A stretch of DNA of 64,000 nt from an uncultured Bacilli bacterium (lineage in GTDB: Bacteria; Bacillota_I; Bacilli_A; RF39; UBA660), in contig CALVUX010000005.1 of assembly GCA_944363715.1 (NCBI GenBank), forward strand, positions 1-64,000. The letters run 5' to 3'. Shown here in pieces: positions 1-64,000 of this stretch (positions within the stretch are counted from its first letter, which is position 1; the number at the start of each line of letters is the position of its first letter). A model generated the notes under the pieces. That model was given only the letters and a program-made list of their open reading frames with translations, searched no databases and was not told the DNA's origin. Both the position numbers and the translations under genes were made by a program.

Positions 1-61
1 AAAACAAAATTATAAATCATTTGAAATATAAGACTTTTTATATAATACTTTCTATAATATT

Positions 62-1717
62 TTAGTTGCTATAACCTGTATTATTACCATATCTATCGAA
101 TTGCCCAGACATTAATTCTCCTACTCTTAATAAACCAACTTTGGCATTTGTAATTGATGTAGTTGTACTACTCATACTGGTATCTGTATATTTGGCAAGT
201 TTATATGACGTTCCACTTCCTACTGTTCCTAAATACCAAGTACTACTTTCCTCTATCATATCACTATAACTACTATCTACGTAACTTGTTAGATATTCTC
301 CATTTAAGAATGTACCTATTGTATTTGTACTTGAAAATGCTGTATTACTTCCAAAGGCACTTGTTATAAACTCCCCAGAACTTTTTAGTGGTTCTACACT
401 TACTATCTTTGTTCCTATTCCATTTTCGTGACTTACTATCCTGTATAGATTATTTTCTCCTGTTCCAAATTTTATATATTCTCCACTATATCTACTTGAA
501 AGGGGTGTTCCTGAAAGTTCTTTATCATTATCTCCGTTTAAGCGATATGGATTATCTATCGTTCCATTGCCATCTACAATTTTGACACTAGATTTTAGAT
601 TTATTGATGGCCGGACACCGTTCGCGTTCGAAGGACCACTGCTGCTCGCGCGACCATAGTAGCTGACATACCGAACGTTTGACGAAGAATATGGTGTTAA
701 TGTCCACCATCTAAGTCCATTATTTAAATAGCCATTAGTTCCTCCATTATTACTAGACTGATATTCATACATATTTAAAAGTCCTACTGCATCTGTTACA
801 GTTGTTGTTCCATTAGGTCTTGTTATACTTCCTAATGCTGTTGCATCCATTGTCGCATCCCATACTGCATCAGTCACAATAAAATTCTCATAATCTCTTA
901 AATTACCTAAGAAGCCATCTACACTTGTATCATTTAACCATTCTTCCATATAACTGCCTTCAAAGTTAGTTTGATTACTAGGATTGTATGAAATTGCACT
1001 TATATTCCATTGTGTTACTAATTTAGTTGTCTTAGCTTTTTTATTAACTGATACCGCTCTCCATAACTTTCCACTATACCAGATATAGTTATTTGGGTCA
1101 GTTCCTGTTATAAATGTATCTACTCCATCATCAAAGGTACTTCCATTTTCTCCTATATTCATCTTTATAACATCAGAAACAGGGCCTGTTAACTTAATTT
1201 CTTCAAACAAATGCCCATTACTAGGTAAACTTAAATCATTATAATCTAGCCCTACCCCTACTCCTAATGTAATTGTTACACTACTACTAGATTCATTCTT
1301 TACTCTTATCTTATATATATTACTAGAACCAGAACTACCACTTGCCGTTAAATTAGCACCTTTCTCCCCCATTGGTATATTTATTCCTTCTCATGTTTTA
1401 TAACCTACTTCTACACCACTAGGTAATTCCCCTTCATAATAAAAATTAAATCTTGCTTCTCTATTATTAGGATTAGATAAAGTTACTGTAAATTCTTTAG
1501 TTTCTTTCGCTCCTACTACTAACTTATTACTTTCTACATTATCTACAGTAAGCTTATACGTTAAATTACCTGTTACTATACTAATAGCATTACCCTTTTC
1601 TTTTGATACTGTAAACATGGCATAAGAAAAGTATCCTCCTAATATTAATAGAGTTACTATAATCATTACTATCATATATATTTTACTAAAACTTGTTTCT
1701 AATAATAACTTCTTCAT
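62..1717 (-). pseudogene. Membrane-anchored surface protein, paralogue 1, interrupted by an in-frame stop
   Basis: This is a second copy of the protein at 5010-6839. The N-terminal part (1391-1717, 108 aa) has a signal-anchor segment at about residues 13-33 and an Ig/camelysin-like stretch. It ends at a TGA at 1391-1393, and the same frame continues without a break from 1390 to the stop at 62. The corresponding position in the intact paralogue is sense and is not Trp. The rest holds a repeated domain resembling DUF6273, with NYIWYSGKLWRAVSV and NGVRPSINLKS motifs, plus a second copy that stops about 70 residues earlier than in the paralogue. About 80 bases at 611-690 are clearly G+C-rich, unlike the surroundings. 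It is either a pseudogene or a silent donor copy. The family assignment is by motif only. Confidence 0.75.
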
Positions 1718-1741
1718 ATACTTCTCCTTTCTAAAAGCAAG

Positions 1742-1767
1742 AAAAAAGAATAGAATAATCCTATTCT
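1742..1767 (-). terminator. Terminator-like hairpin in the leader of paralogue 1
   Basis: On the minus strand AGAATAG, a 7-nt loop and CTATTCT form a perfect 7-bp stem followed directly by a T run. It lies only about 25 nt before the surface-protein start, which leaves no room for another promoter, so transcription of the gene must pass through it. The stop codon of the leader ORF at 1761-1850 lies inside the 5' arm. This architecture is repeated before the second paralogue and would suit attenuation, which is inference. Confidence 0.6.
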
Positions 1768-1850
1768 ACATTATTAAAGAAAGTAATATTATTACTTAAA
1801 TATTTATAAACTGTCATCTTTCGTATAGTATTTATAATACATTTACTCAT
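1761..1850 (-). CDS. Putative 29-aa leader ORF of surface paralogue 1
   Basis: An ATG at 1850 is preceded by GAGGG with 9-nt spacing and opens a 29-codon frame ending in TAG at 1761-1763, inside the 5' arm of the hairpin at 1742-1767. Its C-terminus reads SNNITFFNNVE. The leader of the second paralogue, if read with one G fewer in its G tract, ends SLNNTFFHYGLKE. The two leaders therefore look homologous and similarly placed. Whether it is translated is not shown by the sequence. The alternative is a chance frame in a duplicated leader. Confidence 0.4.
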   Translation of the reverse strand: MSKCIINTIRKMTVYKYLSNNITFFNNVE

Positions 1851-1920
1851 AATAATTTACCCTCTTTCTTACTATTTTTATTAACTTAATAATATCAAAA
1901 AAATAGAACTTAAACAAGTC

Positions 1921-2655
1921 CTATTTACTTTTAATTAAAGTTATATAATTGTTAACCTTACTAGACCAAGTAGGACTAGCAGCATATTTTGGACCAATAG
2001 ATTCTGGTGTAGTTAAACCATAAGTATAATAATTACGATATAAGTTATCTAAATAACCCATAATTCCTTCATCTAGTGTAGCATATGCTTTATAACTTCC
2101 TCCACCACAACTAGGTCCTCCTTTTTGACCACCTACATTATTACATTCACGAACTAAACTACTACAAGTACCATTACATCCAGTCTCATGAAGAATAATA
2201 GCAGTTGCCATATAAGGATCAATTCCTAATTGCAATGAATAACTAGCAATTAAGTATCCTTTACCTGAAATAGTAGAATTTAGAGAACGATTAAGTTTTT
2301 CAGCTAACTGATTCATTGTTAATCCATCATAAACTATAGGATCAACTGGAACAGTACTAACTTCTTCGTATGTTTTTACATCTTCTAATTCATTTTCTAT
2401 AACTACTTCTTCTACATCATCAGTAGTATTATCTTCCATTTCAGTATTATTATTAGATTCATCTGCAGTATTATTTCTATTCTTATTATTAACTTCTTCC
2501 ACTTTACCTGCATTTAAATCATTCATTGTCACAGTTTCATAAGCTACAGTATTCTCTTCTATTTGAAAAGCTTTATACTGTAATACTCCAGCTAAGCCTA
2601 TCATAAAAACACCAATAGATGCTAAAGTAAGACTCAGCTTACTAACTTTTTTCAT
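1921..2655 (-). CDS. Exported glucosaminidase/lysozyme-superfamily wall hydrolase (putative)
   Basis: A 244-aa protein counted from the ATG at 2655, which follows a good GGAGG site; the longer frame upstream has no such site. Residues about 5-30 form a signal or anchor segment. A long acidic, Asn/Thr-rich linker follows (about 40-110). The C-terminal domain contains GIDPYMATAIILHETGC, where the Glu is placed like the catalytic Glu of the glucosaminidase/lysozyme superfamily, and a GGG...YATLDEGIMGYLDNL region typical of Bax/FlgJ-like muramidases. It probably cleaves peptidoglycan outside the membrane. Several Cys residues in the domain (CNGTCSSLVREC) may form disulfides. The fold assignment is likely, but the exact bond cleaved is not known. 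Confidence 0.65.
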   Translation of the reverse strand: MKKVSKLSLTLASIGVFMIGLAGVLQYKAFQIEENTVAYETVTMNDLNAGKVEEVNNKNRNNTADESNNNTEMEDNTTDDVEEVVIENELEDVKTYEEVSTVPVDPIVYDGLTMNQLAEKLNRSLNSTISGKGYLIASYSLQLGIDPYMATAIILHETGCNGTCSSLVRECNNVGGQKGGPSCGGGSYKAYATLDEGIMGYLDNLYRNYYTYGLTTPESIGPKYAASPTWSSKVNNYITLIKSK

Positions 2656-2761
2656 AGTTCCTCCTTCAAATAAGAACAATAAAATTGTACCAAATAATTG
2701 TATATTTGTCAAATTTGACACCCGAACCTACTATATTATATGTTTTAACTTGACTTTTACT

Positions 2762-4909
2762 TTAATCACTAAGTAAAGATAAATTAACTTTCTTTTTATC
2801 TAAATCAATACCATCTACATAACAATCAACAATATCACCAACACTAAATAAATCGCTAGGATTTTTAATAAACTCTTTAGTTAATTTAGAAATGTGAGCA
2901 AGTCCATCGTTTTTTAAACCTATATCTATAAATAGACCAAAGTCGACTACATTACGTACTGTTCCTTGTAATTTATCCCCAATTTTTAAATCTTCTATAT
3001 GTAAAATATCACTTCTTAGAATTGGTTGAGGATAATTATCTCTTAAATCTCTCATAGGCTTTTCTAAAGATTCTATAATATCACTTAAAGTATATTTATC
3101 AATACCAATATCTTTACTAAGACTATCTATATCTAAACTATTAAGTTTATTAATAAGTTCCTTACTACCTAAATCATTTACACTAAATCCTAAATAATCT
3201 AAAAGTTTAATAGTCTTATCATAACTCTCAGGATGAATAGATGTTTTATCTAAAGGATTATCTCCATCAAGTATTCTTAAGAAACCAACTGACTGCTCAT
3301 AAACTTTATCTGATATTCCTTTGATATTATGAAGTTCATCTCTATTTTTAAATTTACCATGACTTTCTCTAAAAGAAATAATATTATCTATTACTTTTTT
3401 ATTTAAACCTGATACGTATTTCAGTAGTGAGGGGCTAGCAGTATTAATATTAACACCAACTCCATTAACTGCTTTACTAACAACAAAGTTTAATGATTCA
3501 TCTAACTTCTTAACTGGAACATCATGTTGATAAAGACCAACCCCTATACTTTTAGGATCTATTTTAACTAATTCAGATAATGCATCTTGAACACGTCTTC
3601 CAATACTAACAGCACTTCTTTTCTCAACAGTCAATAAAGGAAACTCTTCTATTGCAAGTTTACTAGCTGAGTAAACTGATGCCCCTGCTTCACTTACTAT
3701 TATATAAGATATATCTCTATTAGCAGATTTAATAGTATCTGCAACAAATGCTTCACTTTCACGAGATGCTGTACCATTACCGATAGCGATTACATCAATA
3801 TTATATTTATCAATAAGTTCAAGTATTTTTTTCTTAGAACCTTCTATATCATTATGAGGTTCAGTAGGATAGATAACAGCGATTTCTAAGACTTTACCAG
3901 TTTTATCTAAAACAGCAAGTTTACAACCTGTTCTAAAAGCAGGGTCATAACCTAGCACAGTTTTATCTTTTAAAGGAGGAGTAAGTAAAAGATTCTCTAC
4001 ATTAGTAGAAAAATTATCTATAGCTCGCACTTCCCCTTTTTCCTTTAATTCACTTCTAACTTCTCTATCTACACTAGGAAGTATTAAACGTTTAAGGCTA
4101 TCATTAATAGCATCTATTATTATAGGATAACAGAAAGATTCTTTATTTTTAACGACTTTAGTCTCTAAATATTTAACTATTTTCTCTACATCATAATCTA
4201 ATTTAACAGATAAGGCTCCTTCTTTTTCACCTCTATTTATCGCTAATATTCGATGTGGTTTAATATATTTAACCTGCTCACTAAAGTCATAATAGTTACT
4301 ATAAGTTTTCTCTTCATCAACAGCATTTTTCTTTAACTTACTAACAATTACTCCTTCTTTAAATATATAACTTCTAATCCATTTACGGTAATATGCATTA
4401 TCACTTATCCATTCGGCAATTATATACTTTGCTCCCATAACTGCATCTTCAACAGTCTTAACTTTATCATTTACATAACGACTTGCAATAGTATTAATAT
4501 CTCCCTTAACTGGACAAGACATAATAAGCTTAGCAAGAGGCTCTAATCCATTATTAATAGCATCTGTTGCTTTAGTCTTTTTCTTCTCTTTATAAGGACG
4601 ATATAAATCATCTACTTCAACAAGTTTAGTACACTTCATAATAGATGTTTTTAACTCATCAGTAAGTAAACCTTTTTCATCTATTAATCTAATAACATCT
4701 TCTTTACGTTTTAAAAGATTAACTTGATACTGATAAACATCATCAATAGACTTTATGACTTCTTCATTTAAAGCTCCTGTTGCTTCTTTACGATATCTTG
4801 CAATAAAAGGAATAGTATTCCCTTCTTCTAATAATTTCAAAACAGTCATAACCTGTTTTTTACTAATATCTAAATCTTTACTAATTTCTTCAATAATTAC
4901 TTCATTCAT
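2762..4909 (-). CDS. tex: Tex-family S1 RNA-binding protein
   Basis: A 715-aa protein, near the usual Tex length of 720-780. Family landmarks are present in order: the N-terminal helical region with IPFIARYRKEATGALNE, the YqgF/RNase H-like domain starting LGYDPAFRTGCKLAVLD, the helix-hairpin-helix segment NINTASPSLLKYVSGLN, and a C-terminal S1 domain (GDKLQGTVRNVVDFGLFIDIG). Tex is a cytoplasmic nucleic-acid-binding protein linked to transcription and RNA metabolism. The ATG at 4909 has AAGAGGA upstream at good spacing and gives the conserved N-terminus; an in-frame codon further upstream does not. The gene sits alone between the two surface-protein paralogues. Confidence 0.95.
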   Translation of the reverse strand: MNEVIIEEISKDLDISKKQVMTVLKLLEEGNTIPFIARYRKEATGALNEEVIKSIDDVYQYQVNLLKRKEDVIRLIDEKGLLTDELKTSIMKCTKLVEVDDLYRPYKEKKKTKATDAINNGLEPLAKLIMSCPVKGDINTIASRYVNDKVKTVEDAVMGAKYIIAEWISDNAYYRKWIRSYIFKEGVIVSKLKKNAVDEEKTYSNYYDFSEQVKYIKPHRILAINRGEKEGALSVKLDYDVEKIVKYLETKVVKNKESFCYPIIIDAINDSLKRLILPSVDREVRSELKEKGEVRAIDNFSTNVENLLLTPPLKDKTVLGYDPAFRTGCKLAVLDKTGKVLEIAVIYPTEPHNDIEGSKKKILELIDKYNIDVIAIGNGTASRESEAFVADTIKSANRDISYIIVSEAGASVYSASKLAIEEFPLLTVEKRSAVSIGRRVQDALSELVKIDPKSIGVGLYQHDVPVKKLDESLNFVVSKAVNGVGVNINTASPSLLKYVSGLNKKVIDNIISFRESHGKFKNRDELHNIKGISDKVYEQSVGFLRILDGDNPLDKTSIHPESYDKTIKLLDYLGFSVNDLGSKELINKLNSLDIDSLSKDIGIDKYTLSDIIESLEKPMRDLRDNYPQPILRSDILHIEDLKIGDKLQGTVRNVVDFGLFIDIGLKNDGLAHISKLTKEFIKNPSDLFSVGDIVDCYVDGIDLDKKKVNLSLLSD

Positions 4910-4984
4910 AAATATCCTCTTTTCTAACACTATCTATTTTATTACAAATAGAAAAAAGATTAAAGTAAAAGAAGAGAATTTGGC

Positions 4985-5016
4985 GCAAAAAGAACTAGAA
5001 TAATTTATCCTAGTTC
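4985..5016 (-). terminator. Intrinsic terminator of surface-protein gene 2
   Basis: On the minus strand GAACTAG and CTAGTTC pair as a 7-bp stem around an 11-nt loop, followed by TTTTT. The gene's own TAG stop is part of the 5' arm. Confidence 0.75.
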
Positions 5017-6839
5017 AATTTGAAAGGTTTTTGTAAAGTCCCTTCTCCATCCGTTATAACAATATTACTTTTTAGATTCATAGATGGTTGAATACCATAA
5101 ACATTCTGAGGACTAGTACCATATGCAGTACTACTGTTGTAAATATACCGTACATAAGTCGCACTATTTTTTGTTAAAGTCCAATAAGTAGATGTATTAT
5201 CTGTAATAGTATCGTTTATATAACCTTTTTTAAATTGTCCTGCCATTAACTCTCCAAACCTAAGTAATCCTACATTGGTTCTTGCTTGTGATGAAGTTAA
5301 ACTGCTCATAGAAGTATCTGTATATTTTGCCAATCTATAATTTACACCACTACCCACTGTTCCTAAATACCAAGTAGTATTACCTTCTATCATATTACTA
5401 TAACTACTTCCTACATAATTTGTTAGATATGTTCCATTTAAGAAAGTACCAATTGTATTATTGCCCGAAAATGTAACATTGCTTCCAAAAGCACTGGAGA
5501 TAAATCTACCCCCACTCTTTAATGGTTCTGCACTAGTTATTTTTGTTAAGCCACTAGTCTCATGACTTACTATTCTATATAAGGTGTTTTCTCCTGTTCC
5601 AAAAGTTATATATTCTCCACTATATCTTGTATTTAATAGTGTCCCTGATAAATCAGCATCAGCATCATTATCACCTTCTAAACGATATGGATTAGATTCT
5701 GTTCCATCTCCATCTATGATTTTAACAGTTGATTTTAGATTAATTGATGGTCGAACACCATTAGCATTTGTAGGACTATTGTAACTAGGATTACCATTAT
5801 TGTTAACATTATGCACATAAGTCGTACTATATGGTGTTAAAGTCCACCAGATAAGACCATTGTTTAAATAACCATTTACTGCTGTAGTGCCACTATAACT
5901 TGTTTGATATTCATATGAATTAAGCAAACCCACTGCATCGGTAACCATTGTGGTTTCTGCAGGTTTACTTGATGATGAAGTTAGGGTTGCATTCCATTTT
6001 GCATCTGTTACTATAAAATTTTCATAATCTCTTAAATTACCTAAGAAACCATCTACAGAAGTATCATTTAACCACATTTCCATATGACTATCTTCAAAGC
6101 CTGTACTACCGCTTGAATAATTAATTGTACTTATATTCCATTGTGTTACTAACTTTGTAGTCTTAGCATCATTATTTACAGACACTGCTCTCCATAACTT
6201 TCCACTATACCATATATAATTATTAGGATTTTCTCCTGTTATAAATGTATCTGTTCCATCATCATATGTATCTCCATTATTTAAATTATCTATAACAACA
6301 TCTGAAGCTAATGTACTTAGTTTCTCAAACAAATGCCCATTACTTGGTAACTCTAAATCATTATAATCTAGTCCTACACTTACTCCTAGATTTATAGTTA
6401 ATTCGCTATTAGAATTATTTTCTACCATTATCTTATAGATATTACTACTACCACTTGTACCATTTTTCTCTAAATTAACACCTTTCTCTTCTGGTAAAGT
6501 ATTACTTTCACAATCTAATATGTAACCTGCTTCTACATTATTAGGTAATTCTCCTTCATAATAAAAATTAAATCTTGCTATTCTATTATTAGGATTACTT
6601 AATGTTACTATAAACTCTTTACTACTATTAGGTTCTACTGTTAAAGTATTAGTTTCTTCTCCATCTACTTCTAACTTATAAGTTAAGTTCCCTGTTACTA
6701 TACTTATAGCATTACTCTTCTCTTTTGTTACTGTAAACATAGCATATGAAAAGTAACTTCCTAATATTAATAGAGTTATTATAATCATTACTATCATATA
6801 TATCTTACTAAAACTTGTTTCTAATAATAATTTTTTCAT
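5010..6839 (-). CDS. Membrane-anchored surface protein with two tandem DUF6273-like repeats
   Basis: A 609-aa protein. Residues about 12-33 form a signal-anchor helix, followed by SYAMFTV and an Ig/camelysin-like region (about 45-160) with SNPNNRIARFNFYYEGELP. Two related domains follow at about 190-400 and 405-609. Each contains an IWYSGKLWRAVSV or YITFGTGENTLYRIVS strand, a WTLT motif and an NGVRPSINLKS or YGIQPSMNLKS motif before an I.DG.GT..PY.L ending. This resembles DUF6273-type domains of clostridial surface proteins, which is motif-level evidence only. It is probably displayed on the cell surface. The paralogue at 62-1717 is broken. Its leader carries a small ORF with a G9 tract and a terminator-like hairpin (6869-6897), suggesting variable expression. 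GGAG lies upstream of the ATG. Confidence 0.8.
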   Translation of the reverse strand: MKKLLLETSFSKIYMIVMIIITLLILGSYFSYAMFTVTKEKSNAISIVTGNLTYKLEVDGEETNTLTVEPNSSKEFIVTLSNPNNRIARFNFYYEGELPNNVEAGYILDCESNTLPEEKGVNLEKNGTSGSSNIYKIMVENNSNSELTINLGVSVGLDYNDLELPSNGHLFEKLSTLASDVVIDNLNNGDTYDDGTDTFITGENPNNYIWYSGKLWRAVSVNNDAKTTKLVTQWNISTINYSSGSTGFEDSHMEMWLNDTSVDGFLGNLRDYENFIVTDAKWNATLTSSSSKPAETTMVTDAVGLLNSYEYQTSYSGTTAVNGYLNNGLIWWTLTPYSTTYVHNVNNNGNPSYNSPTNANGVRPSINLKSTVKIIDGDGTESNPYRLEGDNDADADLSGTLLNTRYSGEYITFGTGENTLYRIVSHETSGLTKITSAEPLKSGGRFISSAFGSNVTFSGNNTIGTFLNGTYLTNYVGSSYSNMIEGNTTWYLGTVGSGVNYRLAKYTDTSMSSLTSSQARTNVGLLRFGELMAGQFKKGYINDTITDNTSTYWTLTKNSATYVRYIYNSSTAYGTSPQNVYGIQPSMNLKSNIVITDGEGTLQKPFKLN

Positions 6840-6868
6840 CTTCTTACTCCTTCCATTATTACACTATA

Positions 6869-6897
6869 AAAAGAATAGAACTTGCCTCTATTCTTTT
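6869..6897 (-). terminator. Terminator-like hairpin in the leader of surface-protein gene 2
   Basis: AAAAGAATAGA and TCTATTCTTTT (minus strand) form a perfect 11-bp stem with a 7-nt loop ending in a T run. It lies 29 nt before the ATG at 6839, too close for a separate promoter. A TAG at 6888-6890 inside the 5' arm would end the leader ORF if the G tract were one base shorter. It matches the hairpin at 1742-1767 in position and sequence. Confidence 0.65.
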
Positions 6898-6927
6898 AAG
6901 CCATAATGAAAGAAAGTATTGTTTAAA

Positions 6928-6990
6928 CTACCATTTTGGTAATTTAAGCACCCCCCCCCAGGTAACATTTAGTGAACGTAATATTTTCAT
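6928..6990 (-). CDS. Putative leader ORF with G9 tract upstream of surface-protein gene 2 (20 aa as read)
   Basis: The ATG at 6990 has AGAAGG 7 nt upstream. The frame reads MKILRSLNVT, then runs through nine consecutive G residues and stops at TAG 6928-6930. With one G fewer (or two more) it would instead continue about 13 codons further and stop at 6888-6890 inside the hairpin, giving a product whose end resembles the leader at 1761-1850. The frame is supported by its ribosome site and by the paralogous leader, but translation is unproven. Confidence 0.4.
   Translation of the reverse strand: MKILRSLNVTWGGVLKLPKW
6951..6959. repeat. C9/G9 homopolymer tract
   Basis: Nine consecutive C residues on the plus strand (G9 on the transcribed side) in the leader of the surface-protein gene. 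Such a tract is very unlikely by chance in DNA this AT-rich. It is the kind of tract that slips during replication. It lies inside a small leader ORF, so length changes would shift that frame. Confidence 0.85.
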
Positions 6991-7083
6991 ACTTTTACCT
7001 TCTTTCTTTATCTTTATTCTACAACAAGTTTACCACAAAGAAAGTATGATAGGCAAGTAGTTTTATCTAACTAAAATAAGAGA

Positions 7084-7440
7084 TTAGTCATCTAACCTCT
7101 TACTTATAAGCTCAAGAGCCTTTTTAGGATTTTCTATTATAACTTGATGAATCGATTCTATTTCACGTAATCCCATGATGAATTCTATTTCCTCCTCAGC
7201 CATATTAGTAACCTTTTTATTTTTACCTTTAGGTTTAACTGGATTATCATAGCCTAGAAGATAATCTACATCTACATTTAGAACCTTTCCTAATTTAGTT
7301 AATGTGTCTAAAGTTGGGACTCTCGTGCCGTTTTCGTAACAACAAATACTTACTTTTGTAACATTTACACGCTCGCCCAACTCTCGTTGCGTTAGTCCAT
7401 TAGATATTCGCAACTCTTTTAAACGTTTACTTAAAAGCAT
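7084..7440 (-). CDS. XRE-family (Cro/C1-type HTH) transcriptional regulator
   Basis: A 118-aa protein. The HTH_3 domain spans residues about 6-62: LKELRISNGLTQRELGERVNVTK, then YENGTRVPTLDTLTKLGKVL and VDYLLGYD, which is typical of SOS/phage-like repressors. The C-terminal half is charged and has no recognised effector domain. The start at 7440 has AAGGAGAG upstream. A short palindrome, GTTTACTAAAC, at 7463-7473 just before the start could be its own operator, which is inference. The neighbours (a surface protein and ssb) do not reveal its target. Confidence 0.85.
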   Translation of the reverse strand: MLLSKRLKELRISNGLTQRELGERVNVTKVSICCYENGTRVPTLDTLTKLGKVLNVDVDYLLGYDNPVKPKGKNKKVTNMAEEEIEFIMGLREIESIHQVIIENPKKALELISKRLDD

Positions 7441-7462
7441 ATTTGTCTCTCCTTAATTAATT

Positions 7463-7473
7463 GTTTACTAAAC
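7463..7473. promoter_or_regulatory. Possible operator of the XRE regulator
   Basis: An 11-bp palindrome (GTTTA-C-TAAAC) between the presumed promoter (a TTGACT box lies upstream on the minus strand) and the ribosome site of the XRE gene. Autoregulation is typical of the family. The site itself is only inferred. Confidence 0.3.
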
Positions 7474-7541
7474 TATAAATCTTTTTTTTGGGAAAAGTCA
7501 ACCCTTATTGGCTAATTATTGAAAAACAAGCCCAAAAACGA

Positions 7542-7889
7542 CTAATTATCAGTATTTTTGACATCATTTTTCTTCTTATTTGACAGAAATGTGACTTTGT
7601 CTGCAACTACTTCTAGAAAGTATCTAGAGCCCTCATCTGTCTTAATAATGTTACTTTGTAAACGACCTCTAATACCAACAATATCTCCAACTTTACAATA
7701 CTCTTTAGTAAGCTTAGCTTTCTCTTCCCAAAGTGTACAATTGATAAAGTCTGTTTCATATACACCATCCATATTTTTAAAAGAACGTGGTACTGCTAAA
7801 GAAAGTGTTCCTACTTTCTTACCAGATTCAGTTTCTTTAATGTCAATATCTTTAGTTAGACGGCCTACTAAAATTAAACTATTTAACAT
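7542..7889 (-). CDS. ssb: Single-stranded DNA-binding protein
   Basis: A 115-aa OB-fold protein. Recognisable SSB elements are MLNSLILVGRLTKDIDIKET, LSLAVPR, DFINCTLWEEKA, and VGDIVGIRGRLQSN. It coats single-stranded DNA in replication and repair. It is shorter than the usual 150-180 aa and lacks the acidic C-terminal tip (DDDLPF type) that recruits partner proteins; the C-terminus is KKKNDVKNTDN instead. It is not next to rpsF/rpsR, so it may be a secondary copy. The ATG follows AAAGGAGG. Confidence 0.9.
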   Translation of the reverse strand: MLNSLILVGRLTKDIDIKETESGKKVGTLSLAVPRSFKNMDGVYETDFINCTLWEEKAKLTKEYCKVGDIVGIRGRLQSNIIKTDEGSRYFLEVVADKVTFLSNKKKNDVKNTDN

Positions 7890-8007
7890 GCAATTCCTCC
7901 TTTCGAGAGATAAGGTAACACAATTTTAAAATCCTTGCAAAAAGAGAAAATTGCAAATTCAAGCTGTTTTTGGGGGTGAATTTTGTAAATTCATAGGGCC
8001 AAATTAA

Positions 8008-8038
8008 TAAATTGACCCCCAAAATGAGGGTCAATTTA
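8008..8038 (-). terminator. Hairpin downstream of sufB
   Basis: An 11-bp inverted repeat (TAAATTGACCC / GGGTCAATTTA) lies just after the sufB stop. The minus-strand tail is T-rich, not a pure T run, and a similar tail exists on the other strand. Confidence 0.6.
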
Positions 8039-8043
8039 CAAAA

Positions 8044-9354
8044 TTACAAGTTTTTTTTCAAAATTTGATTTAGTTCAACGGCATACTCCATTGGTAGTTC
8101 TTTTCTAAACTCTTCTAAGAAACCTAATACTATTAATTCTTCACAAGTTTCTTTAGGTATTCCTTTACTTTCAAGATAAAAAATATTAGCATCATTTATC
8201 TTAGAAACAGTCGCTTCATGTTCAATAGTACTTGTGTTATTAAAGACTATATTTGTAGGTATAGTATCACTAATACTATCTTTATCTAGTATTAAAGTGT
8301 CACATTTTATCATAGAGTATGAATTAGTGGCATCTTCTTTAATTTTAACATCACCTCTATAAGTAGCATTCCCTCCACTTCTAGCGATACTTTTAGATAT
8401 TATTTTACTGTTTGTATTCTTACCTAGATGAATCATTCTAGCCCCAGTATCTTGGATTTGATTATTGCTTGCAACAGCGATACTAATACAGGTACCAGTA
8501 GAATTATCTCCTTTTAGAATACAACATGGATACTTCATAGTTAGTTTACTTCCGATATTACCATCAATCCACTCCATGGTACCATTTTCTTCTACTAAAG
8601 CTCTTTTAGTAACTAGGTTGTAGACATTAGGAGCCCAGTTTTGAATAGTTGTATAACGACATTTACTATTTTTTCCTACATATATTTCTACAACGGCGGC
8701 ATGAAGTGAAGAAGTAGCATATGTAGGAGCGGTACATCCTTCTATATAATGAAGCTCACTATCATCATCTACTATAATTAGAGTTCTTTCAAATTGTCCC
8801 ATTCCTTTACTATTAATTCTGAAATAACTTTGTAATGGTCTATTTAGTTTAGTATGAGGGGGTATATAGATAAAACTTCCACCTGAGAAAACAGAACTAT
8901 TTAAGGCTGCATATAAATTATCGGTATTTTTAACTATCTTACCAAAATACTTTTTTACAAGAAGAGGATACTCTTTAATAGCATTATCAATGGATGTAAA
9001 GATTACTTTTTTATCAGTAAGTTCTTTAAGCATATTATGGTATATTACTTCACTTTCATATTGAACACCCATACCATCCATATATTGTTCACTTTCAAGT
9101 ACACCTAATTTATCTAATTCACTTTTAATTGGCTTCATAACTTTATTCCAGTCATCTGTTAGTTCATCAGTTGCACTCTTATAATAGATAATATCATCAA
9201 AGTTAAGTTTAAACTCAGGGCCAAAAGGTAATGTTTTATTCATCTTTTCAAAGTATTCATATGATTTTATTCGATAATCTTTTACCCAAGTATCTTCTTT
9301 TTTATGAGTTGATATCTTTATTATATTATCTTTAGTTAGTCCTTTAATCTCCAC
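8044..9354 (-). CDS. sufB: Fe-S cluster scaffold complex protein SufB
   Basis: A 436-aa protein, slightly short for SufB (about 465). Diagnostic stretches are FSGGSFIYIPPHTKLNRPLQSYFRIN, LHYIEGCTAP, HAAVVEIYV, CRYTTIQNW, the late EHEATVSKI segment with the conserved His, and a C-terminal ESKGIPKETCEELIVLGFLEEF. It forms the SufBC2D complex in which Fe-S clusters are assembled. It is the last gene of sufC-sufD-sufS-sufU-sufB. The GTG at 9354 follows AAGGAGG and overlaps the end of sufU. Confidence 0.95.
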   Translation of the reverse strand: MEIKGLTKDNIIKISTHKKEDTWVKDYRIKSYEYFEKMNKTLPFGPEFKLNFDDIIYYKSATDELTDDWNKVMKPIKSELDKLGVLESEQYMDGMGVQYESEVIYHNMLKELTDKKVIFTSIDNAIKEYPLLVKKYFGKIVKNTDNLYAALNSSVFSGGSFIYIPPHTKLNRPLQSYFRINSKGMGQFERTLIIVDDDSELHYIEGCTAPTYATSSLHAAVVEIYVGKNSKCRYTTIQNWAPNVYNLVTKRALVEENGTMEWIDGNIGSKLTMKYPCCILKGDNSTGTCISIAVASNNQIQDTGARMIHLGKNTNSKIISKSIARSGGNATYRGDVKIKEDATNSYSMIKCDTLILDKDSISDTIPTNIVFNNTSTIEHEATVSKINDANIFYLESKGIPKETCEELIVLGFLEEFRKELPMEYAVELNQILKKNL

Positions 9355-9775
9355 TTGTTTCCTCCTTTAGAATCTTTTTAATTGTATCGACAGGAAGAAG
9401 AGCACAGTGTTTTCTATTAGGTTGCATATAAATAGTATCATAGGCCATAAGCTCACCTAGTTTTTCTTCATCATAGTCTTTTTCATCTATTAAGTGTTCA
9501 TAGTTTTCTATTAAATCTTTAACCTCATCTACACTCTTTCCTATTATTTTTCTTAAGAAGATAGAGGTAGCAGAAGTTGAGATAGCACATGCTTCTCCAT
9601 CAAAATTAGCATCTACTACTTTGCCATCTTCTATTTTTAGTTCAATATCGATATTATCAATACAAGATTCATTATTAGTATTCGCTTTTTTATACCCAAC
9701 TTCTCCTTTTAGTCCTTTATGATAAGGATTATTATAATTATCTAGTATTATTTCTCTTTTTAATTCTGCATCCAT
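9344..9775 (-). CDS. sufU: Zinc-dependent sulfurtransferase SufU
   Basis: A 143-aa IscU-like protein. It starts MDAELKREIILDNYNNPYHKG. It carries the SufU zinc ligands: the Asp and Cys of FDGEACAIS and the last Cys in the NRKHCALLP segment, with the SufU-specific insertion region between them. It accepts sulfur from SufS and passes it to the SufBCD scaffold. It overlaps sufB by 11 nt and lies 11 nt after sufS, consistent with one transcript. Confidence 0.93.
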   Translation of the reverse strand: MDAELKREIILDNYNNPYHKGLKGEVGYKKANTNNESCIDNIDIELKIEDGKVVDANFDGEACAISTSATSIFLRKIIGKSVDEVKDLIENYEHLIDEKDYDEEKLGELMAYDTIYMQPNRKHCALLPVDTIKKILKEETSGD

Positions 9776-9786
9776 GATTACTCCTC

Positions 9787-10992
9787 CTACAATATTACTT
9801 TAAATAAATCATCAGACTTTTCTAAGGCTTCAACAAGTTTATCTATTTCCTCTTTAGTATTATAAAAATATAAGCTTATACGACAGGTATTTTTAATATT
9901 TATTTCATCTTTTAAGATTTTGGCACAGTGATTACCTGCTCTTACACAAATATTATAGTGGTCTAGATAGATAGCAGTATCTTGACTAAATATTCCTTCT
10001 ATGTTGAATGCTAGGATACCACTATCACTATTCTTATTATATAAAATTACTTTAGTATTACTTTCTAGTTTAGAAACAAGATATTTCTTTAGTTCTTTTT
10101 CATGTTTATAAATTTTATCCATACCAATACTTTGTAAGTAATCAATGGCAGTGCCTAGTCCTATTACTTCTGCGATAGGAGGAGTTCCTGCTTCAAATCT
10201 TGTAGGAATGCTTTTATATTCTACTTCTCCTGTTACTTCAAAGTATTGATTCATGCCACCACCATATTCTATAGGTTTCATCTTTTCTAAATATTCTTCT
10301 TTGGCATAAAGCACTCCTACTCCTGTTGGTCCTAACATTTTATGCCCTGAAAAAACTAAAAAGTCTATATCATCTTTAATAACATCTGTTTTCATATGAG
10401 GAACACTTTGGGCTCCGTCTACTACTAATATTATGTTATGTTTATGAGCGATTTTACTTATTTCATTAATATCTCTTACATCTCCTACGACATTAGTAAT
10501 ACTTGCAATAGAGATTACTTTAGTATTTTCATTTATTGTATTAGTTAATGCTTCTAGAGTTAGTTCATGATTATCATTTAGAGGAATATAACTTATCTTT
10601 ATATTTTTTATTTTAGATAATTCTAACCAAGGTAAGACGTTTGAGGCATGTTCACTTTTAGTAAGTAGAACTTCATCTCCTTCATTTAAATAATCTTTCA
10701 TAAAACCAAAAACTATCTTATTAAGAGAGTCAGTCGCCCCACTAGTAAAAACTATTTCTTTACTACTTTTAGCATTTATAAAGTCTCTTACTTTATCTCT
10801 AACCTTCTCATATTCTTCACTTGCTTTTAAAGATATTTTATAATCTCCTCTATGAATATTCGCTCCATAGTTATAGTAATAATCATTCATCGCTTCAACT
10901 ACACATTTTGGTTTTAGAGTAGTCGCTCCATTATCAAAATATATTATGTTATTGTTTAAAATAGGAAAATCTTCACGATTAATAATAATCAC
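9787..10992 (-). CDS. sufS: Cysteine desulfurase SufS
   Basis: A PLP enzyme of about 400 aa that releases sulfur from cysteine. The family motifs are FDNGATTLKP, EIVFTSGATDSLN, VVDGAQSVPH, the PLP-lysine motif FSGHKMLGPTGVGVLY, and the active-site loop VRAGNHCAK. The start is odd: a GTG at 10992 overlaps the sufD TGA, but AGGAGG lies directly against it. The spacing fits better with initiation at an ATT codon a few positions downstream. The coordinates given use the GTG. Confidence 0.95.
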   Translation of the reverse strand: MIIINREDFPILNNNIIYFDNGATTLKPKCVVEAMNDYYYNYGANIHRGDYKISLKASEEYEKVRDKVRDFINAKSSKEIVFTSGATDSLNKIVFGFMKDYLNEGDEVLLTKSEHASNVLPWLELSKIKNIKISYIPLNDNHELTLEALTNTINENTKVISIASITNVVGDVRDINEISKIAHKHNIILVVDGAQSVPHMKTDVIKDDIDFLVFSGHKMLGPTGVGVLYAKEEYLEKMKPIEYGGGMNQYFEVTGEVEYKSIPTRFEAGTPPIAEVIGLGTAIDYLQSIGMDKIYKHEKELKKYLVSKLESNTKVILYNKNSDSGILAFNIEGIFSQDTAIYLDHYNICVRAGNHCAKILKDEINIKNTCRISLYFYNTKEEIDKLVEALEKSDDLFKVIL

Positions 10993-11660
10993 CTCCTCAT
11001 TACTTTATCTAAAATATTATCAAGTACACTTTCATAATCAATTGGTAGTTCTACCACTTTCATAAAGCCATTTAATAATAGATTAAAAGCTTCTTTTTTA
11101 CTTATTCCCTTTGTTTCTAAATAGAATAATAATTTTTCATCAAAAGGTCCTGTGTAAGCGGAATGATTGGCAATAGAATCAAACTCATCTATAAAAAGAT
11201 TTGGTTTTATTGAACTTTTACCATCATCTAAATTAATTATTCTACTAGATTGATTACATATTGAACCTATCATACCCTTTTTAATATAACCATTGACACT
11301 AAACTTTAAATCTCCTTTACCATAACTAATTCCATGACATGTAACATTACTTATTGTCTCTTTATTTTTATGATAAACATTTACTTCATTAGTTATCTCT
11401 TTATCAGTAACAGCCATTTCATAAAAGTCTAGTTTAGCATTATTATAAATACTAATATTAACAGTAATACTTTCCGTAGTAATATTATAAATAGTTGTAG
11501 AGTTTAAAATATTAAAATCAACTTTTATATTATTTTTAGTTACAAGATATAGTTTTACATTATCACTTTCAACACTTATAGTAGTATCTTTATCTAGTTC
11601 TAATTTAAAGGTGCCTTCTTTACTAAAACTTTTAGCACTATCTAATAATATATTATTCAT
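10989..11660 (-). CDS. sufD: Fe-S assembly scaffold protein SufD (short form)
   Basis: A 223-aa protein counted from the ATG at 11660, which overlaps the end of sufC by a few bases. It is divergent in its N-terminal two thirds. The C-terminal SufB/SufD signature is clear: IKPNLFIDEFDSIANHSAYTG, then FYLETKGISKKEAFNLLLNGFM. SufD partners SufB and SufC. At this length it lacks much of the N-terminal domain of classical SufD (about 430 aa), a reduction seen in compact genomes. Its position between sufC and sufS supports the call. Confidence 0.88.
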   Translation of the reverse strand: MNNILLDSAKSFSKEGTFKLELDKDTTISVESDNVKLYLVTKNNIKVDFNILNSTTIYNITTESITVNISIYNNAKLDFYEMAVTDKEITNEVNVYHKNKETISNVTCHGISYGKGDLKFSVNGYIKKGMIGSICNQSSRIINLDDGKSSIKPNLFIDEFDSIANHSAYTGPFDEKLLFYLETKGISKKEAFNLLLNGFMKVVELPIDYESVLDNILDKVMRR

Positions 11661-12414
11661 AATTTTCACTAGGCTCCACTTCATTTACCCCGGTAAAACC
11701 TGTTTTTTCTATTTGTTTAGCAAGAGTAATATCTCCTGTTTTAACTATCTTACCATCTTTCATCTCATGGACATAATCTGGTTTAATTAAATCTAGAACT
11801 CTACTATAGTGAGTAATAATTAGAACACTTGTATCTTTATTTTCTTTTAAGTAATCATTAATATTATTGGCAACTACTTTTAGACTATCTACATCTAGTC
11901 CACTATCTAATTCATCTAATATGATAAAACTAGGTGTTAAGACTTTTAGTCCTAAAACTTCATTTTTCTTTCTTTCTCCTCCAGATAATCCTTTATTAAT
12001 AGATCTATGCATAGCATCTTTTGGTAGATTTAGGGAGTCTAATTCTTTTTTCATCTTAGTAATAAAAGAATATAGATTAGTATCACTACCACGTTCTTTT
12101 AAAGCAGTTCTTAGGGCTTCACTATTACTTACACCATCGATAATAGATGGATCTTGCATAAGTAGGTAAATACCTAGTCTTGCTATTTCATCAGTTGTTA
12201 AATCATTTAGAGTCTTTCCATTATAAGTAATAGAACCACTTTCTATAACATAATCAGGATGATGCATTATTGCTTTTGATAAAGTACTCTTACCTACTCC
12301 ATTAGGTCCCATAATAGCATGAATTTCTCCATCATTTATAGTAAGAGAAAAATCTTTTAGAATCTCTTTATCAGTATCTTTTATTTTTACATTTAAATTA
12401 TCTATTTTAAACAT
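11653..12414 (-). CDS. sufC: Fe-S assembly ATPase SufC
   Basis: A 253-aa ABC-type ATPase. It has a Walker A (GPNGVGKSTL), a Q-loop in LLMQDPSIIDGVS, the signature GLSGGERKKNEVLGL, a Walker B in FIILDELDSGLDVDSL and the H-loop His in LIITHYSR. The DELDSGLD form is characteristic of SufC, not of transport ATPases. It drives conformational change in the SufBCD complex. It is the first gene of the suf operon and has a promoter candidate at 12436-12463. Confidence 0.96.
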   Translation of the reverse strand: MFKIDNLNVKIKDTDKEILKDFSLTINDGEIHAIMGPNGVGKSTLSKAIMHHPDYVIESGSITYNGKTLNDLTTDEIARLGIYLLMQDPSIIDGVSNSEALRTALKERGSDTNLYSFITKMKKELDSLNLPKDAMHRSINKGLSGGERKKNEVLGLKVLTPSFIILDELDSGLDVDSLKVVANNINDYLKENKDTSVLIITHYSRVLDLIKPDYVHEMKDGKIVKTGDITLAKQIEKTGFTGVNEVEPSENYE

Positions 12415-12435
12415 ATTATCACCCTTTCTAATTGT

Positions 12436-12463
12436 ATGATAAATTATATTATTAAATTGTCAA
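12436..12463 (-). promoter_or_regulatory. Probable suf operon promoter
   Basis: On the minus strand TTGACA (12458-12463) is followed after 16 bp by TATCAT (12436-12441), about 20 nt before the sufC start. No obvious operator was seen. Confidence 0.55.
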
Positions 12464-12500
12464 TATTTATGTTAAAAGACATGCTTAGTATAACACATAA

Positions 12501-12529
12501 TTGCTTATATTTAAAGGATTTGATAAAAT
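12501..12529 (+). promoter_or_regulatory. Probable promoter of the 12563 gene
   Basis: TTGCTT, a 17-bp spacer and TAAAAT lie about 30 nt before the ATG at 12563. It is divergent from the suf promoter. Confidence 0.5.
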
Positions 12530-12562
12530 AATAGATAGGAGATATAGAAAGATAGTGGTTTT

Positions 12563-13222
12563 ATGTATAACAAAAAAATGAATAGATTAATGATAGGACA
12601 AGCATTACTCTTTGGACTTATTATTGTCTTCTTTGGTATTATTATTGTTAGAGAAAAAGTACCTAGTTTAAAGTCTAAAAATGTAGAAGAAGATATCAAT
12701 ACTTATTATGAAGAAAAATATAGTGATTTAGATGTATCTAAAGGAGATTTAAAATATAATAAAGACGATAATAGTTATAGCATTACCTATTATGATAAAG
12801 ATTATAAAGAGTTAAACTTTACTATTACATATTTAAATAATAAGATTACTGATAATTATAAAGAAAACTATGTAAAAGGAAAAGATGTTCTTAAGAGGGC
12901 AAGTAAAGATGTATTAGATAAATATAAAGATATTTTTTCTAATACTAATTATGAAAAGATAAAAGTAGAGTTTAAAGATTTAGATGAGTATAGTAAAGCT
13001 GAAGTGATAGATATTTTAGGAGGTAATATTTATAATACGGGATATTACTCTGTTAGTTATTATGTTAAAGTAGATAGCTTAGATGAAGTTTATCTTAATA
13101 ATTTAATTAATAGTTTTAATACTATTGCTGCTAATAATGGATTAGTTACAAATAATTATAGTGTTACTTTTGATAATAATGGTATAATAAAGATAGTTGA
13201 AGGAGGAAATTTTAATGAATGA
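12563..13222 (+). CDS. Membrane-anchored protein of unknown function
   Basis: A 219-aa protein with one N-terminal transmembrane helix (about residues 10-30, LMIGQALLFGLIIVFFGIIIV). An extracytoplasmic domain follows, rich in Lys, Asp, Tyr and Asn, with an alternating pattern suggesting beta structure. I do not recognise a family. It ends in GAATGA and overlaps the HIT gene start by a few bases, so the two are probably co-transcribed. Confidence 0.7.
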   Translation: MYNKKMNRLMIGQALLFGLIIVFFGIIIVREKVPSLKSKNVEEDINTYYEEKYSDLDVSKGDLKYNKDDNSYSITYYDKDYKELNFTITYLNNKITDNYKENYVKGKDVLKRASKDVLDKYKDIFSNTNYEKIKVEFKDLDEYSKAEVIDILGGNIYNTGYYSVSYYVKVDSLDEVYLNNLINSFNTIAANNGLVTNNYSVTFDNNGIIKIVEGGNFNE

Positions 13223-13613
13223 TTGTTTATTCTGTAAAATAATTAGAGGAGATATTCCATCTTATAAAGTCTATGAAGATGATAAAGTATTAGCTTTTCT
13301 AGATGTTAATCCTAATAGTGATGGTCATACTTTAGTAATACCTAAAGAACATTATGAAAATTTATTTGAGACACCTAATGAGTTAATTATTTATATGATA
13401 GATACTATTAAGACTAAGATTTATCCTATATTAAAAGAGAAACTTAATATTGATGGTTTAACTATTTGTCAAAATAATTATTATGGACAAGATGTTAAAC
13501 ATTATCATATTCATTTAATACCAAGATATGATAGTGATAGTTTTAAATGTACTTTTGATGAAAATAGTGTTAGTAAATTAGACGATGTGTATGATAAGTT
13601 TAAAACTGAGTAG
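13215..13613 (+). CDS. HIT-family nucleotide hydrolase/transferase
   Basis: A 132-aa protein counted from the ATG at 13215, which has GAAGGAGG upstream. It has CLFCKIIRGDIPSYKVYEDD at the N-terminus, FLDVNPNSDGHTLVIPKEH in the middle and the catalytic triad motif as HYHIHLIPR. Members of this group hydrolyse dinucleoside polyphosphates or aminoacyl-AMP. The usual Hint motif ends H-x-H-x-H, and this matches. It overlaps the preceding membrane-protein gene. Confidence 0.93.
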   Translation: MNDCLFCKIIRGDIPSYKVYEDDKVLAFLDVNPNSDGHTLVIPKEHYENLFETPNELIIYMIDTIKTKIYPILKEKLNIDGLTICQNNYYGQDVKHYHIHLIPRYDSDSFKCTFDENSVSKLDDVYDKFKTE

Positions 13614-13631
13614 AAATTTTTACTCAGTTTT
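13603..13631 (+). terminator. Terminator after the HIT gene
   Basis: AAACTGAGTA and TACTCAGTTT form a perfect 10-bp stem with a T-rich tail; the HIT stop codon is within the 5' arm. Confidence 0.75.
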
Positions 13632-13657
13632 ACTGTTTAATATTTTTCTTATTTCTT

Positions 13658-13690
13658 AAAGTTTTACGGTTATAATCGCAAAACTTTTTA
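13658..13690. terminator. Second hairpin, probably a terminator for the convergent gene
   Basis: AAAGTTTT pairs with AAAACTTT and is flanked by T runs on the plus strand. It lies between two convergent genes and may serve either. Confidence 0.45.
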
Positions 13691-13715
13691 TTTTTCTGTT
13701 TTTTGCGACTACAGA

Positions 13716-14216
13716 CTATTTTAAAAAGAAACTAAAGATGAAATCAGTAATTATTAATATTAAAAGAATTATAGAAATAAATTTAGGAATTTTTTCTATA
13801 AACTTATCTGTTAGAGGCTTTACTACATATAAGAATATTAGACATGCAGTTCCCCATACTAGGCTTACTTCTAAAGATATATATTTACCAAAATTATATT
13901 TCATGTCAGTATAATCCCAAAAACTTTTGTGAAAAATAAACTCTGTTAAATGTCCTCCTACTAGTTCTATAATTGTTAATATTGCTGTAACACTTATAAA
14001 TAAGATAATTATTTTTTGCCATCTTTTTATCTTTAAATTATTAAATATTAATCTTGTTAGAAAAATCATAATAATTACACCAAAACCATAAATAGGCATC
14101 CACGGTCCATAAAAAGGATTACTAGTAAAATCTCCTGTCAATATTAACTGTAATATATTTTCATAGATAAATCCTAGGATAGCGAAAAAAAGAAAATTAT
14201 TTAAATAATAATACAT
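13716..14216 (-). CDS. CmpB-like multipass membrane protein (PF06541 type)
   Basis: A 166-aa protein with about five hydrophobic segments. The stretch NPFYGPWMPIYGFGVIIMI after a first helix, and VGGHLTEFIFHKSFWDYTDMKYNFGKYISLEVSLVWG, match the small integral membrane family annotated as putative ABC-transporter type IV (CmpB). The biochemical role of this family is not established. It is convergent with the HIT gene and is a single-gene unit. Confidence 0.75.
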   Translation of the reverse strand: MYYYLNNFLFFAILGFIYENILQLILTGDFTSNPFYGPWMPIYGFGVIIMIFLTRLIFNNLKIKRWQKIIILFISVTAILTIIELVGGHLTEFIFHKSFWDYTDMKYNFGKYISLEVSLVWGTACLIFLYVVKPLTDKFIEKIPKFISIILLILIITDFIFSFFLK

Positions 14217-14297
14217 AGTATCACACTCTTTTCTATATTATTATTAACAATTTTCTTTATATAATACAAAAAGAAACTCTAAAAAAGAGCTTCTTAA

Positions 14298-14426
14298 TTA
14301 ATAAGTCATGCAAGAACCTAAGATGATAGCTAGTAAGATATATAAAACAATTATGATTAGAAAACTATTTCTTGGTCTTGATGAACAGCAGCTAGTAGTT
14401 ACTGTTTGATTATTTGAACAAGACAT
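14298..14426 (-). CDS. Small YjcZ-like membrane peptide (42 aa)
   Basis: The ATG at 14426 follows AAAGGAGGTG. The product has a Cys/Ser/Asn-rich N-terminal half (MSCSNNQTVTTSCCSS) and one transmembrane helix (FLIIIVLYILLAIILG) and ends in CMTY. It is followed by an adjacent AT-rich terminator-like stretch. The arrangement and the helix resemble YjcZ-type sporulation peptides. Family membership is tentative because such short sequences carry little signal. Confidence 0.6.
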   Translation of the reverse strand: MSCSNNQTVTTSCCSSRPRNSFLIIIVLYILLAIILGSCMTY

Positions 14427-14448
14427 TTTTACACCTCCTTTTTATACC

Positions 14449-14529
14449 TTAGCAGACAGCACCTATTATAATAACTAGTAAGATAAATAATACTAATATA
14501 ATAGCGCTGTTTGAATTACAATTACCCAT
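14449..14529 (-). CDS. YjcZ-family small sporulation-type peptide (26 aa)
   Basis: The ATG at 14529 follows AGGAGGAT. The peptide is a short Asn/Ser/Cys head followed by a helix, AIILVLFILLVIIIGA, and a final Cys, a close match to the YjcZ pattern (ALIVVLFILLVIVGA). It lies just upstream of the 42-aa peptide, and the two are probably expressed together. In spore formers such peptides are made in sporulation. Here the role is unknown. Confidence 0.65.
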   Translation of the reverse strand: MGNCNSNSAIILVLFILLVIIIGAVC

Positions 14530-14610
14530 AACTTAATCCTCCTTTTTTCTAGTGTTCACATTATTCTATGGTAAATATTAAAAAAGTGTGATAAATTTGC
14601 TTTATTTTGT

Positions 14611-14639
14611 TTGCAAGTTAGGTGAGATAATGCTATGAT
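14611..14639 (+). promoter_or_regulatory. Probable prsA promoter
   Basis: TTGCAA, a 17-bp spacer and TATGAT lie about 30 nt before the foldase start. Confidence 0.6.
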
Positions 14640-14668
14640 ATTTATTGAATTGATAAGGAGGAAATAAA

Positions 14669-15664
14669 ATGAAAAAAATAGTTAAAGTGACAGCAAGTGC
14701 TCTTGCAATATGCTTACTTGTTACTGGTTGTGGAAATAATGCTGAACTTAAAGATAATAATACAGTTGTTAAAACTGATGAAGGAAAGATTACAGCAGAT
14801 CAGTTATATGAAAGTTTAAGAGATAAGTATGGTATTAGTGTTTTAGTTGATATGATTGATCATCAATTATTTGATGAAAAATATGAGACTGAAGAAGAAA
14901 CTATTAATGCCCAAATTGAACAAATGAAATCTCAATACAATAATGATGAGGAAGCATTTCAAGCAGCAATTACTCAATATTTAGGTGTTGAAGATGAAGA
15001 TGAATTAAGAGATATGTTATCACTTGAATATAAGAGAAATTTAGCGATTGAAGAGCATGTAAAGAATAGTGTTACTGATGATGAGATAGAGAAATATTAT
15101 AATGATGAAGTTATCGGTGACATGAAAGTTAGACATATCTTAATAAAACCTGAAACTACTGATGATATGTCTACTGAAGAAAAGACGGAAGCTGAAGAAA
15201 AAGCTAAGAAAGAAGCAGAAGATTTAATTAAAAAGTTAGATGATGGTGCTGACTTTGAAGAGCTTGCTAAAGAATATTCTGATGATACTGGTAGTGCTAG
15301 TGATGGTGGTTTAATTGATTACTTTAATAAAGATGATAATATGGATGAGGCTTTCTTAAATGCATCAATTGATCTTGAAGAAGGTAAATATACAGAAGAG
15401 CCTGTTCAATCTAGTTTTGGTTATCATATAATACTTAAAGTTGATCAAAAAAGTAAACCTAAACTAAAGAAAGTTAGAGAAGATATAATAGAGACATTAG
15501 CAGAAGAAAAGTTAAATGAAGATGCAACACTTAGATATAATGCTTTAATAGAGATTAGAGAAGAAGCTGGTATTAAGTTTAACGATGATAGCTTAAAGAA
15601 AGATTATGATGAGTTAATGCAACAATTAATAGATAGTGTTAATAGTAGTAGCACTGCTAGTTAG
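14669..15664 (+). CDS. prsA: PrsA-like peptidyl-prolyl isomerase lipoprotein
   Basis: A 331-aa exported foldase. The signal peptide ends in a lipobox, LLVTGCGNN (Cys at about 21), so it should be lipid-anchored outside the membrane. A SurA-N/PrsA-like helical region spans about 40-150. A parvulin domain begins at VRHILIKPETTDD (about 155), continues with FEELAKEYSDDTGSASDGGLIDYF and ends FGYHIILKVD (about 255). It helps secreted proteins fold. AAGGAGG precedes the ATG, and a promoter and terminator make it a single-gene unit. Confidence 0.92.
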   Translation: MKKIVKVTASALAICLLVTGCGNNAELKDNNTVVKTDEGKITADQLYESLRDKYGISVLVDMIDHQLFDEKYETEEETINAQIEQMKSQYNNDEEAFQAAITQYLGVEDEDELRDMLSLEYKRNLAIEEHVKNSVTDDEIEKYYNDEVIGDMKVRHILIKPETTDDMSTEEKTEAEEKAKKEAEDLIKKLDDGADFEELAKEYSDDTGSASDGGLIDYFNKDDNMDEAFLNASIDLEEGKYTEEPVQSSFGYHIILKVDQKSKPKLKKVREDIIETLAEEKLNEDATLRYNALIEIREEAGIKFNDDSLKKDYDELMQQLIDSVNSSSTAS

Positions 15665-15685
15665 TAGTAATAAAATTTAATAGTT

Positions 15686-15720
15686 AAGAGAAGTACACAT
15701 TTTAGGTTACTTCTCTTTTT
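15686..15720 (+). terminator. prsA terminator
   Basis: AAGAGAAGTA and TACTTCTCTT form a 10-bp stem followed by T5-6. The next promoter begins immediately after it. Confidence 0.8.
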
Positions 15721-15748
15721 TGACAAAATAGATACTTTGTGGTATAAT
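15720..15748 (+). promoter_or_regulatory. Strong sigma-A-type promoter of the 15780 gene
   Basis: Perfect TTGACA and TATAAT boxes with a 17-bp spacer, about 30 nt before the ATG. The -35 box begins at the last T of the prsA terminator. Confidence 0.85.
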
Positions 15749-15779
15749 ATGCAGCACAAGAGGCGAAAGGGATGAAATA

Positions 15780-16475
15780 ATGAGAAAAGATATAACTCTA
15801 GAAACTAAGGAAAGATTAAGACCTATTTATGAACAAGTAGAAAAAGATTTTAGTAATTTTCCTGATATTAAGACTACAGAAGATTTCTTTATTTGGAGAG
15901 ATAATATAAAAAAGGAAATAGAAGATGAATTTGTAAAGGCTCAAAAGACATGTGATGATAAGACTAAAAAAATATTACGTAATAGAAAGGTTGAAGAAGC
16001 GATTCAAGGAAATGAGTCATTGGAAATGCTTTATGCTTGGACTAAATGTGATAGAATGGTTACTGGTACTAAAGCTCTAATTCGTACTGTTAATGACAGA
16101 TATGGAATTGAAGATAATGATCATGTAATTAAGGCTAGTGATGTTTTGCATAATCATCTTATAGAGAATGGTAAAGGTAATGTCAGTGATTTATTTGATC
16201 TTTTTCAAATACCAGAACTTAATTTATTAGTAAAGTATCAAAACTATGAATTTAAACCTATAACTACGCGTTTTGAATTTGAAAGATTAATATTTAAACA
16301 AGATGAATCTCCTTGGCCTGCTCCTTTGTTTATTGCTGCTTTAAAAGCTTATGGTGTAGAAACTGAAGATTTACTTGCTATAGGAAGAAAGTTCTTATTT
16401 TTAGGTAAAAATTACATAGAAGAGGTTAAAAATAATTATTCTAATACAGAAGAGAAAAAGCATACACATAAATAA
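15780..16475 (+). CDS. Cytoplasmic protein of unknown function
   Basis: A 231-aa charged, mostly helical soluble protein with no signal peptide or transmembrane segment. Notable stretches are NRKVEEAIQGNESLEMLYAWTKCDRMVTGTKALIRTVNDRYG and FKQDESPWPAPLFIAALKAYGVETEDLL. I do not recognise the family. It has a consensus promoter, which suggests steady expression. It ends at a hairpin shared with the convergent recX. Confidence 0.7.
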   Translation: MRKDITLETKERLRPIYEQVEKDFSNFPDIKTTEDFFIWRDNIKKEIEDEFVKAQKTCDDKTKKILRNRKVEEAIQGNESLEMLYAWTKCDRMVTGTKALIRTVNDRYGIEDNDHVIKASDVLHNHLIENGKGNVSDLFDLFQIPELNLLVKYQNYEFKPITTRFEFERLIFKQDESPWPAPLFIAALKAYGVETEDLLAIGRKFLFLGKNYIEEVKNNYSNTEEKKHTHK

Positions 16476-16506
16476 AGGAGGTAATGAACTTATCACCTTT
16501 ATTCTT
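16471..16506. terminator. Bidirectional terminator between the 15780 gene and recX
   Basis: AATAAAGG pairs with CCTTTATT with T-rich tails on both strands; it lies between convergent genes. Confidence 0.6.
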
Positions 16507-17248
16507 TTGGTATATTAAAGCCTAAACTATACATTTTTTGTTTAAGTTTATATTCTAGTTCTTTACCAGTGTATTTTTTACTTAATTTGTTATAATATTT
16601 TTCATATTCCTTTTTAGCAATATCATTGTTTTCTTCTATATCAGTAGAGTTTAGTACTTCTTTTATTATATCTTTAGAAAAGCCATTATTAATTAAATCT
16701 ACTTGTAATTTCTGTTTTAAAACTTTGACACTTTTATTATGATTAGATTTTATCTTTTTAGAGATTAACTTCTCTATTTTTTCTTTTTCTAAGAAGTTCG
16801 TATACTCTTCTAAAGCTTCATTATAGTCATTAGGCTCTACTCCCTTTTTATCTAGCTCTAAAGCTATTTTTTTAGGACCTTTATTAGTTGTAATAATACT
16901 ATTATGAACATAACTCTTAGCATAGTTTTTATCATTAATATAACCTTGTTTTTCTAAAGTAGTGATAGCAAAAGCTATACTTTCCTTACTATACTTTTTT
17001 TCTATTAGTTTTTTTCTTATCTCTTCTTTAGTTTTAATAGTTCTTTTTAAAGTCTTTAAAGCATCATAATAACTTTCATAGTTTTTATTATCTTCAATTA
17101 TCTTATTAAGTTCATCTTCTTCTATAGTCTTTGTTATTAAAAGTTCATATTTTAATATTATCTCTTCATAAAAGTCATAAGAGTTAAAATTATCTAAATA
17201 AATAGTATATAAACCATTAGGTCTTTTTTTAAACTTTTCTATTCTCAT
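16499..17248 (-). CDS. recX: Recombination regulator RecX
   Basis: A 249-aa protein counted from the ATG at 17248, which has GAGGTG 7 nt upstream. The three-helix RecX repeats are visible: ALKTLKRTIKTKEEIRKKLIEKKYSKESIAFAITTLEKQGYINDKNYAKSYVHN, then NKGPKKIALELDKKGV, then KVLKQKLQVDLINNGFSKDIIKEVL. RecX binds RecA and limits its filament. It is longer than the E. coli protein, as is usual in Bacillota. recA is not in the window. Confidence 0.9.
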   Translation of the reverse strand: MRIEKFKKRPNGLYTIYLDNFNSYDFYEEIILKYELLITKTIEEDELNKIIEDNKNYESYYDALKTLKRTIKTKEEIRKKLIEKKYSKESIAFAITTLEKQGYINDKNYAKSYVHNSIITTNKGPKKIALELDKKGVEPNDYNEALEEYTNFLEKEKIEKLISKKIKSNHNKSVKVLKQKLQVDLINNGFSKDIIKEVLNSTDIEENNDIAKKEYEKYYNKLSKKYTGKELEYKLKQKMYSLGFNIPKE

Positions 17249-17298
17249 AGGCTTCACCTCTTCTTTAATATATTAGAGTCGAGATATTTAGTCAAGAA

Positions 17299-17332
17299 AA
17301 AATAACTGATTATTTCTTTTCAGTTACTTTTA
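17299..17332 (-). terminator. rpoZ terminator
   Basis: On the minus strand AACTGA pairs with TCAGTT, followed by a T run. The stem overlaps the end of rpoZ. Confidence 0.6.
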
Positions 17333-17513
17333 TTTTACCCTCTAATATTTCTTCTAAAGCTCTACCTATATTTTTACTACATTTATATTGGTTAAGAGCT
17401 AGTTGATAGTGTTCATCTTTAGTCATCTCTTTACTACGTCTTGCAGCGATATGAACTAATTCGTATTTGGAACTAACAATATTTAGTAATTTATCAATAG
17501 ATGGATAATTCAC
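17310..17513 (-). CDS. rpoZ: RNA polymerase omega subunit
   Basis: A protein of about 67 aa with the omega fold signature: YPSIDKLLNIVSSKYELVHIAARRSKEM, followed by SKNIGRALEEILEGKI. It promotes assembly of the RNA polymerase core. Two GTG codons are possible starts. The inner one at 17513 lies 10 nt after AAGGAG, while the outer one at 17522 is only one base from it, so 17513 is preferred. Confidence 0.9.
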   Translation of the reverse strand: MNYPSIDKLLNIVSSKYELVHIAARRSKEMTKDEHYQLALNQYKCSKNIGRALEEILEGKIKVTEKK

Positions 17514-17586
17514 TTGTATCACACTCCTTATTATTATCTTATAATTATAAATAGTATTTTACAAGCATTATGACACAATTAGACAC

Positions 17587-17610
17587 TTTGTGACATGTAA
17601 AAGATAAGCT
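17587..17610 (-). terminator. Terminator after the bile-salt-hydrolase-like gene
   Basis: AAGATA pairs with TATCTT on the minus strand, with a following T run. Confidence 0.5.
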
Positions 17611-17625
17611 AGCTATCTTGATTAA

Positions 17626-18600
17626 TCAGTTTTGAATTCTTATTTGTTCTTCTTTTATTAATGGATATGAAATAAGATCTTTACTATCTAAATTTTCTTT
17701 ATACATGTCAACTGCTGTTATTTGATGATTATCATAAGTAGTATAGTAATAAATACCTTTATTTGTATTACAACATGAAGTGTAAAGAGTTATCTCATAT
17801 TTTCCATTTTCTATTTCACAACAACCTCTTTGTTGATCAACAGAGTTTAAGATATGAAAAAATTGACTGACACTTTCTTTTTCTGTGTCTTTAGAGATGG
17901 AATTAAGTTTTACAAAGGATGCTCTTATAAATCTAGATTGACTTGATAAGTCTCCAGGAAGTCCTATGGCACCCATTCCTCTACTATATCTTTTAAATTC
18001 AAAGTCTTTACTAAATTTACTTTCTGGTTCTCTATTAGATAAGTGCATATAATTATTTAGAGCGAACATTTGCTTATCAAAGGTAGGATTATTTGTTAAG
18101 ACTCCTACTTTATTTTCATATATCTTAATCCCTTCTTTTACTGATTCTACAGTTATTGATTCTTTATCATCTGATATAAGCCAGTGTAGCTCTGCTAGTG
18201 GTAAATCTTTACTAAAAGGGACATTTAAAAAATTCATATTTTTAATTAACTCTTTGGCTTCTTTAACGCTACTACATCTACTTAAAATCCAAGGGATGAA
18301 TTCAAACTGAGTGATATTATCTCTTCCAATAATTTTATCATTATATACAGTATTACCTACAAAGTTTAGTCCTGCTATTCCTAGTCCTTTTTCATTAATT
18401 GCATCATAATATAGTGGGTAGTTTCTAATAACTGTAGCCATTCCTATAATAGCATAATGAGTATTTATATCACCTTTTTCTATAAAATGAAATGGATAGT
18501 TTCTTGGAGTGATAACTACTTCTTCATTATAAGATATTTCATAATCTAAAGTACGTCCAAAATAAAAGTCTTTTGTTTTGTATGTTACAGCGGTACACAT
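17626..18600 (-). CDS. Choloylglycine hydrolase family protein (bile salt hydrolase-like)
   Basis: A 324-aa Ntn hydrolase. Removing Met1 exposes the catalytic Cys2 (MCTAVTY). Other active-site residues of the family are present at expected spacing: Arg16 and Asp19 in FGRTLD, Asn79 in GIAGLNF, Asn170/171 in LTNNPTFD and Arg226 in SRFIRASF. Bile salt hydrolases deconjugate glycine or taurine from bile acids in the gut, and relatives cleave penicillin V or acyl-homoserine lactones. The full catalytic set and length favour a bile-salt-type enzyme, but substrate cannot be read from the sequence. Its terminator and neighbours show a single-gene unit. Confidence 0.9.
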   Translation of the reverse strand: MCTAVTYKTKDFYFGRTLDYEISYNEEVVITPRNYPFHFIEKGDINTHYAIIGMATVIRNYPLYYDAINEKGLGIAGLNFVGNTVYNDKIIGRDNITQFEFIPWILSRCSSVKEAKELIKNMNFLNVPFSKDLPLAELHWLISDDKESITVESVKEGIKIYENKVGVLTNNPTFDKQMFALNNYMHLSNREPESKFSKDFEFKRYSRGMGAIGLPGDLSSQSRFIRASFVKLNSISKDTEKESVSQFFHILNSVDQQRGCCEIENGKYEITLYTSCCNTNKGIYYYTTYDNHQITAVDMYKENLDSKDLISYPLIKEEQIRIQN

Positions 18601-18680
18601 AATATTCCTCCTTTATTATATACTATAATTATAGAGAACTTTTTGCAAGATTTGTGACATAATTAGATATTTTTCCATGT

Positions 18681-18707
18681 AAAAAACCAAGATGGTTATC
18701 TTGGCTT
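18681..18707 (-). terminator. Terminator of the CotD-like gene
   Basis: CCAAGAT and ATCTTGG form a perfect 7-bp stem with a 4-nt loop, followed by T6 on the minus strand. Confidence 0.75.
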
Positions 18708-19046
18708 TTAACGGAAGTTACAACATGAACCTTGGTCGATATTGCAGCATACATTTTCTTCACAACAAGTATATCTAGGGCAATAAGTATGTTTGAAAAT
18801 GTGATGATTAACTATTCTTGTATGGATTGGACATACATGTGGAACTTGATGAACGAAGGTTCTATTTATTTGACGTTGTTGTACTGGTTCCATAATTGGA
18901 GAGTTAGTAGTCATCATTCCCATATTTTGTCCCATACCCATAGTATTACTATTCATATTGATATCAATATTCATATCTTGGTCAACAACATTGTTATTGC
19001 CATCGATAGTAGATGTCATATCAATATCTTGATTATTAAATAACAT
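18708..19046 (-). CDS. CotD-like spore coat protein (putative)
   Basis: A 112-aa protein with an Asn/Met/Asp-rich N-terminal half. The His/Cys-rich C-terminal half reads VPHVCPIHTRIVNHHIFKH followed by CPRYTCCEENVCC. The P-H-x-C-P-x-H-T...VNHHIFKH pattern matches the spore coat protein CotD family, which becomes crosslinked in the inner coat. The Cys clusters could form disulfides. With the YjcZ-like peptides it suggests that sporulation genes are kept. No sporulation sigma promoter was confidently read. Confidence 0.7.
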   Translation of the reverse strand: MLFNNQDIDMTSTIDGNNNVVDQDMNIDINMNSNTMGMGQNMGMMTTNSPIMEPVQQRQINRTFVHQVPHVCPIHTRIVNHHIFKHTYCPRYTCCEENVCCNIDQGSCCNFR

Positions 19047-19106
19047 ACACTTTCCTCCTCTAGTATTAAGATATTCAGTTAGGAAATTTGTGTATAAATT
19101 ATTTGC

Positions 19107-20414
19107 CTAAAATGGCATTTTAAAATTACCATTTTTCATTTGTTTCATCATTTTTTTCATACTTTCAAATTGGGTTAATAGTTTATTTACTTCTGATACT
19201 GATAATCCACAACCTTTAGCGATTCTTGTTTTACGTGATGCTTTAATAATAGAAGGATTTCTTCTTTCTTCTTTAGTCATAGATAATATTATTGCTTCTA
19301 TATGAGCCATTTGTTTAGGAGGGATATTTACATTAGTTAGTCCCATTTTCTTAGCACCTGGTATTAGTTTTATAATATTTTCAAGAGGTCCTAATTTCTT
19401 TATTTGTTTTAAGGTACTTAAAAAGTCTTCAAGGTCAAACTTACCTTGTTGCATTCTTTTAGCAGTCTTTTCAGCTTCTTTTTCATCAAGCACAGCTTCT
19501 GCTTGTTCAACAAGGGATACGATATCACCCATACCTAGAATTCTTCCTGCCATACGTTCTGGATCAAAAGAATCTAGTCCATCTAGTTTTTCACTTACAC
19601 CAATGAACTTGATAGGTACATTAGTTAAATGTCTTACTGATAAGGCAACACCACCTTTAGTATCACCATCTAACTTAGTAAGTATTACTCCTGTTAGTTT
19701 TAATTTATCGTTAAAACCTGTAATAACATTAATAGCATCTTGTCCCATCATAGCATCTATTACAAGTAGAGTCTCCTGTGGAGACACCGCTTCTGTAATA
19801 TTTTCTAATTCATCCATTAAGGATTCATCTATTTGAAGACGTCCTGCAGTATCGATTAGGACATAATCATAACCATTTTCTTTAGCATAATTAATAGCAT
19901 TCTTACTTATTTCTACAGGATTTCCTTTGCCTTCACTATAGACTTCAATATTAAGTTCTTTGCCAAGTTGCTTTAACTGGTCTATGGCTGCAGGACGATA
20001 AACATCACAAGCGACCATTAAAGGTTTCTTACTCTTTTTCTTACGAAGATAATTAGAAAGTTTTCCTATAGTTGTAGTTTTACCACTACCTTGAAGTCCT
20101 ACTAACATTAATATGGCAGGATTTCCTGTTGTATTAAGTGGTGCAGAGTCTCCCCCTAGTAATTCAGTTAATTCATCTTTTACTATCTTAACAAATAAAT
20201 CTCCTGGTTTAATACTAGTTCTAACTTCTTCTCCTAAAGCTTTTTCTTTAACATTATTAACAAACTCTTTAACTACTTTATAATTTACATCTGCTTCAAG
20301 TAAAGCTAGACGTATTTCTTTCATCATATCGCCGATATTATCTTCTGTTATTTTTCCATAACCTTTTATCTTATGTAGAGCATTTTGTAATCTATCTCCT
20401 AAGCTTTCAAACAT
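19107..20414 (-). CDS. ffh: Signal recognition particle GTPase Ffh
   Basis: A 435-aa protein with the N domain (about 1-85), the G domain with GLQGSGKTTT (P-loop), DTAGRLQ and TKLDGD motifs, and the Met-rich M domain (about 300-435) ending in MKKMMKQMKNGNFKMPF. It binds signal peptides and the SRP RNA and docks with FtsY (26324-27334). It is separated from ylxM, which is next to ftsY here. No SRP RNA gene was recognised in the window. Confidence 0.97.
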   Translation of the reverse strand: MFESLGDRLQNALHKIKGYGKITEDNIGDMMKEIRLALLEADVNYKVVKEFVNNVKEKALGEEVRTSIKPGDLFVKIVKDELTELLGGDSAPLNTTGNPAILMLVGLQGSGKTTTIGKLSNYLRKKKSKKPLMVACDVYRPAAIDQLKQLGKELNIEVYSEGKGNPVEISKNAINYAKENGYDYVLIDTAGRLQIDESLMDELENITEAVSPQETLLVIDAMMGQDAINVITGFNDKLKLTGVILTKLDGDTKGGVALSVRHLTNVPIKFIGVSEKLDGLDSFDPERMAGRILGMGDIVSLVEQAEAVLDEKEAEKTAKRMQQGKFDLEDFLSTLKQIKKLGPLENIIKLIPGAKKMGLTNVNIPPKQMAHIEAIILSMTKEERRNPSIIKASRKTRIAKGCGLSVSEVNKLLTQFESMKKMMKQMKNGNFKMPF

Positions 20415-20462
20415 ATTATCACTCTCTTTTCTTTTAATATTATAACTGATATGTATTAAAAA

Positions 20463-20492
20463 GTAAAAAGAAAATGATTAAATATCACTTTC
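20463..20492 (-). terminator. Terminator of the 20516 gene
   Basis: AAAGAAAgTGAT pairs with ATCAtTTTCTTT on the minus strand, with T5 at the end. Confidence 0.6.
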
Positions 20493-20515
20493 TTTATTAT
20501 TACAAACTGTTTTAT

Positions 20516-21259
20516 TTAACTTTCTGGTATTTCTATATCTTTTATTTCTCCAAAATTAGAATAATTAATAGTTATAGTTGTAGTACTTGGTGTGTTATTA
20601 ATATAAGTAGCATAACTAGATAAATCATAAGTAATTTTAATTACTTCATCTTCTTCATTTGTTTCTAAGGTTATTTTATTAGGAATATCAGCGATATCTA
20701 TATTTGTGTTATTAAGTAGAGAATCTATAGTATTAGTAGTTATTTCATAGTTGTAGGAAATATTACCTGTTTCATATTCTGTTTTAGAAATAAGTGTCGC
20801 TCTTTCTAAAATCCTTGATATATTACTATCATCAGTAATATTATTAAAGTGATATAATTCACTTGTTACTTCATATTTATCAGTTGTCTTTATTAAATTA
20901 ATATTATCATAGATAAAGTAATTAGTAAAAGTATTATTATTTGTCATTACTCCTTCTGTTTTATTATCACTTTTATCTCCTGTAAAGTTTGTTATAATGC
21001 CATTTATATTTTCTTCTCTTGTAAAGTGATAATTACCAGTTTCTATTCCATCTAGTTTATATTCAGTATTAACTTTATTATCATTAGAAGTATCAATATC
21101 ATTATTACTATTATAATTTGTTCTTATTAGGGAAATTAAAATAAAGAAAAAGACAAAGTAAAAGATGAAGAAAAGAATAGCTCTTCCTCTTTTACTTTTA
21201 TATAACTCTTTAATAAATTTTATATATTTATTTTCTTCTTTTTTCTTTTTTTCTTTCAC
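20516..21259 (-). CDS. Membrane-anchored protein of unknown function
   Basis: A 247-aa protein. A very basic N-terminal cytoplasmic tail (KEKKKKEENKYIKFIKELYKSKRGR) precedes one transmembrane helix (about residues 28-47). The extracellular part is rich in Asn, Thr and Asp and is predicted to be beta-strand rich. I do not recognise the family. Its GTG start overlaps the fmt stop TGA (AAGTGAAAG), so it is translated in the same operon as fmt. Confidence 0.7.
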   Translation of the reverse strand: MKEKKKKEENKYIKFIKELYKSKRGRAILFFIFYFVFFFILISLIRTNYNSNNDIDTSNDNKVNTEYKLDGIETGNYHFTREENINGIITNFTGDKSDNKTEGVMTNNNTFTNYFIYDNINLIKTTDKYEVTSELYHFNNITDDSNISRILERATLISKTEYETGNISYNYEITTNTIDSLLNNTNIDIADIPNKITLETNEEDEVIKITYDLSSYATYINNTPSTTTITINYSNFGEIKDIEIPES

Positions 21260-22194
21260 TTTAATACTACTCCTAACAATTCTTTTTTATCTACTCCATT
21301 TAAAAAGTCTTTTACTAAGCATCTTTTTTTACCTTCTAAAGCGATATCTGTTAGTATTATTTCTTTATCTCCTGTAACTACTCTAATACCATCTTTTTCA
21401 AAGCCTACAATAGTTCCTGGTTCTGTTTTAGCATAATATCTATCACTTAGTCTTACATCGTAAACTTTCATTCTCTTACCGTTTAAAGTTGTATAAGCAC
21501 CTGGTGTAGGATTTAAGGCTCTAACTTTATTATCTACTTCAGTACTAGTCTTAGTAAAATCTAGCTTTTCATCTTCTTTAGTAATATTATAACCATAAGT
21601 AACTTCAGCCTCATCTTGTTTAATAGGATTAATATTACCACTAATTATATTAGGCAATGTTTCTAATAGTAAATCTTTTCCCATTTCACTTAATCTATCA
21701 TGTAATGAACCTAGAGTATCTTCTTTTGTTATAGCAGTTTCAACCTGACTAATAATATCTCCTGCATCCATTTTAACGTCCATATACATAATAGTTATAC
21801 CAGTCTTTTCATAGCCATCCATAATAGCATGATGAATAGGTGCTCCTCCTCTTAGTTTAGGTAAAAGGGAAGCATGAACATTGATACATTTATATTTAGG
21901 ATAATCAAGTAATTCCTTAGGTAGTATTTGTCCATAAGCACAGGTTACTATCATATCTGGTTCATACTTTAATACTTCCTCATATTCATCTCTTATTTTT
22001 ACTGGTTGTAATACAGGTATATTATATAATGCACTAGCTTCTTTTACTGGTGTTGGTGTTAATATTTGTTTTCTTCCTACTTTTTTATCTGGTTGGGTTA
22101 CTACTGCCACTACATTATAATTTTCGGCAAGGGCCTTAAAGATTGGTACTGCAAAGTCTGGTGTACCCATAAATACTATTCTTATATCTTTCAT
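21256..22194 (-). CDS. fmt: Methionyl-tRNA formyltransferase
   Basis: A 312-aa enzyme that formylates initiator Met-tRNA. It has MKDIRIVFMGTPDFAVPIFKAL, VVTQPDKKVGRKQ, the active-site Asn/His/Asp in the family regions (NVHASLLPKLRGGAPIHHAI and MDVKMDAGDII) and the C-terminal Formyl_trans_C domain with RALNPTPGAYTTLNGK. It lies between two membrane-protein genes of unknown function on one strand. The upstream gene ends 2 nt before it, and the downstream gene overlaps it. Confidence 0.97.
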   Translation of the reverse strand: MKDIRIVFMGTPDFAVPIFKALAENYNVVAVVTQPDKKVGRKQILTPTPVKEASALYNIPVLQPVKIRDEYEEVLKYEPDMIVTCAYGQILPKELLDYPKYKCINVHASLLPKLRGGAPIHHAIMDGYEKTGITIMYMDVKMDAGDIISQVETAITKEDTLGSLHDRLSEMGKDLLLETLPNIISGNINPIKQDEAEVTYGYNITKEDEKLDFTKTSTEVDNKVRALNPTPGAYTTLNGKRMKVYDVRLSDRYYAKTEPGTIVGFEKDGIRVVTGDKEIILTDIALEGKKRCLVKDFLNGVDKKELLGVVLK

Positions 22195-22195
22195 A

Positions 22196-23416
22196 TTAAC
22201 CTCCTAATACATTAATAATAATACTTAAAGTTAAACCTAATGTTATTAGAAGAAGTCCTGTTAAAGCGACAACATTGGCATTACCATAACTAAAAGCATA
22301 TTTATAATTAAATCTTTTTTCTTCTTGATAATCTTCTCTAGTCTTAGTAATTGGTATTACTTTAGGTTCTTCTTTAATTATAAATTTCTTATTCTTTATT
22401 TCTCTATAACTAGGCATTGTTATAACTGTTAGGTCAAGAGAATTAATATTACTATATCTTCTAATAATAGGATACTTACTATCAGTTATTTTAGATACTA
22501 AGATATTTAAATCTATAGTATCAACACTATTAATAATATCTTCAATATTAGATAGAGAGTTTTTGGCTAAATCACTTCTTTTTATAAAGGCAATACAAGG
22601 AAATGACTCAGATAAATTTAGGGCTTTCCATCTTCTATCAAATGTTTTAAGAACAGTTGTTTCTTCTTTAGTAGTCATATTAACATGAGAACAAAGGGAT
22701 GCTAAATTACTTTTACATTTATAATAATCTTTATCATAAAAGGCATCTTTATGATAGTCTTTAAGATAATTATAATATTTACTAAGAGAAGTTAATTCAG
22801 CCATATATTCTGGGCTTCTAAAAGCATAGTAATAGGCCATAGCAGGTGAGTCTGTTATATATATCGCTCTACTCTTTTCTTTTAAGTTTCTTGATATAAT
22901 ATTTTTATAGTTATGATTTGAAAAAATATAGTCTATTTTCTTCAAATCATTTAATTCTTTAATGTCTATATCTTGTGTTAATCCTACTTCTTCTGTTTGT
23001 TCTTTAAAAACAGAAGGAAAACTATGAAAACAATAACCATTAACAATGTATTTATCATAGATATATTTAAGTATTTCTTTTTTATCTTCAGTTTTAGTAG
23101 TAGTTACATTTAATTTATTAGATACTAAATCTATTAATATAGAGTTACCTTTAATGATTAGGTCCCCATGATTATTATAATTACTAGTAATAGTATCTAA
23201 TTTATTTAAGAAATAATTATTATAAGTTTCATCATTAATTATAATTTGATATTTAATTACTATGTCCATTGTTATTAATAGAGAATATCTATTATAATTA
23301 TAACTTTCTCCTTTTATAGAGACATTAGATACTTTATTTTTAGTAGATTCATTCATTAAGACATTATTAAGGATTGATAATAGATGTTCATTTTTTAATA
23401 ATGATTTAAAGTTCAT
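22196..23416 (-). CDS. Tail-anchored protein of unknown function
   Basis: A protein of about 406 aa counted from the ATG at 23416, which has AAGAAGGG upstream. Most of it is a mixed alpha/beta soluble domain with many Asn, Lys and Tyr. A single hydrophobic helix near the C-terminus (NVVALTGLLLITLGLTLSII) suggests a tail anchor. A segment SRAIYITDSPAMAYYYAFRSPEYMAEL and the following Cys/His residues (CKSNLASLCSH) are the most distinctive parts. I do not recognise a family. It is immediately upstream of fmt and probably co-transcribed. Confidence 0.7.
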   Translation of the reverse strand: MNFKSLLKNEHLLSILNNVLMNESTKNKVSNVSIKGESYNYNRYSLLITMDIVIKYQIIINDETYNNYFLNKLDTITSNYNNHGDLIIKGNSILIDLVSNKLNVTTTKTEDKKEILKYIYDKYIVNGYCFHSFPSVFKEQTEEVGLTQDIDIKELNDLKKIDYIFSNHNYKNIISRNLKEKSRAIYITDSPAMAYYYAFRSPEYMAELTSLSKYYNYLKDYHKDAFYDKDYYKCKSNLASLCSHVNMTTKEETTVLKTFDRRWKALNLSESFPCIAFIKRSDLAKNSLSNIEDIINSVDTIDLNILVSKITDSKYPIIRRYSNINSLDLTVITMPSYREIKNKKFIIKEEPKVIPITKTREDYQEEKRFNYKYAFSYGNANVVALTGLLLITLGLTLSIIINVLGG

Positions 23417-23454
23417 AACTATCAACCCTTCTTTCTAGTATAAATTATACCAAG

Positions 23455-23481
23455 AAAAAAGCACTTTTACAATAAAGTGCT
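23455..23481 (-). terminator. Terminator of the HerA-like gene
   Basis: AGCACTTT and AAAGTGCT form a perfect 8-bp stem with a 6-nt loop, followed by T6 on the minus strand. Confidence 0.8.
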
Positions 23482-23482
23482 T

Positions 23483-25666
23483 CTATAAAGTTTCATTATT
23501 ATTGATATCAATTTCTGGAATAGAACTATTAGTCATTGTTGGTTGTGTTTCTCTATTATTTAAAATATCTAAACTAGGATTGCTAATGTTATTAGGTTCT
23601 TCTATTCCTATATTAAATGTAGTTTTATGTTCCTCTTTTTTAGGTATACTTGGTATATCTGTTGGTATATTATTTACTGGTGTTACATCTTGTTTTGGTA
23701 TTCCAAAGTCATTTGGATTAAGTTCTGGTATTCCTATATTAGTAGGTTCTTGTAGAGGTGATTCATTTACTGGAACATTACTTTCTACTCTTTCATTTGA
23801 TATATTGTTTGTAATATTATTTATTTGATTAATAGCATTAACAGCATTAACACTATTAACAGAATTATTTGTTGGTTGTTCTTGAACATTGTTTACTTGA
23901 TTATTACTATGTCCATCCCAAATCTTAACAACATCACAGTTACCACTCATTGGCATTGGATTAGGTAGCATTAACTTAACTATTAAAGGTATCTTAAAGG
24001 CACTACCAAATCCAAGGCATGTTCCTGATTGTAGACTCTTTTGTTTTTCTACTATCTCATCAGAAATATTAGGTACCATTTTCTTAATATAATCAACATC
24101 TGTTGGATGATTCATCTTAAAGATTAAGAAATTAGAACACTGTGAGATAACGGTATCAGACATTTCTACTGGTCTTTGAGTAATTAATCCTAGGATAAGT
24201 CCATATTTACGTCCTTCCTTGGCGATACGTTCAAAGATATTATAACCTATTAAGAATCTATCAGTATCATTTTGAATGTATCTATGAGCTTCTTCTACAA
24301 AGATATGGAATGGTATACTTGCTCTAGCCTTTAATCCTTTAGTAAACTCAAATAAAAGTCTTGAATAAATCTTTGTTATTACTTTAGCAAAGTCATCATC
24401 TACATCATCTAAGTTAATATTTACTAATTGATATTTCTTACCATTACTAATCATTAAATCTGATAAGTAATTTTCAAGTGAAATATAGGTACCTTTTTCC
24501 CATTTAAAGAAATTAGAATTGCTTGAAGTAATTAGAGAATGAAGTCTTACTTTTAATGTCACTGAATCTCCATAAGTATTTTCATTACGTAACCATCCTT
24601 CACTAATTAATGTAAAGTTTAACGCTTTCTCTAAATCTTCTAGAGTATAATAACAATCTTTACGAGGTTCAAAATTATCATACTCATCATTTATAAAACT
24701 AGATACATACTCTGTTAATAAAACACTTTCAGAAAATTGTCCATGATTATCTATTAAGAAACATTCTCTAAACTTTCTAACATAACCTATTCCTTGAACT
24801 GGTGCTTCTAAATTAAACTGGTCTGTAGAACAGCTATTAAGGATTGAGAAAACATCATTTCTTTTATTAGGTGCAGTTTGATTAGTATAAAGTATAGTCA
24901 TAATTGCTTTGGCAATTAAGTGATTCTTATATTTATTAGCATCTACTCCATTACTTGCAAAAATACGTGCTAATTTTAACATTCTTTCAATAATTGGTAA
25001 TTGAGAGTGTTCTGTCGCTTGTAAAAGAAGAGTTAAATCATTTTCATTAAGTAAGAAAATTGGTAGACGTAAAGGCTCTCCTTTACCTTCAACTTCATTG
25101 GTAGTAATGAAACGATAGTTGTAATTAGGATTTATTTTATTTAAGTCTTTAAAAGCATTGTAATACTCTCCAGATGAATCAAATAGTAAGATATTTGATT
25201 TATATGGGAATAATCTTTCATCTTCAAACATGTTTTGCATGATTCTAGAGATACCACAACTTTTACCACTACCACTGTTACCAAATATGGCAAAGTGATT
25301 ACTAAAGAAGTTATTAACATCTAAGTAAACTGGAAAATCATTATAATAGGGACTTACACCAAAAGGCATATAGCCTGCTTTATCTTCTCCTGTAATTAGA
25401 GGTATTTCTTCTTGTTTAATTACTCTTATTTTAGCATCTAATGATGGTTTTCTTAAAACTCCTCCAATTAATTTACCATTAACTATTTCTCCTAAGAATC
25501 TTGCTTTAACAATACCATCTTCTAAGTCATCTACTTCTCCTAATATTGTTTTATCTTTATCTTCAAAGATTAAATGTAAATTCATTAAGTTAATTGCTAC
25601 TTCTTCGCCTTCTTTTAATTTTATGTTAGCACTTTGATCACTAATATAGATTATCTTATCAAACAT
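23483..25666 (-). CDS. HerA/DUF87-family ATPase
   Basis: A 727-aa protein. An N-terminal beta-barrel (HAS-barrel-like, about 1-100) precedes a RecA/FtsK-like motor: Walker A GNSGSGKS (about 135), LLFDSSGEYYNAF, Walker B HIFVEEAHRYI and a GLITQRPVEMSDTVISQCSNFLIFKM segment typical of HerA. A low-complexity tail of about 160 aa (NSVNSVNAVNAINQINNITNN...) follows. HerA-type hexamers translocate DNA and usually work with NurA nuclease or in defence systems. No nuclease partner is adjacent, so the role is open. It is a single-gene unit. Confidence 0.85.
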   Translation of the reverse strand: MFDKIIYISDQSANIKLKEGEEVAINLMNLHLIFEDKDKTILGEVDDLEDGIVKARFLGEIVNGKLIGGVLRKPSLDAKIRVIKQEEIPLITGEDKAGYMPFGVSPYYNDFPVYLDVNNFFSNHFAIFGNSGSGKSCGISRIMQNMFEDERLFPYKSNILLFDSSGEYYNAFKDLNKINPNYNYRFITTNEVEGKGEPLRLPIFLLNENDLTLLLQATEHSQLPIIERMLKLARIFASNGVDANKYKNHLIAKAIMTILYTNQTAPNKRNDVFSILNSCSTDQFNLEAPVQGIGYVRKFRECFLIDNHGQFSESVLLTEYVSSFINDEYDNFEPRKDCYYTLEDLEKALNFTLISEGWLRNENTYGDSVTLKVRLHSLITSSNSNFFKWEKGTYISLENYLSDLMISNGKKYQLVNINLDDVDDDFAKVITKIYSRLLFEFTKGLKARASIPFHIFVEEAHRYIQNDTDRFLIGYNIFERIAKEGRKYGLILGLITQRPVEMSDTVISQCSNFLIFKMNHPTDVDYIKKMVPNISDEIVEKQKSLQSGTCLGFGSAFKIPLIVKLMLPNPMPMSGNCDVVKIWDGHSNNQVNNVQEQPTNNSVNSVNAVNAINQINNITNNISNERVESNVPVNESPLQEPTNIGIPELNPNDFGIPKQDVTPVNNIPTDIPSIPKKEEHKTTFNIGIEEPNNISNPSLDILNNRETQPTMTNSSIPEIDINNNETL

Positions 25667-25727
25667 ATTACTATTCTCCTTTATTCTATAGATAAATTAT
25701 AACGTCAAAAACAAAAAGTGACAAGAG

Positions 25728-26027
25728 TTATAGGGAAATTACTTCTTGTAATTTGCGTTTTATCTCTTCATCACTTATTGTTTCTATAATATTTTCTAAC
25801 ATTTCATTTTTCTTAGCTAATCTTAAATTATCTTCATAATTTTCTAATCTTTTTATAGTTTCTTTTAGTTGTTTATGTATAGCATTTCTACTGATATTAT
25901 ATTTAGTAGCAAGTTCACTTAAAGATAAATTTTTAAAGTAATAATCCTCAAAGTATTCTTTTTGTTTATCTGTTAGAAGGCTACCATAAATATCATAGAG
26001 CATGGTGTAATATACTAATTCTTTCAT
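25728..26027 (-). CDS. ylxM: YlxM/p13-like DNA-binding protein (UPF0122)
   Basis: A 99-aa helix-turn-helix protein: YDIYGSLLTDKQKEYFEDYYFKNLSLSELATKYNISRNAIHKQLKETIKRLENYE. The family is usually found beside ffh or ftsY and is linked to SRP gene regulation or SRP function. Here it is the last gene after ftsY and the small membrane protein, with a 1-nt gap. Confidence 0.92.
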   Translation of the reverse strand: MKELVYYTMLYDIYGSLLTDKQKEYFEDYYFKNLSLSELATKYNISRNAIHKQLKETIKRLENYEDNLRLAKKNEMLENIIETISDEEIKRKLQEVISL

Positions 26028-26028
26028 T

Positions 26029-26331
26029 TTATAGTCCTAATAATTTTAATACAGCTAGTACGATTGAACCTAGTCCTATTATTATGTAAAGAATAGTTAG
26101 ATTTCTTCTTTTATAGATTAGAAAGTTATTTAGCCCCATAACTAAAAGAGTTATTCCTAGGAATATTTCAAAGATATATAGAAGGTCTGTGTTAAAGATA
26201 GTTACAATACCAAAGATGATTAGACCAATTGTTAAAATAAACTGTAATATTATTAATACTTTTAAATAACTAAAACTTTTTTCTTGCTGTTTCTTTGCTT
26301 TTGGATTTAATTGTGTTACACTTTTACTCAT
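26029..26331 (-). CDS. Small membrane protein of unknown function
   Basis: A 100-aa protein counted from the ATG at 26331, which has GGAGG upstream. It has three hydrophobic segments separated by short loops after a basic N-terminus (QLNPKAKKQQEK). It overlaps the end of ftsY by 8 nt and is followed directly by ylxM. The family was not recognised. Confidence 0.7.
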   Translation of the reverse strand: MSKSVTQLNPKAKKQQEKSFSYLKVLIILQFILTIGLIIFGIVTIFNTDLLYIFEIFLGITLLVMGLNNFLIYKRRNLTILYIIIGLGSIVLAVLKLLGL

Positions 26332-27334
26332 TTTCATCCTCCATAAAGTCTTTAAATAGACTATAAATATATTTTTCGATATCAAACTCTTGTAAGTCTT
26401 TAGCGGTCTCTCCTAATCCTATATATTTAACTGGTAAGTTTACTTCTTCTTTAATTGCTAAGACTATACCGCCTTTAGCAGTTCCATCTAGTTTAGTTAG
26501 AATAATTCCTGTAAGGTCTGTTATTTCTTTAAATGATTTTGCTTGACTGATACCATTTTGACCGGTTGTAGCATCTATTACTAGTAGCGTTTCATCAGGT
26601 GCTCTATCTATTAATTTTTTAATAACTCTATTAATCTTTTCTAGTTCCATCATTAGATTAGTTTTATTTTGAAGTCTTCCTGCTGTATCTATTAGAACGG
26701 TATCTATATCATTATTAATAGCATACTCTAATCCTTCATAAATAACACTAGCAGGATCTACTCCTTCACTTTTACCATAGAAGTCTACCCCTATTCGCTC
26801 AGACCACTCTTTTAATTGTTTAGTCGCTCCTGCTCTAAAGGTATCCCCTGCTATTAAAAGAACTTTTCTATTTTTCTCTTTTTCCTTACTGGCAAGTTTA
26901 GCGATAGTTGTAGTCTTACCTACGCCATTAACTCCAACAAATAAGTAAACTGTTGGATTAGAGTCACTTCTTTTTAAATTAGTAGATAGTACTTCTCCAC
27001 TTACATAGATAATAAATAATTCATCTACTATTACTTCTTTTAAAAATTCTGGGTCTGTTATCTTTTCTTCTTTTACTCTTTTTCTTAATTTGTCCATAAA
27101 GTTCATAACAGTATTAACTCCAATATCGGCCATAATTAAGATTTCTTCTAATTCTTCAAAGTATTCTTCATTAATCTTGTTATATCGTTTAGTTAAATCT
27201 AAAAGATGTGATGAGAAAGTATTTCTACTTTTAGTAAGCCCTTTATCATAGACTTCTAAACTCTCCTTCTCTTCTTTAGGTTCTTTTTCTTCTTTTTTTA
27301 TAAATTTATCTTTTAATTTACTAAAAAAACTCAT
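26324..27334 (-). CDS. ftsY: SRP receptor GTPase FtsY
   Basis: A 336-aa protein. An acidic/basic N-terminal region (KEEKEPKEEKESLE) leads to the NG domain with GVNGVGKTTTIAKLA, AGDTFRAGATKQLKEW, DTAGRLQNKTNLMMELEKI, ILTKLDGTAKGG and GLGETAKDLQEFD. It receives SRP-ribosome complexes at the membrane together with Ffh (19107-20414). The ATG at 27334 has GGATGGTG upstream and gives MSFFSKLKDKF; another in-frame ATG at 27346 is less well placed. Confidence 0.96.
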   Translation of the reverse strand: MSFFSKLKDKFIKKEEKEPKEEKESLEVYDKGLTKSRNTFSSHLLDLTKRYNKINEEYFEELEEILIMADIGVNTVMNFMDKLRKRVKEEKITDPEFLKEVIVDELFIIYVSGEVLSTNLKRSDSNPTVYLFVGVNGVGKTTTIAKLASKEKEKNRKVLLIAGDTFRAGATKQLKEWSERIGVDFYGKSEGVDPASVIYEGLEYAINNDIDTVLIDTAGRLQNKTNLMMELEKINRVIKKLIDRAPDETLLVIDATTGQNGISQAKSFKEITDLTGIILTKLDGTAKGGIVLAIKEEVNLPVKYIGLGETAKDLQEFDIEKYIYSLFKDFMEDENE

Positions 27335-27368
27335 GTTAATCACCATCCAGTCTTATTTTATCATAGTT

Positions 27369-27653
27369 TCAATTAGAAAGTAAATTAGATAGTACTGAGT
27401 TATAGCCATTTTCTTTTTCAACAACAATATTATTTCGCTCATTAATAGTAACTATCTTTCTAGGTTCATCTAATAAATAAGACATTTTAACTCCTAAAAA
27501 ATCAGCGATTGTTTTAATATTACTAAGTCTTTCACCTTTTCCTCTTACTAAATCTAATAAAGTTGTATAAGGAATATGTGTCTCTTTTGATAATTGAAAA
27601 TAACTTGGAATACCATTTAATCGCATAAGTTCATTTAAAACTTGTATATTCAT
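27369..27653 (-). CDS. XRE-like HTH protein (small)
   Basis: A 94-aa protein. The N-terminal part has an HTH: LNELMRLNGIPSYFQLSKETHIPYTTLLDLVRGKGERLSNIKTIADFLGVKMSYLLDE. Its C-terminus is polar, with no effector domain. It is divergent from the EamA gene, and the intergenic region between them could be its target. It is upstream of ftsY on the same strand, though the two are not obviously one operon. Confidence 0.75.
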   Translation of the reverse strand: MNIQVLNELMRLNGIPSYFQLSKETHIPYTTLLDLVRGKGERLSNIKTIADFLGVKMSYLLDEPRKIVTINERNNIVVEKENGYNSVLSNLLSN

Positions 27654-27789
27654 ATATAACCTCCAGTTACTATTATTATATAGATTATTTTAATAAATAC
27701 AAGAGATTTTAAGTAGTTTACGAAAACTCGTATATAGTTGATTAACAGTTAATAATTTGTTTATAATATATTTAATGGAGGAAGTTTCT

Positions 27790-28644
27790 ATGTTAAACAA
27801 TTGGATATTTTGGGTTATTTTGTATTTAATATTTGCAGTTATTTTTTCGCAAACTTTTAAGAAAGCTAATAGAGGAATGGAAGATGCAGGGGCTTTGACT
27901 ATTCTATTAGAATCATTTACAGCTTTGTTTGCACTTTTATTTTTACCGTTATTTGATTTTAAAGTTTCTAATGACATTAATATTTATATTACTCTAGGAA
28001 TTGTTATGATAATTTATGCAGTTACTGATAGATTAAATATTGAGGCAAGATATGGATTAGAACCATCTACTTTTAGTATGTTAAAGCAATTATCTACAGT
28101 ATTTTTAGTAATTTTGGGAATTATATTTTTAGGTGAAGATATCTTACTTAATCAGATAATTGGTGGAGTATTAATTATTACTTCTAATATTTTATTGGCA
28201 GTTGATAAAGACGGCAAATTTTCTTTTAATAAGTACTTTATTATGTCATTTATCTCTAATTTTCTTTTTGCTATTGCTATGCTTATTAATGTTAATATAT
28301 CTAGTGAGTTTAATTTAGCTTTATATACAATATTTACAGTTAGTGTTCCTGCTATTTTAATATTTATATTCGGAAGATATAATTTTAAAAAATTAAAGCA
28401 TGAATTTAAGTTATATGATAAGAAAAAATTTTTATTAGCTTCTTTCTCTTGGACTGTTATGTTAATTTCTTCTGTTAGAGCTTATCAATTAGAAAGTGTT
28501 AGTGTTGTTGCTCCTCTTTTGACTTTAACAGTAATTTTAAATGTTATTTATGAGTTTTTAATTAATAAAAATAGAAAGACTCTTATTACTAAGTTAATAC
28601 TTGGTAGTTTAATAGTTATAGGTGTTATACTAATTAAAATGTAA
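27790..28644 (+). CDS. EamA/DMT-superfamily transporter
   Basis: A 284-aa membrane protein counted from the ATG at 27790, which follows ATGGAGGAAG. About 9-10 transmembrane helices are organised as two EamA-like halves (each with an ALTILLES or LTVILNVIYE type motif and a final LIVIGVILI segment). Members export amino acids or metabolites, and substrate cannot be inferred here. It is followed after about 75 nt by the ABC importer operon, which has its own ribosome site. Confidence 0.85.
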   Translation: MLNNWIFWVILYLIFAVIFSQTFKKANRGMEDAGALTILLESFTALFALLFLPLFDFKVSNDINIYITLGIVMIIYAVTDRLNIEARYGLEPSTFSMLKQLSTVFLVILGIIFLGEDILLNQIIGGVLIITSNILLAVDKDGKFSFNKYFIMSFISNFLFAIAMLINVNISSEFNLALYTIFTVSVPAILIFIFGRYNFKKLKHEFKLYDKKKFLLASFSWTVMLISSVRAYQLESVSVVAPLLTLTVILNVIYEFLINKNRKTLITKLILGSLIVIGVILIKM

Positions 28645-28718
28645 TAATAAATCCTCTTAATAGTAGCCGATAGTAATTATTTACATATAATACTTTGAAC
28701 TGAAAGGAGGATTTTAGT

Positions 28719-29165
28719 TTGAAAAAAACAATTGTTTATATTGTTGTTATTTTAGTTATTTTTGCTTTAGCTTGTGCTGTGTTATTTAACTTTAATAATA
28801 AGAGTGATGATAATGATGAATTAGAGACTGTAAGACTTGCTGAGGTTGCTCATTCTATTTTCTATGCACCTATGTATGTAGCGATTGAAGAAGGTTATTT
28901 TGAAGAAGTTGGAATTGATATTGAACTTAGTCTTGCAAATGGTGCAGATAAAGTAAGTGCTGCTGTTTTATCAGGTGATGCTGATGTTGGTTTTGCAGGA
29001 AGTGAAGCGACTATTTATGTGTATAATGGTGGTGAGAAAGATTATCTTAAGACTTTTGCAAGATTAACTCAAAAAGATGGTTCATTTATTGTAGCGAGAG
29101 AAGATATTAAAGATTTTACACTTGATGATTTAGTTGGTAAGACCATAATTGGTGGTAGAGCAGGT
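28719..29165 (+). pseudogene. ABC substrate-binding protein gene, 5' half, interrupted by element 1
   Basis: The first 149 codons of an NMT1/THI5-like (SsuA/TauA/ThiY-type) periplasmic binding protein. A TTG start at 28719 follows AAAGGAGG at good spacing. A signal/anchor helix (TIVYIVVILVIFALACAVLF) leads into VRLAEVAHSIFYAPMYVAIEEGYF and NGADKVSAAVLSGDADVGFAG. Coding sense is lost after GGRAG at 29165, where element 1 begins; a host-to-element hybrid frame stops a few codons later. The missing half is at 32183-32728. Joining the halves at the shared AGGT core restores a 330-aa protein of normal length. The importer is likely for a thiamine-pyrimidine-, sulfonate- or nitrate-like substrate. 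Confidence 0.9.
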
Positions 29166-29189
29166 CATCGTATGTTAAACTTATAATGT
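29166..29189 (+). repeat. Element 1 left att half-site (inverted repeat, copy 1)
   Basis: Begins CATCGT and contains GTTAAACTTATAAT. It matches the reverse complement of 32155-32178 at 21 of 24 positions and lies directly after the core AGGT. Together the two arms would form a palindromic attP. Confidence 0.8.
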
Positions 29190-29220
29190 TTTTCCTTGAA
29201 TTAAAAGAAACCTATTTAAT

Positions 29221-30411
29221 TTAGGCTTCTTCAATTATTTTCTTTAATTTATTTATTTGTCTTTGCAATATGACACATAGTCTATATATTCTTTTATCAG
29301 AAATATGGGTAATGTGCTGATATTCATGAAGTAAGTTGTCAAAGCACTCTGGAATATCATCTAATTTAGATACATCTATTCTTTTTATATTTCTTACTAC
29401 TTTAATAATTTCATCAAATGGTTTTACCTCGTAGAAAAATCTTCCATTTCCTGATATGATTACTTCATTTTCATCATAATATGGAATGTTTAAAGCCATA
29501 CCATTATCAAATATAGGAGCGACATCTAACCATTTTAGGGTATTAACATCTCTTATAATACCAAAATTATTTAAGTGTCTATCTTCATTCATTATGAGAA
29601 AATCTAAGATATACATATTTTCTACTTTTTCTCTAGCATTTTCAATTCCTTTTTCTTCTAACTTTTTTATATATTCTTCATAGTCATCTGTATTATCATG
29701 CCTTTTCATATCATTTCTTATTTGATAAGCTGTAATAAGTTCGGTATCTTTATTTATAAAACAAGGACATTTAGATACTACAGTATCTTTATATACATCT
29801 AAAGTATATGGTACATGATTAAAATCTAGTCTATCACATATCATAGATGCTAGGACTTCATTAAATGGTTGTAATATTTCATTTTTATAGCCAGACTTAA
29901 GTAAATATCTTGTACCATCTTCAATTATCCAAGCTTTTTTTAACATACCATCAGTAGTATTATTAGGTGTTTTTAAAGATTCTTTACTTGTTATTATTCT
30001 ACTGTTTTTAGATAAAGAAGCTGCCAGAAATTCGGTATAATCAAAATCATTATCAAAAAAATTAATATCATCATATTTTATATTACTATCATAAGGCTTT
30101 AACCAATACTGGTCTGATAAAGATAAACCGAAAGCTTTATCTAATAGTTCAGTTGGGGCACTTATATCTAGACGATGTAATAATAAATCTAATTTATCAC
30201 GCCAATTAGGTATACCTCTTCCTCTAAACCACTCTGATAGATTTGTTCTAAATGGAGTATCATTGATATCATCTTTAATATAAAAACTCTTTAAAATATA
30301 GGGAGCATAATCAATATTTTTAACTTCTATAATTCTATCAAAAAACTTAGAAACTGTATTATATTCTGCAACTAATACTTCTGTATTTTTATTCATTAAA
30401 ATACATTTCAT
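29221..30411 (-). CDS. HipA-like serine/threonine kinase (element 1 cargo)
   Basis: A 396-aa protein counted from the ATG at 30411, which has AAGAAGG 7 nt upstream. Kinase landmarks in order: RYLLKSGY (ATP lysine), FNEVLASMICDRL (Glu of helix C), the catalytic-loop motif LIMNEDRHLNNFGI and the metal-binding motif APIFDNGMAL. This order matches the HipA C-terminal kinase fold. There is no adjacent HipB-like HTH partner, so a toxin role is not shown. Stand-alone HipA-like kinases occur on mobile DNA; here it is the only cargo gene apart from the recombinase. The substrate is unknown. Confidence 0.8.
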   Translation of the reverse strand: MKCILMNKNTEVLVAEYNTVSKFFDRIIEVKNIDYAPYILKSFYIKDDINDTPFRTNLSEWFRGRGIPNWRDKLDLLLHRLDISAPTELLDKAFGLSLSDQYWLKPYDSNIKYDDINFFDNDFDYTEFLAASLSKNSRIITSKESLKTPNNTTDGMLKKAWIIEDGTRYLLKSGYKNEILQPFNEVLASMICDRLDFNHVPYTLDVYKDTVVSKCPCFINKDTELITAYQIRNDMKRHDNTDDYEEYIKKLEEKGIENAREKVENMYILDFLIMNEDRHLNNFGIIRDVNTLKWLDVAPIFDNGMALNIPYYDENEVIISGNGRFFYEVKPFDEIIKVVRNIKRIDVSKLDDIPECFDNLLHEYQHITHISDKRIYRLCVILQRQINKLKKIIEEA

Positions 30412-30471
30412 AACCACACCTTCTTCCTAATGCAATATGTATTATTATACCATATTTCCTTATATTTTTCA

Positions 30472-32025
30472 TTAATATAGCTTAAATTTATAGTGGATTT
30501 CTATAGTTTTATCTTCACTTATAAGTATCTTATTAATTAAGTTTACTAGTAAGGCTCTAGTTGGTTTTTCTAAGGCTAGATATTCATTTATCTTTTCTAA
30601 TATATCTTTATTTGCATCTGCTTTATCAAGATTCGTACTTTCTTTTTCAATAGATTCTATCCTTTTTTTCCAAGAGATTATTTCATCTTTATATTTAGTG
30701 GTTAGGCGATTAAACATCTCTATATCAATATTACCATTTAACTTATCTTCATATACTTTGTCTATATAGGAGTTATTAATTTTAATCTTTTTTTCTAATA
30801 TACTAATTTCATCTTGTTTTTTAACTTTACTATCATTTTTCTTTCTAGCTTCTTCTATCCTTTCTTTAAAGGTAGTGCTATCGACATACTCCTTACACAT
30901 TTTTCTAATCTCCTCTAAAACGAGATTTTCTAGTTTTTTATAATTAAGGCTATGAGGAGTACATAAACCATATTTAGAATGGGCTGTATAATAAGAACAA
31001 TGACAGTAGTATCTTTTACCATCACTACTTTTATTTATTCCTATTTTATGATTACACTCCCTACATACCATAAAACCAGAAAGTAACATAATATTATTGC
31101 CGGTAGGTTTATTTTTGTTTTTCTTTAATAATTCTCCTACTGTATCAAATATTTTTTTATCAATAATCGCTTCATGAGTATTTTCTTTTATTATCCATTC
31201 CTCTTTAGGGGTTCTAATTTCTTTTTTAGACTTATAATTTAACTTTTTTCTTCTTCCTTGAGTCATATTACCAATATATGTTTCATTAGTAAGCATTTCT
31301 TCAATAGTCCTAGGACACCATAGGTTATAGGTAGGATTATTTATATTACGATTTAGATTAGCATAAACACTAGGAGTAGGAATATGTTCTTTTGAGAAGA
31401 TATCTGCTATTTGTCTTGGGCTTTTGCCGGTGTATGCTAAAAAAAATATTTTCTTAATAATTGGTCTAATATTTTCATCAACTATTAATTTATGTTTATC
31501 ATTAGGGTCTTTTAAATAACCATAAGGGGCTTTAAAACCTAAGAACTCTCCTCTTTCCTTTTTGGATTTCAAAACTTTTCTAATCTTTTTAGATGTATCT
31601 TTTAAATAGTAATCATTAAACATTAACTTAAATTGTAAAAACTCTAAACCTGGTGTTTCATGGAGAGTATCAATATCATCGTTTATGGCAATATATCTTA
31701 TACCTTTCTCAGGAAATATTCTTTCAATATACTCCCCCATAGAGATATAGTCTCTTCCCATACGAGATAAATCTTTAGTTATAATAGTATTAACTTTATT
31801 ATTTTCTAAATCTTTAATTAATCTTTTCCAAGAAGGTCTATCAAAATTAGAACCAGTAAAACCATCATCAACATATTCATCTATATAAACTAATTTTTCT
31901 TCTGTTTTCTCTAAAAATATATGTAATAAATCTCTTTGATTTGTGATACTTTCACTTTCTAAGTTGTCACCATCTTCACGAGATAATCTAATATATAAAG
32001 CGACATTAAATGTTTTACTTTTCAT
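30472..32025 (-). CDS. Large serine recombinase, element 1
   Basis: A 517-aa recombinase counted from the ATG at 32025. The N-terminal resolvase domain has the catalytic Ser in ALYIRLSREDGDN, Arg residues in DLSRMGRDYIS, and the EYVDDGFTGSNFDRPSWKRLI segment. The recombinase domain follows (GFKAPYGYLKDPNDKHKLIVDE...). The zinc-ribbon-like region has CRECNHKIG and a later Cys pair (HCSYYTAHSKYGLC), and a coiled coil spans about 380-460. Such enzymes integrate and excise DNA at short att sites without target duplication. A tiny ORF overlaps its 5' end. It is the integrase expected to act on the att sites at 29162-29189 and 32155-32182. Confidence 0.95.
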   Translation of the reverse strand: MKSKTFNVALYIRLSREDGDNLESESITNQRDLLHIFLEKTEEKLVYIDEYVDDGFTGSNFDRPSWKRLIKDLENNKVNTIITKDLSRMGRDYISMGEYIERIFPEKGIRYIAINDDIDTLHETPGLEFLQFKLMFNDYYLKDTSKKIRKVLKSKKERGEFLGFKAPYGYLKDPNDKHKLIVDENIRPIIKKIFFLAYTGKSPRQIADIFSKEHIPTPSVYANLNRNINNPTYNLWCPRTIEEMLTNETYIGNMTQGRRKKLNYKSKKEIRTPKEEWIIKENTHEAIIDKKIFDTVGELLKKNKNKPTGNNIMLLSGFMVCRECNHKIGINKSSDGKRYYCHCSYYTAHSKYGLCTPHSLNYKKLENLVLEEIRKMCKEYVDSTTFKERIEEARKKNDSKVKKQDEISILEKKIKINNSYIDKVYEDKLNGNIDIEMFNRLTTKYKDEIISWKKRIESIEKESTNLDKADANKDILEKINEYLALEKPTRALLVNLINKILISEDKTIEIHYKFKLY

Positions 32026-32116
32026 ATTCACTTTCCATATAATAGTCTATTAAAAACTCTTCTATTATTTGTTGTAATGTCTTTCCATTTTCATTAAATA
32101 TATTTACAATTTTCAA
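32015..32116 (-). CDS. Tiny ORF upstream of recombinase 1 (33 aa)
   Basis: A TTG at 32116 follows TAGGTGG at good spacing. The product is a short charged peptide (KIVNIFNENGKTLQQIIEEF... ending YMESEYEK). Its stop lies just inside the recombinase ORF, suggesting translational coupling. A similarly small ORF precedes recombinase 2. It is supported by position and ribosome site only. Confidence 0.55.
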   Translation of the reverse strand: MKIVNIFNENGKTLQQIIEEFLIDYYMESEYEK

Positions 32117-32154
32117 TTTAACCACCTACTTAATTTTATGTATTTAGATTAAAT

Positions 32155-32178
32155 ATATTATAAGTTTAACTAACGATG
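32155..32178 (-). repeat. Element 1 right att half-site (inverted repeat, copy 2)
   Basis: The reverse complement begins CATCGT and matches 29166-29189 at 21 of 24 positions. It abuts the right AGGT core at 32179-32182. A TATAAT-like box on the minus strand within this repeat may drive the recombinase operon. Confidence 0.8.
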
Positions 32179-32182
32179 AGGT

Positions 32183-32728
32183 GGTATGCCTGAGATGACT
32201 CTTGAATGGGCTTTAAGCGATGCTGGAATTGACCCTAAGAAGGATGTTAATATTGATACTTCTGTAGCATTTTCTGCTATGAGTAGTGCTTTCATTGGAG
32301 GGACAGGTGACTTTGTCGCTTTGTTTGAACCTAATGCTTTAGAGTTAGAAAAAGAAGGTTATGGTTATGTTGTTGCAAGTTTAGGTGAACTTGGTGGTGT
32401 TGTTCCTTATACTGCTTTCTTTGCTAGAGATAGTTATTTAAATGAGAATAAAGAACTAATCGATAACTTTGAGAAAGCGATTCAAAAGGGAATAGACTTT
32501 GTTTATAATAGTTCTGATAAAGAAGTTGCTAAAGCGATAGTAGATCAATTTCCTGATACATCAATTGATGATTTAACAAAGATTGTAAAACGTTATAGAT
32601 CTATTGATGCATGGTCTAAAACAACTGAATTTACCGAAGAAGAATTTGACCACTTACAAGATATTATGATTAATGCAGGAGAATTAGATAGTAAAGTTCC
32701 ATTTAGTGACTTGATGTATGAAAACTAA
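32183..32728 (+). pseudogene. ABC substrate-binding protein gene, 3' half
   Basis: The last 181 codons of the interrupted binding protein, resuming after the AGGT core with GMPEMTLEWALSDAGIDPKKDVNID. It has the hinge and second-lobe segments typical of the family (GDFVALFEPNALELEKEGYGYVV, YTAFFARDSY). It has no signal peptide and cannot by itself make a functional lipoprotein or anchored binding protein. It overlaps the ATPase start at 32718, as expected in an importer operon. Confidence 0.9.
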
Positions 32729-33137
32729 TATATTAGAAATTACACATTTATCTAAAAATTATCAAGATAAAAGTGGTGAAATAGAAGCGATTAAAGATAT
32801 TAATCTTAGTGTTAATGAGGGAGAGTTTATTGTAATAGTAGGACCTAGTGGATGTGGTAAAAGTACACTGTTATCAATACTTGCTAATTTAGAGACTAAA
32901 TCAGGAGGTAATATAAAGTTTTCTAAAGATGATATAAAGCTTGGTTATATGCTTCAAAAAGATAGTTTATTTCCTTGGCTTAATATTTTAGATAACTGTC
33001 TTTTGGGTCTTAAATTAAAAGGCAAAGTAAGTATGGAAGATAAAGCTTATGTCTTAAAGCTTCTTGATACTTATGGATTAAGTGAGTTTATTGATAAGTT
33101 TCCTAGAAGTTTATCTGGTGGTATGAGACAAAGAGTT
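32718..33137 (+). pseudogene. ABC importer ATPase gene, 5' half, interrupted by element 2
   Basis: 140 codons of a nitrate/sulfonate/taurine-type ABC ATPase. They include Walker A (GPSGCGKSTL), the Q-loop (GYMLQKDSLFPWLNILDN) and the signature LSGGMRQRV. Coding sense ends at the signature, where a short hybrid frame (RVG then stop) begins element 2. The remainder is at 42705-43037. Joining at the AGTTG core gives a 250-aa ATPase of normal length. It overlaps the end of the binding-protein gene. Confidence 0.9.
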
Positions 33138-33139
33138 GG

Positions 33140-33159
33140 TTGAATGTTGTTAAGACACA
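33140..33159 (+). repeat. Element 2 left att half-site (inverted repeat)
   Basis: The sequence TTGAATGTTGTTAAGACACA matches the reverse complement of 42679-42698 at 18 of 20 positions. It lies one base inside the AGTTG core. Confidence 0.8.
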
Positions 33160-33189
33160 AAAAGAACCTAGTAAAAATTAATTACTAAG

Positions 33190-33708
33190 TTATTTATATT
33201 CTTCAAATATATCTATATCTCTATTACCAAATTCTCTTGTATATTCATCTTTACAATTTTCTTTATACCAAGATACTTTATAATATATTTTTTCTTTAAC
33301 TTTATCTATATTGATATTAGAGTTTTTTTCGATAGCAAGTAAGACAGGTATAATATCATTACCACAGATACAAATATCATAATTAACAATACGTTCTCTT
33401 CCATATGATGTTTTTTCTTTCTTTAGTTTTTCTTTATATGATATATATAAATAATCATCTTTAAATATATGATTTTCTAAAAAATATGTATAGTCTATAT
33501 CAACAACTCCACTTGTTTTTAAATATCCTGTCATATATCGTATAGTGCCACTCCTAAATTCAATATAATCATCTGGAAGATCTTCTTTTTTTATTTTTGT
33601 CTTATACATTGCCTTAGAATATAAATATTCATTGTTAGTATCAACACTTCTTATACAACCTTTACCAAATTTCCCTTTGGTATAAAGGAATGAATTTAAT
33701 CTTTTCAT
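33190..33708 (-). CDS. Unknown protein in element 2 (172 aa)
   Basis: A soluble charged protein counted from the ATG at 33708, which has GGAGG upstream. It has several Tyr/Lys-rich stretches (KTKIKKEDLPDDYIEFRSGTIRYMTGYLKTS) and no signal peptide. I do not recognise a family. It is the outermost gene at the left end of element 2, and its position suggests accessory cargo. Confidence 0.6.
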   Translation of the reverse strand: MKRLNSFLYTKGKFGKGCIRSVDTNNEYLYSKAMYKTKIKKEDLPDDYIEFRSGTIRYMTGYLKTSGVVDIDYTYFLENHIFKDDYLYISYKEKLKKEKTSYGRERIVNYDICICGNDIIPVLLAIEKNSNINIDKVKEKIYYKVSWYKENCKDEYTREFGNRDIDIFEEYK

Positions 33709-33799
33709 ATTTGTTACCTCCTCATTTGATATAACAGTATCACTAAAGTAACTTAATGTCAAGCAGTTTTATTTTACTCATAACAAAAAAAGAAATAGA

Positions 33800-34021
33800 C
33801 TAATATCTACTTCTATGTTTTATTCTTTTTACTCTAACATGTGTATTACTAGCTGTATCAGTATTTCCTTGATTCAAAAATGCAGGATTTACTTTATACA
33901 TGTCTAATTCTACTTTGTCTGAATGTTCCATTTTCCTTTTTATATCTTTATCATATTCTGCCATATTATGATTAATATTTTCTAATATTATGTTAAGTTC
34001 TTCCTGTGTAAGTTTTCCCAT
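33800..34021 (-). CDS. Unknown small protein (73 aa) in element 2
   Basis: A small charged protein whose ATG at 34021 has AGGAGG upstream. The N-terminal half is helical and acidic (EELNIILENINHNMAEYDKDIKRKMEHSDKVELDMY); the C-terminus is basic (HVRVKRIKHRSRY). It sits just downstream of copA on the same strand, so it may be the last gene of the metal operon. The family was not recognised. Confidence 0.6.
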   Translation of the reverse strand: MGKLTQEELNIILENINHNMAEYDKDIKRKMEHSDKVELDMYKVNPAFLNQGNTDTASNTHVRVKRIKHRSRY

Positions 34022-34070
34022 AATGTACCTCCTCTGCCTATTAGTTTAACATATAATTTATAATTTGCAA

Positions 34071-36251
34071 TTACAAATTCATCTTACTAAGTCTTAGGGA
34101 GTTTATAACTACAGTTAAACTACTTATAGTCATAGCAATAGAGGCAAACATAGGACTCATACTTATTCCATAGTTTTCTAATAACCCAATTGCGATTGGT
34201 ATCATAAGTAAGTTATAAAAGAAAGCCCAGAATAAGTTTTCTTTAATGATGAGATATGCTTTTTTACTTATTTTAATAAGGTCTAAAATATTAGAAATAT
34301 CGTTATTCATAAGGATTACATCAGCTGAGTCCATAGCAACATCTGTTCCATCATTAACACTTATACCAATAGTTGAATTTATTAAAGCAGGTGCATCATT
34401 TATACCATCTCCTACCATTATTACTTTTTTACCTTTGTTAGTTAAGTCTTTAATAGTACTTGCTTTCTTCTTTGGTAAGACATTAGATATTACTTTAGTT
34501 ATACCTAACTCTTCTGCAATTATCTCTGCAGTTACTTCATTATCTCCTGTTAACATAATTACTTCAATATTATTATCTTTAAACCTAGTTATAACATCTT
34601 TTATATTAGATCTAACTGTATCTTTTACACCTATTAGACCAATAACAATACCTTCTTCTATTACATAGATAATACTACAGCCATTATTTATTAAATTATT
34701 ATAGTCTTCTTTATGATTATCTTTTATTTTTAAATCTTTTAATAAAGTGTTATTTCCTAAATAATAAACTTTGTTATTAATACTTGCTTTTATTCCTTTA
34801 CCGTTTATTGTTTTAAAATCAGTTACAACTAACTTCTTTTTAACTTTAAAAGCAGTACTTATTGGATGAGAAGAACTCTTTTCTATATTAGATACAATAT
34901 TAATTAAATCATTATCTTTATAGTTAGAATAATTATATGTCTTATAAATATTTAAAGTTCCATTTGTAAGGGTTCCTGTTTTATCAAAGACAATAGTATC
35001 AATATCTTTCGCTTTCTCTAAGACTTCACTATTTCTTAAGAATAATCCTTTCTTAGCACATAATCCATTACTTACAACTACAACAAGTGGTACGGCAAGA
35101 CCTAAGGCACAAGGACAAGCGACTACTAAGACTGTTACCATATGAATTAGTGATTCTTCTAGGGGTAGTCCTATAAGTATCTGGATTATAAATGCTAGAA
35201 AAGCGATTAATAAGATAACTGGAACGAAGATACCACTTACTTTGTCGGCAAGACGTTGTATTTTAGTTTTGGTATTAGTGGATTCTACTACTAGTTTTAC
35301 TATTTCTGAGATGGTAGAGTCTTTCCCTATTTTCTTGGCAGTATATTCAATAAGTCCGTCATAACTAATAGAACCGGCGATAACAGTTGCACCTTCTTCT
35401 TTTAAAACTGGGGCACTTTCTCCTGTGATAAAACTTTCATTAACATAGGTTTTACCCTTAGTAACAGTGCCATCAACAGCGATTTTCTCTCCTGCTTTAC
35501 AAATTAATGTATCTCCTACTTCTACTTCATCGATAGTTACTTTTAACTCTTTATCATTCTTTTTAACTATGGCATAAGTTGGAGTTATTTGGACTAGTTT
35601 TCTTATAGCATCTTTAGTTTTATCTTTACTAGAGTCTTCTAATACTCTACCTAGTTTAATAAAGTAAATTACCATACAAGTAGATTCAAAATATAGATTA
35701 TGAAGTAAAGCATTATTTCCTTTTAATATATTTATATAACTATAAAGACTATAGAGAAAACTAAAGATGACACTAAACATTACTAAAGTATCCATATTAG
35801 GCATTTTATGAAGTAAATTCTTTATACCACTTTTAATAATGTCTAATCCATAGATTAAATAAACTAACGTAATTATCAACAGAGTTGTGGATAAAATAAG
35901 AGGATGATTATGATTAAGATATGGGATACTTGGTAAGTTTAACATATCTCCCATAGATATATACATTACAAAGATAATAAGTAAACCTAAGACTATTAGT
36001 TTTATCTTATCAGTTTTGTTAGTAACTTTATCTTCTATTCCTTTGAACTCTCCTAAACTAGTAAAACCTGCTTCTTTAATAAATCTTTCTATATCTTTAA
36101 CAGTTGTATTTTCATAGTAAATAGTAGCGATAGATAAGACTAGATTAACAGTTGCACTAGCAATACCATCTTGTTTGTTTAGATACTTTTCTAGTCCTGA
36201 TGAACAAGCACTGCAAGTCATTCCACCTATTTTTAAAACTATTTTTTTCAT
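34071..36251 (-). CDS. copA: Copper-type P1B ATPase (CopA-like)
   Basis: A 726-aa membrane pump. One N-terminal HMA domain has the GGMTCSACSSGLEK metal motif (about residues 8-20). It has eight expected transmembrane helices with the CPC motif in VVACPCALGLAVPL, the phosphorylation motif DKTGTLTNG, TGES, and VGDGINDAPAL. CPC with ALGLAVP is characteristic of Cu+-exporting P1B-1 ATPases, and the C-terminal membrane segments with conserved Tyr/Asn and Met/Ser (LLENYGISMSPMFASIAMTISS) agree. It expels copper from the cytoplasm. It follows the ZntA-like gene by 2 nt in one operon. Confidence 0.93.
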   Translation of the reverse strand: MKKIVLKIGGMTCSACSSGLEKYLNKQDGIASATVNLVLSIATIYYENTTVKDIERFIKEAGFTSLGEFKGIEDKVTNKTDKIKLIVLGLLIIFVMYISMGDMLNLPSIPYLNHNHPLILSTTLLIITLVYLIYGLDIIKSGIKNLLHKMPNMDTLVMFSVIFSFLYSLYSYINILKGNNALLHNLYFESTCMVIYFIKLGRVLEDSSKDKTKDAIRKLVQITPTYAIVKKNDKELKVTIDEVEVGDTLICKAGEKIAVDGTVTKGKTYVNESFITGESAPVLKEEGATVIAGSISYDGLIEYTAKKIGKDSTISEIVKLVVESTNTKTKIQRLADKVSGIFVPVILLIAFLAFIIQILIGLPLEESLIHMVTVLVVACPCALGLAVPLVVVVSNGLCAKKGLFLRNSEVLEKAKDIDTIVFDKTGTLTNGTLNIYKTYNYSNYKDNDLINIVSNIEKSSSHPISTAFKVKKKLVVTDFKTINGKGIKASINNKVYYLGNNTLLKDLKIKDNHKEDYNNLINNGCSIIYVIEEGIVIGLIGVKDTVRSNIKDVITRFKDNNIEVIMLTGDNEVTAEIIAEELGITKVISNVLPKKKASTIKDLTNKGKKVIMVGDGINDAPALINSTIGISVNDGTDVAMDSADVILMNNDISNILDLIKISKKAYLIIKENLFWAFFYNLLMIPIAIGLLENYGISMSPMFASIAMTISSLTVVINSLRLSKMNL

Positions 36252-36253
36252 AA

Positions 36254-38107
36254 TTAACCCTCTTTTACTCTTAGTATTCTTAAAGCATTAATGATAGCGA
36301 TAACTGAGACACCAACATCGGCAAAGACTGCGCACCACAGTGTTGTTGCTCCTATGGCACTTAGTAATAATACAAGTACTTTAACTGTGATAGCGAATAC
36401 AATATTCTCTTTTACTATTTGCATTGTCTTTTTACTTATTTTAATAGCATTTGCAAGTTTAGATGGTTCATCTGTCATAATTACGATATCTGCTGCTTCT
36501 ATTGCCGCATCACTTCCAAGTCCTCCCATTGCTACTCCTATATCTGATAAGGCAAGAACAGGAGCATCATTAATACCATCTCCTATAAAGACTAATTTAC
36601 CATCAATACTTTTTTCTTGCATTAAAGTCTCTACTTTTTTAACTTTGTCTTGAGGTAGCAGTTCAGCATAGTAATTATCTAGTTTTAATTCTTTACTAAC
36701 TTTCTTACTTATCTCTTCTCTATCTCCTGTTAACATTACTATTTTCTTAACATTATTTCTTCTAAATTCTTTAACTGCTTTATAAGCATCTTCTTTTATC
36801 TTATCAGAGATAATGATAGAACCTGCATATTTATTATCAATAGCGATATAAATAACAGTTCCAATATCATTACTCTTAATGTAGTCAATATTATACTCTT
36901 CCATTAATTTCTCATTACCTACTAGAACTTCTTTAGACTCTACTTTTGCAATAACACCTTTACCTTTAAGTTCTTTAGTTTTTGTAACTAGTTTTTCATT
37001 AATATCTTTACCATAAGCTTCTTTAATAGATAAGGCAATTGGGTGATTAGAATAGTTCTCTGCATAACTTGTATATTTTAATAAATCTTCCTTTGAGTAA
37101 TCTATAGCATTAACTTTTTGGACTTTAAAGATTCCTTCTGTTAGAGTTCCTGTTTTATCACATACAACTATTTCAGTGTTTGCAAGGGCTTCTAAATAGT
37201 TACTACCCTTTACTAAAACTCCTATTTTAGATGAGGCACCAATTCCTCCAAAGAAACTTAGAGGTATTGATATTACTAAGGCACAAGGACAAGAGACAAC
37301 TAAGAATGATAAGGCTCTATATATCCAAGTTTTAAAGTCAGTATCTAATACTATAGGTGGAATAAAGGCAAGAATAATAGCGATTATTACAACTATTGGA
37401 GTGTAGTATTTAGCAAATTTACTGATAAAGTTTTCTGATTTAGATTTTCTACTACTAGCATTTTCTACTAAGTCTAAGATTTTACTAACAGTAGATTCAC
37501 TAAACTCTTTAGTTACTTTAACTTTTAGTATTCCTTCATTATTAATACATCCACTTAATACTTCATCAGTCTCAGTTACACTTTTCGGCATAGATTCTCC
37601 TGTTAGAGCAAGAGTATTAAGAAGAGAGTTACCTTCTACTACTATACCATCTAATGGTATTTTCTCCCCTGGCTTTATCAAGATAATATCATCAACGTTA
37701 ACTTTATTTGGATCTACTCTTTCTGTCTTGTTATTTTTATAAACATTTGCGTAGTCAGGTCTTATATCCATTAAAGAAGCGACAGACTTTCTAGATTTAT
37801 CAACAGCATAACTTTGGAATAGTTCTCCTACTTGATAGAATAGCATAACAGCGACTGCTTCAGGAAACTCGCCTATAAAAAAGGCTCCTATGGTTGCAAT
37901 AGTCATTAGAAAGTTTTCATCAAAGACTTTTCCTCTTGTAATATTTCTTAAAGCTTTTAAGATGATATCATAACCTACTATTAGGTAGGAGATAATAAAT
38001 AGAATGTCATTGATAATAACGTTATCTAGTTTAAGGATAAATGCCAATACTAGTAAGATAAAAGATATTATAATTCTAATTAGTTTCTTCTTCATCTTTT
38101 TTGTCAT
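36254..38107 (-). CDS. Zinc/cadmium/lead-type P1B ATPase (ZntA/CadA-like), HMA domain separate
   Basis: A 617-aa pump counted from the ATG at 38107, which follows GAGGAGG. It has the CPC motif in VVSCPCALVISIPLSFFGGIGASSKIGVLVKG, the phosphorylation site DKTGTLTEG, TGESMPK, and IGDGINDAPVL. The CPCALVISIP plus the later FADVGVSVIAIINALRIL segment is characteristic of Zn/Cd/Pb pumps (P1B-2). It lacks the usual N-terminal HMA domain; that domain is encoded separately just upstream (38109-38333). The CadC-like repressor in the same operon has matching metal sites. Confidence 0.93.
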   Translation of the reverse strand: MTKKMKKKLIRIIISFILLVLAFILKLDNVIINDILFIISYLIVGYDIILKALRNITRGKVFDENFLMTIATIGAFFIGEFPEAVAVMLFYQVGELFQSYAVDKSRKSVASLMDIRPDYANVYKNNKTERVDPNKVNVDDIILIKPGEKIPLDGIVVEGNSLLNTLALTGESMPKSVTETDEVLSGCINNEGILKVKVTKEFSESTVSKILDLVENASSRKSKSENFISKFAKYYTPIVVIIAIILAFIPPIVLDTDFKTWIYRALSFLVVSCPCALVISIPLSFFGGIGASSKIGVLVKGSNYLEALANTEIVVCDKTGTLTEGIFKVQKVNAIDYSKEDLLKYTSYAENYSNHPIALSIKEAYGKDINEKLVTKTKELKGKGVIAKVESKEVLVGNEKLMEEYNIDYIKSNDIGTVIYIAIDNKYAGSIIISDKIKEDAYKAVKEFRRNNVKKIVMLTGDREEISKKVSKELKLDNYYAELLPQDKVKKVETLMQEKSIDGKLVFIGDGINDAPVLALSDIGVAMGGLGSDAAIEAADIVIMTDEPSKLANAIKISKKTMQIVKENIVFAITVKVLVLLLSAIGATTLWCAVFADVGVSVIAIINALRILRVKEG

Positions 38108-38108
38108 A

Positions 38109-38333
38109 TTAAACCTCCTCGATAGTAACATCTGGTTCTTCTTTTCTTATTACTTTCTTAATTTGTTTTAGGGCTGTATTTAAATTATCTTCATTACAAC
38201 TAAAAGTTAATCTTTCCATCATAAAACTAATAGAGACATTTTCTATTAAATCTATTTTTCTTAAAGACTCTTCTAAAAGATTAGCACAGTTAGCACAGTC
38301 TAATCCTTCTATTTTAAATTTATAATCTTTCAT
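38109..38333 (-). CDS. Stand-alone heavy-metal-associated (HMA) domain protein
   Basis: A 74-aa ferredoxin-like HMA domain: FKIEGLDCANCANLLEESLRKI with the metal-binding CxxC in GLDCANC. It sits 1 nt before the ZntA-like ATPase, which lacks its own HMA domain, so it probably delivers metal to the pump or is the detached N-terminal domain of an ancestral fused pump. Confidence 0.88.
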   Translation of the reverse strand: MKDYKFKIEGLDCANCANLLEESLRKIDLIENVSISFMMERLTFSCNEDNLNTALKQIKKVIRKEEPDVTIEEV

Positions 38334-38348
38334 ATTCTTTCCTTCTTT

Positions 38349-38711
38349 CTATCCTTTATGATTAATATGTTCTAGTCCTATTTCAAATAATTTAACAATA
38401 TGGTCATCATCTAGAGTGTAATATACTTCTTTACCACTTCTTCTGCATTTAACTATGCCACTTCTTCTAAGGGTTGCTAATTGATGAGAAACACTTGACT
38501 TAGTCATATTTAAAACATTGGCTAAGTCACAGACACACATTTCGTCTTGATCAAGTGCAAAAAGGATTCTACATCTTGTTGTATCACCTATTAGTTTAAA
38601 TAAGTCTGCTAGATGATTAAAAGTATTTTCTGAAGGCATTTTATTTAATACCTTATCTACTGCTCCCTTATGAATAATATTACAATCACACGAAAATTCA
38701 TTTCTAGACAT
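38349..38711 (-). CDS. cadC: CadC/SmtB-type ArsR metal-responsive repressor
   Basis: A 120-aa winged-helix regulator. The HTH has MCVCDLANVLNMTKSSVSHQLATLRRSGIVKCRRSGKEVYY. Metal-site residues match CadC: an N-terminal Cys pair (FSCDCN) with the CVC motif (alpha-3N site for Cd/Pb) and a C-terminal DDDHIVKLFEIGLEHINH cluster (alpha-5 zinc site). Metal binding should release it from the promoter at 38770-38799, where two TTGA/TCAA inverted repeats overlap the core promoter. It is the first gene of the metal operon, so autoregulation is expected. Confidence 0.9.
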   Translation of the reverse strand: MSRNEFSCDCNIIHKGAVDKVLNKMPSENTFNHLADLFKLIGDTTRCRILFALDQDEMCVCDLANVLNMTKSSVSHQLATLRRSGIVKCRRSGKEVYYTLDDDHIVKLFEIGLEHINHKG

Positions 38712-38743
38712 ATCATCACATCCTATTAATATTATATGTTTAT

Positions 38744-38763
38744 AGTTGAATTATTACTCAACT
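38744..38763. promoter_or_regulatory. Probable CadC operator O2
   Basis: A 20-bp imperfect palindrome with arms AGTTGA and TCAACT, placed just downstream of the -10 box of the metal operon. The TTGA/TCAA arms resemble CadC/CzrA sites. The binding is inferred. Confidence 0.55.
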
Positions 38764-38769
38764 ATCTTT

Positions 38770-38799
38770 ATTATAGTTGAATAGACGTTCAATTGTCAA
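38770..38799 (-). promoter_or_regulatory. Metal-operon promoter with operator O1 in its spacer
   Basis: On the minus strand TTGACA (38794-38799) and TATAAT (38770-38775) are separated by 18 bp. The spacer holds a second inverted repeat, TTGAA-n6-TTCAA (38777-38792). A repressor bound there would block polymerase. It drives cadC, HMA, zntA-like and copA. Confidence 0.8.
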
Positions 38800-38870
38800 G
38801 GCTATTTTATTCTATTTTCTTGCAAGTCTTATTAGAGAGTGATACAATTCTTTAAATGGAAGGTGAATTT

Positions 38871-39488
38871 ATGAAGCGATATAAACAAAGTGAAATAGAA
38901 GAAGTTGCAAATGTTCTTAAAAATGATGGTGTTATTAGTGTTCCTACTGATACTGTTTATGGTATATGTGCTAGGATTAATTCAAGTAAGGCTTATCTTA
39001 AGTTAGTTAGTGTTAAAAATCGTCCTTCTACTAAGTCTTTTCCTGTTATGTGTAGTGATATAGAACAAATTAAAAGTATTGCCATTATTGATGAAAATGC
39101 TCTTAAGTTAATTAAAGCTTTTATGCCAGGACCTATTACTTTAGTCTTAAATAAAAGACCTGATGTACTTTCATATATTAATAATGCAGGTGCACGAGAA
39201 ACAGATGAACTTGCTATTAGGATGGCTCCTACCCCATTTTTAAAAGAATTAATTAAAGAAGTTGGTAGTCCTTTATTTTTAACGAGTGCTAATAAATCGG
39301 GGATGGATGTATGTAAAAGTTTAGATGATATAGAGAAAGAATGCCCTACTCTTGATGGTATGGTTATGGGTGATGTATCTTTTGGAGAAGCTAGTACGAT
39401 TGTTGATTGTACTGGTAATGATATAAAGATTCAAAGACAAGGTCCTATTAGTGAAGATGAGATTATAAAGGTACTTGTTAATTTATAG
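38871..39488 (+). CDS. tsaC: Threonylcarbamoyl-AMP synthase (TsaC/YwlC/Sua5 type)
   Basis: A 205-aa YrdC-domain enzyme counted from the ATG at 38871, which has GGAAGGTG upstream. Signature stretches: LKNDGVISVPTDTVYGICARI, VKNRPSTKSFPVMCSDIEQ, IKAFMPGPITLVLNK, ELAIRMAPTPFLKELI, GSPLFLTSANKSGMDV and IVDCTGNDIKIQRQGPIS. It makes the carbamoyl-adenylate used for t6A at position 37 of tRNA. The partners TsaD, TsaB and TsaE lie at 50.2-52.8 kb. It lacks the Sua5 C-terminal domain. It is inside element 2, which is unusual for an often essential gene. Confidence 0.95.
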   Translation: MKRYKQSEIEEVANVLKNDGVISVPTDTVYGICARINSSKAYLKLVSVKNRPSTKSFPVMCSDIEQIKSIAIIDENALKLIKAFMPGPITLVLNKRPDVLSYINNAGARETDELAIRMAPTPFLKELIKEVGSPLFLTSANKSGMDVCKSLDDIEKECPTLDGMVMGDVSFGEASTIVDCTGNDIKIQRQGPISEDEIIKVLVNL

Positions 39489-39516
39489 GTTAATCTTAAT
39501 AACAAATTTAAAGTAA

Positions 39517-39555
39517 AATCCACCATTACTATTAACTATTGGTGGTTTTTTCTTT
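39517..39555 (+). terminator. tsaC terminator
   Basis: CCACCA and TGGTGG form a stem with a 14-nt loop, followed by T6. Confidence 0.7.
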
Positions 39556-39580
39556 AAATTTCTAATATATCTTAAGTATT

Positions 39581-39622
39581 AAATCACTTCTCTTTTTAAT
39601 ATAGATTAATGAGGAGTGATTT
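39581..39622 (+). promoter_or_regulatory. Hairpin sequestering the ribosome site of the recombinase-2 operon
   Basis: AAATCACTTCTC (39581-39592) pairs with GAGGAGTGATTT (39611-39622) over 12 bp including one G-U. The 3' arm contains the GAGGAG ribosome site for the small ORF at 39626. A T run follows, so the element may also act as a terminator. Either use would keep the recombinase silent under read-through transcription. Confidence 0.6.
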
Positions 39623-39625
39623 TTT

Positions 39626-39745
39626 ATGTGTTCTTATAATGTTTTATGTGAATATGATAAATCTATTAGTGATGATGAGTTAAAAAAAATAATTAATGAT
39701 AAATTATTTAGAATTATTACTACTCTTGAGATGAATTTAGAATGA
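39626..39745 (+). CDS. Tiny ORF upstream of recombinase 2 (39 aa)
   Basis: The ATG at 39626 follows GAGGAG. The peptide (CSYNVLCEYDKSISDDELKK... ending LEMNLE) is acidic/basic and probably helical. Its stop overlaps the recombinase start as ATGA, indicating translational coupling. The gene is the counterpart in position of the tiny ORF of element 1. Its function is unknown. Confidence 0.6.
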   Translation: MCSYNVLCEYDKSISDDELKKIINDKLFRIITTLEMNLE

Positions 39746-41301
39746 AAGAGATCTTTAGGGTTGCAATTTATTTAAGACTTTCTATTGAAGATAAAGATAA
39801 ATTAAATAGAACAGACGATAGTGAATCTATTAAAAATCAAAGACATATGTTAATGGAGGTTGTTAATAGCAATACTAGTTACAATTTAATTGGTGAATAC
39901 TGTGATGAAGATTTATCTGGGGCAGGTACTTTTAGACCAGAGTTTGAAAGATTAATTAAGGACTGTGAAAATGGTAAGATTGATATTGTTTTGTGTAAGA
40001 GTCAATCTAGGTTTTCTCGTGATATGGAAATTGTAGAGAGATATATTAATAATAAGTTTAAAGAGTGGAATGTTAGATTTATTAGCTTATCTGATAATGC
40101 TGATACAGAAAATCCTGGTAATAAGAAGTCTAGACAGATTAATGGTCTTGTTAATGAATGGTATTTAGAGGATGTTTCTAATAATATTAGAAGTGCTTTT
40201 AATTCTAAGATGAAACAAGGTGAGTTTATCTCCCCTTTCGCTCCTTTTGGTTATTTAGTAGATAGTTCTGATAATAATAAGTTAGTTATTGATGAAGTAG
40301 CTTGTTTAGTCGTTAAAGATATATTTAATCTATATTTAAGGGGCTATGGCTACTCTGCTATTGCTAAATGCTTAAATGATAAAAACATACCTAGTCCATC
40401 ACTTCATAAATATAGACAAGGGATAAAGTTAAATATTGTTAGTAATAAAGCACGTGAAGAGATTAAATGGAATAGTAATGCTATTAAGACAATACTTAAA
40501 AATGAAGTTTATTTAGGTAAGCTTGTACAAGGTAAAAGAACTACTATTAGTTATAAGAATCATAAAATTATTAATAAAGATAAGTGTTTATGGATAAGTT
40601 ATCCTAATACTCATGAAGCGATTATTGATGAAGATACTTTTAATAAAGTACAACTTGAGATGAAGAATAGAACTAAGCCTAGGGGTAATAGTACCGTTCA
40701 TTTGTTTTCTGGTAAAGTTTTTTGTTTAGAGTGTGAGCATTATTTAAGAAAGAAAAACTCTTCAAAGCATCAATATTTAGTATGTTCTAATAATATTATC
40801 TGCTCTAATAAGTCATCTATTAGATATGATAAATTAGAGAGTATTGTTCTTATTTATATTAATAAACTATTAGATAAATTTTATGATGATGTGTTATTAA
40901 AAGAAAATGTAAATAAAAAATATAAGGAAATATATAAAGAAAAATTAATATCTTTAGAAAGTGAGTTAGTTAACATTAATAAAAAAATAGATGAATCTGA
41001 AAAGTATTTAAAGAATCTTTATGAAGATAAAGTAAATGGTGTTGTTTCTCTAGAGATGTTTAATAGTTTAGTTAGTAATTATGAAGATAATAAAGCTAGA
41101 CATTCTAAACAGTTAGATGCTGTTAATAAAAAGATTAGCATTTATAAAGAGAACATTAAAAATTTTGATGAGGAAATAATCTCTAAATATAAAAAGTTAG
41201 GTAATCTTAATAGAGTTATTGTTAATGAGTTTATAGATAAGATTTATGTTGGTGAAATTAGAGATAATATTAGAAATATAAAAATAAAATGGAATTTTTG
41301 A
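39742..41301 (+). CDS. Large serine recombinase, element 2
   Basis: A 519-aa recombinase. The resolvase domain has the catalytic Ser in VAIYLRLSIEDKDK, CKSQSRFSRDMEIV with the active-site Arg residues, and CDEDLSGAGTFRPEFERLI. The recombinase domain has SPFAPFGYLVDSSDNNKLVIDE. A zinc-ribbon pair is CLECEH with a later CSNNIICSN. A C-terminal coiled coil spans about 390-470. Its att sites should be the inverted repeats at the ends of element 2. It is related to, but clearly different from, the recombinase of element 1. Confidence 0.95.
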   Translation: MKEIFRVAIYLRLSIEDKDKLNRTDDSESIKNQRHMLMEVVNSNTSYNLIGEYCDEDLSGAGTFRPEFERLIKDCENGKIDIVLCKSQSRFSRDMEIVERYINNKFKEWNVRFISLSDNADTENPGNKKSRQINGLVNEWYLEDVSNNIRSAFNSKMKQGEFISPFAPFGYLVDSSDNNKLVIDEVACLVVKDIFNLYLRGYGYSAIAKCLNDKNIPSPSLHKYRQGIKLNIVSNKAREEIKWNSNAIKTILKNEVYLGKLVQGKRTTISYKNHKIINKDKCLWISYPNTHEAIIDEDTFNKVQLEMKNRTKPRGNSTVHLFSGKVFCLECEHYLRKKNSSKHQYLVCSNNIICSNKSSIRYDKLESIVLIYINKLLDKFYDDVLLKENVNKKYKEIYKEKLISLESELVNINKKIDESEKYLKNLYEDKVNGVVSLEMFNSLVSNYEDNKARHSKQLDAVNKKISIYKENIKNFDEEIISKYKKLGNLNRVIVNEFIDKIYVGEIRDNIRNIKIKWNF

Positions 41302-41355
41302 AGAAAAAATTGATTTAACTGCATATTATATTAGTAGAGATGGTAAAGATGAAGC

Positions 41356-41376
41356 GTGATAGATATCACGTTTTTT
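41356..41376 (+). terminator. Terminator after recombinase 2
   Basis: CGTGAT pairs with ATCACG across a 4-nt loop, followed by T6. Confidence 0.65.
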
Positions 41377-41499
41377 AATTGTAGTAGTGCTTTTGTATTG
41401 AATATACCAGTTAACTTGGGAAGATTATCTAAAACAAGGAATATTTTGGAAGAAAGGAATGGATATCTAAGTGTTAAACAAATTAATCCGAGAGTTAAA

Positions 41500-41528
41500 T
41501 TAACTGCACGATATTTTAGTGCAGTTAA
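41500..41528. repeat. Perfect inverted repeat (10-bp arms)
   Basis: TTAACTGCAC and GTGCAGTTAA flank a 9-nt spacer. There is no T run, so it is more likely an operator or a protein-binding site than a terminator. Confidence 0.7.
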
Positions 41529-41574
41529 CAATAAAGTATACTAAATATGAAAAATTCTCTAGAACCATATGTTC

Positions 41575-41599
41575 AGTTGTACACAAAATGTGTACAACT
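41575..41599. repeat. Perfect inverted repeat (10-bp arms)
   Basis: AGTTGTACAC and GTGTACAACT flank AAAAT. It lies about 200 bp before the BRO-like gene and may be an operator. Confidence 0.7.
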
Positions 41600-41697
41600 A
41601 AAATACGACTTAAAAAGATAGAGAAATTATATCAATAATGCTTTAAATGACAAAACTGGATATTTTTAGTTGCCTAGTATTACTAGATGACTAAATG

Positions 41698-41796
41698 AAA
41701 TTAAAATTAGCTAATGGTAAATGTTATAGTACTGATGTATATGATATTGAAGATATGTTTAAAGTTATTAAATCAATTTTGTTTTTAAGTTACTAG
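41698..41796 (+). pseudogene. Decayed BRO/DinD-like fragment
   Basis: The frame KLKLANGKCYSTDVYDIEDMFKVIKSI resembles the internal segment of the neighbouring BRO-like protein (LKLKAKDGKMRNTDTLDTKGILRLIESV). It has no start or remaining domains. It may be a remnant of an earlier copy; the similarity is weak. Confidence 0.3.
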
Positions 41797-41824
41797 TATG
41801 ATTATCAAGAAAGGAAGGAAAATT

Positions 41825-42688
41825 ATGAAACAAAATAAATTAGAAACAATTACCAAATTATTTGAAGGAAAGGAAATCAGAAGTGTATGGGATTCTGAAA
41901 AAGAAGAATATTATTTTAGTGTAGTTGATGTTATTAGTATTTTAACCGATAGTAAAGATTCTAGTGATTATTGGACCACTCTTAAAAGAAGATTAACTAA
42001 TGATGAAGGAAGTCAACTTCCGACAATTTGTCGGAGTTTGAAACTAAAAGCTAAAGATGGCAAAATGAGAAATACAGATACTTTAGACACCAAAGGTATT
42101 TTAAGATTAATAGAGTCTGTTCCTAGTCCTAAAGCTGAACCTTTTAAATTATGGTTAGCAGAATTAGGTAAAGAAAAAATTGATGAAGTTTTTGATCCTG
42201 AGATTGCTATTAAAAGAGCAATTAATTACTATCGTAATCGTGGTTATGATGATAAATGGATTAAAGCTAGATTAAATGGAATATTAGATAGAAATAAATT
42301 AACAGATATATGGAAAGAAAGTGGTATTAATGAAGGTTATGAATATGCAATACTGACTAATGACATTTATAAAGAATGGTCCGGTATGACTGCTAAAGAA
42401 TATAAAGAGTTTAAAGGGCTTAGAAAAGAATCTTTAAGAGATAATATGAGTGATATTGAGGTGTTACTTGCTGATATTGGGGAGATTACTACTCGTGAGC
42501 TTGCTAAGAAACATAAACCTTATGGATTAAATGAAAATAGAAAGATTGCTAAAGCAGGAGGTGAAGTTGCTAGTAATACGAGAAAAGATATAGAAGAAAA
42601 GCTTTGTGAAGATGTTATTAGTAAAGATAATAAACTTAATTATCAATATATAGATGATAATAAAAAGTTAGATAATACTGTGCCTTAA
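41825..42688 (+). CDS. BRO-N/DinD-like protein (element 2)
   Basis: A 287-aa protein counted from the ATG at 41825, which follows a GGAAGGAA site. The BRO-N-like domain (about 1-110) has IRSVWDSEKEEYYFSVVDVISILTDSKDSSDYWTTLKRRL and SVPSPKAEPFKLWLAELGKEKIDEVFDPEIA. The C-terminal half matches the DinD-like family: AINYYRNRGYDDKWIKARL...TDIWKESGINEGYEYAILTNDIYKEWSGMTAKEYKEFKGL and KKHKPYGLNENRKIAKAGGEVA. These proteins are common on phages and integrative elements, and a DNA-damage or antirepressor role is assumed. Its stop lies inside the right inverted repeat. Confidence 0.85.
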   Translation: MKQNKLETITKLFEGKEIRSVWDSEKEEYYFSVVDVISILTDSKDSSDYWTTLKRRLTNDEGSQLPTICRSLKLKAKDGKMRNTDTLDTKGILRLIESVPSPKAEPFKLWLAELGKEKIDEVFDPEIAIKRAINYYRNRGYDDKWIKARLNGILDRNKLTDIWKESGINEGYEYAILTNDIYKEWSGMTAKEYKEFKGLRKESLRDNMSDIEVLLADIGEITTRELAKKHKPYGLNENRKIAKAGGEVASNTRKDIEEKLCEDVISKDNKLNYQYIDDNKKLDNTVP

Positions 42689-42698
42689 CAATATTCAA
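42679..42698 (-). repeat. Element 2 right att half-site (inverted repeat)
   Basis: The reverse complement TTGAATATTGTTAAGGCACA matches 33140-33159 at 18 of 20 positions. It lies two bases before the AGTTG core at 42701-42705. Confidence 0.8.
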
Positions 42699-42704
42699 AC
42701 AGTT

Positions 42705-43037
42705 GCTCTAATCAGGACACTTGCTACTAAACCTGATATATTACTTTTAGATGAGCCTTTTTCGGCATTAGATGCAATGACTAGAGTAATGCTTGCAGAT
42801 GATGTTTATAAGATGGTTAAAGACTTAGGTAAAACTGCTATTATGGTAACTCATGATTTGTCGGAAGCTTTGAGCGTCGGTGATAAAGTAGTTGTACTTA
42901 CGAAAAGACCTTGTGTTGTTAAAAAGATTTATGATATTAATTATAAGAATCGCTCTACTCCATTTAATAATAGAAAAGAAAAAGAATTTAATTACTATTA
43001 TGAAAAGATATGGAGAGATTTAGATGTCAAACTATAG
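42705..43037 (+). pseudogene. ABC importer ATPase gene, 3' half
   Basis: The last 110 codons of the ATPase, resuming at the AGTTG core with ALIRTLATKPDILLLDEPFSALDAMTR (Walker B and D-loop) and VTHDLSEALSVGDKVVVLT (H-loop). It lacks Walker A and cannot work alone. It overlaps the permease start. With the 5' half at 32718-33137 it makes a complete ATPase. Confidence 0.9.
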
Positions 43038-43827
43038 TGAGGAACATAAAGAATTTCTTAAAAAGAAGAAAAAAGAGAAAATTATTGTTATTAGTTTTCA
43101 AATATTAATATTACTAGTGTTCATTTTAGGATGGGAACTATTAGCAAGATTTAATCTTATTAATACTTTTCTTTTATCTAGTCCTAGTCTAGTACTTAAA
43201 ACTTTAGGAAGTCTATTCACTAATAATGATTTATTAGTACATATAGGTATTACTTTATATGAGACTGTAGTTAGCTTTTTAGTAGTTACAATTATTTCCT
43301 TGTTAGTCTCTACTCTATTTTGGTTTTCTAAGAGGTTAGCAAAGATACTTGATCCTTATTTAACTGTTTTAAATTCGCTACCTAAAGTGGCTCTTGGGCC
43401 TTTAATTATTATCTGGGTAGGTGCTAGTACTAATTCTATTATCTTTATGGCTTTATTAATCTCTTTATTCTTGTCTATTATAAACGTTTATCATAATTTT
43501 AAAGAAACTGATAATAACTATATTACTTTACTTAGAAGTTTAGGAGCTAGTAAGTTACAGATATTTATGAAAGCAGTTATACCATCTAATCTATCTAATA
43601 TTATTAATAATCTCAAAATTAATGTGAGCATGTGCTATATAGGGGTCATAATGGGGGAATTGCTTGTATCAAAAAAAGGATTAGGATATCTAATAATGTA
43701 TGGTACACAAGTATTTAATATAGACCTTGTCATTGCTTCTGTTATTGTTCTAGGTGTCTTAGCTTTCTTATTCTATTATCTTATTTGTTTACTTGAGAAA
43801 TTTATACAAAAGAAAACTGTTAACTGA
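43024..43827 (+). CDS. ABC importer permease (nitrate/sulfonate/taurine type)
   Basis: A 267-aa membrane protein with about six transmembrane helices. The EAA-type coupling motif is LLRSLGASKLQIFMKAVIPSNLSNIINNLKINV, and GELLVSKKGLGYLIMYGTQVFNIDLVIASVIVL is the late conserved segment of SsuC/TauC/ThiX-like permeases. It is the only intact gene of the interrupted importer operon. It overlaps the ATPase end by 14 nt. Confidence 0.92.
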   Translation: MSNYSEEHKEFLKKKKKEKIIVISFQILILLVFILGWELLARFNLINTFLLSSPSLVLKTLGSLFTNNDLLVHIGITLYETVVSFLVVTIISLLVSTLFWFSKRLAKILDPYLTVLNSLPKVALGPLIIIWVGASTNSIIFMALLISLFLSIINVYHNFKETDNNYITLLRSLGASKLQIFMKAVIPSNLSNIINNLKINVSMCYIGVIMGELLVSKKGLGYLIMYGTQVFNIDLVIASVIVLGVLAFLFYYLICLLEKFIQKKTVN

Positions 43828-43843
43828 GTAGTTAGCAGTTTTT
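43814..43843 (+). terminator. Terminator of the ABC importer operon
   Basis: A 12-bp stem with one G-U pair (AAACTGTTAACT / AGTTAGCAGTTT) and a 4-nt loop, ending in T5. The permease TGA is within it. Confidence 0.8.
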
Positions 43844-43871
43844 GATATTATTTATCTTAGATATTTTGATT

Positions 43872-44216
43872 CTATTTAACCATTTCCCAACTTTTAAAAT
43901 ATACACATTCTAAATTATCATTGAATTTAATTTCATATATTCCATCATATTCTTGACTATTTTGCTTGAGAATCCATTCAACTATTAATGTATTGCCATC
44001 TAGAGCTAAAATTTTAAATTCAATATTTTGAATATTCTCGTTTTTTATATGTTTCCATTCTTGGTTAATTTCTTGAATAGTTGTATATGGTTTCATAAAT
44101 GGAGTTTCTTGATAAAATGTTGTCTTAATAAATAATGCTACTGCATTTTCTATATCTTTATTATACCAATAGTTTTTTAATTTATTTAACCATTCTTCTG
44201 CATATTTTCTATTCAT
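43872..44216 (-). CDS. SnoaL/NTF2-like small protein
   Basis: A 114-aa protein with the cone-like NTF2 pattern: an N-terminal helix (YAEEWLNKLKNYWYNKDIENAVALFIKTTFYQETPF), then strands ending NIEFKILALDGNTLIVEWILKQNSQEYDGIYEIKFND. Such proteins bind small ligands or act as isomerases or enzymes; none can be named. It lies downstream of the MerR regulator on the same strand, perhaps in one transcript. Confidence 0.75.
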   Translation of the reverse strand: MNRKYAEEWLNKLKNYWYNKDIENAVALFIKTTFYQETPFMKPYTTIQEINQEWKHIKNENIQNIEFKILALDGNTLIVEWILKQNSQEYDGIYEIKFNDNLECVYFKSWEMVK

Positions 44217-44320
44217 AATATCACTCCTTGTATAATAGTTACATTGTTCTTATATTATATTTTTGATTTATTTAATTATAGCATGTATAAATAAAAATCA
44301 GAATAATTAATTTACTCTGA

Positions 44321-44686
44321 TTACAAGTATTCATCTAATTTATTTGTTTTATAAAGTTCTATTTTATATTTAAGTTTTTCTAAAGCTTCTGTCATAGTTT
44401 TAATCTTTTCTTCAAGCTTATCTTGTTCTTCCTCTAATAGATGTTGACGTTCTAGTTTAGTACTTTCTCCTTCATCATATAAATCAACATATTTTTTTAA
44501 TACTTCTATAGAAATACCAGCACTACGCATACATTTAATAAATTCTATTCTTTTTAAATCTTCTTCACTATAATCTCTTATACCACTACTGTTTTTCTTA
44601 ACTGGTCCTACTAGCCCTACTTTCTCATAATACCTTAGTGTATCATTAGTCATATCAAATTTTTCTGCTACTTCTTTTATTGTCAT
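44321..44686 (-). CDS. MerR-family transcriptional regulator
   Basis: A 121-aa protein. The winged HTH is EVAEKFDMTNDTLRYYEKVGLVGPVKKNSSGIRDYSEEDLKRIEFIKCMRSAGISIEVLKKYVDL, and a coiled-coil dimerisation helix follows. The Tyr-rich TLRYYEKVGL is the family hallmark. There is no Cys ligand pattern for a known metal. Its promoter (44709-44739) has the 19-bp spacer of MerR-activated promoters with a palindrome in it. Probable autoregulation and control of the 43872 gene are inference. Confidence 0.9.
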   Translation of the reverse strand: MTIKEVAEKFDMTNDTLRYYEKVGLVGPVKKNSSGIRDYSEEDLKRIEFIKCMRSAGISIEVLKKYVDLYDEGESTKLERQHLLEEEQDKLEEKIKTMTEALEKLKYKIELYKTNKLDEYL

Positions 44687-44708
44687 TATATTACTTCCCT
44701 TCGTAGTT

Positions 44709-44739
44709 ATATTATCACTTAGAGTCTAGTCTAAGTCAA
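44709..44739 (-). promoter_or_regulatory. MerR-type promoter with operator
   Basis: TTGACT (44734-44739) and TAATAT (44709-44714) on the minus strand are 19 bp apart. The spacer includes a perfect palindrome CTTAGA-n6-TCTAAG (44718-44735). The extended spacer is diagnostic of MerR-family activation. Confidence 0.85.
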
Positions 44740-44804
44740 TATTTATTTTTGACATAATAACATTGTTATTTCTATATAATAATATTGATAATGAGGTGAT
44801 TATT

Positions 44805-46181
44805 TTGAATAAGAAAAGAATTTTGGTACTTGCTATAACTGGTATTCTTATTGTTTTAGGAGGGATAACATTATTTATAAATCATAATTTAGAAAGTAAA
44901 GACGAGAAAACTAAAACAATGGTCTCTACTGTGATGAGTGTTGATGATAGTACTTTTACTATTCAGGATAGTAATAATATTATTTATACATTTGGAATTG
45001 TTGATAATAATTTATCTGTTGGTGATGTTATTGAACTTGAATATAATGGTTCTTTAAATAAAAATAAAGCTTTACAAGACAATAAAGTTTTGGGATATAA
45101 GACTATTAAGGTTAGTAATGATGAAGAAGGTGTACCTAGCGAGTGGCAGGATAATGGTATTTTTAAGGATTTTTATATCTTTGCTGCTAAGAAGTTAAAA
45201 ACTATGTCACTTGATGAAAAAATAGCTCAGTTACTACTTGTAAGATATCTTGATACTAATCCTGTTGAAACGTTAGAGAAATATCAATTTGGAGGTTATG
45301 TTTTTTTTGAAAAAGATTTTAGAGATAAAACTAAACCAGAAGTAAAGGAAATGATTAATAATTTACAAAATGTATCTAAAGTTCCTATATTAACGGCAGT
45401 TGATGAAGAAGGGGGAACTGTTGTAAGAGTAAGTAGTAATCCAAACCTTGCTAGTAGTAAATTTGAATCACCAAGAGATTTGTATTTAAGTGGTGGTTTT
45501 GAGAAAATAAGACAAGATACTATTAATAAAAGTTTATTGTTATCAGAACTAGGGCTTAATTTAAATCTAGCACCTGTTGTAGATGTATCTACTAATTCAG
45601 GTGACTATATGTATAAAAGAACTTTAGGAGAAAATACAGAGTTAACTAGTACTTATGCTAAAACAGTTATTAGTGCTAGTAAAGGATTAGGTGTATCTTA
45701 CACTTTAAAACATTTCCCAGGTTATGGAAATAATTCTGATACCCATACAGGTCAGTCTATTGATAACCGTTCTTATGATGATATTGTTAAGAATGATTTA
45801 CCACCTTTTGAAGCAGGTATTAATGAAGGTGCGGAAGCGGTGCTTGTGAGTCATAATACAGTAACTAATATTGATTCTAGTAACCCAGCATCTTTATCTA
45901 GTGATGTTCATAATATTCTTAGAAATAAACTTGGCTTTACTGGTATTGTTATTAGCGATGATTTAGCGATGGGTGCGGTATCTTCTCTTGATAATGTAGC
46001 AGTGAAAGCGATTATGGCAGGTAATGATTTACTTATTACTACTGATTATGAAGAAAGTTTTAATGATATTAAAGAGGCAGTAAATAATAAAACTATTGAT
46101 GAAGGATTAATTGATAAATTAGCTTTTAGAGTACTTGCTTGGAAATATTATAAAGGTTTAATATTTGAAAATCAAAAATAA
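44805..46181 (+). CDS. Glycoside hydrolase family 3 (NagZ-like beta-N-acetylhexosaminidase)
   Basis: A 458-aa protein counted from a TTG at 44805, which has GAGGTG upstream. A signal-anchor helix is at about 3-25. An N-terminal OB-like region is followed by the GH3 barrel: LDEKIAQLLLVRYLD, GGYVFFEKDF, VPILTAVDEEGGTVVR, LNLNLAPVVDVSTN, the His/Asp motif KHFPGYGNNSDTH, and the SDDLAMGAVSS segment with the nucleophile Asp. This combination marks NagZ-type hydrolases of peptidoglycan or N-acetylglucosamine conjugates. The single anchor suggests it faces outside, useful for wall turnover or glycan use. Confidence 0.92.
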   Translation: MNKKRILVLAITGILIVLGGITLFINHNLESKDEKTKTMVSTVMSVDDSTFTIQDSNNIIYTFGIVDNNLSVGDVIELEYNGSLNKNKALQDNKVLGYKTIKVSNDEEGVPSEWQDNGIFKDFYIFAAKKLKTMSLDEKIAQLLLVRYLDTNPVETLEKYQFGGYVFFEKDFRDKTKPEVKEMINNLQNVSKVPILTAVDEEGGTVVRVSSNPNLASSKFESPRDLYLSGGFEKIRQDTINKSLLLSELGLNLNLAPVVDVSTNSGDYMYKRTLGENTELTSTYAKTVISASKGLGVSYTLKHFPGYGNNSDTHTGQSIDNRSYDDIVKNDLPPFEAGINEGAEAVLVSHNTVTNIDSSNPASLSSDVHNILRNKLGFTGIVISDDLAMGAVSSLDNVAVKAIMAGNDLLITTDYEESFNDIKEAVNNKTIDEGLIDKLAFRVLAWKYYKGLIFENQK

Positions 46182-46183
46182 TT

Positions 46184-46215
46184 AACAACTTGTCTGAACC
46201 GACAAGTTGTTTTAT
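46184..46215 (+). terminator. Terminator of the GH3 gene
   Basis: AACAACTTGTC and GACAAGTTGTT form a perfect 11-bp stem with a 6-nt loop and a T-rich tail. Confidence 0.85.
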
Positions 46216-46304
46216 ATTTTATATAGTCAAGTTTGTATAAACCTTTTTGGCAATGCCGACAAAATGGTCAAGAAAAGAAAAAGACTTAAGTAAAATACTT
46301 AAAT

Positions 46305-47741
46305 CTAATCTAATATATTTTTTAAGACTATTGTCTTTGTTATACTCATTTCTTTTAGAGTTGTAGATATTCCTTCGTTACCAATACCTGAATGTTTCCA
46401 ACCACCGAATGGCATTTCGGCAGCACGGAAGAAACTTGCTCCATTAATAACTGCTCCTCCTACTTCAAGAGCATTAGCAACTTTGAAAGCTGTTTTCATA
46501 TCTTTTGTCATGATATTTCCACATAGTCCATAACTACTTTGATTAGCTATTTCAATGGCTTCTTCTACAGTATCAAAGCTACAAACAGGAATAACTGGTC
46601 CAAAGATTTCCATATCTTTCATAACATCCATATCACGTGTAACGTTATCAAGAACTGTTGGTTCTAGGAAGGCTCCGTTTCTTCTACCTCCATAGACAAG
46701 TTTAGCTCCTTGTTCAAGGGTCTTTTTAATTTGGTCTTGAACTCTAATTGCTGCTTTTTCATTGATTAGACAGCCAATATCTGCATCTTCTTGTTGTGGC
46801 ATGGCAACTTTTAGTGTTTTTATTTTTTCAACAGCTTTTCTAACAAATTCATCTTTAACGTCTTTTTGAACTAAGAATCTTTTACTAGCACAACATACTT
46901 GTCCTGTATTATAAAGTCTTCCCCATACCATTTCATCGATAACTAGGTCCATATCAGCATCATTCATAACGATGAAAGCATCATTTCCACCTAATTCTAG
47001 CATAACATGAGTAATGTTTTTAGCACAGTTTGCCATTACTTCACTACCAACAGCAGTACTTCCTGTAACAGTCATTAAATTTACCATAGGATGTTTGGCA
47101 AGAGCCTCTCCAGTAGTAGGACCATCACCTGATATACAGTTGATAACTCCTGCTGGAACACCTGCTTCCATCATTAAGTTACAGTATGTATGTAGTGTTA
47201 ATGGATTATAAGTAGATGGTTTAACTATAACACTATTACCCATGATAAGAGCACTTGGAACTTTTTGACCAAATAAATCACATGGAAAGTTAAATGGAAT
47301 AATACAACCTACTACTCCTAGTGGTTCTTGGAAAGTCATTTGAATTGTTTTCTCTTGACCTTTTTCAGTTCCTGCAGGAATAACATTTCCATATTCATGT
47401 TTTGCTTTTTCTACATAACCATAAACAAAACTTCTTGTATTAGCAATTTCTCCTCTTGCTTCTTTAATTGGTTTACCTGTTTCTTTAGATAGAAGCTGAG
47501 CTAACTCTTCTGCTTTCGCTTCTACTAAATCAACAAATTTATAAAGTATGTCTCCACGTTCGTGCATAGGCATTTTTGCCCAGGACTTTTGTGCCTTAAC
47601 AGCCTCTTTTACACACATGTCAACATCTTGTTCTGTAGCATTAGGAACTGTATCTATTAACTCTCCTGTTGCAGGATTAGTTACTTCTATTACTTTTCCA
47701 TCGCTAGCATCAACTAAACGACCTCCTATTAGATTCTTCAT
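46305..47741 (-). CDS. NAD(P)-dependent aldehyde dehydrogenase
   Basis: A 478-aa enzyme with the ALDH fold: IIPFNFPCDLFGQKVPSALIMGNSVIVKPS, VTGSTAVGSEV, ELGGNDAFIVMNDADMDL (general-base Glu about 250), and GQVCCASKRF with the catalytic Cys about 283, then EIFGPVIPV near the C-terminus. It oxidises an aldehyde to an acid; related enzymes act on succinate semialdehyde, lactaldehyde or glycolaldehyde. It is the last gene of an operon with an iron alcohol dehydrogenase and a FIST protein, which suggests that the alcohol and aldehyde steps are linked. Confidence 0.94.
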   Translation of the reverse strand: MKNLIGGRLVDASDGKVIEVTNPATGELIDTVPNATEQDVDMCVKEAVKAQKSWAKMPMHERGDILYKFVDLVEAKAEELAQLLSKETGKPIKEARGEIANTRSFVYGYVEKAKHEYGNVIPAGTEKGQEKTIQMTFQEPLGVVGCIIPFNFPCDLFGQKVPSALIMGNSVIVKPSTYNPLTLHTYCNLMMEAGVPAGVINCISGDGPTTGEALAKHPMVNLMTVTGSTAVGSEVMANCAKNITHVMLELGGNDAFIVMNDADMDLVIDEMVWGRLYNTGQVCCASKRFLVQKDVKDEFVRKAVEKIKTLKVAMPQQEDADIGCLINEKAAIRVQDQIKKTLEQGAKLVYGGRRNGAFLEPTVLDNVTRDMDVMKDMEIFGPVIPVCSFDTVEEAIEIANQSSYGLCGNIMTKDMKTAFKVANALEVGGAVINGASFFRAAEMPFGGWKHSGIGNEGISTTLKEMSITKTIVLKNILD

Positions 47742-47751
47742 TTAATCCTCC

Positions 47752-48939
47752 TTATTCTTCTCCAAAAGCAGTAAATGATAACATTAGACCACCACAGATG
47801 TTAGCAGAATGTTCATCATATCCATATTCACCAAAAGTAAATACGGTGATAAATGGAACACCACGAGCTTCTTCTACTAAGTTTTTATAAACTTCATCGA
47901 TTCTATCACCAATTCCAAGTTTACGTCCTCCGCAATGAACTAAGAAGTATCCTGCTGGCTCGGTAGTTAATTGACTCTTAGCATCTTTTAGAGTTGTTTT
48001 AGTAGACTTAATTAATTCATCTACAGTTGCTTCTAATTGAACGATAGCAGTTTTTTCTACTACTTTATTACCTAAATTAATAACATCATCTGTAGTAGTT
48101 TTTGTTCCCATATCATCTCCAAACATTGGATGACGAACTACTGTTAAGTTTCCAAGTGGATCTTTTACTCCTAAAGGTTTAGTGATAGATGCTACTAATA
48201 GGTTTTGTCCTTTTAATTCACTAGGTTTCTTACCAATCCAATCAGCATATTTCTTAAGTGCAGATACTCCATCGATTTTAACTAGAGTACGGTCATTTTT
48301 AACTTCTGTAATTAGACCATAGTTTTCAGTATCACGGTAAGCACCTGTATAAGATGTTACGATATCATTATCTGTATAGAAGAAAGCAACAGCAACACCA
48401 TCTTGGAATACTTGATCATTGCAGAAAATTTTCCAGTTTCCTTCTACTGTATCATCAGCAGCACTTCCTCCAAACATTGGAACTCTACCAATAACATCTT
48501 GAATACCCATTAGGTAATCTTCTTCTTCTTTTGGACTTGCTACCATATAGAAATAGTTAGGTGAATAGTTTTCTCCGGCATTTTCAACGGCAGCACGAGC
48601 TACTTTACGACCTATTTCTCTAGCATTTTTTCCTGCTTTATGAGCAGCAACACCAATATTCATATTTTTATCATCAAATGACATAAGTCCAGCGAAACCA
48701 TCTTCACTTTCGATGATTCCATCATTAGTTATAATCATACCACTACTAGTACAACCAATGATTGGAGCACCTTTCATTGATGATATTGCACCACTTACTA
48801 CTTCTTCAACATCATCATTACAAGAACAGTACATCATTCCAAGTTTTGGACGCATACCTACATTGGCATTCTTAGCAGCTTCTTTTCCTTTTGCATATGA
48901 ATCCTTTAGGGTTGAATACCCTACTTTTGTTTTTAACAT
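47752..48939 (-). CDS. FIST-domain protein (FIST_N plus FIST_C)
   Basis: A 395-aa soluble protein. The FIST_N part has a PIIGCTSSGMIITNDGI motif (about residues 55-75) and GRVPMFGGSAADDTVEGNWKIF. The FIST_C part carries AGYFLVHCGGRKLGIGDRIDEVYKNL and PFITVFTFGEYGY. FIST is a sensory ligand-binding domain, often fused to histidine kinases or cyclases; here it stands alone. It sits between the alcohol and aldehyde dehydrogenase genes (11 and 28 nt gaps), so it may handle a metabolite of that pathway. Its role has to be inferred. Confidence 0.88.
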   Translation of the reverse strand: MLKTKVGYSTLKDSYAKGKEAAKNANVGMRPKLGMMYCSCNDDVEEVVSGAISSMKGAPIIGCTSSGMIITNDGIIESEDGFAGLMSFDDKNMNIGVAAHKAGKNAREIGRKVARAAVENAGENYSPNYFYMVASPKEEEDYLMGIQDVIGRVPMFGGSAADDTVEGNWKIFCNDQVFQDGVAVAFFYTDNDIVTSYTGAYRDTENYGLITEVKNDRTLVKIDGVSALKKYADWIGKKPSELKGQNLLVASITKPLGVKDPLGNLTVVRHPMFGDDMGTKTTTDDVINLGNKVVEKTAIVQLEATVDELIKSTKTTLKDAKSQLTTEPAGYFLVHCGGRKLGIGDRIDEVYKNLVEEARGVPFITVFTFGEYGYDEHSANICGGLMLSFTAFGEE

Positions 48940-48967
48940 AATTTTCCTCCCTTTTTATTTACTTCTT

Positions 48968-50122
48968 TTATTCATAAGCTTCTTTATATAAAGCTAAGAT
49001 ATCTTCTTTTGTTACTTCTCTTGGATTACCACCAGTACAAACATCATTGATAGCTTGATCTGCTAGTGTTTCTAAGGCATCATATGGAATTCCTATTTCT
49101 TTTAATGTTTTAGGGATACCTACAGCTCTTGCTAGACTATCAACAGCATCTGCTACCTTATTAACAGCTTCTTCATCTGTTAAGTTATCCATATCAAGAC
49201 CAAACTCACGTCCCATATCTCTAAAACGGTCAGGACAAACTTTTCCATTCCATCTTAAGATATGTGGTAAAAGTAGTGCATTAGCAAGACCATGGGGTGT
49301 GTCAAAATATGCTCCTAGTGAATGAGCCATTGAATGAACAATACCAAGTCCTACATTAGAAAAGCCCATACCAGCGATATATTGTCCATATCCAACTCTC
49401 TCAATTGCATCTTTATCTTTTTCATTAACTGCTTTTTCTAAGTTATGATAAATTAAGTTCATCGCTTGTTTATGGAACATATCAGTCATTAACCATGCAC
49501 TCTTAGTGATATATCCTTCCATTGCATGAGTTAGAGCATCCATTCCTGTTGCAGCGGCTAAACTCTTTGGCATTGTAGCCATAAGCTCTGGGTCAATTAT
49601 TGCAACTACTGGAATATCGTGTGGATCTACACATACCATTTTCTTCTTTCTTTCATCATCTGTAATAACATAGTTAATTGTTACTTCTGCGGCAGTACCT
49701 GCAGTTGTAGGTAAAGCGATTAATGGCATACCTGGATTTTTAGTAGAAGCAGTACCATCAAGACTTACTACATTACTAAACTCAGGGTTAGTCATAATGA
49801 TACTCATACATTTAGCAGTATCAATTACAGAACCTCCTCCTACAGCGATTAGAAAGTCTGCTTTACTATTTCTTAAAATTTCTAACCCTTCATTAACATT
49901 TGCTACATTAGGATTAGGTTTGATATCACTATATACTTCATATGGTAAAGATATTTCCTCTAAAAGTTCTGTAACTTTATTTGTAACATTGGCATCTAAT
50001 AGAGATTTATCTGTTACAACTAGTGCATTTTCAAATCCTCTTCCTTTAATTTCATCAAGTAAACTTCTTCTTGCATTATATCCAAAGTAAGAAGTTCCAT
50101 TTAAAATAATTCTATTTGTCAA
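48968..50122 (-). CDS. Iron-containing alcohol dehydrogenase
   Basis: A 384-aa enzyme with GGGSVIDTAKCMS (NAD site), LIALPTTAGTAAEVT, and metal ligands in GMDALTHAMEGY, HSMAHSLGAYFDTPHGLANAL (Asp, His, His, His of the group III family). It reduces an aldehyde or oxidises an alcohol. It is the first gene of the three-gene operon with the FIST protein and aldehyde dehydrogenase. A TATAAT box lies about 30 nt upstream. Confidence 0.95.
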   Translation of the reverse strand: MTNRIILNGTSYFGYNARRSLLDEIKGRGFENALVVTDKSLLDANVTNKVTELLEEISLPYEVYSDIKPNPNVANVNEGLEILRNSKADFLIAVGGGSVIDTAKCMSIIMTNPEFSNVVSLDGTASTKNPGMPLIALPTTAGTAAEVTINYVITDDERKKKMVCVDPHDIPVVAIIDPELMATMPKSLAAATGMDALTHAMEGYITKSAWLMTDMFHKQAMNLIYHNLEKAVNEKDKDAIERVGYGQYIAGMGFSNVGLGIVHSMAHSLGAYFDTPHGLANALLLPHILRWNGKVCPDRFRDMGREFGLDMDNLTDEEAVNKVADAVDSLARAVGIPKTLKEIGIPYDALETLADQAINDVCTGGNPREVTKEDILALYKEAYE

Positions 50123-50186
50123 TTTGTTTACCTCCCTTATTATTAATTATAGCATATATTTCGACATTTTTAAGAGTTTTTAAACA

Positions 50187-50210
50187 AAAAAATCTATTTC
50201 TAGATTTCTT
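50187..50210 (-). terminator. tsaD terminator
   Basis: AAATCT pairs with AGATTT on the minus strand, with a T run after the arm. Confidence 0.6.
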
Positions 50211-50219
50211 ATTATTAGA

Positions 50220-51224
50220 TTAGTTTAATGCTGTTGTCGATAGACTATTTAAGTGGTAGTCAGCTCTTCTTCCTAGTTTATAGGCATAGTAACCAGCTGA
50301 TGCGATCATAGTAGCATTATCAGTACAGTATTTAAGTGGTGGAATAGATAAGTTAATATTATTTTCATTACACATATCAGCTAAGGCTTCTCTTAAAATA
50401 GAATTTGCAGCGACTCCTCCTGCTACTATTAAATTGTTAATATTATAATCTTTTAAAGCTTTCTTAGTCTTAGATACAATACTTGTAACGGCAACTTTTT
50501 GAAAAGAAGCAGCAAGGTCAGCTTTATTTATTTCATTACCTTTTTGTTCTTCGTTATGATTTAGATTTATAACTGCACTCTTTAAGCCACTAAATGAGAA
50601 ATTATAAGAGTCATCATTTAATGGTATAGGTAGTTTATAAGTAGGCTTTCCTTCTTTTGAAAGTTTATCTAACTTTGGACCTCCTGGATAAGGTAGTCCC
50701 ATTACTCTTGCTACTTTATCATAACACTCACCTATGGCATCATCTAAAGTTCCTCCTAGTTTTTCAAAGCTAAAGTGGTCAGTCATTTTTATAAGTTCTG
50801 TATGTCCTCCACTGACAACAAGGGCAATTAGGGGAAATTTTAACTCTTCAACAAGACTATTAGCATAAATATGCCCTGCAATATGATGAACTGGTACTAG
50901 AGGTTTGTTATAGATATAACTTAGAGTTTTAGCAGCTTGTAATCCTACTAAAAGGCTTCCAATTAGACCAGGTCCATAAGTTATGGCAATGGCAGTTACA
51001 TCTTCTATTTTCATATTCGCTTTTTTTAAACAGTCTTCTATAACTATAGTTATATTTTTAACATGCTCACGACTTGCAATTTCAGGTACTACACCTCCAA
51101 AGTTTTCATGTATATCTATTTGTGTAGACGTTGATGTAGCTAGTTCAACAGTACCATTTTTAACTATTGAACAACTAGTCTCATCACAACTACTTTCTAT
51201 TCCAAGTATATATACATCTTTCAC
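50220..51224 (-). CDS. tsaD: tRNA N6-adenosine threonylcarbamoyltransferase TsaD
   Basis: A 334-aa enzyme with ILGIESSCDETSCSIV at the N-terminus, the metal-binding HHIAGHIYAN, VSGGHTELI, GGTLDDAIGECYDKVARVMGLPYPGGP and the conserved NFSFSGLKSAV and VAGGVAANS segments. With TsaB and TsaE it transfers the threonylcarbamoyl group made by TsaC to A37 of tRNA. It follows the tsaE-tsaB-rimI group after a hairpin of 48 nt. The start is GTG. Confidence 0.97.
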   Translation of the reverse strand: MKDVYILGIESSCDETSCSIVKNGTVELATSTSTQIDIHENFGGVVPEIASREHVKNITIVIEDCLKKANMKIEDVTAIAITYGPGLIGSLLVGLQAAKTLSYIYNKPLVPVHHIAGHIYANSLVEELKFPLIALVVSGGHTELIKMTDHFSFEKLGGTLDDAIGECYDKVARVMGLPYPGGPKLDKLSKEGKPTYKLPIPLNDDSYNFSFSGLKSAVINLNHNEEQKGNEINKADLAASFQKVAVTSIVSKTKKALKDYNINNLIVAGGVAANSILREALADMCNENNINLSIPPLKYCTDNATMIASAGYYAYKLGRRADYHLNSLSTTALN

Positions 51225-51246
51225 ATTATCACTTCCAAACTTGTTC

Positions 51247-51278
51247 TTATTTTAACATAAAAGACCCTTTTTTTAAAG
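51247..51278 (-). terminator. Hairpin between rimI and tsaD
   Basis: AAAGACTCTTT and AAAGGGTCTTT form an imperfect stem overlapping the rimI stop, followed by TT. It lies close to tsaD, so it may be a partial terminator. Confidence 0.5.
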
Positions 51279-51674
51279 AGTCTTTTCCATTAATAGACCA
51301 TTTATACCATCATAGTATTTTTCTCTAGTAGATACTTTTTTAAAGTCATATTTTTTATATAGATTAATGGCAACTATATTATCTTCTTTAACTTCTAATG
51401 TTATATTCTTAATATCAGTATCTTGATATTTTTCTATTAGATATTTTAGTAATTTATCTCCTATACCTTTACCACGTTCTTTAGTAATTACTTCAAACTG
51501 TTCTATTTCTATTCTATCATAGATAAGACTATAAAGAAGAAAGCCTATTATTTTATCATTTTCCACATAGGTAATTATTTTTAAGTAAGGATTTGTGGAA
51601 AACTCCTTTTCAGTTAACTTATAAGTAAAGTTATCCACAGAAAACAGTGGAGAACTATCATATTCTTTAATCAT
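51273..51674 (-). CDS. rimI: Ribosomal-protein-alanine N-acetyltransferase-like GNAT (RimI)
   Basis: A 133-aa GNAT acetyltransferase. The acetyl-CoA motif is QFEVITKERGKGIGDKLLKYLIEKY and the later strand is NITLEVKEDNIVAINLYKKYDFKK. Placement between tsaB and tsaD is the usual spot for RimI in Bacillota. The substrate is assumed, not shown. It overlaps tsaB by 8 nt. Confidence 0.85.
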   Translation of the reverse strand: MIKEYDSSPLFSVDNFTYKLTEKEFSTNPYLKIITYVENDKIIGFLLYSLIYDRIEIEQFEVITKERGKGIGDKLLKYLIEKYQDTDIKNITLEVKEDNIVAINLYKKYDFKKVSTREKYYDGINGLLMEKTL

Positions 51675-52308
51675 AATCCGGCTTTTTCCTCAGCTTTTCT
51701 TCTGCTTCTGTCTTTTTTAAGTAAATAGGATTTACTAAATGAGGATTAATACCATCGCTATTTTCAAAAGTTTTAACTATTTTTAAGATATCTGGATCAT
51801 AACTTTCTTTTTTTATGTTTATATCTAAATCATTATTAGTAATAACTGTTACATCACTTAAATCTTTACTCTTATCTAATAGGTCTTGTAAATATATATG
51901 AGAATCTTCTATAACTTTATTATTATCTTTATCATAAATCGCTCCATAGACATAACCTCTTCTTGCATCTATTAGAGGCATTTTATAAGTATTAATATTA
52001 CATGATATAGCCATAGCAGTTAAGCCTGATATTGGGGTTATATTTATGTTTAAAGCCCATGCTATTGTCTTGGCAATAGTAATACCTATTCTAATACCTG
52101 TAAAAGAACCAGGTCCATTAACAACGATTATTTTATCTAGCTCTTTTGGAGTAATATTAGCTTCATCAAATAGTTCTATTATTTTAGGTAAAGCTTCTTT
52201 AGATAAATCTTTTTCATATTTTTTCTTAATAGAAGAAACTAATTTGTCATCAATAACAATACCACTATATAAATAATCACTAGATGTATCTATATATAAA
52301 ACTCTCAT
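51667..52308 (-). CDS. tsaB: tRNA threonylcarbamoyladenosine biosynthesis protein TsaB
   Basis: A 213-aa TsaD-like paralogue with MRVLYIDTSSDYLYSGIV and the family motif VVNGPGSFTGIRIGITIAKTIAWAL. It forms the TsaBDE complex. Its ATG overlaps the tsaE stop in ATGA, showing translational coupling, and the 3' end overlaps rimI. Confidence 0.95.
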   Translation of the reverse strand: MRVLYIDTSSDYLYSGIVIDDKLVSSIKKKYEKDLSKEALPKIIELFDEANITPKELDKIIVVNGPGSFTGIRIGITIAKTIAWALNINITPISGLTAMAISCNINTYKMPLIDARRGYVYGAIYDKDNNKVIEDSHIYLQDLLDKSKDLSDVTVITNNDLDINIKKESYDPDILKIVKTFENSDGINPHLVNPIYLKKTEAEEKLRKKPDYD

Positions 52309-52766
52309 AGAACATCCTCACATAGTTCTTCATATTTAGAACCATATGGTGTAATAGTAATTATTCTTGTATCTTCATCTTCGCTTGATAATTTAAATTT
52401 AATTTCAAGTCGCTCTTCTGGTAAATAGTCTCTTATCATATCAGCCCATTCAATAATACATATACCACCTTTAGTGTAATAGTCTTCTAGACCAATATCA
52501 TCTACTTTACCATCTAGGCGATAAACATCCATATGATATAGTGGTAATTCTCCACTTGTATATTCTTTAATAATGTTAAAAGTAGGTGATGTTATTTCTT
52601 CTTTAACTTCAAGGGAAGATGCAAAACCTTTAGTAAACATTGTTTTACCACTTCCTAAATCACCTATTAGACAGATAACCATATTAGGAAATTTCTCTGA
52701 TTCAATATTTTGTGCTAATTCAACTGTTTCACTTTCACTGTAACTAGTAATTTTATAGTTGTTCAT
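52305..52766 (-). CDS. tsaE: tRNA threonylcarbamoyladenosine biosynthesis ATPase TsaE
   Basis: A 153-aa P-loop protein: GDLGSGKTMFTKGFASSL, SPTFNIIKEYTSGELPLYHMDVYRL, and CIIEWADMI. It drives the TsaBD complex in t6A synthesis. It is the first gene of the tsaE-tsaB-rimI group. Confidence 0.96.
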   Translation of the reverse strand: MNNYKITSYSESETVELAQNIESEKFPNMVICLIGDLGSGKTMFTKGFASSLEVKEEITSPTFNIIKEYTSGELPLYHMDVYRLDGKVDDIGLEDYYTKGGICIIEWADMIRDYLPEERLEIKFKLSSEDEDTRIITITPYGSKYEELCEDVL

Positions 52767-52845
52767 AATTATCTCCTCTTTTCTATCTATAGATTATAGC
52801 AAAGGAGAGAATACTTTTTCAAGATGTTTAGAGATTATTTTTCTA

Positions 52846-53766
52846 TTAGTTGTTTATTTCTAATTCTAGATGCTCTTTATCAGAGATTAAAGGTGTATTT
52901 AAAACTCTAAACTTCTTGTCATTATAGAATAAGTATCTTAATTCATCAAAGTTTTTATTAGGGTCTAACATTAGAGTTGCAAGGTCATCTAAGTCTTTTA
53001 AATCTTCTTTTGTAAGATTAAAAAATTCATTATCATCATCAATATAACTAGGCATAAATAGATATGATATTTCATCTCCCATAAGAGCATGAAAATCAAA
53101 GAAAAGTGTGTATGCTAGCATATTTAAGCCTTGGAATGTGGAGCCGTGGACATATTTATTTATATCATCTTTACCACTTCTAACATTAAGCCAGACTTCG
53201 GCAATCCAAGAAAAGTTTTTATGAGGCATATCTGTGTGAGCTTTACCACTATCAGAATCTGGGTCACAAGTTATCCATCTATTCTCACTTTCATTATAAT
53301 ATTCTATAATCCAGTGGTCAAAACATCTACCATCATTAGTTAAATAGGAAGCGAAACCACTACGAACTCTACATGGTATTCCTTTCGCTTTCAGAATAGA
53401 TGCAAGTAGTACGGCAACATAACGACAGGTTATAACTACTTTATGTCTTATTTCTCTATTTTTAGTAAAACCTCTTTCATCTTGTCTAAATAGTTCTGCT
53501 GTTATAGCTGGTGCAGTTAGTAAGATATCATCATGACTAATATATTTCCACCAAGGATATTCTTCAGAAACATGGTCGTGGCTTTTACCCTTCTCTAATT
53601 GTTCTTTTCTACTTCTCCTTAATTCAGTTCTATGAATTGTTTGAGATAAAATTAATTCTGTTAACTCTTCCATATCATCCGGTAAACTTTTATAGTACTC
53701 TTTACATGGTTCATAATTAGTATACATACTTGTTTTTAAATAAAACTTTAACATTTCTTCATTCAT
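52846..53766 (-). CDS. Transglutaminase-like (papain-like fold) protein
   Basis: A 306-aa protein counted from the ATG at 53766, which follows GGAGG. The transglutaminase-core triad is visible: Cys in VITCRYVAVLLASILKAKGIPCRVRSGF, His in RCFDHWIIEYY and Asp in WITCDPDSDSG. It has no signal peptide, so it is cytoplasmic. Such proteins act as proteases, amidases or crosslinkers; the substrate is unknown. Confidence 0.85.
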   Translation of the reverse strand: MNEEMLKFYLKTSMYTNYEPCKEYYKSLPDDMEELTELILSQTIHRTELRRSRKEQLEKGKSHDHVSEEYPWWKYISHDDILLTAPAITAELFRQDERGFTKNREIRHKVVITCRYVAVLLASILKAKGIPCRVRSGFASYLTNDGRCFDHWIIEYYNESENRWITCDPDSDSGKAHTDMPHKNFSWIAEVWLNVRSGKDDINKYVHGSTFQGLNMLAYTLFFDFHALMGDEISYLFMPSYIDDDNEFFNLTKEDLKDLDDLATLMLDPNKNFDELRYLFYNDKKFRVLNTPLISDKEHLELEINN

Positions 53767-53836
53767 AATAATAACCTCCATATTTATTATAGAGGTTTAA
53801 TTTATTTAAATCTTTACTTTTATACAATGAAAAATG

Positions 53837-54630
53837 TCATGTTAAAGGAAACCAAATTTCTACATAATTATCATAATATATTTCAAGATAGTTTTTTTCT
53901 TTCAATTTATAGTTTAGACTTGGTAAGTAGATATCTTCTGTATTATTTATATAGTTATTAATATCAAGAGCCTTAAACGAGGAGGTTGTAATTACAAACC
54001 AACTTGATGAAGATATAGTAAATCTTGAAGCATTATCCCATTTTTCTTCTAACCCCACATGATAATAAAATTCTTCAGTATTATTTTTTATAAGTTCTGA
54101 TATTCCATAACGTTTTTTAGTATTATTAAATTCTTTATTTTTTTCTTTTATACACTTCCAATAGTTTTAAATAATATTAGAATTGTTATTGATAGGAAAT
54201 AATTGTTTTAAAGTGTATAAAGTAAATTTTTTATTATCCTCAATCTTATATTTTATATCGTTTGTATTTGTAAAATTAGATTTAAAATGTAGTACAGGAT
54301 AAATTTTAGATACTTTAACATTCTTAACTTCTTTTGGTGTTACATTATGAAAAGATATAAAACTTCTTGTAAATGATGAAGGATTTGTGTAGCCATAGGT
54401 GTTAGCGACATCAATTACTTTCATGTTATTACGTAAATCTTTCGCTGCTAAGGTTAATCTCCTATATCTTACATATTCTTTCATTGTAATTCCTGTCAAA
54501 AGTTTAAATAGTTGTTCTGCAATATAAAGATTAGTACCTAGTATTTTTGCAGTTTTATTATAGTCTATTTTTCCTTTAGATTATTTTCTAAGTAATCTAT
54601 AACTTCATTTAGTTGTTTATATATATTCAT
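53837..54630 (-). pseudogene. AraC-type HTH/GyrI-like effector regulator, decayed
   Basis: The intended frame can be followed for about 265 codons from an ATG at 54630. It starts MNIYKQLNEVIDYLENN, then is shifted by one missing A in an A tract (about 54580). The AraC HTH follows (AKILGTNLYIAEQLFKLLTGITMKEYVRYRRLTLAAKDLRN... NTYGYTNPSSFTRSFISFHNVTPKEVKN). A TAA at 54167-54169 interrupts the linker. A GyrI-like effector-domain tail (RYGISELIKNN... FYYHVGLEEKWD... YVEIWFPLT) ends at 53837. Two lesions show decay. The original target is unknown. Confidence 0.8.
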
Positions 54631-54654
54631 AAATAACACCCCACTATTAGTATA

Positions 54655-54686
54655 ACAAAAAAAGACTTGAGTGTTAAAAAAGTCTT
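54655..54686 (-). terminator. Terminator of the 54706 gene
   Basis: AAGACTT pairs with AAGTCTT on the minus strand, followed by T7. Confidence 0.75.
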
Positions 54687-54705
54687 CGTATTTAGCAATT
54701 ATATA

Positions 54706-55665
54706 TTATCCTTTTGTTTCAGTGATTTCTAATGATAACATTTCTACTTTAGAATATTTTGCACCACCAATTCTAGCAGTGTTTCCTTCTACCTTATATA
54801 CGTTGTCTTCTTGGTCGTATTTTAATGTTTTTCCTTCTAATCCTACTATATAATCGCCATCAATTTTTACACGTGCATTTTCAGGAATGACAATATCCAT
54901 TTCTCTATCTAATATTTCTTTTAAATTTTCTGTAGGTGTTAAAACTTTAATTTTTCCGTCTATTATAGCTTTAGCTTGTTCTGACATATTATTATATATT
55001 TCTTCTTTATTTCCTTTGTCCATTATGTCAGCATCAGCATATTCCATTATTTCTTTTCTAACAGTATCGTTTAATTGATTAGATGTTATGTAGTAAGTAT
55101 CTGTTTTGTTAAAAGATGGTTGCTCACTATTATCTATATTTAAATTTTTATCTCCGTTACTATCTACTATATTTCTTAAACCATTGAGATACTCTGTTGC
55201 AGCTTCTGCAGTTGTATATCCCATTGCTGTATAATTACCATCTTCGTTCAATTGTAAAATTAGATATGAGCCATTTTCTTGTAATTCAAATTTCAAAGGT
55301 TTGTCTGTCCAATATGATGTTTGAATATTAGCAGATTCTATAAAGTTACCATTAGTGGCAGCTTCTGCACTAGATGCTATTTTACTAATTCCATTTTCTC
55401 CTAACAAAGTAGTAAAAGCATTAGATAATTGCTCTAAATTAGCACTATTTCCAAGTTCTTCTTGAGTGGCTATAATAACATTTTGGTATAAATCGGGAAT
55501 GACTTCAACTATTTCAGCAGCTACTTCATTATTTTGTGTAACATCTAAATCATAATTTTCTACTGTTCCTTGGTTAATATTTGCTACTTCATTGGCAACA
55601 TTTTTCCCAACTTTTATTCCTTCTGTAATACCACTTTTAATATCAGGCGCTTTAATTTTATCCAT
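54706..55665 (-). CDS. Protein of unknown function (319 aa)
   Basis: An acidic, Asn/Glu-rich soluble protein with no signal peptide or transmembrane helix. The N-terminal half is helical (ITEGIKVGKNVANEVANINQ...). A middle part has repeated short strands (LKFELQENGSYLILQLNEDGNYTAMGY), and the C-terminal part ends in beta strands (ARVKIDGDYIVGLEGKTLKYDQEDNVYKVEG). I do not recognise a family. AGGAGG precedes the ATG. It has its own terminator. Confidence 0.65.
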   Translation of the reverse strand: MDKIKAPDIKSGITEGIKVGKNVANEVANINQGTVENYDLDVTQNNEVAAEIVEVIPDLYQNVIIATQEELGNSANLEQLSNAFTTLLGENGISKIASSAEAATNGNFIESANIQTSYWTDKPLKFELQENGSYLILQLNEDGNYTAMGYTTAEAATEYLNGLRNIVDSNGDKNLNIDNSEQPSFNKTDTYYITSNQLNDTVRKEIMEYADADIMDKGNKEEIYNNMSEQAKAIIDGKIKVLTPTENLKEILDREMDIVIPENARVKIDGDYIVGLEGKTLKYDQEDNVYKVEGNTARIGGAKYSKVEMLSLEITETKG

Positions 55666-55751
55666 ATATCCTCCATTATCAAAATTAATAATCTTATTCT
55701 TAATAATAATTTTAACATAATATTACTTTATGTCAATAATGCATACAAAAG

Positions 55752-55782
55752 AAAAAGACTAATCATTTAAGAAAAGTCTTTT
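55752..55782 (-). terminator. rRNA operon terminator
   Basis: AAAAGACT pairs with AGTCTTTT beyond the 3' end of 5S, with T runs. Confidence 0.7.
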
Positions 55783-55796
55783 ATAAACAAAAAAAA

Positions 55797-55904
55797 TAGT
55801 AAGCAACTTCCTATTTTCGCATACACTATCGTCGGCGTTAGAGTGCTTAACTTCTGTGTTCGGGATGGGAACAGGTGTACCCACTCTGCTATCGTTACTT
55901 ACTA
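55797..55904 (-). rRNA. rrf: 5S rRNA
   Basis: The reverse complement contains the conserved GGGTACACCTGTTCCCATC and CCGAACACAGAAGTTAAG loops of bacterial 5S rRNA. It follows 23S in the operon. Ends are approximate. Confidence 0.92.
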
Positions 55905-55968
55905 AAATATAGAGAAATAATTCTCTGAAAACATAGATATTGTGTTCATCAAATTTATTAAATAGGGT

Positions 55969-58880
<2,912 letters not shown>

Positions 58881-59095
58881 ACCACCATTTGTTGATATTA
58901 CTATCCTAATTTGATGAGATTTAAATAACTATACACTTAATAAATATAGTTACTTGTTATATTAAATGCTCGTGATTTAATATAACCACAATATCTAGTT
59001 TTCAAAGAACTATTTCCTGAGAGAAAATATTCTCTCAAAACCAAGCAAAACTTGTCAATTTAATTCGTTGTCAGTTAAGGAAATATACTCCTTAG
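58881..59095 (-). other. 16S-23S internal spacer
   Basis: About 215 bp without a tRNA gene. A copy of the motif AGTTCTTTGAAAACT lies near 58995-59011, as in other Bacillota rRNA spacers, with flanking repeats that pair with the rRNA ends. Confidence 0.7.
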
Positions 59096-60668
<1,573 letters not shown>

Positions 60669-60726
60669 AATATTTAAAAGTTTAATTATTATAATTTAAT
60701 CCCGACAACTCAAAATTGACGTTTTG

Positions 60727-60744
60727 CTTAGTTTTCAAAGAACA
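60727..60744 (-). promoter_or_regulatory. rRNA leader motif (boxA-like)
   Basis: The motif GTTCTTTGAAAACTAAG, shared with the 16S-23S spacer, lies about 60 nt before 16S. It is typical of Bacillota rRNA leaders. Confidence 0.6.
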
Positions 60745-60772
60745 TTTTTGCTTTTTCTCAAGCTGCGTTTTT

Positions 60773-60801
60773 AATATACCAAATTGTTTCTGTTTTGTCA
60801 A
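60773..60801 (-). promoter_or_regulatory. rRNA promoter P3
   Basis: TTGACA, 17 bp and TATATT, preceded by an A-rich tract. It is the promoter nearest to 16S. Confidence 0.85.
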
Positions 60802-60875
60802 CACTTTTTTTTATTTTTTTGCCGACTTTTCTCTTCGGTATATTTGACACTGACAATTAATGTCAACGCTCCTCC

Positions 60876-60904
60876 ACTATATCAATTTAAAACTTTTTTG
60901 TCAA
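60876..60904 (-). promoter_or_regulatory. rRNA promoter P2
   Basis: TTGACA, 17 bp and TATAGT, preceded by an A-rich tract of the UP-element type. Confidence 0.85.
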
Positions 60905-60969
60905 TACTTTTTTTTATTTTTTTGTTTTTTTTGACTCGTAATTAGTTCTAAATTTCAGTGACGTTTTCT

Positions 60970-60998
60970 AATATATCAGAGCTGCTTATTCCTGTCAA
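60970..60998 (-). promoter_or_regulatory. rRNA promoter P1
   Basis: TTGACA, 17 bp and TATATT. Its -35 box overlaps the stop codon of the upstream DUF402 gene, and the gene's A-rich Lys-coding end serves as the upstream A tract. Confidence 0.85.
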
Positions 60999-61564
60999 CA
61001 CTTTTTTTTATTTTTTTTAATTTTTTTATTGCTTTCTAAATATAAGTAATATTTTACCCATCTATCTATATCATTATTATTAAAATAATTCTTTTTAATT
61101 CTGATTTCATTTATTAAATCATTTAGTTGTTCTTTTATTATGTAATCTATTTCTTTTGGATATTTAAATTTGTTTTTATGATAGTTATATTCGTTTTTAT
61201 CTACTACTTTAAAGGCTCCACTTGAAAAAACTTTGACATCTAAATCATAATCAATATATTTTATTGTATTATCTTCTATTATTATGGGACTTGCCATATT
61301 ACAGTAATAACATATGCCTCTTCCTTTATATTGACCAATGATGTTGTACCACCTATTTAAAAAGAAATATAAAATCGCTGGTTCTTTCGTTTTCCATGTA
61401 TGACCATCTTTTTCTGTAACGGTTGTGCAATTATTAGCAAAGATTAAGATTCCTTTTTTGAAATCAAAATTTAAGAGTGTCGCTTCATCCCATGCTTTAT
61501 AGATTTGTCCATTATGTTTATAACTATGTATTTGATACTTATGCCCTATTTTTAATTTTTCCAC
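60995..61564 (-). CDS. DUF402-family protein (Ntdp-like phosphatase)
   Basis: A 189-aa protein counted from the GTG at 61564, which has GGAGGTG upstream. The DUF402 core is LKIGHKYQIHSYKHNGQIYKAWDEATLLN, WYNIIGQYKGRGICYYCNMASP and the acidic KYIDYDLDVKVF segment, which match nucleoside tri/diphosphate phosphatases of the family. The basic tail (KKIKKNKKKC) is encoded in the A tract upstream of rRNA promoter P1, and its stop overlaps that promoter. Confidence 0.85.
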   Translation of the reverse strand: MEKLKIGHKYQIHSYKHNGQIYKAWDEATLLNFDFKKGILIFANNCTTVTEKDGHTWKTKEPAILYFFLNRWYNIIGQYKGRGICYYCNMASPIIIEDNTIKYIDYDLDVKVFSSGAFKVVDKNEYNYHKNKFKYPKEIDYIIKEQLNDLINEIRIKKNYFNNNDIDRWVKYYLYLESNKKIKKNKKKC

Positions 61565-61609
61565 TTTAACACCTCCTTTATCAATTAAAAGAAGCAAGTG
61601 ATGCTGCAC

Positions 61610-61768
61610 TTACTTCCTTCCAAAATATTTTATACCCCAACATCCTATTAACAATAATATTATAGCAAGAGCTACTAGAAAGACAGGATCAGATATATAC
61701 TTAGATAAAAAATCATTTATTTTTACTGTTAAATCATCTAATGTGTCTTTTAAATTTAGAATTTGCAT
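61610..61768 (-). CDS. Small membrane protein (52 aa)
   Basis: The ATG at 61768 lies 4 nt after the end of the DUF308 gene, so it is in that operon. The peptide has an amphipathic N-terminal helix (LKDTLDDLTVKINDFLSKYI) and one transmembrane helix (VFLVALAIILLLIGCWG). The family was not recognised; no long reading frame competes in this stretch. Confidence 0.6.
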   Translation of the reverse strand: MQILNLKDTLDDLTVKINDFLSKYISDPVFLVALAIILLLIGCWGIKYFGRK

Positions 61769-61772
61769 TTTA

Positions 61773-62405
61773 TCACTCATCTTCTCTATCTACTTCTTTA
61801 ACAACTTTTGCAGTCTTTGTTTTTTTATTTCTAGGCTCTTTTCTATTAGTACTTATTTCTACGCTAATATTACTACTTTTTCTTAATATGAAACTATTAA
61901 TTATATCTAAAATAGCATAAATTATCATAAAAAGGCCAATAATTTGGGTAACTACCACAGCACTTGTAAAGGGATTAAATAATATTACTACTCCACAAAC
62001 TAAACATACTATAGCCATTATTAATGATGGTAAGAAATATTTGTTATCTAAATTTTTCAATACAAGAGCCTGTTGTACTTTGAAAGAACTACTTATAATA
62101 ACAGCAATTCCAACAACTATCGGGATAATACTACCAATAAACTCTGGTACTGTTACTAAAAATATTCCTGCTATTATACTTACAATACCATAGACTATAT
62201 TTAATTGTACAAAAATATCTCTAGAACCATTTCTTAAAAAGTTTATTATGGCAATAACACCTAATGCTATTAGGACACCGCCTACTAAATAAGATATACC
62301 TACTAATGTCTCACTTGATTTAAAGAATAATAATAATCCTAGTAGTAATAAAAATATTGAACTAAGCAAAGATGGCCAAATTACTTTTTTAATTTCTACT
62401 TTCAT
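61773..62405 (-). CDS. DUF308/HdeD-family membrane protein
   Basis: A 210-aa membrane protein with about six helices in three hairpin pairs and the short DUF308 repeat pattern (GISYLVGGVLIALGVIAIINF and QIIGLFMIIYAILDIINSF). The C-terminal tail is highly charged (RKEPRNKKTKTAKVVKEVDREDE). The function of the family is unknown. It overlaps the upstream VanZ-RDD gene by 17 nt. Confidence 0.85.
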   Translation of the reverse strand: MKVEIKKVIWPSLLSSIFLLLLGLLLFFKSSETLVGISYLVGGVLIALGVIAIINFLRNGSRDIFVQLNIVYGIVSIIAGIFLVTVPEFIGSIIPIVVGIAVIISSSFKVQQALVLKNLDNKYFLPSLIMAIVCLVCGVVILFNPFTSAVVVTQIIGLFMIIYAILDIINSFILRKSSNISVEISTNRKEPRNKKTKTAKVVKEVDREDE

Positions 62406-63540
62406 CTTTAACCTCCTCTTTGTTATAGTTTATCACACTTTTAGTATCTTGACTAGGTTCATTTTCCTCATGGTCTATATAATAGACTGTACTTATGTTT
62501 TCTGTTTTAGTTAATCTTTCATATATTAAAGGCTTTTTACGACCAAAGAATTTTAAAAATATTTCGAAATAAGCATATATTGCAAATAAAATGTAAAATA
62601 ATGTTATAAGGCCGTTAATATAATGATTTAATTCTATAAAAATAATTGGGCCAAAGACAATTCCAAAGTAAAGTATTACTTGTCTTATAAATATAGATAG
62701 GTGTTTATGTTTGTTTTTACTTTCTAATTTTATTTTGACAAGGTATTTTCCTAAAGTAAGGGAAGTTATAGTAGGTAAAATTACATAATAAATTGCTGTC
62801 ATTATTATTAAAGGTAACACAAAGTCATTAAAGTTTAATAAAGCAAGCATTATGAACATTATAGTCGCAAAGATAAAGATATCTATTAGAAAAGCTAGAA
62901 AGCGTCTATAAATTGAGACTACTTTACCTCTTTTATAAGATAGTTTATCTATTTTGTCTCTATCTGGTAAAAATATAGTAACAATTGGCGTAATTAGATA
63001 ACCTATTAGTCCTCCTAAGGTATTAATTATTAAATCATCAACATCAAAAAGACGATATGCTTTTGGATAAAGGCCATAAAGACCTGTAAGCTGAGTTATT
63101 TCAAAGTATAGACTTAATAAAAATGTATAAATGATAGTAGTATACCATTTTTTCTTAAAGTAATATCTTAAGTAGATTCCAAAGGGAATGGTAATTGCAA
63201 TATTAAAGAGTTTTGTATAAACTATGGGAGATTTTAGGAAAGATAAAACTCCACTTGTCTCTTTAAAGGCCTCTATAAAGTCACCTATAAAGGTAAATGG
63301 TATTAACTGGGGAACTTTAGTTGGCATCATTAATACTTCTTCTTTACTAGGTAGAGGTAATATTACAAGAAAGTAAGCGGTTAAAAGATATAGAATAAAA
63401 GTATAGACAATACTACTTCTAATTAAAGGTACTGAGCCGTACTTATGATATTGTAATAATAGATATGGTAGAGTTATTAAGAATGCTAGAAAGGGAAAAA
63501 TAAGGAAAGCTGTTTTTATTGATTCTAAATATACTTCCAT
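62389..63540 (-). CDS. VanZ-RDD fusion membrane protein
   Basis: A 383-aa protein. The N-terminal VanZ-like part (about 1-200) has IPFTFIGDFIEAF, ITQLTGLYGLYPKAYRLFDVDDLIINTLGGLIGY and four helices. The C-terminal RDD-like part (about 210-340) has YRRFLAFLIDIFIF and LGKYLVKIKLESKN. VanZ domains are linked to glycopeptide tolerance, but most stand-alone versions have unknown roles. It is in an operon with the DUF308 protein. Confidence 0.88.
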   Translation of the reverse strand: MEVYLESIKTAFLIFPFLAFLITLPYLLLQYHKYGSVPLIRSSIVYTFILYLLTAYFLVILPLPSKEEVLMMPTKVPQLIPFTFIGDFIEAFKETSGVLSFLKSPIVYTKLFNIAITIPFGIYLRYYFKKKWYTTIIYTFLLSLYFEITQLTGLYGLYPKAYRLFDVDDLIINTLGGLIGYLITPIVTIFLPDRDKIDKLSYKRGKVVSIYRRFLAFLIDIFIFATIMFIMLALLNFNDFVLPLIIMTAIYYVILPTITSLTLGKYLVKIKLESKNKHKHLSIFIRQVILYFGIVFGPIIFIELNHYINGLITLFYILFAIYAYFEIFLKFFGRKKPLIYERLTKTENISTVYYIDHEENEPSQDTKSVINYNKEEVKDESRN

Positions 63541-63548
63541 AAATTCTC

Positions 63549-64000
63549 CTAGAATAATTCTAATACTTCATCAAGACTAATAGTACCATTAAAATATTCA
63601 GTTAGTTTTTCTATAAAAGGAGAAGTTTGATTATTCTTTTTTAATAGTTTTGTTAAAGAGGTAATGGCAATACTTCCTTCAACTGTATAATGTTTCTTAT
63701 AAACATCAGCTTCATTCTTATTAGTATATAGTAAAACTCCATAACTATAGTTACGACTAGTTTTACTGTTACAAGTTAGTAAAATATCTCCTAGGGCACC
63801 ATAACAAGTAGAAGTACTCTCTTTTCCTCCTAGTTTAATTACTAAGTCTTTAGCAAAGTTATATATTTTTGTTAAGTAATAAGCATTAGTAGAGTCACCC
63901 CTATATTTACTATTAATACTTCCCATTAGTATTGCTAAAACATTTTTAATAACACCATATAGTTCTAATCCGATATAATCGTCTATTACTTCTATTTCAA
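63549..64000 (-). CDS. gpsA: Glycerol-3-phosphate dehydrogenase GpsA, C-terminal part (cut by window edge)
   Basis: The frame runs off the right edge. It covers the C-terminal domain: DYIGLELYGVIKNVLAILMG (substrate-binding Lys region) and YGALGDILLTCNSKTSRNYSYG, the family motif for glycerol-3-phosphate binding. The enzyme makes glycerol-3-phosphate for lipids. It is followed 8 nt later by the VanZ-RDD gene. Confidence 0.92.
   Translation of the reverse strand, partial: EIEVIDDYIGLELYGVIKNVLAILMGSINSKYRGDSTNAYYLTKIYNFAKDLVIKLGGKESTSTCYGALGDILLTCNSKTSRNYSYGVLLYTNKNEADVYKKHYTVEGSIAITSLTKLLKKNNQTSPFIEKLTEYFNGTISLDEVLELF

Follow-up and report, generated by a model that had tools for sequence, protein, structure and literature searches.

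The window analysed here is the whole 64-kb stretch of DNA (64,000 nucleotides, 29.5% GC). Its minus strand carries a gene (5010–6839) for a 609-aa protein with an N-terminal membrane helix and a DUF6273 domain, for which structure modelling gave a mean pLDDT of 43 and was poor except in one helix and one beta domain. Between 7003 and the ATG of this gene at 6839, the same strand holds, in order, a Shine-Dalgarno (SD) sequence, an ATG, a conserved block, a run of nine G, a hairpin, ACTTTCTTTCATTATG, a terminator-like hairpin and 29 nt of spacer. The run, C9 at 6951–6959 on the plus strand, is the only G or C run of six or more in the window. An earlier sequence-only reading had placed it within a leader ORF that has its own ribosome site, and this was borne out: the SD sequence AGAAGG (7003–6998) lies 7 nt 5′ of an ATG at 6990–6988, and comparison across loci delimits the 18-nt block GTTCACTAAATGTTACCT (6960–6977; genus consensus GTTTACAANNTGTTACCT) before the tract. 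A candidate leader promoter, a weak match, comprises TTGCCT (7056–7051), an 18-nt spacer and TGG-TAAACT (7032–7027).

The length of the G tract, the proposed slippage site, sets where leader translation ends. With G9, as assembled, the leader (6928–6990) encodes 20 aa (MKILRSLNVTWGGVLKLPKW) and stops at 6928, and with G10 it would stop at 6944. G8 or G11 gives a frame of 33–34 aa (MKILRSLNVTWGG(G)CLNYQNGSLNNTFFHYGLKE; 6888–6990), which ends at a TAG (6890–6888) inside the 5′ arm of the terminator-like hairpin. The stops at 6928 and 6888 are exactly those computed in the sequence-only reading. We call the frame that reaches the arm ON; the window locus is thus predicted to be OFF.

The terminator-like hairpin (6869–6897) has arms at 6897–6886 and 6880–6869 that form 12 bp with a U-rich 3′ arm, at −11.0 kcal/mol and a z-score of −5.5 against dinucleotide shuffles. 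Directly after the tract, a hairpin with an 11-bp core stem (6920–6950) may serve as a pause hairpin. The intervening ACTTTCTTTCATTATG (6902–6917) includes a TTNTTT motif, and its sequence is complementary to the ribosome-binding site (RBS) region of the surface gene, AATAATGGAAGGAGT (6846–6860). A simple terminator and promoter scan of the window missed both the hairpin at 6897–6869 and the leader promoter. In an Rfam search of the window only rRNAs scored at or above the gathering score, and the leader matched no known riboswitch or leader family.

The window belongs to a 1.40-Mb assembly in 39 contigs, and G8 was searched throughout this genome. Runs of nine or more G occur 12 times against 0.08 expected, each 9–11 G long, and all 12 lie in one context, GTTTACAANNTGTTACCT-G(n) or a close variant of the block. 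The tract is therefore not a chance run. Eleven of the 12 precede surface-protein genes: 10 stand before members of the window's surface family and one, on contig C4, before another membrane-anchored protein. The twelfth (L017, G000:C23:2586–2595) places the block and a G10 tract within a prophage-like tail and lysis region with a GH25-like lysin and small tail-like paralogues; a terminator was not detected there, and the following gene appears frame-broken in the assembly. Elsewhere in the genome the block with at most one mismatch was found only in two decayed or locked leaders, on C3 (where its TGG is now TGA) and C9 (where a G5 tract is in frame to the terminator), and once on C13.

Of 35 genomes of the genus, 23 contain the exact motif TGTTACCTGGGGGG, in as many as 19 copies each, and the backward control had no match; records with the motif are Candidatus Onthousia and Bacilli or Tenericutes MAGs. 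G9 tracts were found in 11 of the 12 genus genomes that lack the exact motif; of the tracts viewed, most belong to leaders built to this plan, in which the block is looser. Among 150 genera of the family (386 genomes sampled) the longer motif was found in this genus and in none of the others. Genes 3′ of the tracts are nearly all membrane-anchored. Membrane-anchored proteins are also frequent after G tracts in the family's other genera, but there the tract serves as a promoter spacer, falls within the gene or belongs to some other leader. G tracts at surface genes are therefore common in the family, and the attenuator is the form found in Onthousia. In two other genera (G044 and G046; L213–L218), G10–G14 tracts lie between TTGACA and the −10 element before membrane-anchored proteins, as in classical promoter-spacer phase variation. 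A different design was seen in G035 (L210–L211), where G10 is directly followed by TAAATATTTACCCCTCTTTTTTT or a similar sequence, and a terminator stem ahead of the gene could thus be formed by the tract itself. The exact motif was not found in IMG/VR, and viral spread of the motif was rejected on this ground.

We collected 105 distinct tracts, 7–13 G long by assembly consensus, of which 99 had a scored terminator. At 94 of these 99 loci the ON stop, that of the longest of the three frames, falls in the 5′ arm or loop of the terminator, the architecture seen in the window. Of the stops in the other frames, 97% lie at least 20 nt before the stem. The ON frame was open in all 75 distinct segments between the tract and ACTTTCTTT, many of them unrelated in sequence and length, and the other two frames in 0 and 1, compared with about 25 of 75 for shuffled segments. 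Because the tract loci are homologous, these counts are not independent, and a set of 14 mutually dissimilar representatives provides the conservative test. There the ON frame was open in 14 of 14 (null mean 4.9; never reached in 5,000 shuffles), and both other frames were closed above chance (P about 0.001). The last ON codons vary (HYGLKE, HYDIRAG, HSVRRIE and HYVTKRE before the stop), and the same terminator arm is even read in different frames; despite this, each of these ON frames stops in the terminator arm or loop. Tract-less and locked leaders also retain an open frame up to the terminator.

Pairing of the terminator stem is kept across 63 distinct hairpins, by T-A/C-G exchange (40 versus 20) and by G-U variants. 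Upstream of the terminator the post-tract hairpin is followed by TTTCTTTCAT, and TTNTTT, the NusG pause motif of B. subtilis (PMC9226507), is present after the hairpin. The post-tract hairpin with TTTCTTT is a candidate pause element. An extended −10 promoter lies about 25 nt 5′ of the SD sequence in most leaders of the genus; the window's own promoter is weak. The sequence-only reading had named a promoter between hairpin and gene as evidence against attenuation. A promoter scan found no match in the 29 nt of the window, and 59 of 77 loci are of the window's type, with the gene starting 18–59 nt past the terminator and no promoter. Elsewhere the objection has some force, as in 18 of the 77 the spacer is longer and contains what resembles a promoter (often TTGATA-17-TAATAT), and the switch there would control only part of expression.

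Taken together, the locus is likely to be a phase-variable, translation-coupled transcription attenuator. The promoter upstream of the leader SD would give a transcript that begins with the short leader ORF, and slipped-strand mispairing at the G tract would set the leader frame. For one tract length in three (modulo 3; here G8 or G11) the ribosome would pass the post-tract hairpin and ACUUUCUUUCAUUAUG and stop in the terminator 5′ arm, where its presence would prevent the terminator, and probably the RBS-masking pairing, from forming, turning the gene ON. With the other two lengths translation would end early, usually at least 20 nt short of the hairpin; the freed ribosome would leave the terminator to form, turning the gene OFF. 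Random on/off switching of each surface protein is probably possible in this way, and with 11 such loci before surface-protein genes the population would be a mosaic of surface types. The anatomy, the frame logic, their conservation and the tract-length differences between near-identical loci (below) are read from the sequences themselves; from these we infer termination, read-through, the rate of switching and surface exposure.

The observation made in the sequence-only reading is thus confirmed, and was understated. Phase-variable attenuation of the surface gene, as it proposed, is supported at the sequence level by about 100 loci and by near-identical ON/OFF pairs. In its account of attenuation, the setting of the frame by tract length and the arrival of one frame at the 5′ arm hold across about 100 loci; the ribosome would more likely act by stopping in the arm than by stalling at the tract.

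In a related arrangement, the tract might gate mainly translation: ACUUUCUUUCAUUAUG would mask the RBS of the gene, a ribosome in the ON frame would unmask it, and the hairpin would be secondary, with the same switching at the DNA level. Pairing of ACUUUCUUUCAUUAUG with the gene's own RBS is stronger than with 98 ordinary RBSs (−10.3 versus −7.1 kcal/mol), the full leader folds accordingly, and B. subtilis vmlR unites pause, terminator and SD-masking hairpin in one leader (PMC9226507). This complementarity suggests a second, translational lock. As the main gate it is a serious possibility but somewhat unlikely, because the ON stop sits in the terminator arm, the pairing of that arm is conserved, any such pyrimidine stretch pairs with purine-rich RBSs, and the loci are related.

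Runs of G9–G11 could slip during transcription or translation too. If RNA polymerase slipped or ribosomes shifted frame in all cells, the result would be a fixed low ON leak and no heritable switching, and the many loci at G9 in one frame (41 of 99) are consistent with this. We consider it improbable in view of tract lengths that differ in the DNA between otherwise identical leaders. When representatives of different species were compared by their assembly consensus lengths, L088 (G11, ON) and L068 (G9, OFF) had leaders identical except for the tract, with upstream flanks 99.3% identical. L086 (G8, ON) and L120 (G7, OFF) differ in the tract and one upstream leader base (flanks 90–95% identical), and L093 (G9, ON) and L134 (G10, OFF) are identical around the tract (flanks about 84% identical). 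All three frames occur among the 99 scored loci, unevenly: 20 are predicted ON, 27 are one G short and 52 are two short or one over. The invariant tract length that the sequence-only reading had named as refuting its proposal is contradicted by these pairs and by the range of 7–13.

An ordinary condition-sensing attenuator that acts through leader translation, with the tract incidental, would account for the resemblance of the pause-like hairpin, TTNTTT and terminator to regulated leaders, and for a leader at 1850–1761 that has no tract. It is very improbable: leader peptides differ widely and contain no run of sensed codons, and the loci retain the G tract as well as the stops in both remaining frames. 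A role for the tract as promoter spacer, of the kind known from classical contingency loci, is scarcely credible even though tracts in G046 and G044 lie between TTGACA and −10 and the TTTACA of the block resembles a −35 element, because no −10 lies at a workable distance past the tract, most loci have a promoter upstream of the leader SD, and the open frame and stop placement would be left unexplained. The window tract does not lie between the −35 and −10 of the gene's promoter.

The conserved block is nearly fixed at synonymous positions, a fixation partly inflated by the collection of loci with the motif (genus-wide variants are looser), and at a minority of loci it is read in other frames, the different readings being LQYVTWGG, FTICYLGG and VYNMLPGG. 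Conservation of the peptide (LQxVTWGG) as its main cause was rejected on these two grounds. RNA pairing between the block and the post-tract segment was no better than in shuffles (mean z −0.33). The synonymous fixation, the several frames, the lack of pairing with the next segment and the absence of the block from the tract-less leader at 1850–1761 together tie the block to the tract itself, and it perhaps acts in slippage there. More tentatively, and with more doubt than confidence, GTTTACAANNTGTTACCT-G(n) might be a dedicated element that acts as a DNA or RNA signal to set tract slippage (or to let copies recombine), conserved at the nucleotide level whatever the frame, for a genus repertoire of randomly switched surface proteins.

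The tract-less leader (1761–1850, minus strand) lacks both G tract and block and runs in frame to a stop in its own terminator (MSKCIINTIRKMTVYKYLSNNITFFNNVE). By its sequence it is a fixed ON version, 5′ of a broken paralogue of the surface protein (62–1717, minus strand) that has two in-frame stops (TGA and TAA) and contains a GC-richer stretch resembling a retroelement variable repeat. Elsewhere in the genome (L173, G000:C11:59–3970) lies a textbook diversity-generating retroelement with a reverse transcriptase, a small accessory ORF, a template repeat and a DUF6273 target. Of the 28 A in the template, 13 are changed in its first variable repeat and 10 in its second; of the 61 other bases, the numbers changed are 0 and 1. 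The target is a paralogue of the window's surface protein and is not among the genes found 3′ of poly-G tracts, so the surface family seems to diversify by two different devices. For the window gene, diversification by this retroelement was rejected, as the C11 template gave no match. Two more variable repeats (L175, G000:C30:8155 and 8800), with a related but different template, belong to another paralogue. A second reverse transcriptase adjoins a 645-aa ATPase-like protein whose N-terminal domain looks variable (L170, G000:C6, 6859–8796 and 8847–9965, minus strand), and this may be a retroelement of another type.

Assemblies or reads are enough to tell which state is predicted for each locus. 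Metagenomes can thus be used to test for surface heterogeneity in uncultured commensals, and the natural ON/OFF pairs could serve directly as reporter designs. We found no description of a homopolymer attenuator or of this genus's system in the literature searched, outside which most subscription papers lay. The type of mechanism is already known; new here are the homopolymer version, the genus-wide multi-locus repertoire, the conserved cassette and the probable pause and RBS-masking elements.

Attenuation at pyrBI is set by nucleotide supply through pausing, whereas control here would lie in the length of a DNA tract. As in pyrBI-type attenuation of E. coli (cited in PMC4824070), leader translation into the terminator would suppress termination; in E. 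coli a stop codon close to the terminator lowers termination, which reaches its maximum once the distance exceeds about 30 nt (PMC4824070). The B. subtilis vmlR leader likewise has an upstream ORF, a pause hairpin with TTNTTT, an intrinsic terminator and an SD-masking structure, but answers antibiotic-stalled ribosomes and has no slippery tract (PMC9226507). In the pilus switch of Bifidobacterium breve, G-tract slippage also controls surface structures of a gut commensal (PMC9187656); there the tract is part of the first structural gene, where it fuses two ORFs, in contrast to the separate leader before a terminator described here.

The closest likeness is to pil1 and pil3 of S. gallolyticus, with a slippery repeat in a leader ORF that has its own RBS and a terminator before the surface gene (PMC3894217). 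Phase-variable attenuation by GCAGA repeats is established for pil1, where its dependence on translation was shown and mutants of the terminator were studied (Danne et al. 2014, PMC3894217); an out-of-frame change shifts the stop into or next to the terminator and transcription rises, and we propose the same logic here. The traits of pil1-type loci recur: the window tract is a slippery repeat within a leader ORF having its own RBS, structure and pairing conservation predict an intrinsic terminator between leader and surface gene, one frame ends in or next to that terminator and the others well before it, and repeat number varies among close relatives in the assembly comparison. Unlike the GCAGA pentanucleotide of the two pilus loci, the repeat here is a G homopolymer with a conserved 18-nt block, accompanied by a post-tract hairpin with TTTCTTT and an RBS-complementary segment, in up to 19 copies per genome across the genus. 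In the literature searched, phase-variable attenuation concerns two pilus loci of one streptococcal group; here, in a genus of uncultured gut Bacilli, it appears to operate a full repertoire of surface proteins.

Follow-up and report, generated by a model that had tools for sequence, protein, structure and literature searches.

What keeps two different elements, each seemingly removable with precision, inside one ABC importer operon of an uncultured gut bacterium? The operon in the window (the whole stretch of DNA analysed, 64,000 nucleotides) comprises three genes, encoding a binding protein (SBP), an ATPase and a permease, and two large serine recombinase (LSR) elements split the first two of these. 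The features of the region are as follows.

28666..28692, + strand: operon promoter, GC at the -35 position, N16 and CATATAATA (-10)
28719..29164, + strand: SBP gene 5' part (NMT1/SsuA type)
29163..32179: element 1, 3,017 bp, core GG at 29163 and 32180, computed from alignment with intact relatives
29221..30417, - strand: HipA-like protein, 398 aa (HipA_C E 1.3e-5, under the Pfam cut-off; PADLOC PDC-M03A E 3e-17)
30472..32031, - strand: REC1, large serine recombinase, 519 aa (Resolvase, Recombinase and Zn ribbon domains)
32015..32116, - strand: small ORF that overlaps the start of REC1 (read by eye), candidate accessory/directionality factor
32180..32728, + strand: SBP gene 3' part
32718..33136, + strand: ABC ATPase gene 5' part
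33135..42701: element 2, 9,567 bp, core GT at 33135 and 42702
34071..38333, - strand: two heavy-metal P-type ATPases and a metal-binding domain ORF, cargo
38349..38711, - strand: ArsR/SmtB family regulator, cargo (over cut-off)
38856..39488, + strand: L-threonylcarbamoyladenylate synthase (Sua5/TsaC), cargo (TIGR00057, over cut-off)
39626..39745, + strand: small ORF of 39 aa that overlaps the start of REC2, candidate accessory/directionality factor
39742..41301, + strand: REC2, large serine recombinase, 519 aa
41798..42688, + strand: Bro-N domain protein (PADLOC PDC-S13)
42702..43037, + strand: ABC ATPase gene 3' part
43024..43827, + strand: ABC permease gene, unsplit here but interrupted at codon ~208 in relatives

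The sequence-only reading had proposed that both genes rejoin in frame at short direct repeats, which proved right for the frames but not for the repeat chosen in the SBP gene. That repeat, GTATG, lies several bases to the right of the crossover and yields 331 codons, against the alignment with intact relatives; the same alignment places the core at GG (attL 29163-29164, attR 32180-32181), and the rejoined gene is open over 330 codons with a junction reading GGRAG|GMPEMTLE. For the ATPase gene the core is GT at 33135-33136 and 42702-42703, inside the repeat originally named; the rejoined gene is open over 250 codons, and the split site (LSGGMRQR|V) falls in the ABC signature region. Precise joining thus restores the frame of both split genes, and the att sites carry short direct and inverted repeats. 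When circularised, elements 1 and 2 form an imperfect palindrome round the core with 22/25 and 20/25 arm bases complementary, respectively, as compared with a 99th percentile of 0.62 and a maximum of 0.77 among 5,000 25-mer pairs drawn at random from the region; palindromic arms of this kind are the ordinary design of an LSR attP. We rejected a MAG chimera or misassembly as the source of the splits because identical junctions occur in many species and in separately titled assemblies.

A search of relatives for the same elements at these sites, which the sequence-only reading had proposed, was made in our comparison set of 35 genomes of this genus, where the ATPase gene is split at the same codon in 23 of the 30 scorable genomes and the SBP gene in 14 of 32. 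Unoccupied sites and intact operon genes exist in relatives as well. Four further insertion codons were found in the three operon genes of relatives (six sites in all), and in two species every one of the three is split. The recombinases that target the operon share as little as 24% identity with one another, and same-codon splits occur in species whose ATPase genes differ by a pooled pS of 0.27-0.29. On the attL side of the ATPase insertion, the 30 bases beside the core are conserved (majority fraction 0.92-0.99) and the next 40 are not (0.53-0.59); the attR side has no such drop in conservation. That two recombinases should share one operon is not coincidence, as had been suspected.

That suspicion had been tied to how often each recombinase targets such genes, and for REC1 the frequency could be counted among the best 80 of its 205 relatives in the genome collection. 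A piece of this SBP gene lies within 1.5 kb at 42 of the 44 loci whose recombinase is at least 43% identical to REC1, versus 1 of the 36 loci below that identity. REC1 is dedicated to the SBP gene. Its relatives in IMG/VR are at most 41% identical, except for partial matches at 52% (L273) and 46% (L274). Small ORFs also precede several REC1 relatives, and those beside REC1 and REC2 are candidate accessory or directionality factors. A CATAAAAT-like box 5' of the ribosome site in many REC1 loci is a hint of the sigma-E type; a sigma-E-type promoter for the small ORF and REC1 was not adopted beyond that hint, as the -35 is indistinct and the spacing to the start codon short. The 170 bases 5' of REC2 show no sigma-K-like pattern. 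The Sua5/TsaC cargo gene is the sole PF01300 match of the genome. Among six element proteins scanned against PHROGs, matches were to integrase, invertase, transposase, transcription regulation and unknown categories, two proteins had no match and none was a phage structural protein; in this content the elements do not resemble temperate prophages.

The lack of decay first noted in the host halves of the window holds genus-wide: an internal stop occurs in none of the five scored segments of host sequence (31, 29, 28, 26, and 23 genomes), and 0 of 500 runs of a neutral simulation stayed stop-free. In split species omega is 0.143/0.113 for the ATPase halves (190 pairs, 20-species clade) and 0.136/0.156 for the SBP halves (55 pairs), and the intact genes give medians of 0.126/0.105 for the SBP (78 and 66 pairs) and 0.136/0.083 for the ATPase, the latter from three pairs only. 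The halves' values (0.11-0.16) are near those of intact genes, and hence the halves are under purifying selection and functionally maintained. Outside the genus, where 17 loci were examined, stops were flagged within the G041 and G049 matches, and we discounted them as decay because, in the pieces examined, the only ones sit at codon 198 of G041, which is the junction, or at codon 264 of the G049 permease, which is the gene end. Conservation of both halves would also be expected if they were translated separately and assembled into a working split protein. We consider this very improbable, as no signal peptide is seen by eye in the 3' SBP half, the 3' ATPase frame offers no ATG, GTG or TTG 5' of the Walker B region (its first start is at 42777), the split sites vary among species and intact relatives exist.

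A second alternative is that these are selfish LSR elements lodged in conserved motifs, too recent or turning over too fast for decay, and lacking regulated excision. The trees of REC2 and of the cargo conflict with the host tree, from which it follows that the elements move between species and that insertion ages are uncertain; in addition, this SBP site is occupied in G015 by another element of the REC1 type, 74% identical. Both observations suit such elements, yet the ATPase insertion is present in 20 of 20 scorable species of one clade while omega is ~0.11-0.14 and the halves are stop-free, and the element genes are about as diverged as rpoB (median dS ratios 0.75-1.70). We regard this explanation as quite unlikely.

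The excised forms that the sequence-only reading had suggested looking for were not seen. The attP was absent from the 35 genomes with up to three mismatches allowed and, as an exact pattern, from the viral contigs, and because neither a circle nor an empty allele was seen in these genomes and viral contigs, excision is something that we infer. No genome was noticed to hold a split and an intact copy together. Contigs do terminate exactly at the att cores in G025 and G050 (SBP) and in G055 (permease), a pattern that coexisting integrated and excised forms would produce; in G025 the SBP split is visible only as contigs ending at the core, and no close REC1 relative was found in that genome. Sister species differ in SBP state, with at least seven changes on the single tree used (rpoB and operon genes combined, quick method). 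Excision might be reversible and non-developmental, taking place in growing cells either rarely or in response to stress, so that importer-positive and importer-negative cells coexist. The purifying selection on the halves, the contig ends and the changeable SBP state would all fit such switching, which nevertheless seems rather unlikely to us as it leaves unexplained both the AC-N16-CATATAATA type of promoter and the presence of LSR elements inside spoIVA.

The operon promoter has the form (A/C)(A/G)C-N16-(C/A)ATANNNTA, which resembles published sigma-K promoters and contrasts with the rRNA promoters, which read TTGACA. With the -10 box itself chosen by pattern, 37 of 50 non-redundant relatives have (A/C)(A/G)C at a spacing of 16 from a (C/A)ATANNNT(A/G) box, and in none of the 37 is it preceded by TTG. 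Across 169 ORFs in the analysed stretches of this genome, the strict MAC-N16-(C/A)ATANNNTA motif shows no enrichment relative to shuffles (2 vs. 1.4), and allowing A or G in the -35 pair gives 7 occurrences vs. 1.9; because the strict motif is unenriched in these stretches, the case for the promoter is one of cross-species conservation. The -10 fits the sigma-A TATAAT too, AC occupies the position of AC in TTGACA, and the genome's best match to the SigK model scores 288.8 bits, under the 298.65 cut-off. In C. difficile, the accessible text of PMC3789822 gives AC as the sigma-K -35, describes one sigma-K promoter with the -10 CATATAAT and places ytlC under sigma-K control; for B. subtilis, that of PMC3416734 lists ytlA/C/D under sigma-K. 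Judged by transporter type and sigma-K-like promoter only, the operon is probably the counterpart of B. subtilis ytlA-ytlC-ytlD. A named ytlC homologue was not found in plasmids, where the eight matches listed bore generic ABC names or none. SpoIVA is encoded in 35 of the 35 genomes of the genus and Spo0A in 30, and by gene content these uncultured gut bacteria are probably spore-formers, in which the operon would probably be a late-sporulation operon of the sigma-K type. In G024 and G029 an LSR lies between the two halves of a divided spoIVA gene, and in G011 spoIVA is cut next to an LSR.

We therefore favor, with a probability of roughly two in three, the reading that the operon encodes a mother-cell importer of the sigma-K type and that its insertions are gene-intervening elements like skin, SPbeta and gin, excised in the mother cell. 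Each LSR would recognize a conserved coding motif of the operon, with a small directionality factor probably encoded just upstream of it. The SBP and ATPase genes would stay split during vegetative growth, and precise excision in the mother cell would rebuild the operon; as that cell dies, the germ line would retain the elements while selection preserved the gene halves. The idea of a reversible switch between cells with and without the importer thus survives in that the halves are maintained, but excision in a terminal mother cell is better supported than mixed cell types.

Known sporulation gene-intervening elements include skin (sigK), SPbeta (spsM), vfbin, vrin, and gin (gerE), and the accessible literature adds yin (yabG). 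The elements described here are likewise LSR elements with inverted and direct repeat att sites and a frame restored on rejoining, in a host that is a spore-former by gene content, and the candidate accessory ORF beside each LSR recalls the skin of C. difficile, which requires its own CD1234 for excision. They differ in that up to three genes of one operon are interrupted, at six sites across relatives, in that the genes encode an importer and in that excision is here deduced. The cutting of a functional gene group at several fixed positions is shared with the elements of heterocyst cyanobacteria (nifD, nifH, nifK, fdxN, hupL), and the best NCBIfam match of the window recombinases among the models is XisF. 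However, that match is below cut-off, the titles of the related genomes read Bacilli, Tenericutes and the like, the phylum and cell type are different and the genes are not those of nitrogen fixation. Active-lysogeny prophages, such as that in comK of Listeria, insert reversibly into host genes, as the present elements probably do and as is described for hlb of S. aureus in the accessible account; here, by contrast, several elements share an operon and the scanned ORFs include no phage structural genes.

In the published sporulation rearrangements that we compared, each interrupted gene holds a single element and a genome has one or two genes of this sort, whereas here one operon is entered at six codons and further genes of the genus that are probably expressed in the mother cell are also interrupted. 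We are evenly divided on whether sporulation in Candidatus Onthousia and relatives includes wholesale programmed DNA assembly, with several independent mother-cell excisions and up to three per operon. It is just as finely balanced that the mother-cell genes with dedicated LSR elements would then be the ytl-like importer, spoIVA, a LysM-amidase, and a collagen-like gene of spore-surface type. If true, the ~30 related species would form a natural series in which programmed excision elements can be followed as they are gained, lost and selected, and would supply sequence-specific LSRs with defined coding targets. Split sporulation genes in gut metagenomes may, in that case, be miscalled as absent or broken, and the habitat of such parasites would follow a rule: they live in the genes of a terminal cell.

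The importer operon and the contents of the two large serine recombinase (LSR) elements that interrupt it are as follows.

28719-43827: ABC importer operon, with genes for a binding protein (SBP), an ABC ATPase and a permease
Element 1, inside the SBP gene: REC1 (LSR), a HipA-like protein (Pfam match below cut-off) and a small ORF overlapping the REC1 start
Element 2, inside the ATPase gene: REC2 (LSR), its own small ORF, two heavy-metal P-type ATPases, an ArsR-type regulator, a Sua5/TsaC gene and a Bro-N protein

The SBP is of the NMT1/SsuA type (Pfam NMT1, E 4e-25). Alignment with intact relatives showed that crossover in the SBP falls on the dinucleotide GG (29163/32180), and element 1 is therefore 3,017 bp; the ATPase crossover at GT (33135/42702) likewise makes element 2 9,567 bp. 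Rejoining the halves restores open frames of 330 codons (SBP) and 250 codons (ATPase), as the sequence-only reading had claimed. The predicted circular junctions (attP) are palindromic, with 22/25 arm bases complementary for element 1 and 20/25 for element 2, the maximum among 5,000 random 25-mer pairs being 0.77. REC2 is 35% identical to REC1, and no phage structural genes were found among six element proteins scanned against PHROGs. Cargo proteins at 29221-30417 and 41798-42688 match the PADLOC candidate defence models PDC-M03A and PDC-S13. The Sua5/TsaC gene (t6A synthesis; window 38856-39488) is the sole such gene of the genome; a PF01300 match occurs in 21/23 same-genus genomes with the ATPase insertion versus 2/7 with an intact ATPase.

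Relatives were searched with the joined SBP (148 genomes) and the joined ATPase (90 genomes), and stretches were then fetched and compared. Among 35 genomes of the genus both intact genes and insertions at the same sites were found. The SBP is split at codon ~150 in 14 of 32 scorable genomes, with element sequence read past the junction in 13 and, in genome G025, contigs merely ending at the core (the crossover dinucleotide); it is split at codon ~200 in two and read through in 15, while in G014 it reads across codon 150 on a contig that stops at codon 174, in G023 it is partial, and G017 and G022 have no match. The ATPase is split at codon ~141 in 23 genomes (in G012 the call comes from a 3′ half with element sequence ahead of it), intact in seven and not found in five. 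The permease is split at codon ~208 in 7 of the 23 genomes with a readable site, and all three genes are interrupted in G027 and G034. Further insertion sites outside the genus lie at SBP ~78 (G049) and ATPase ~200 (G042). Contigs G034:C2 and G023:C35 both stop at SBP codon ~111, a possible further break or insertion site. Two contigs of G006 (C28 and C53; loci L076 and L077) each hold the 3′ half of an ATPase gene, with element sequence in front of it, and probably represent two strains in one bin.

The suspicion that two recombinases in one operon are no coincidence was borne out. Among the best 80 of 205 loci matching REC1 in the genome collection, a piece of SBP lies within 1.5 kb in 42/44 where recombinase identity to REC1 reaches 43% or more, versus 1/36 below 43%; the two exceptions are L161, where the contig ends in the recombinase, and L174. 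REC1 is dedicated to the SBP target. In one relative, L172, the SBP has a REC1-type insertion and the ATPase a REC2-type one (63% identical). The LSRs adjoining SBP ~200 and permease 208 share only 24-28% identity with REC1 and REC2. At least 30 of 149 Recombinase-domain matches in the 35 genomes fall in the operon (19 REC2 and 11 REC1), a count that leaves out LSRs at the remaining insertion sites.

Fresh or dead insertions fit the data poorly. The five host segments scored hold no internal stops (31, 29, 28, 26 and 23 genomes), upholding the earlier impression that the halves had not decayed. For the ATPase halves, pooled omega is 0.143 and 0.113 (190 pairs from a 20-species clade, all of whose species with a scorable ATPase have the insertion). 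For the SBP halves it is 0.136 and 0.156 (55 pairs, split species), similar to intact-pair medians of 0.126 and 0.105; the intact ATPase medians, from only three pairs, are 0.136 and 0.083. Neutral simulation of the ATPase on the 20-species tree, with the insertion assumed to be present throughout the tree, base changes equally likely and indels absent, gave stops in a mean of 19.7/20 tips, and 0/500 runs were stop-free. Unless excision regularly restores the gene, a fully dead ATPase in 20/20 species is difficult to reconcile with an omega near 0.1. Divergence of the element genes is close to that of rpoB (median dS ratios 0.75-1.70), but with a weak rank correlation for several (0.60 to -0.13). 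Since the REC2 and ZntA1 trees conflict with the host tree, the elements also transfer between species; the minimum number of state changes on the host tree is at least 7 for SBP and 3 for the ATPase.

In G025 and G050 the contigs break off and resume precisely at the SBP core (overlaps GGA and GG), and in G055 one contig stops at the permease core. Such breaks would be expected from mixed joined and split alleles, although a site shared by two different elements would give the same picture. The circular form proposed from the sequence went undetected, with attP in 0/35 genus genomes for each element and in none of the viral contigs searched.

The operon promoter was examined in 97 sequences upstream of SBP, reduced to 50 non-redundant ones (five more loci had no candidate), with the -10 box chosen by the pattern NATANNNT(A/G) before the ribosome site. 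The chosen -10 is mostly (C/A)ATATAATA, and AC or GC stands at spacing 16 from it in 37/50, any other spacing from 10 to 23 giving at most 8; the preceding base is A or C in 37/37, and TTG comes before it in 0/37. The rRNA promoters of the window read TTGACA, and this genome shows an excess of TTGAC-type promoters (17 versus 2.1 in shuffles). For C. difficile, passages in PMC3789822 give AC as the -35 of sigma-K and ATA as that of sigma-E, a sigma-K promoter with -10 CATATAAT, and ytlC as a member of the sigma-K regulon; the B. subtilis transporter genes ytlA, ytlC and ytlD appear under sigma-K in a list in PMC3416734. The importer operon may correspond to sigma-K-controlled ytlACD, to which its orthology is putative. 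Counting against a sigma-K reading, the -10 also fits sigma-A; in a single-genome scan (169 ORFs) the strict motif was not enriched (2 versus 1.4 in shuffles), and a looser form gave 7 versus 1.9. A small Met/Asn-rich ORF (window 18708-19046) without HMM match has AC-N16-AATATCTTA upstream and is a possible late spore coat gene.

SpoIVA scores above cut-off in 35/35 genus genomes and Spo0A is matched in 30/35; the best SigK-model matches fall just below cut-off (288.8 bits here versus 298.65). The lineage is that of Candidatus Onthousia and relatives, and Onthousia belongs to RF39. In PMC10868615 RF39 is predicted to be capable of spore formation. LSR insertions elsewhere in the genus agree with this. 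In G024:C1 and G029:C5 (L310, L312) an LSR separates two halves of SpoIVA, divided at codon ~400 with CATAT shared at the junction, and in G011:C106 (L313) it is cut at codon ~120 next to an LSR, the 5′ part not being seen. Twenty LSR loci outside the operon, including those of G029 and G011, were picked by hand, non-randomly, from the listed matches; neighbours were named by HMM or by eye, and the other half of the interrupted gene was located in a minority.

Neighbours of the 20 chosen LSR loci
2: SpoIVA
8, and 1 probable: LysM-amidase type gene
1: collagen-like gene, promoter also AC-N16-AATAAACTA
1: Cys/His-rich CotD-like fragment, without HMM support
1: lipoprotein-like gene
2: presumably tRNA genes, by their pattern
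4: gene without assignment

The LysM-amidase naming stems from Amidase_3 and LysM matches in L318 and L327, two pieces matching LysM only in L331, and sequence matches in the other five. We infer a sporulation role for the amidase, collagen-like and CotD-like genes. The LysM-amidase gene, which combines Amidase_3 with many LysM domains, appears to be a second LSR hotspot, hit at about three different points (L318, L327, L331 and others). Elsewhere, at L105 11859-15890 (G000:C6), a reverse-transcriptase-like ORF adjoins a small helical ORF and a large target-like ORF; together they may be a diversity-generating retroelement.

Elements 1 and 2 share the anatomy of sporulation gene-intervening elements (gin in gerE, skin, SPbeta) as outlined in PMC5595907, PMC4191935 and PMC5025042, and in C. 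difficile the skin-encoded CD1234 is the directionality factor; cyanobacterial interruption elements strike several genes of one pathway at several positions (PMC4874684). Among the open-access papers searched, none was seen to describe such elements in this genus or in an importer of the ytl type. The best reading is that these are elements of the sporulation intervening kind, with several per operon, which would be excised, most likely in the mother cell.
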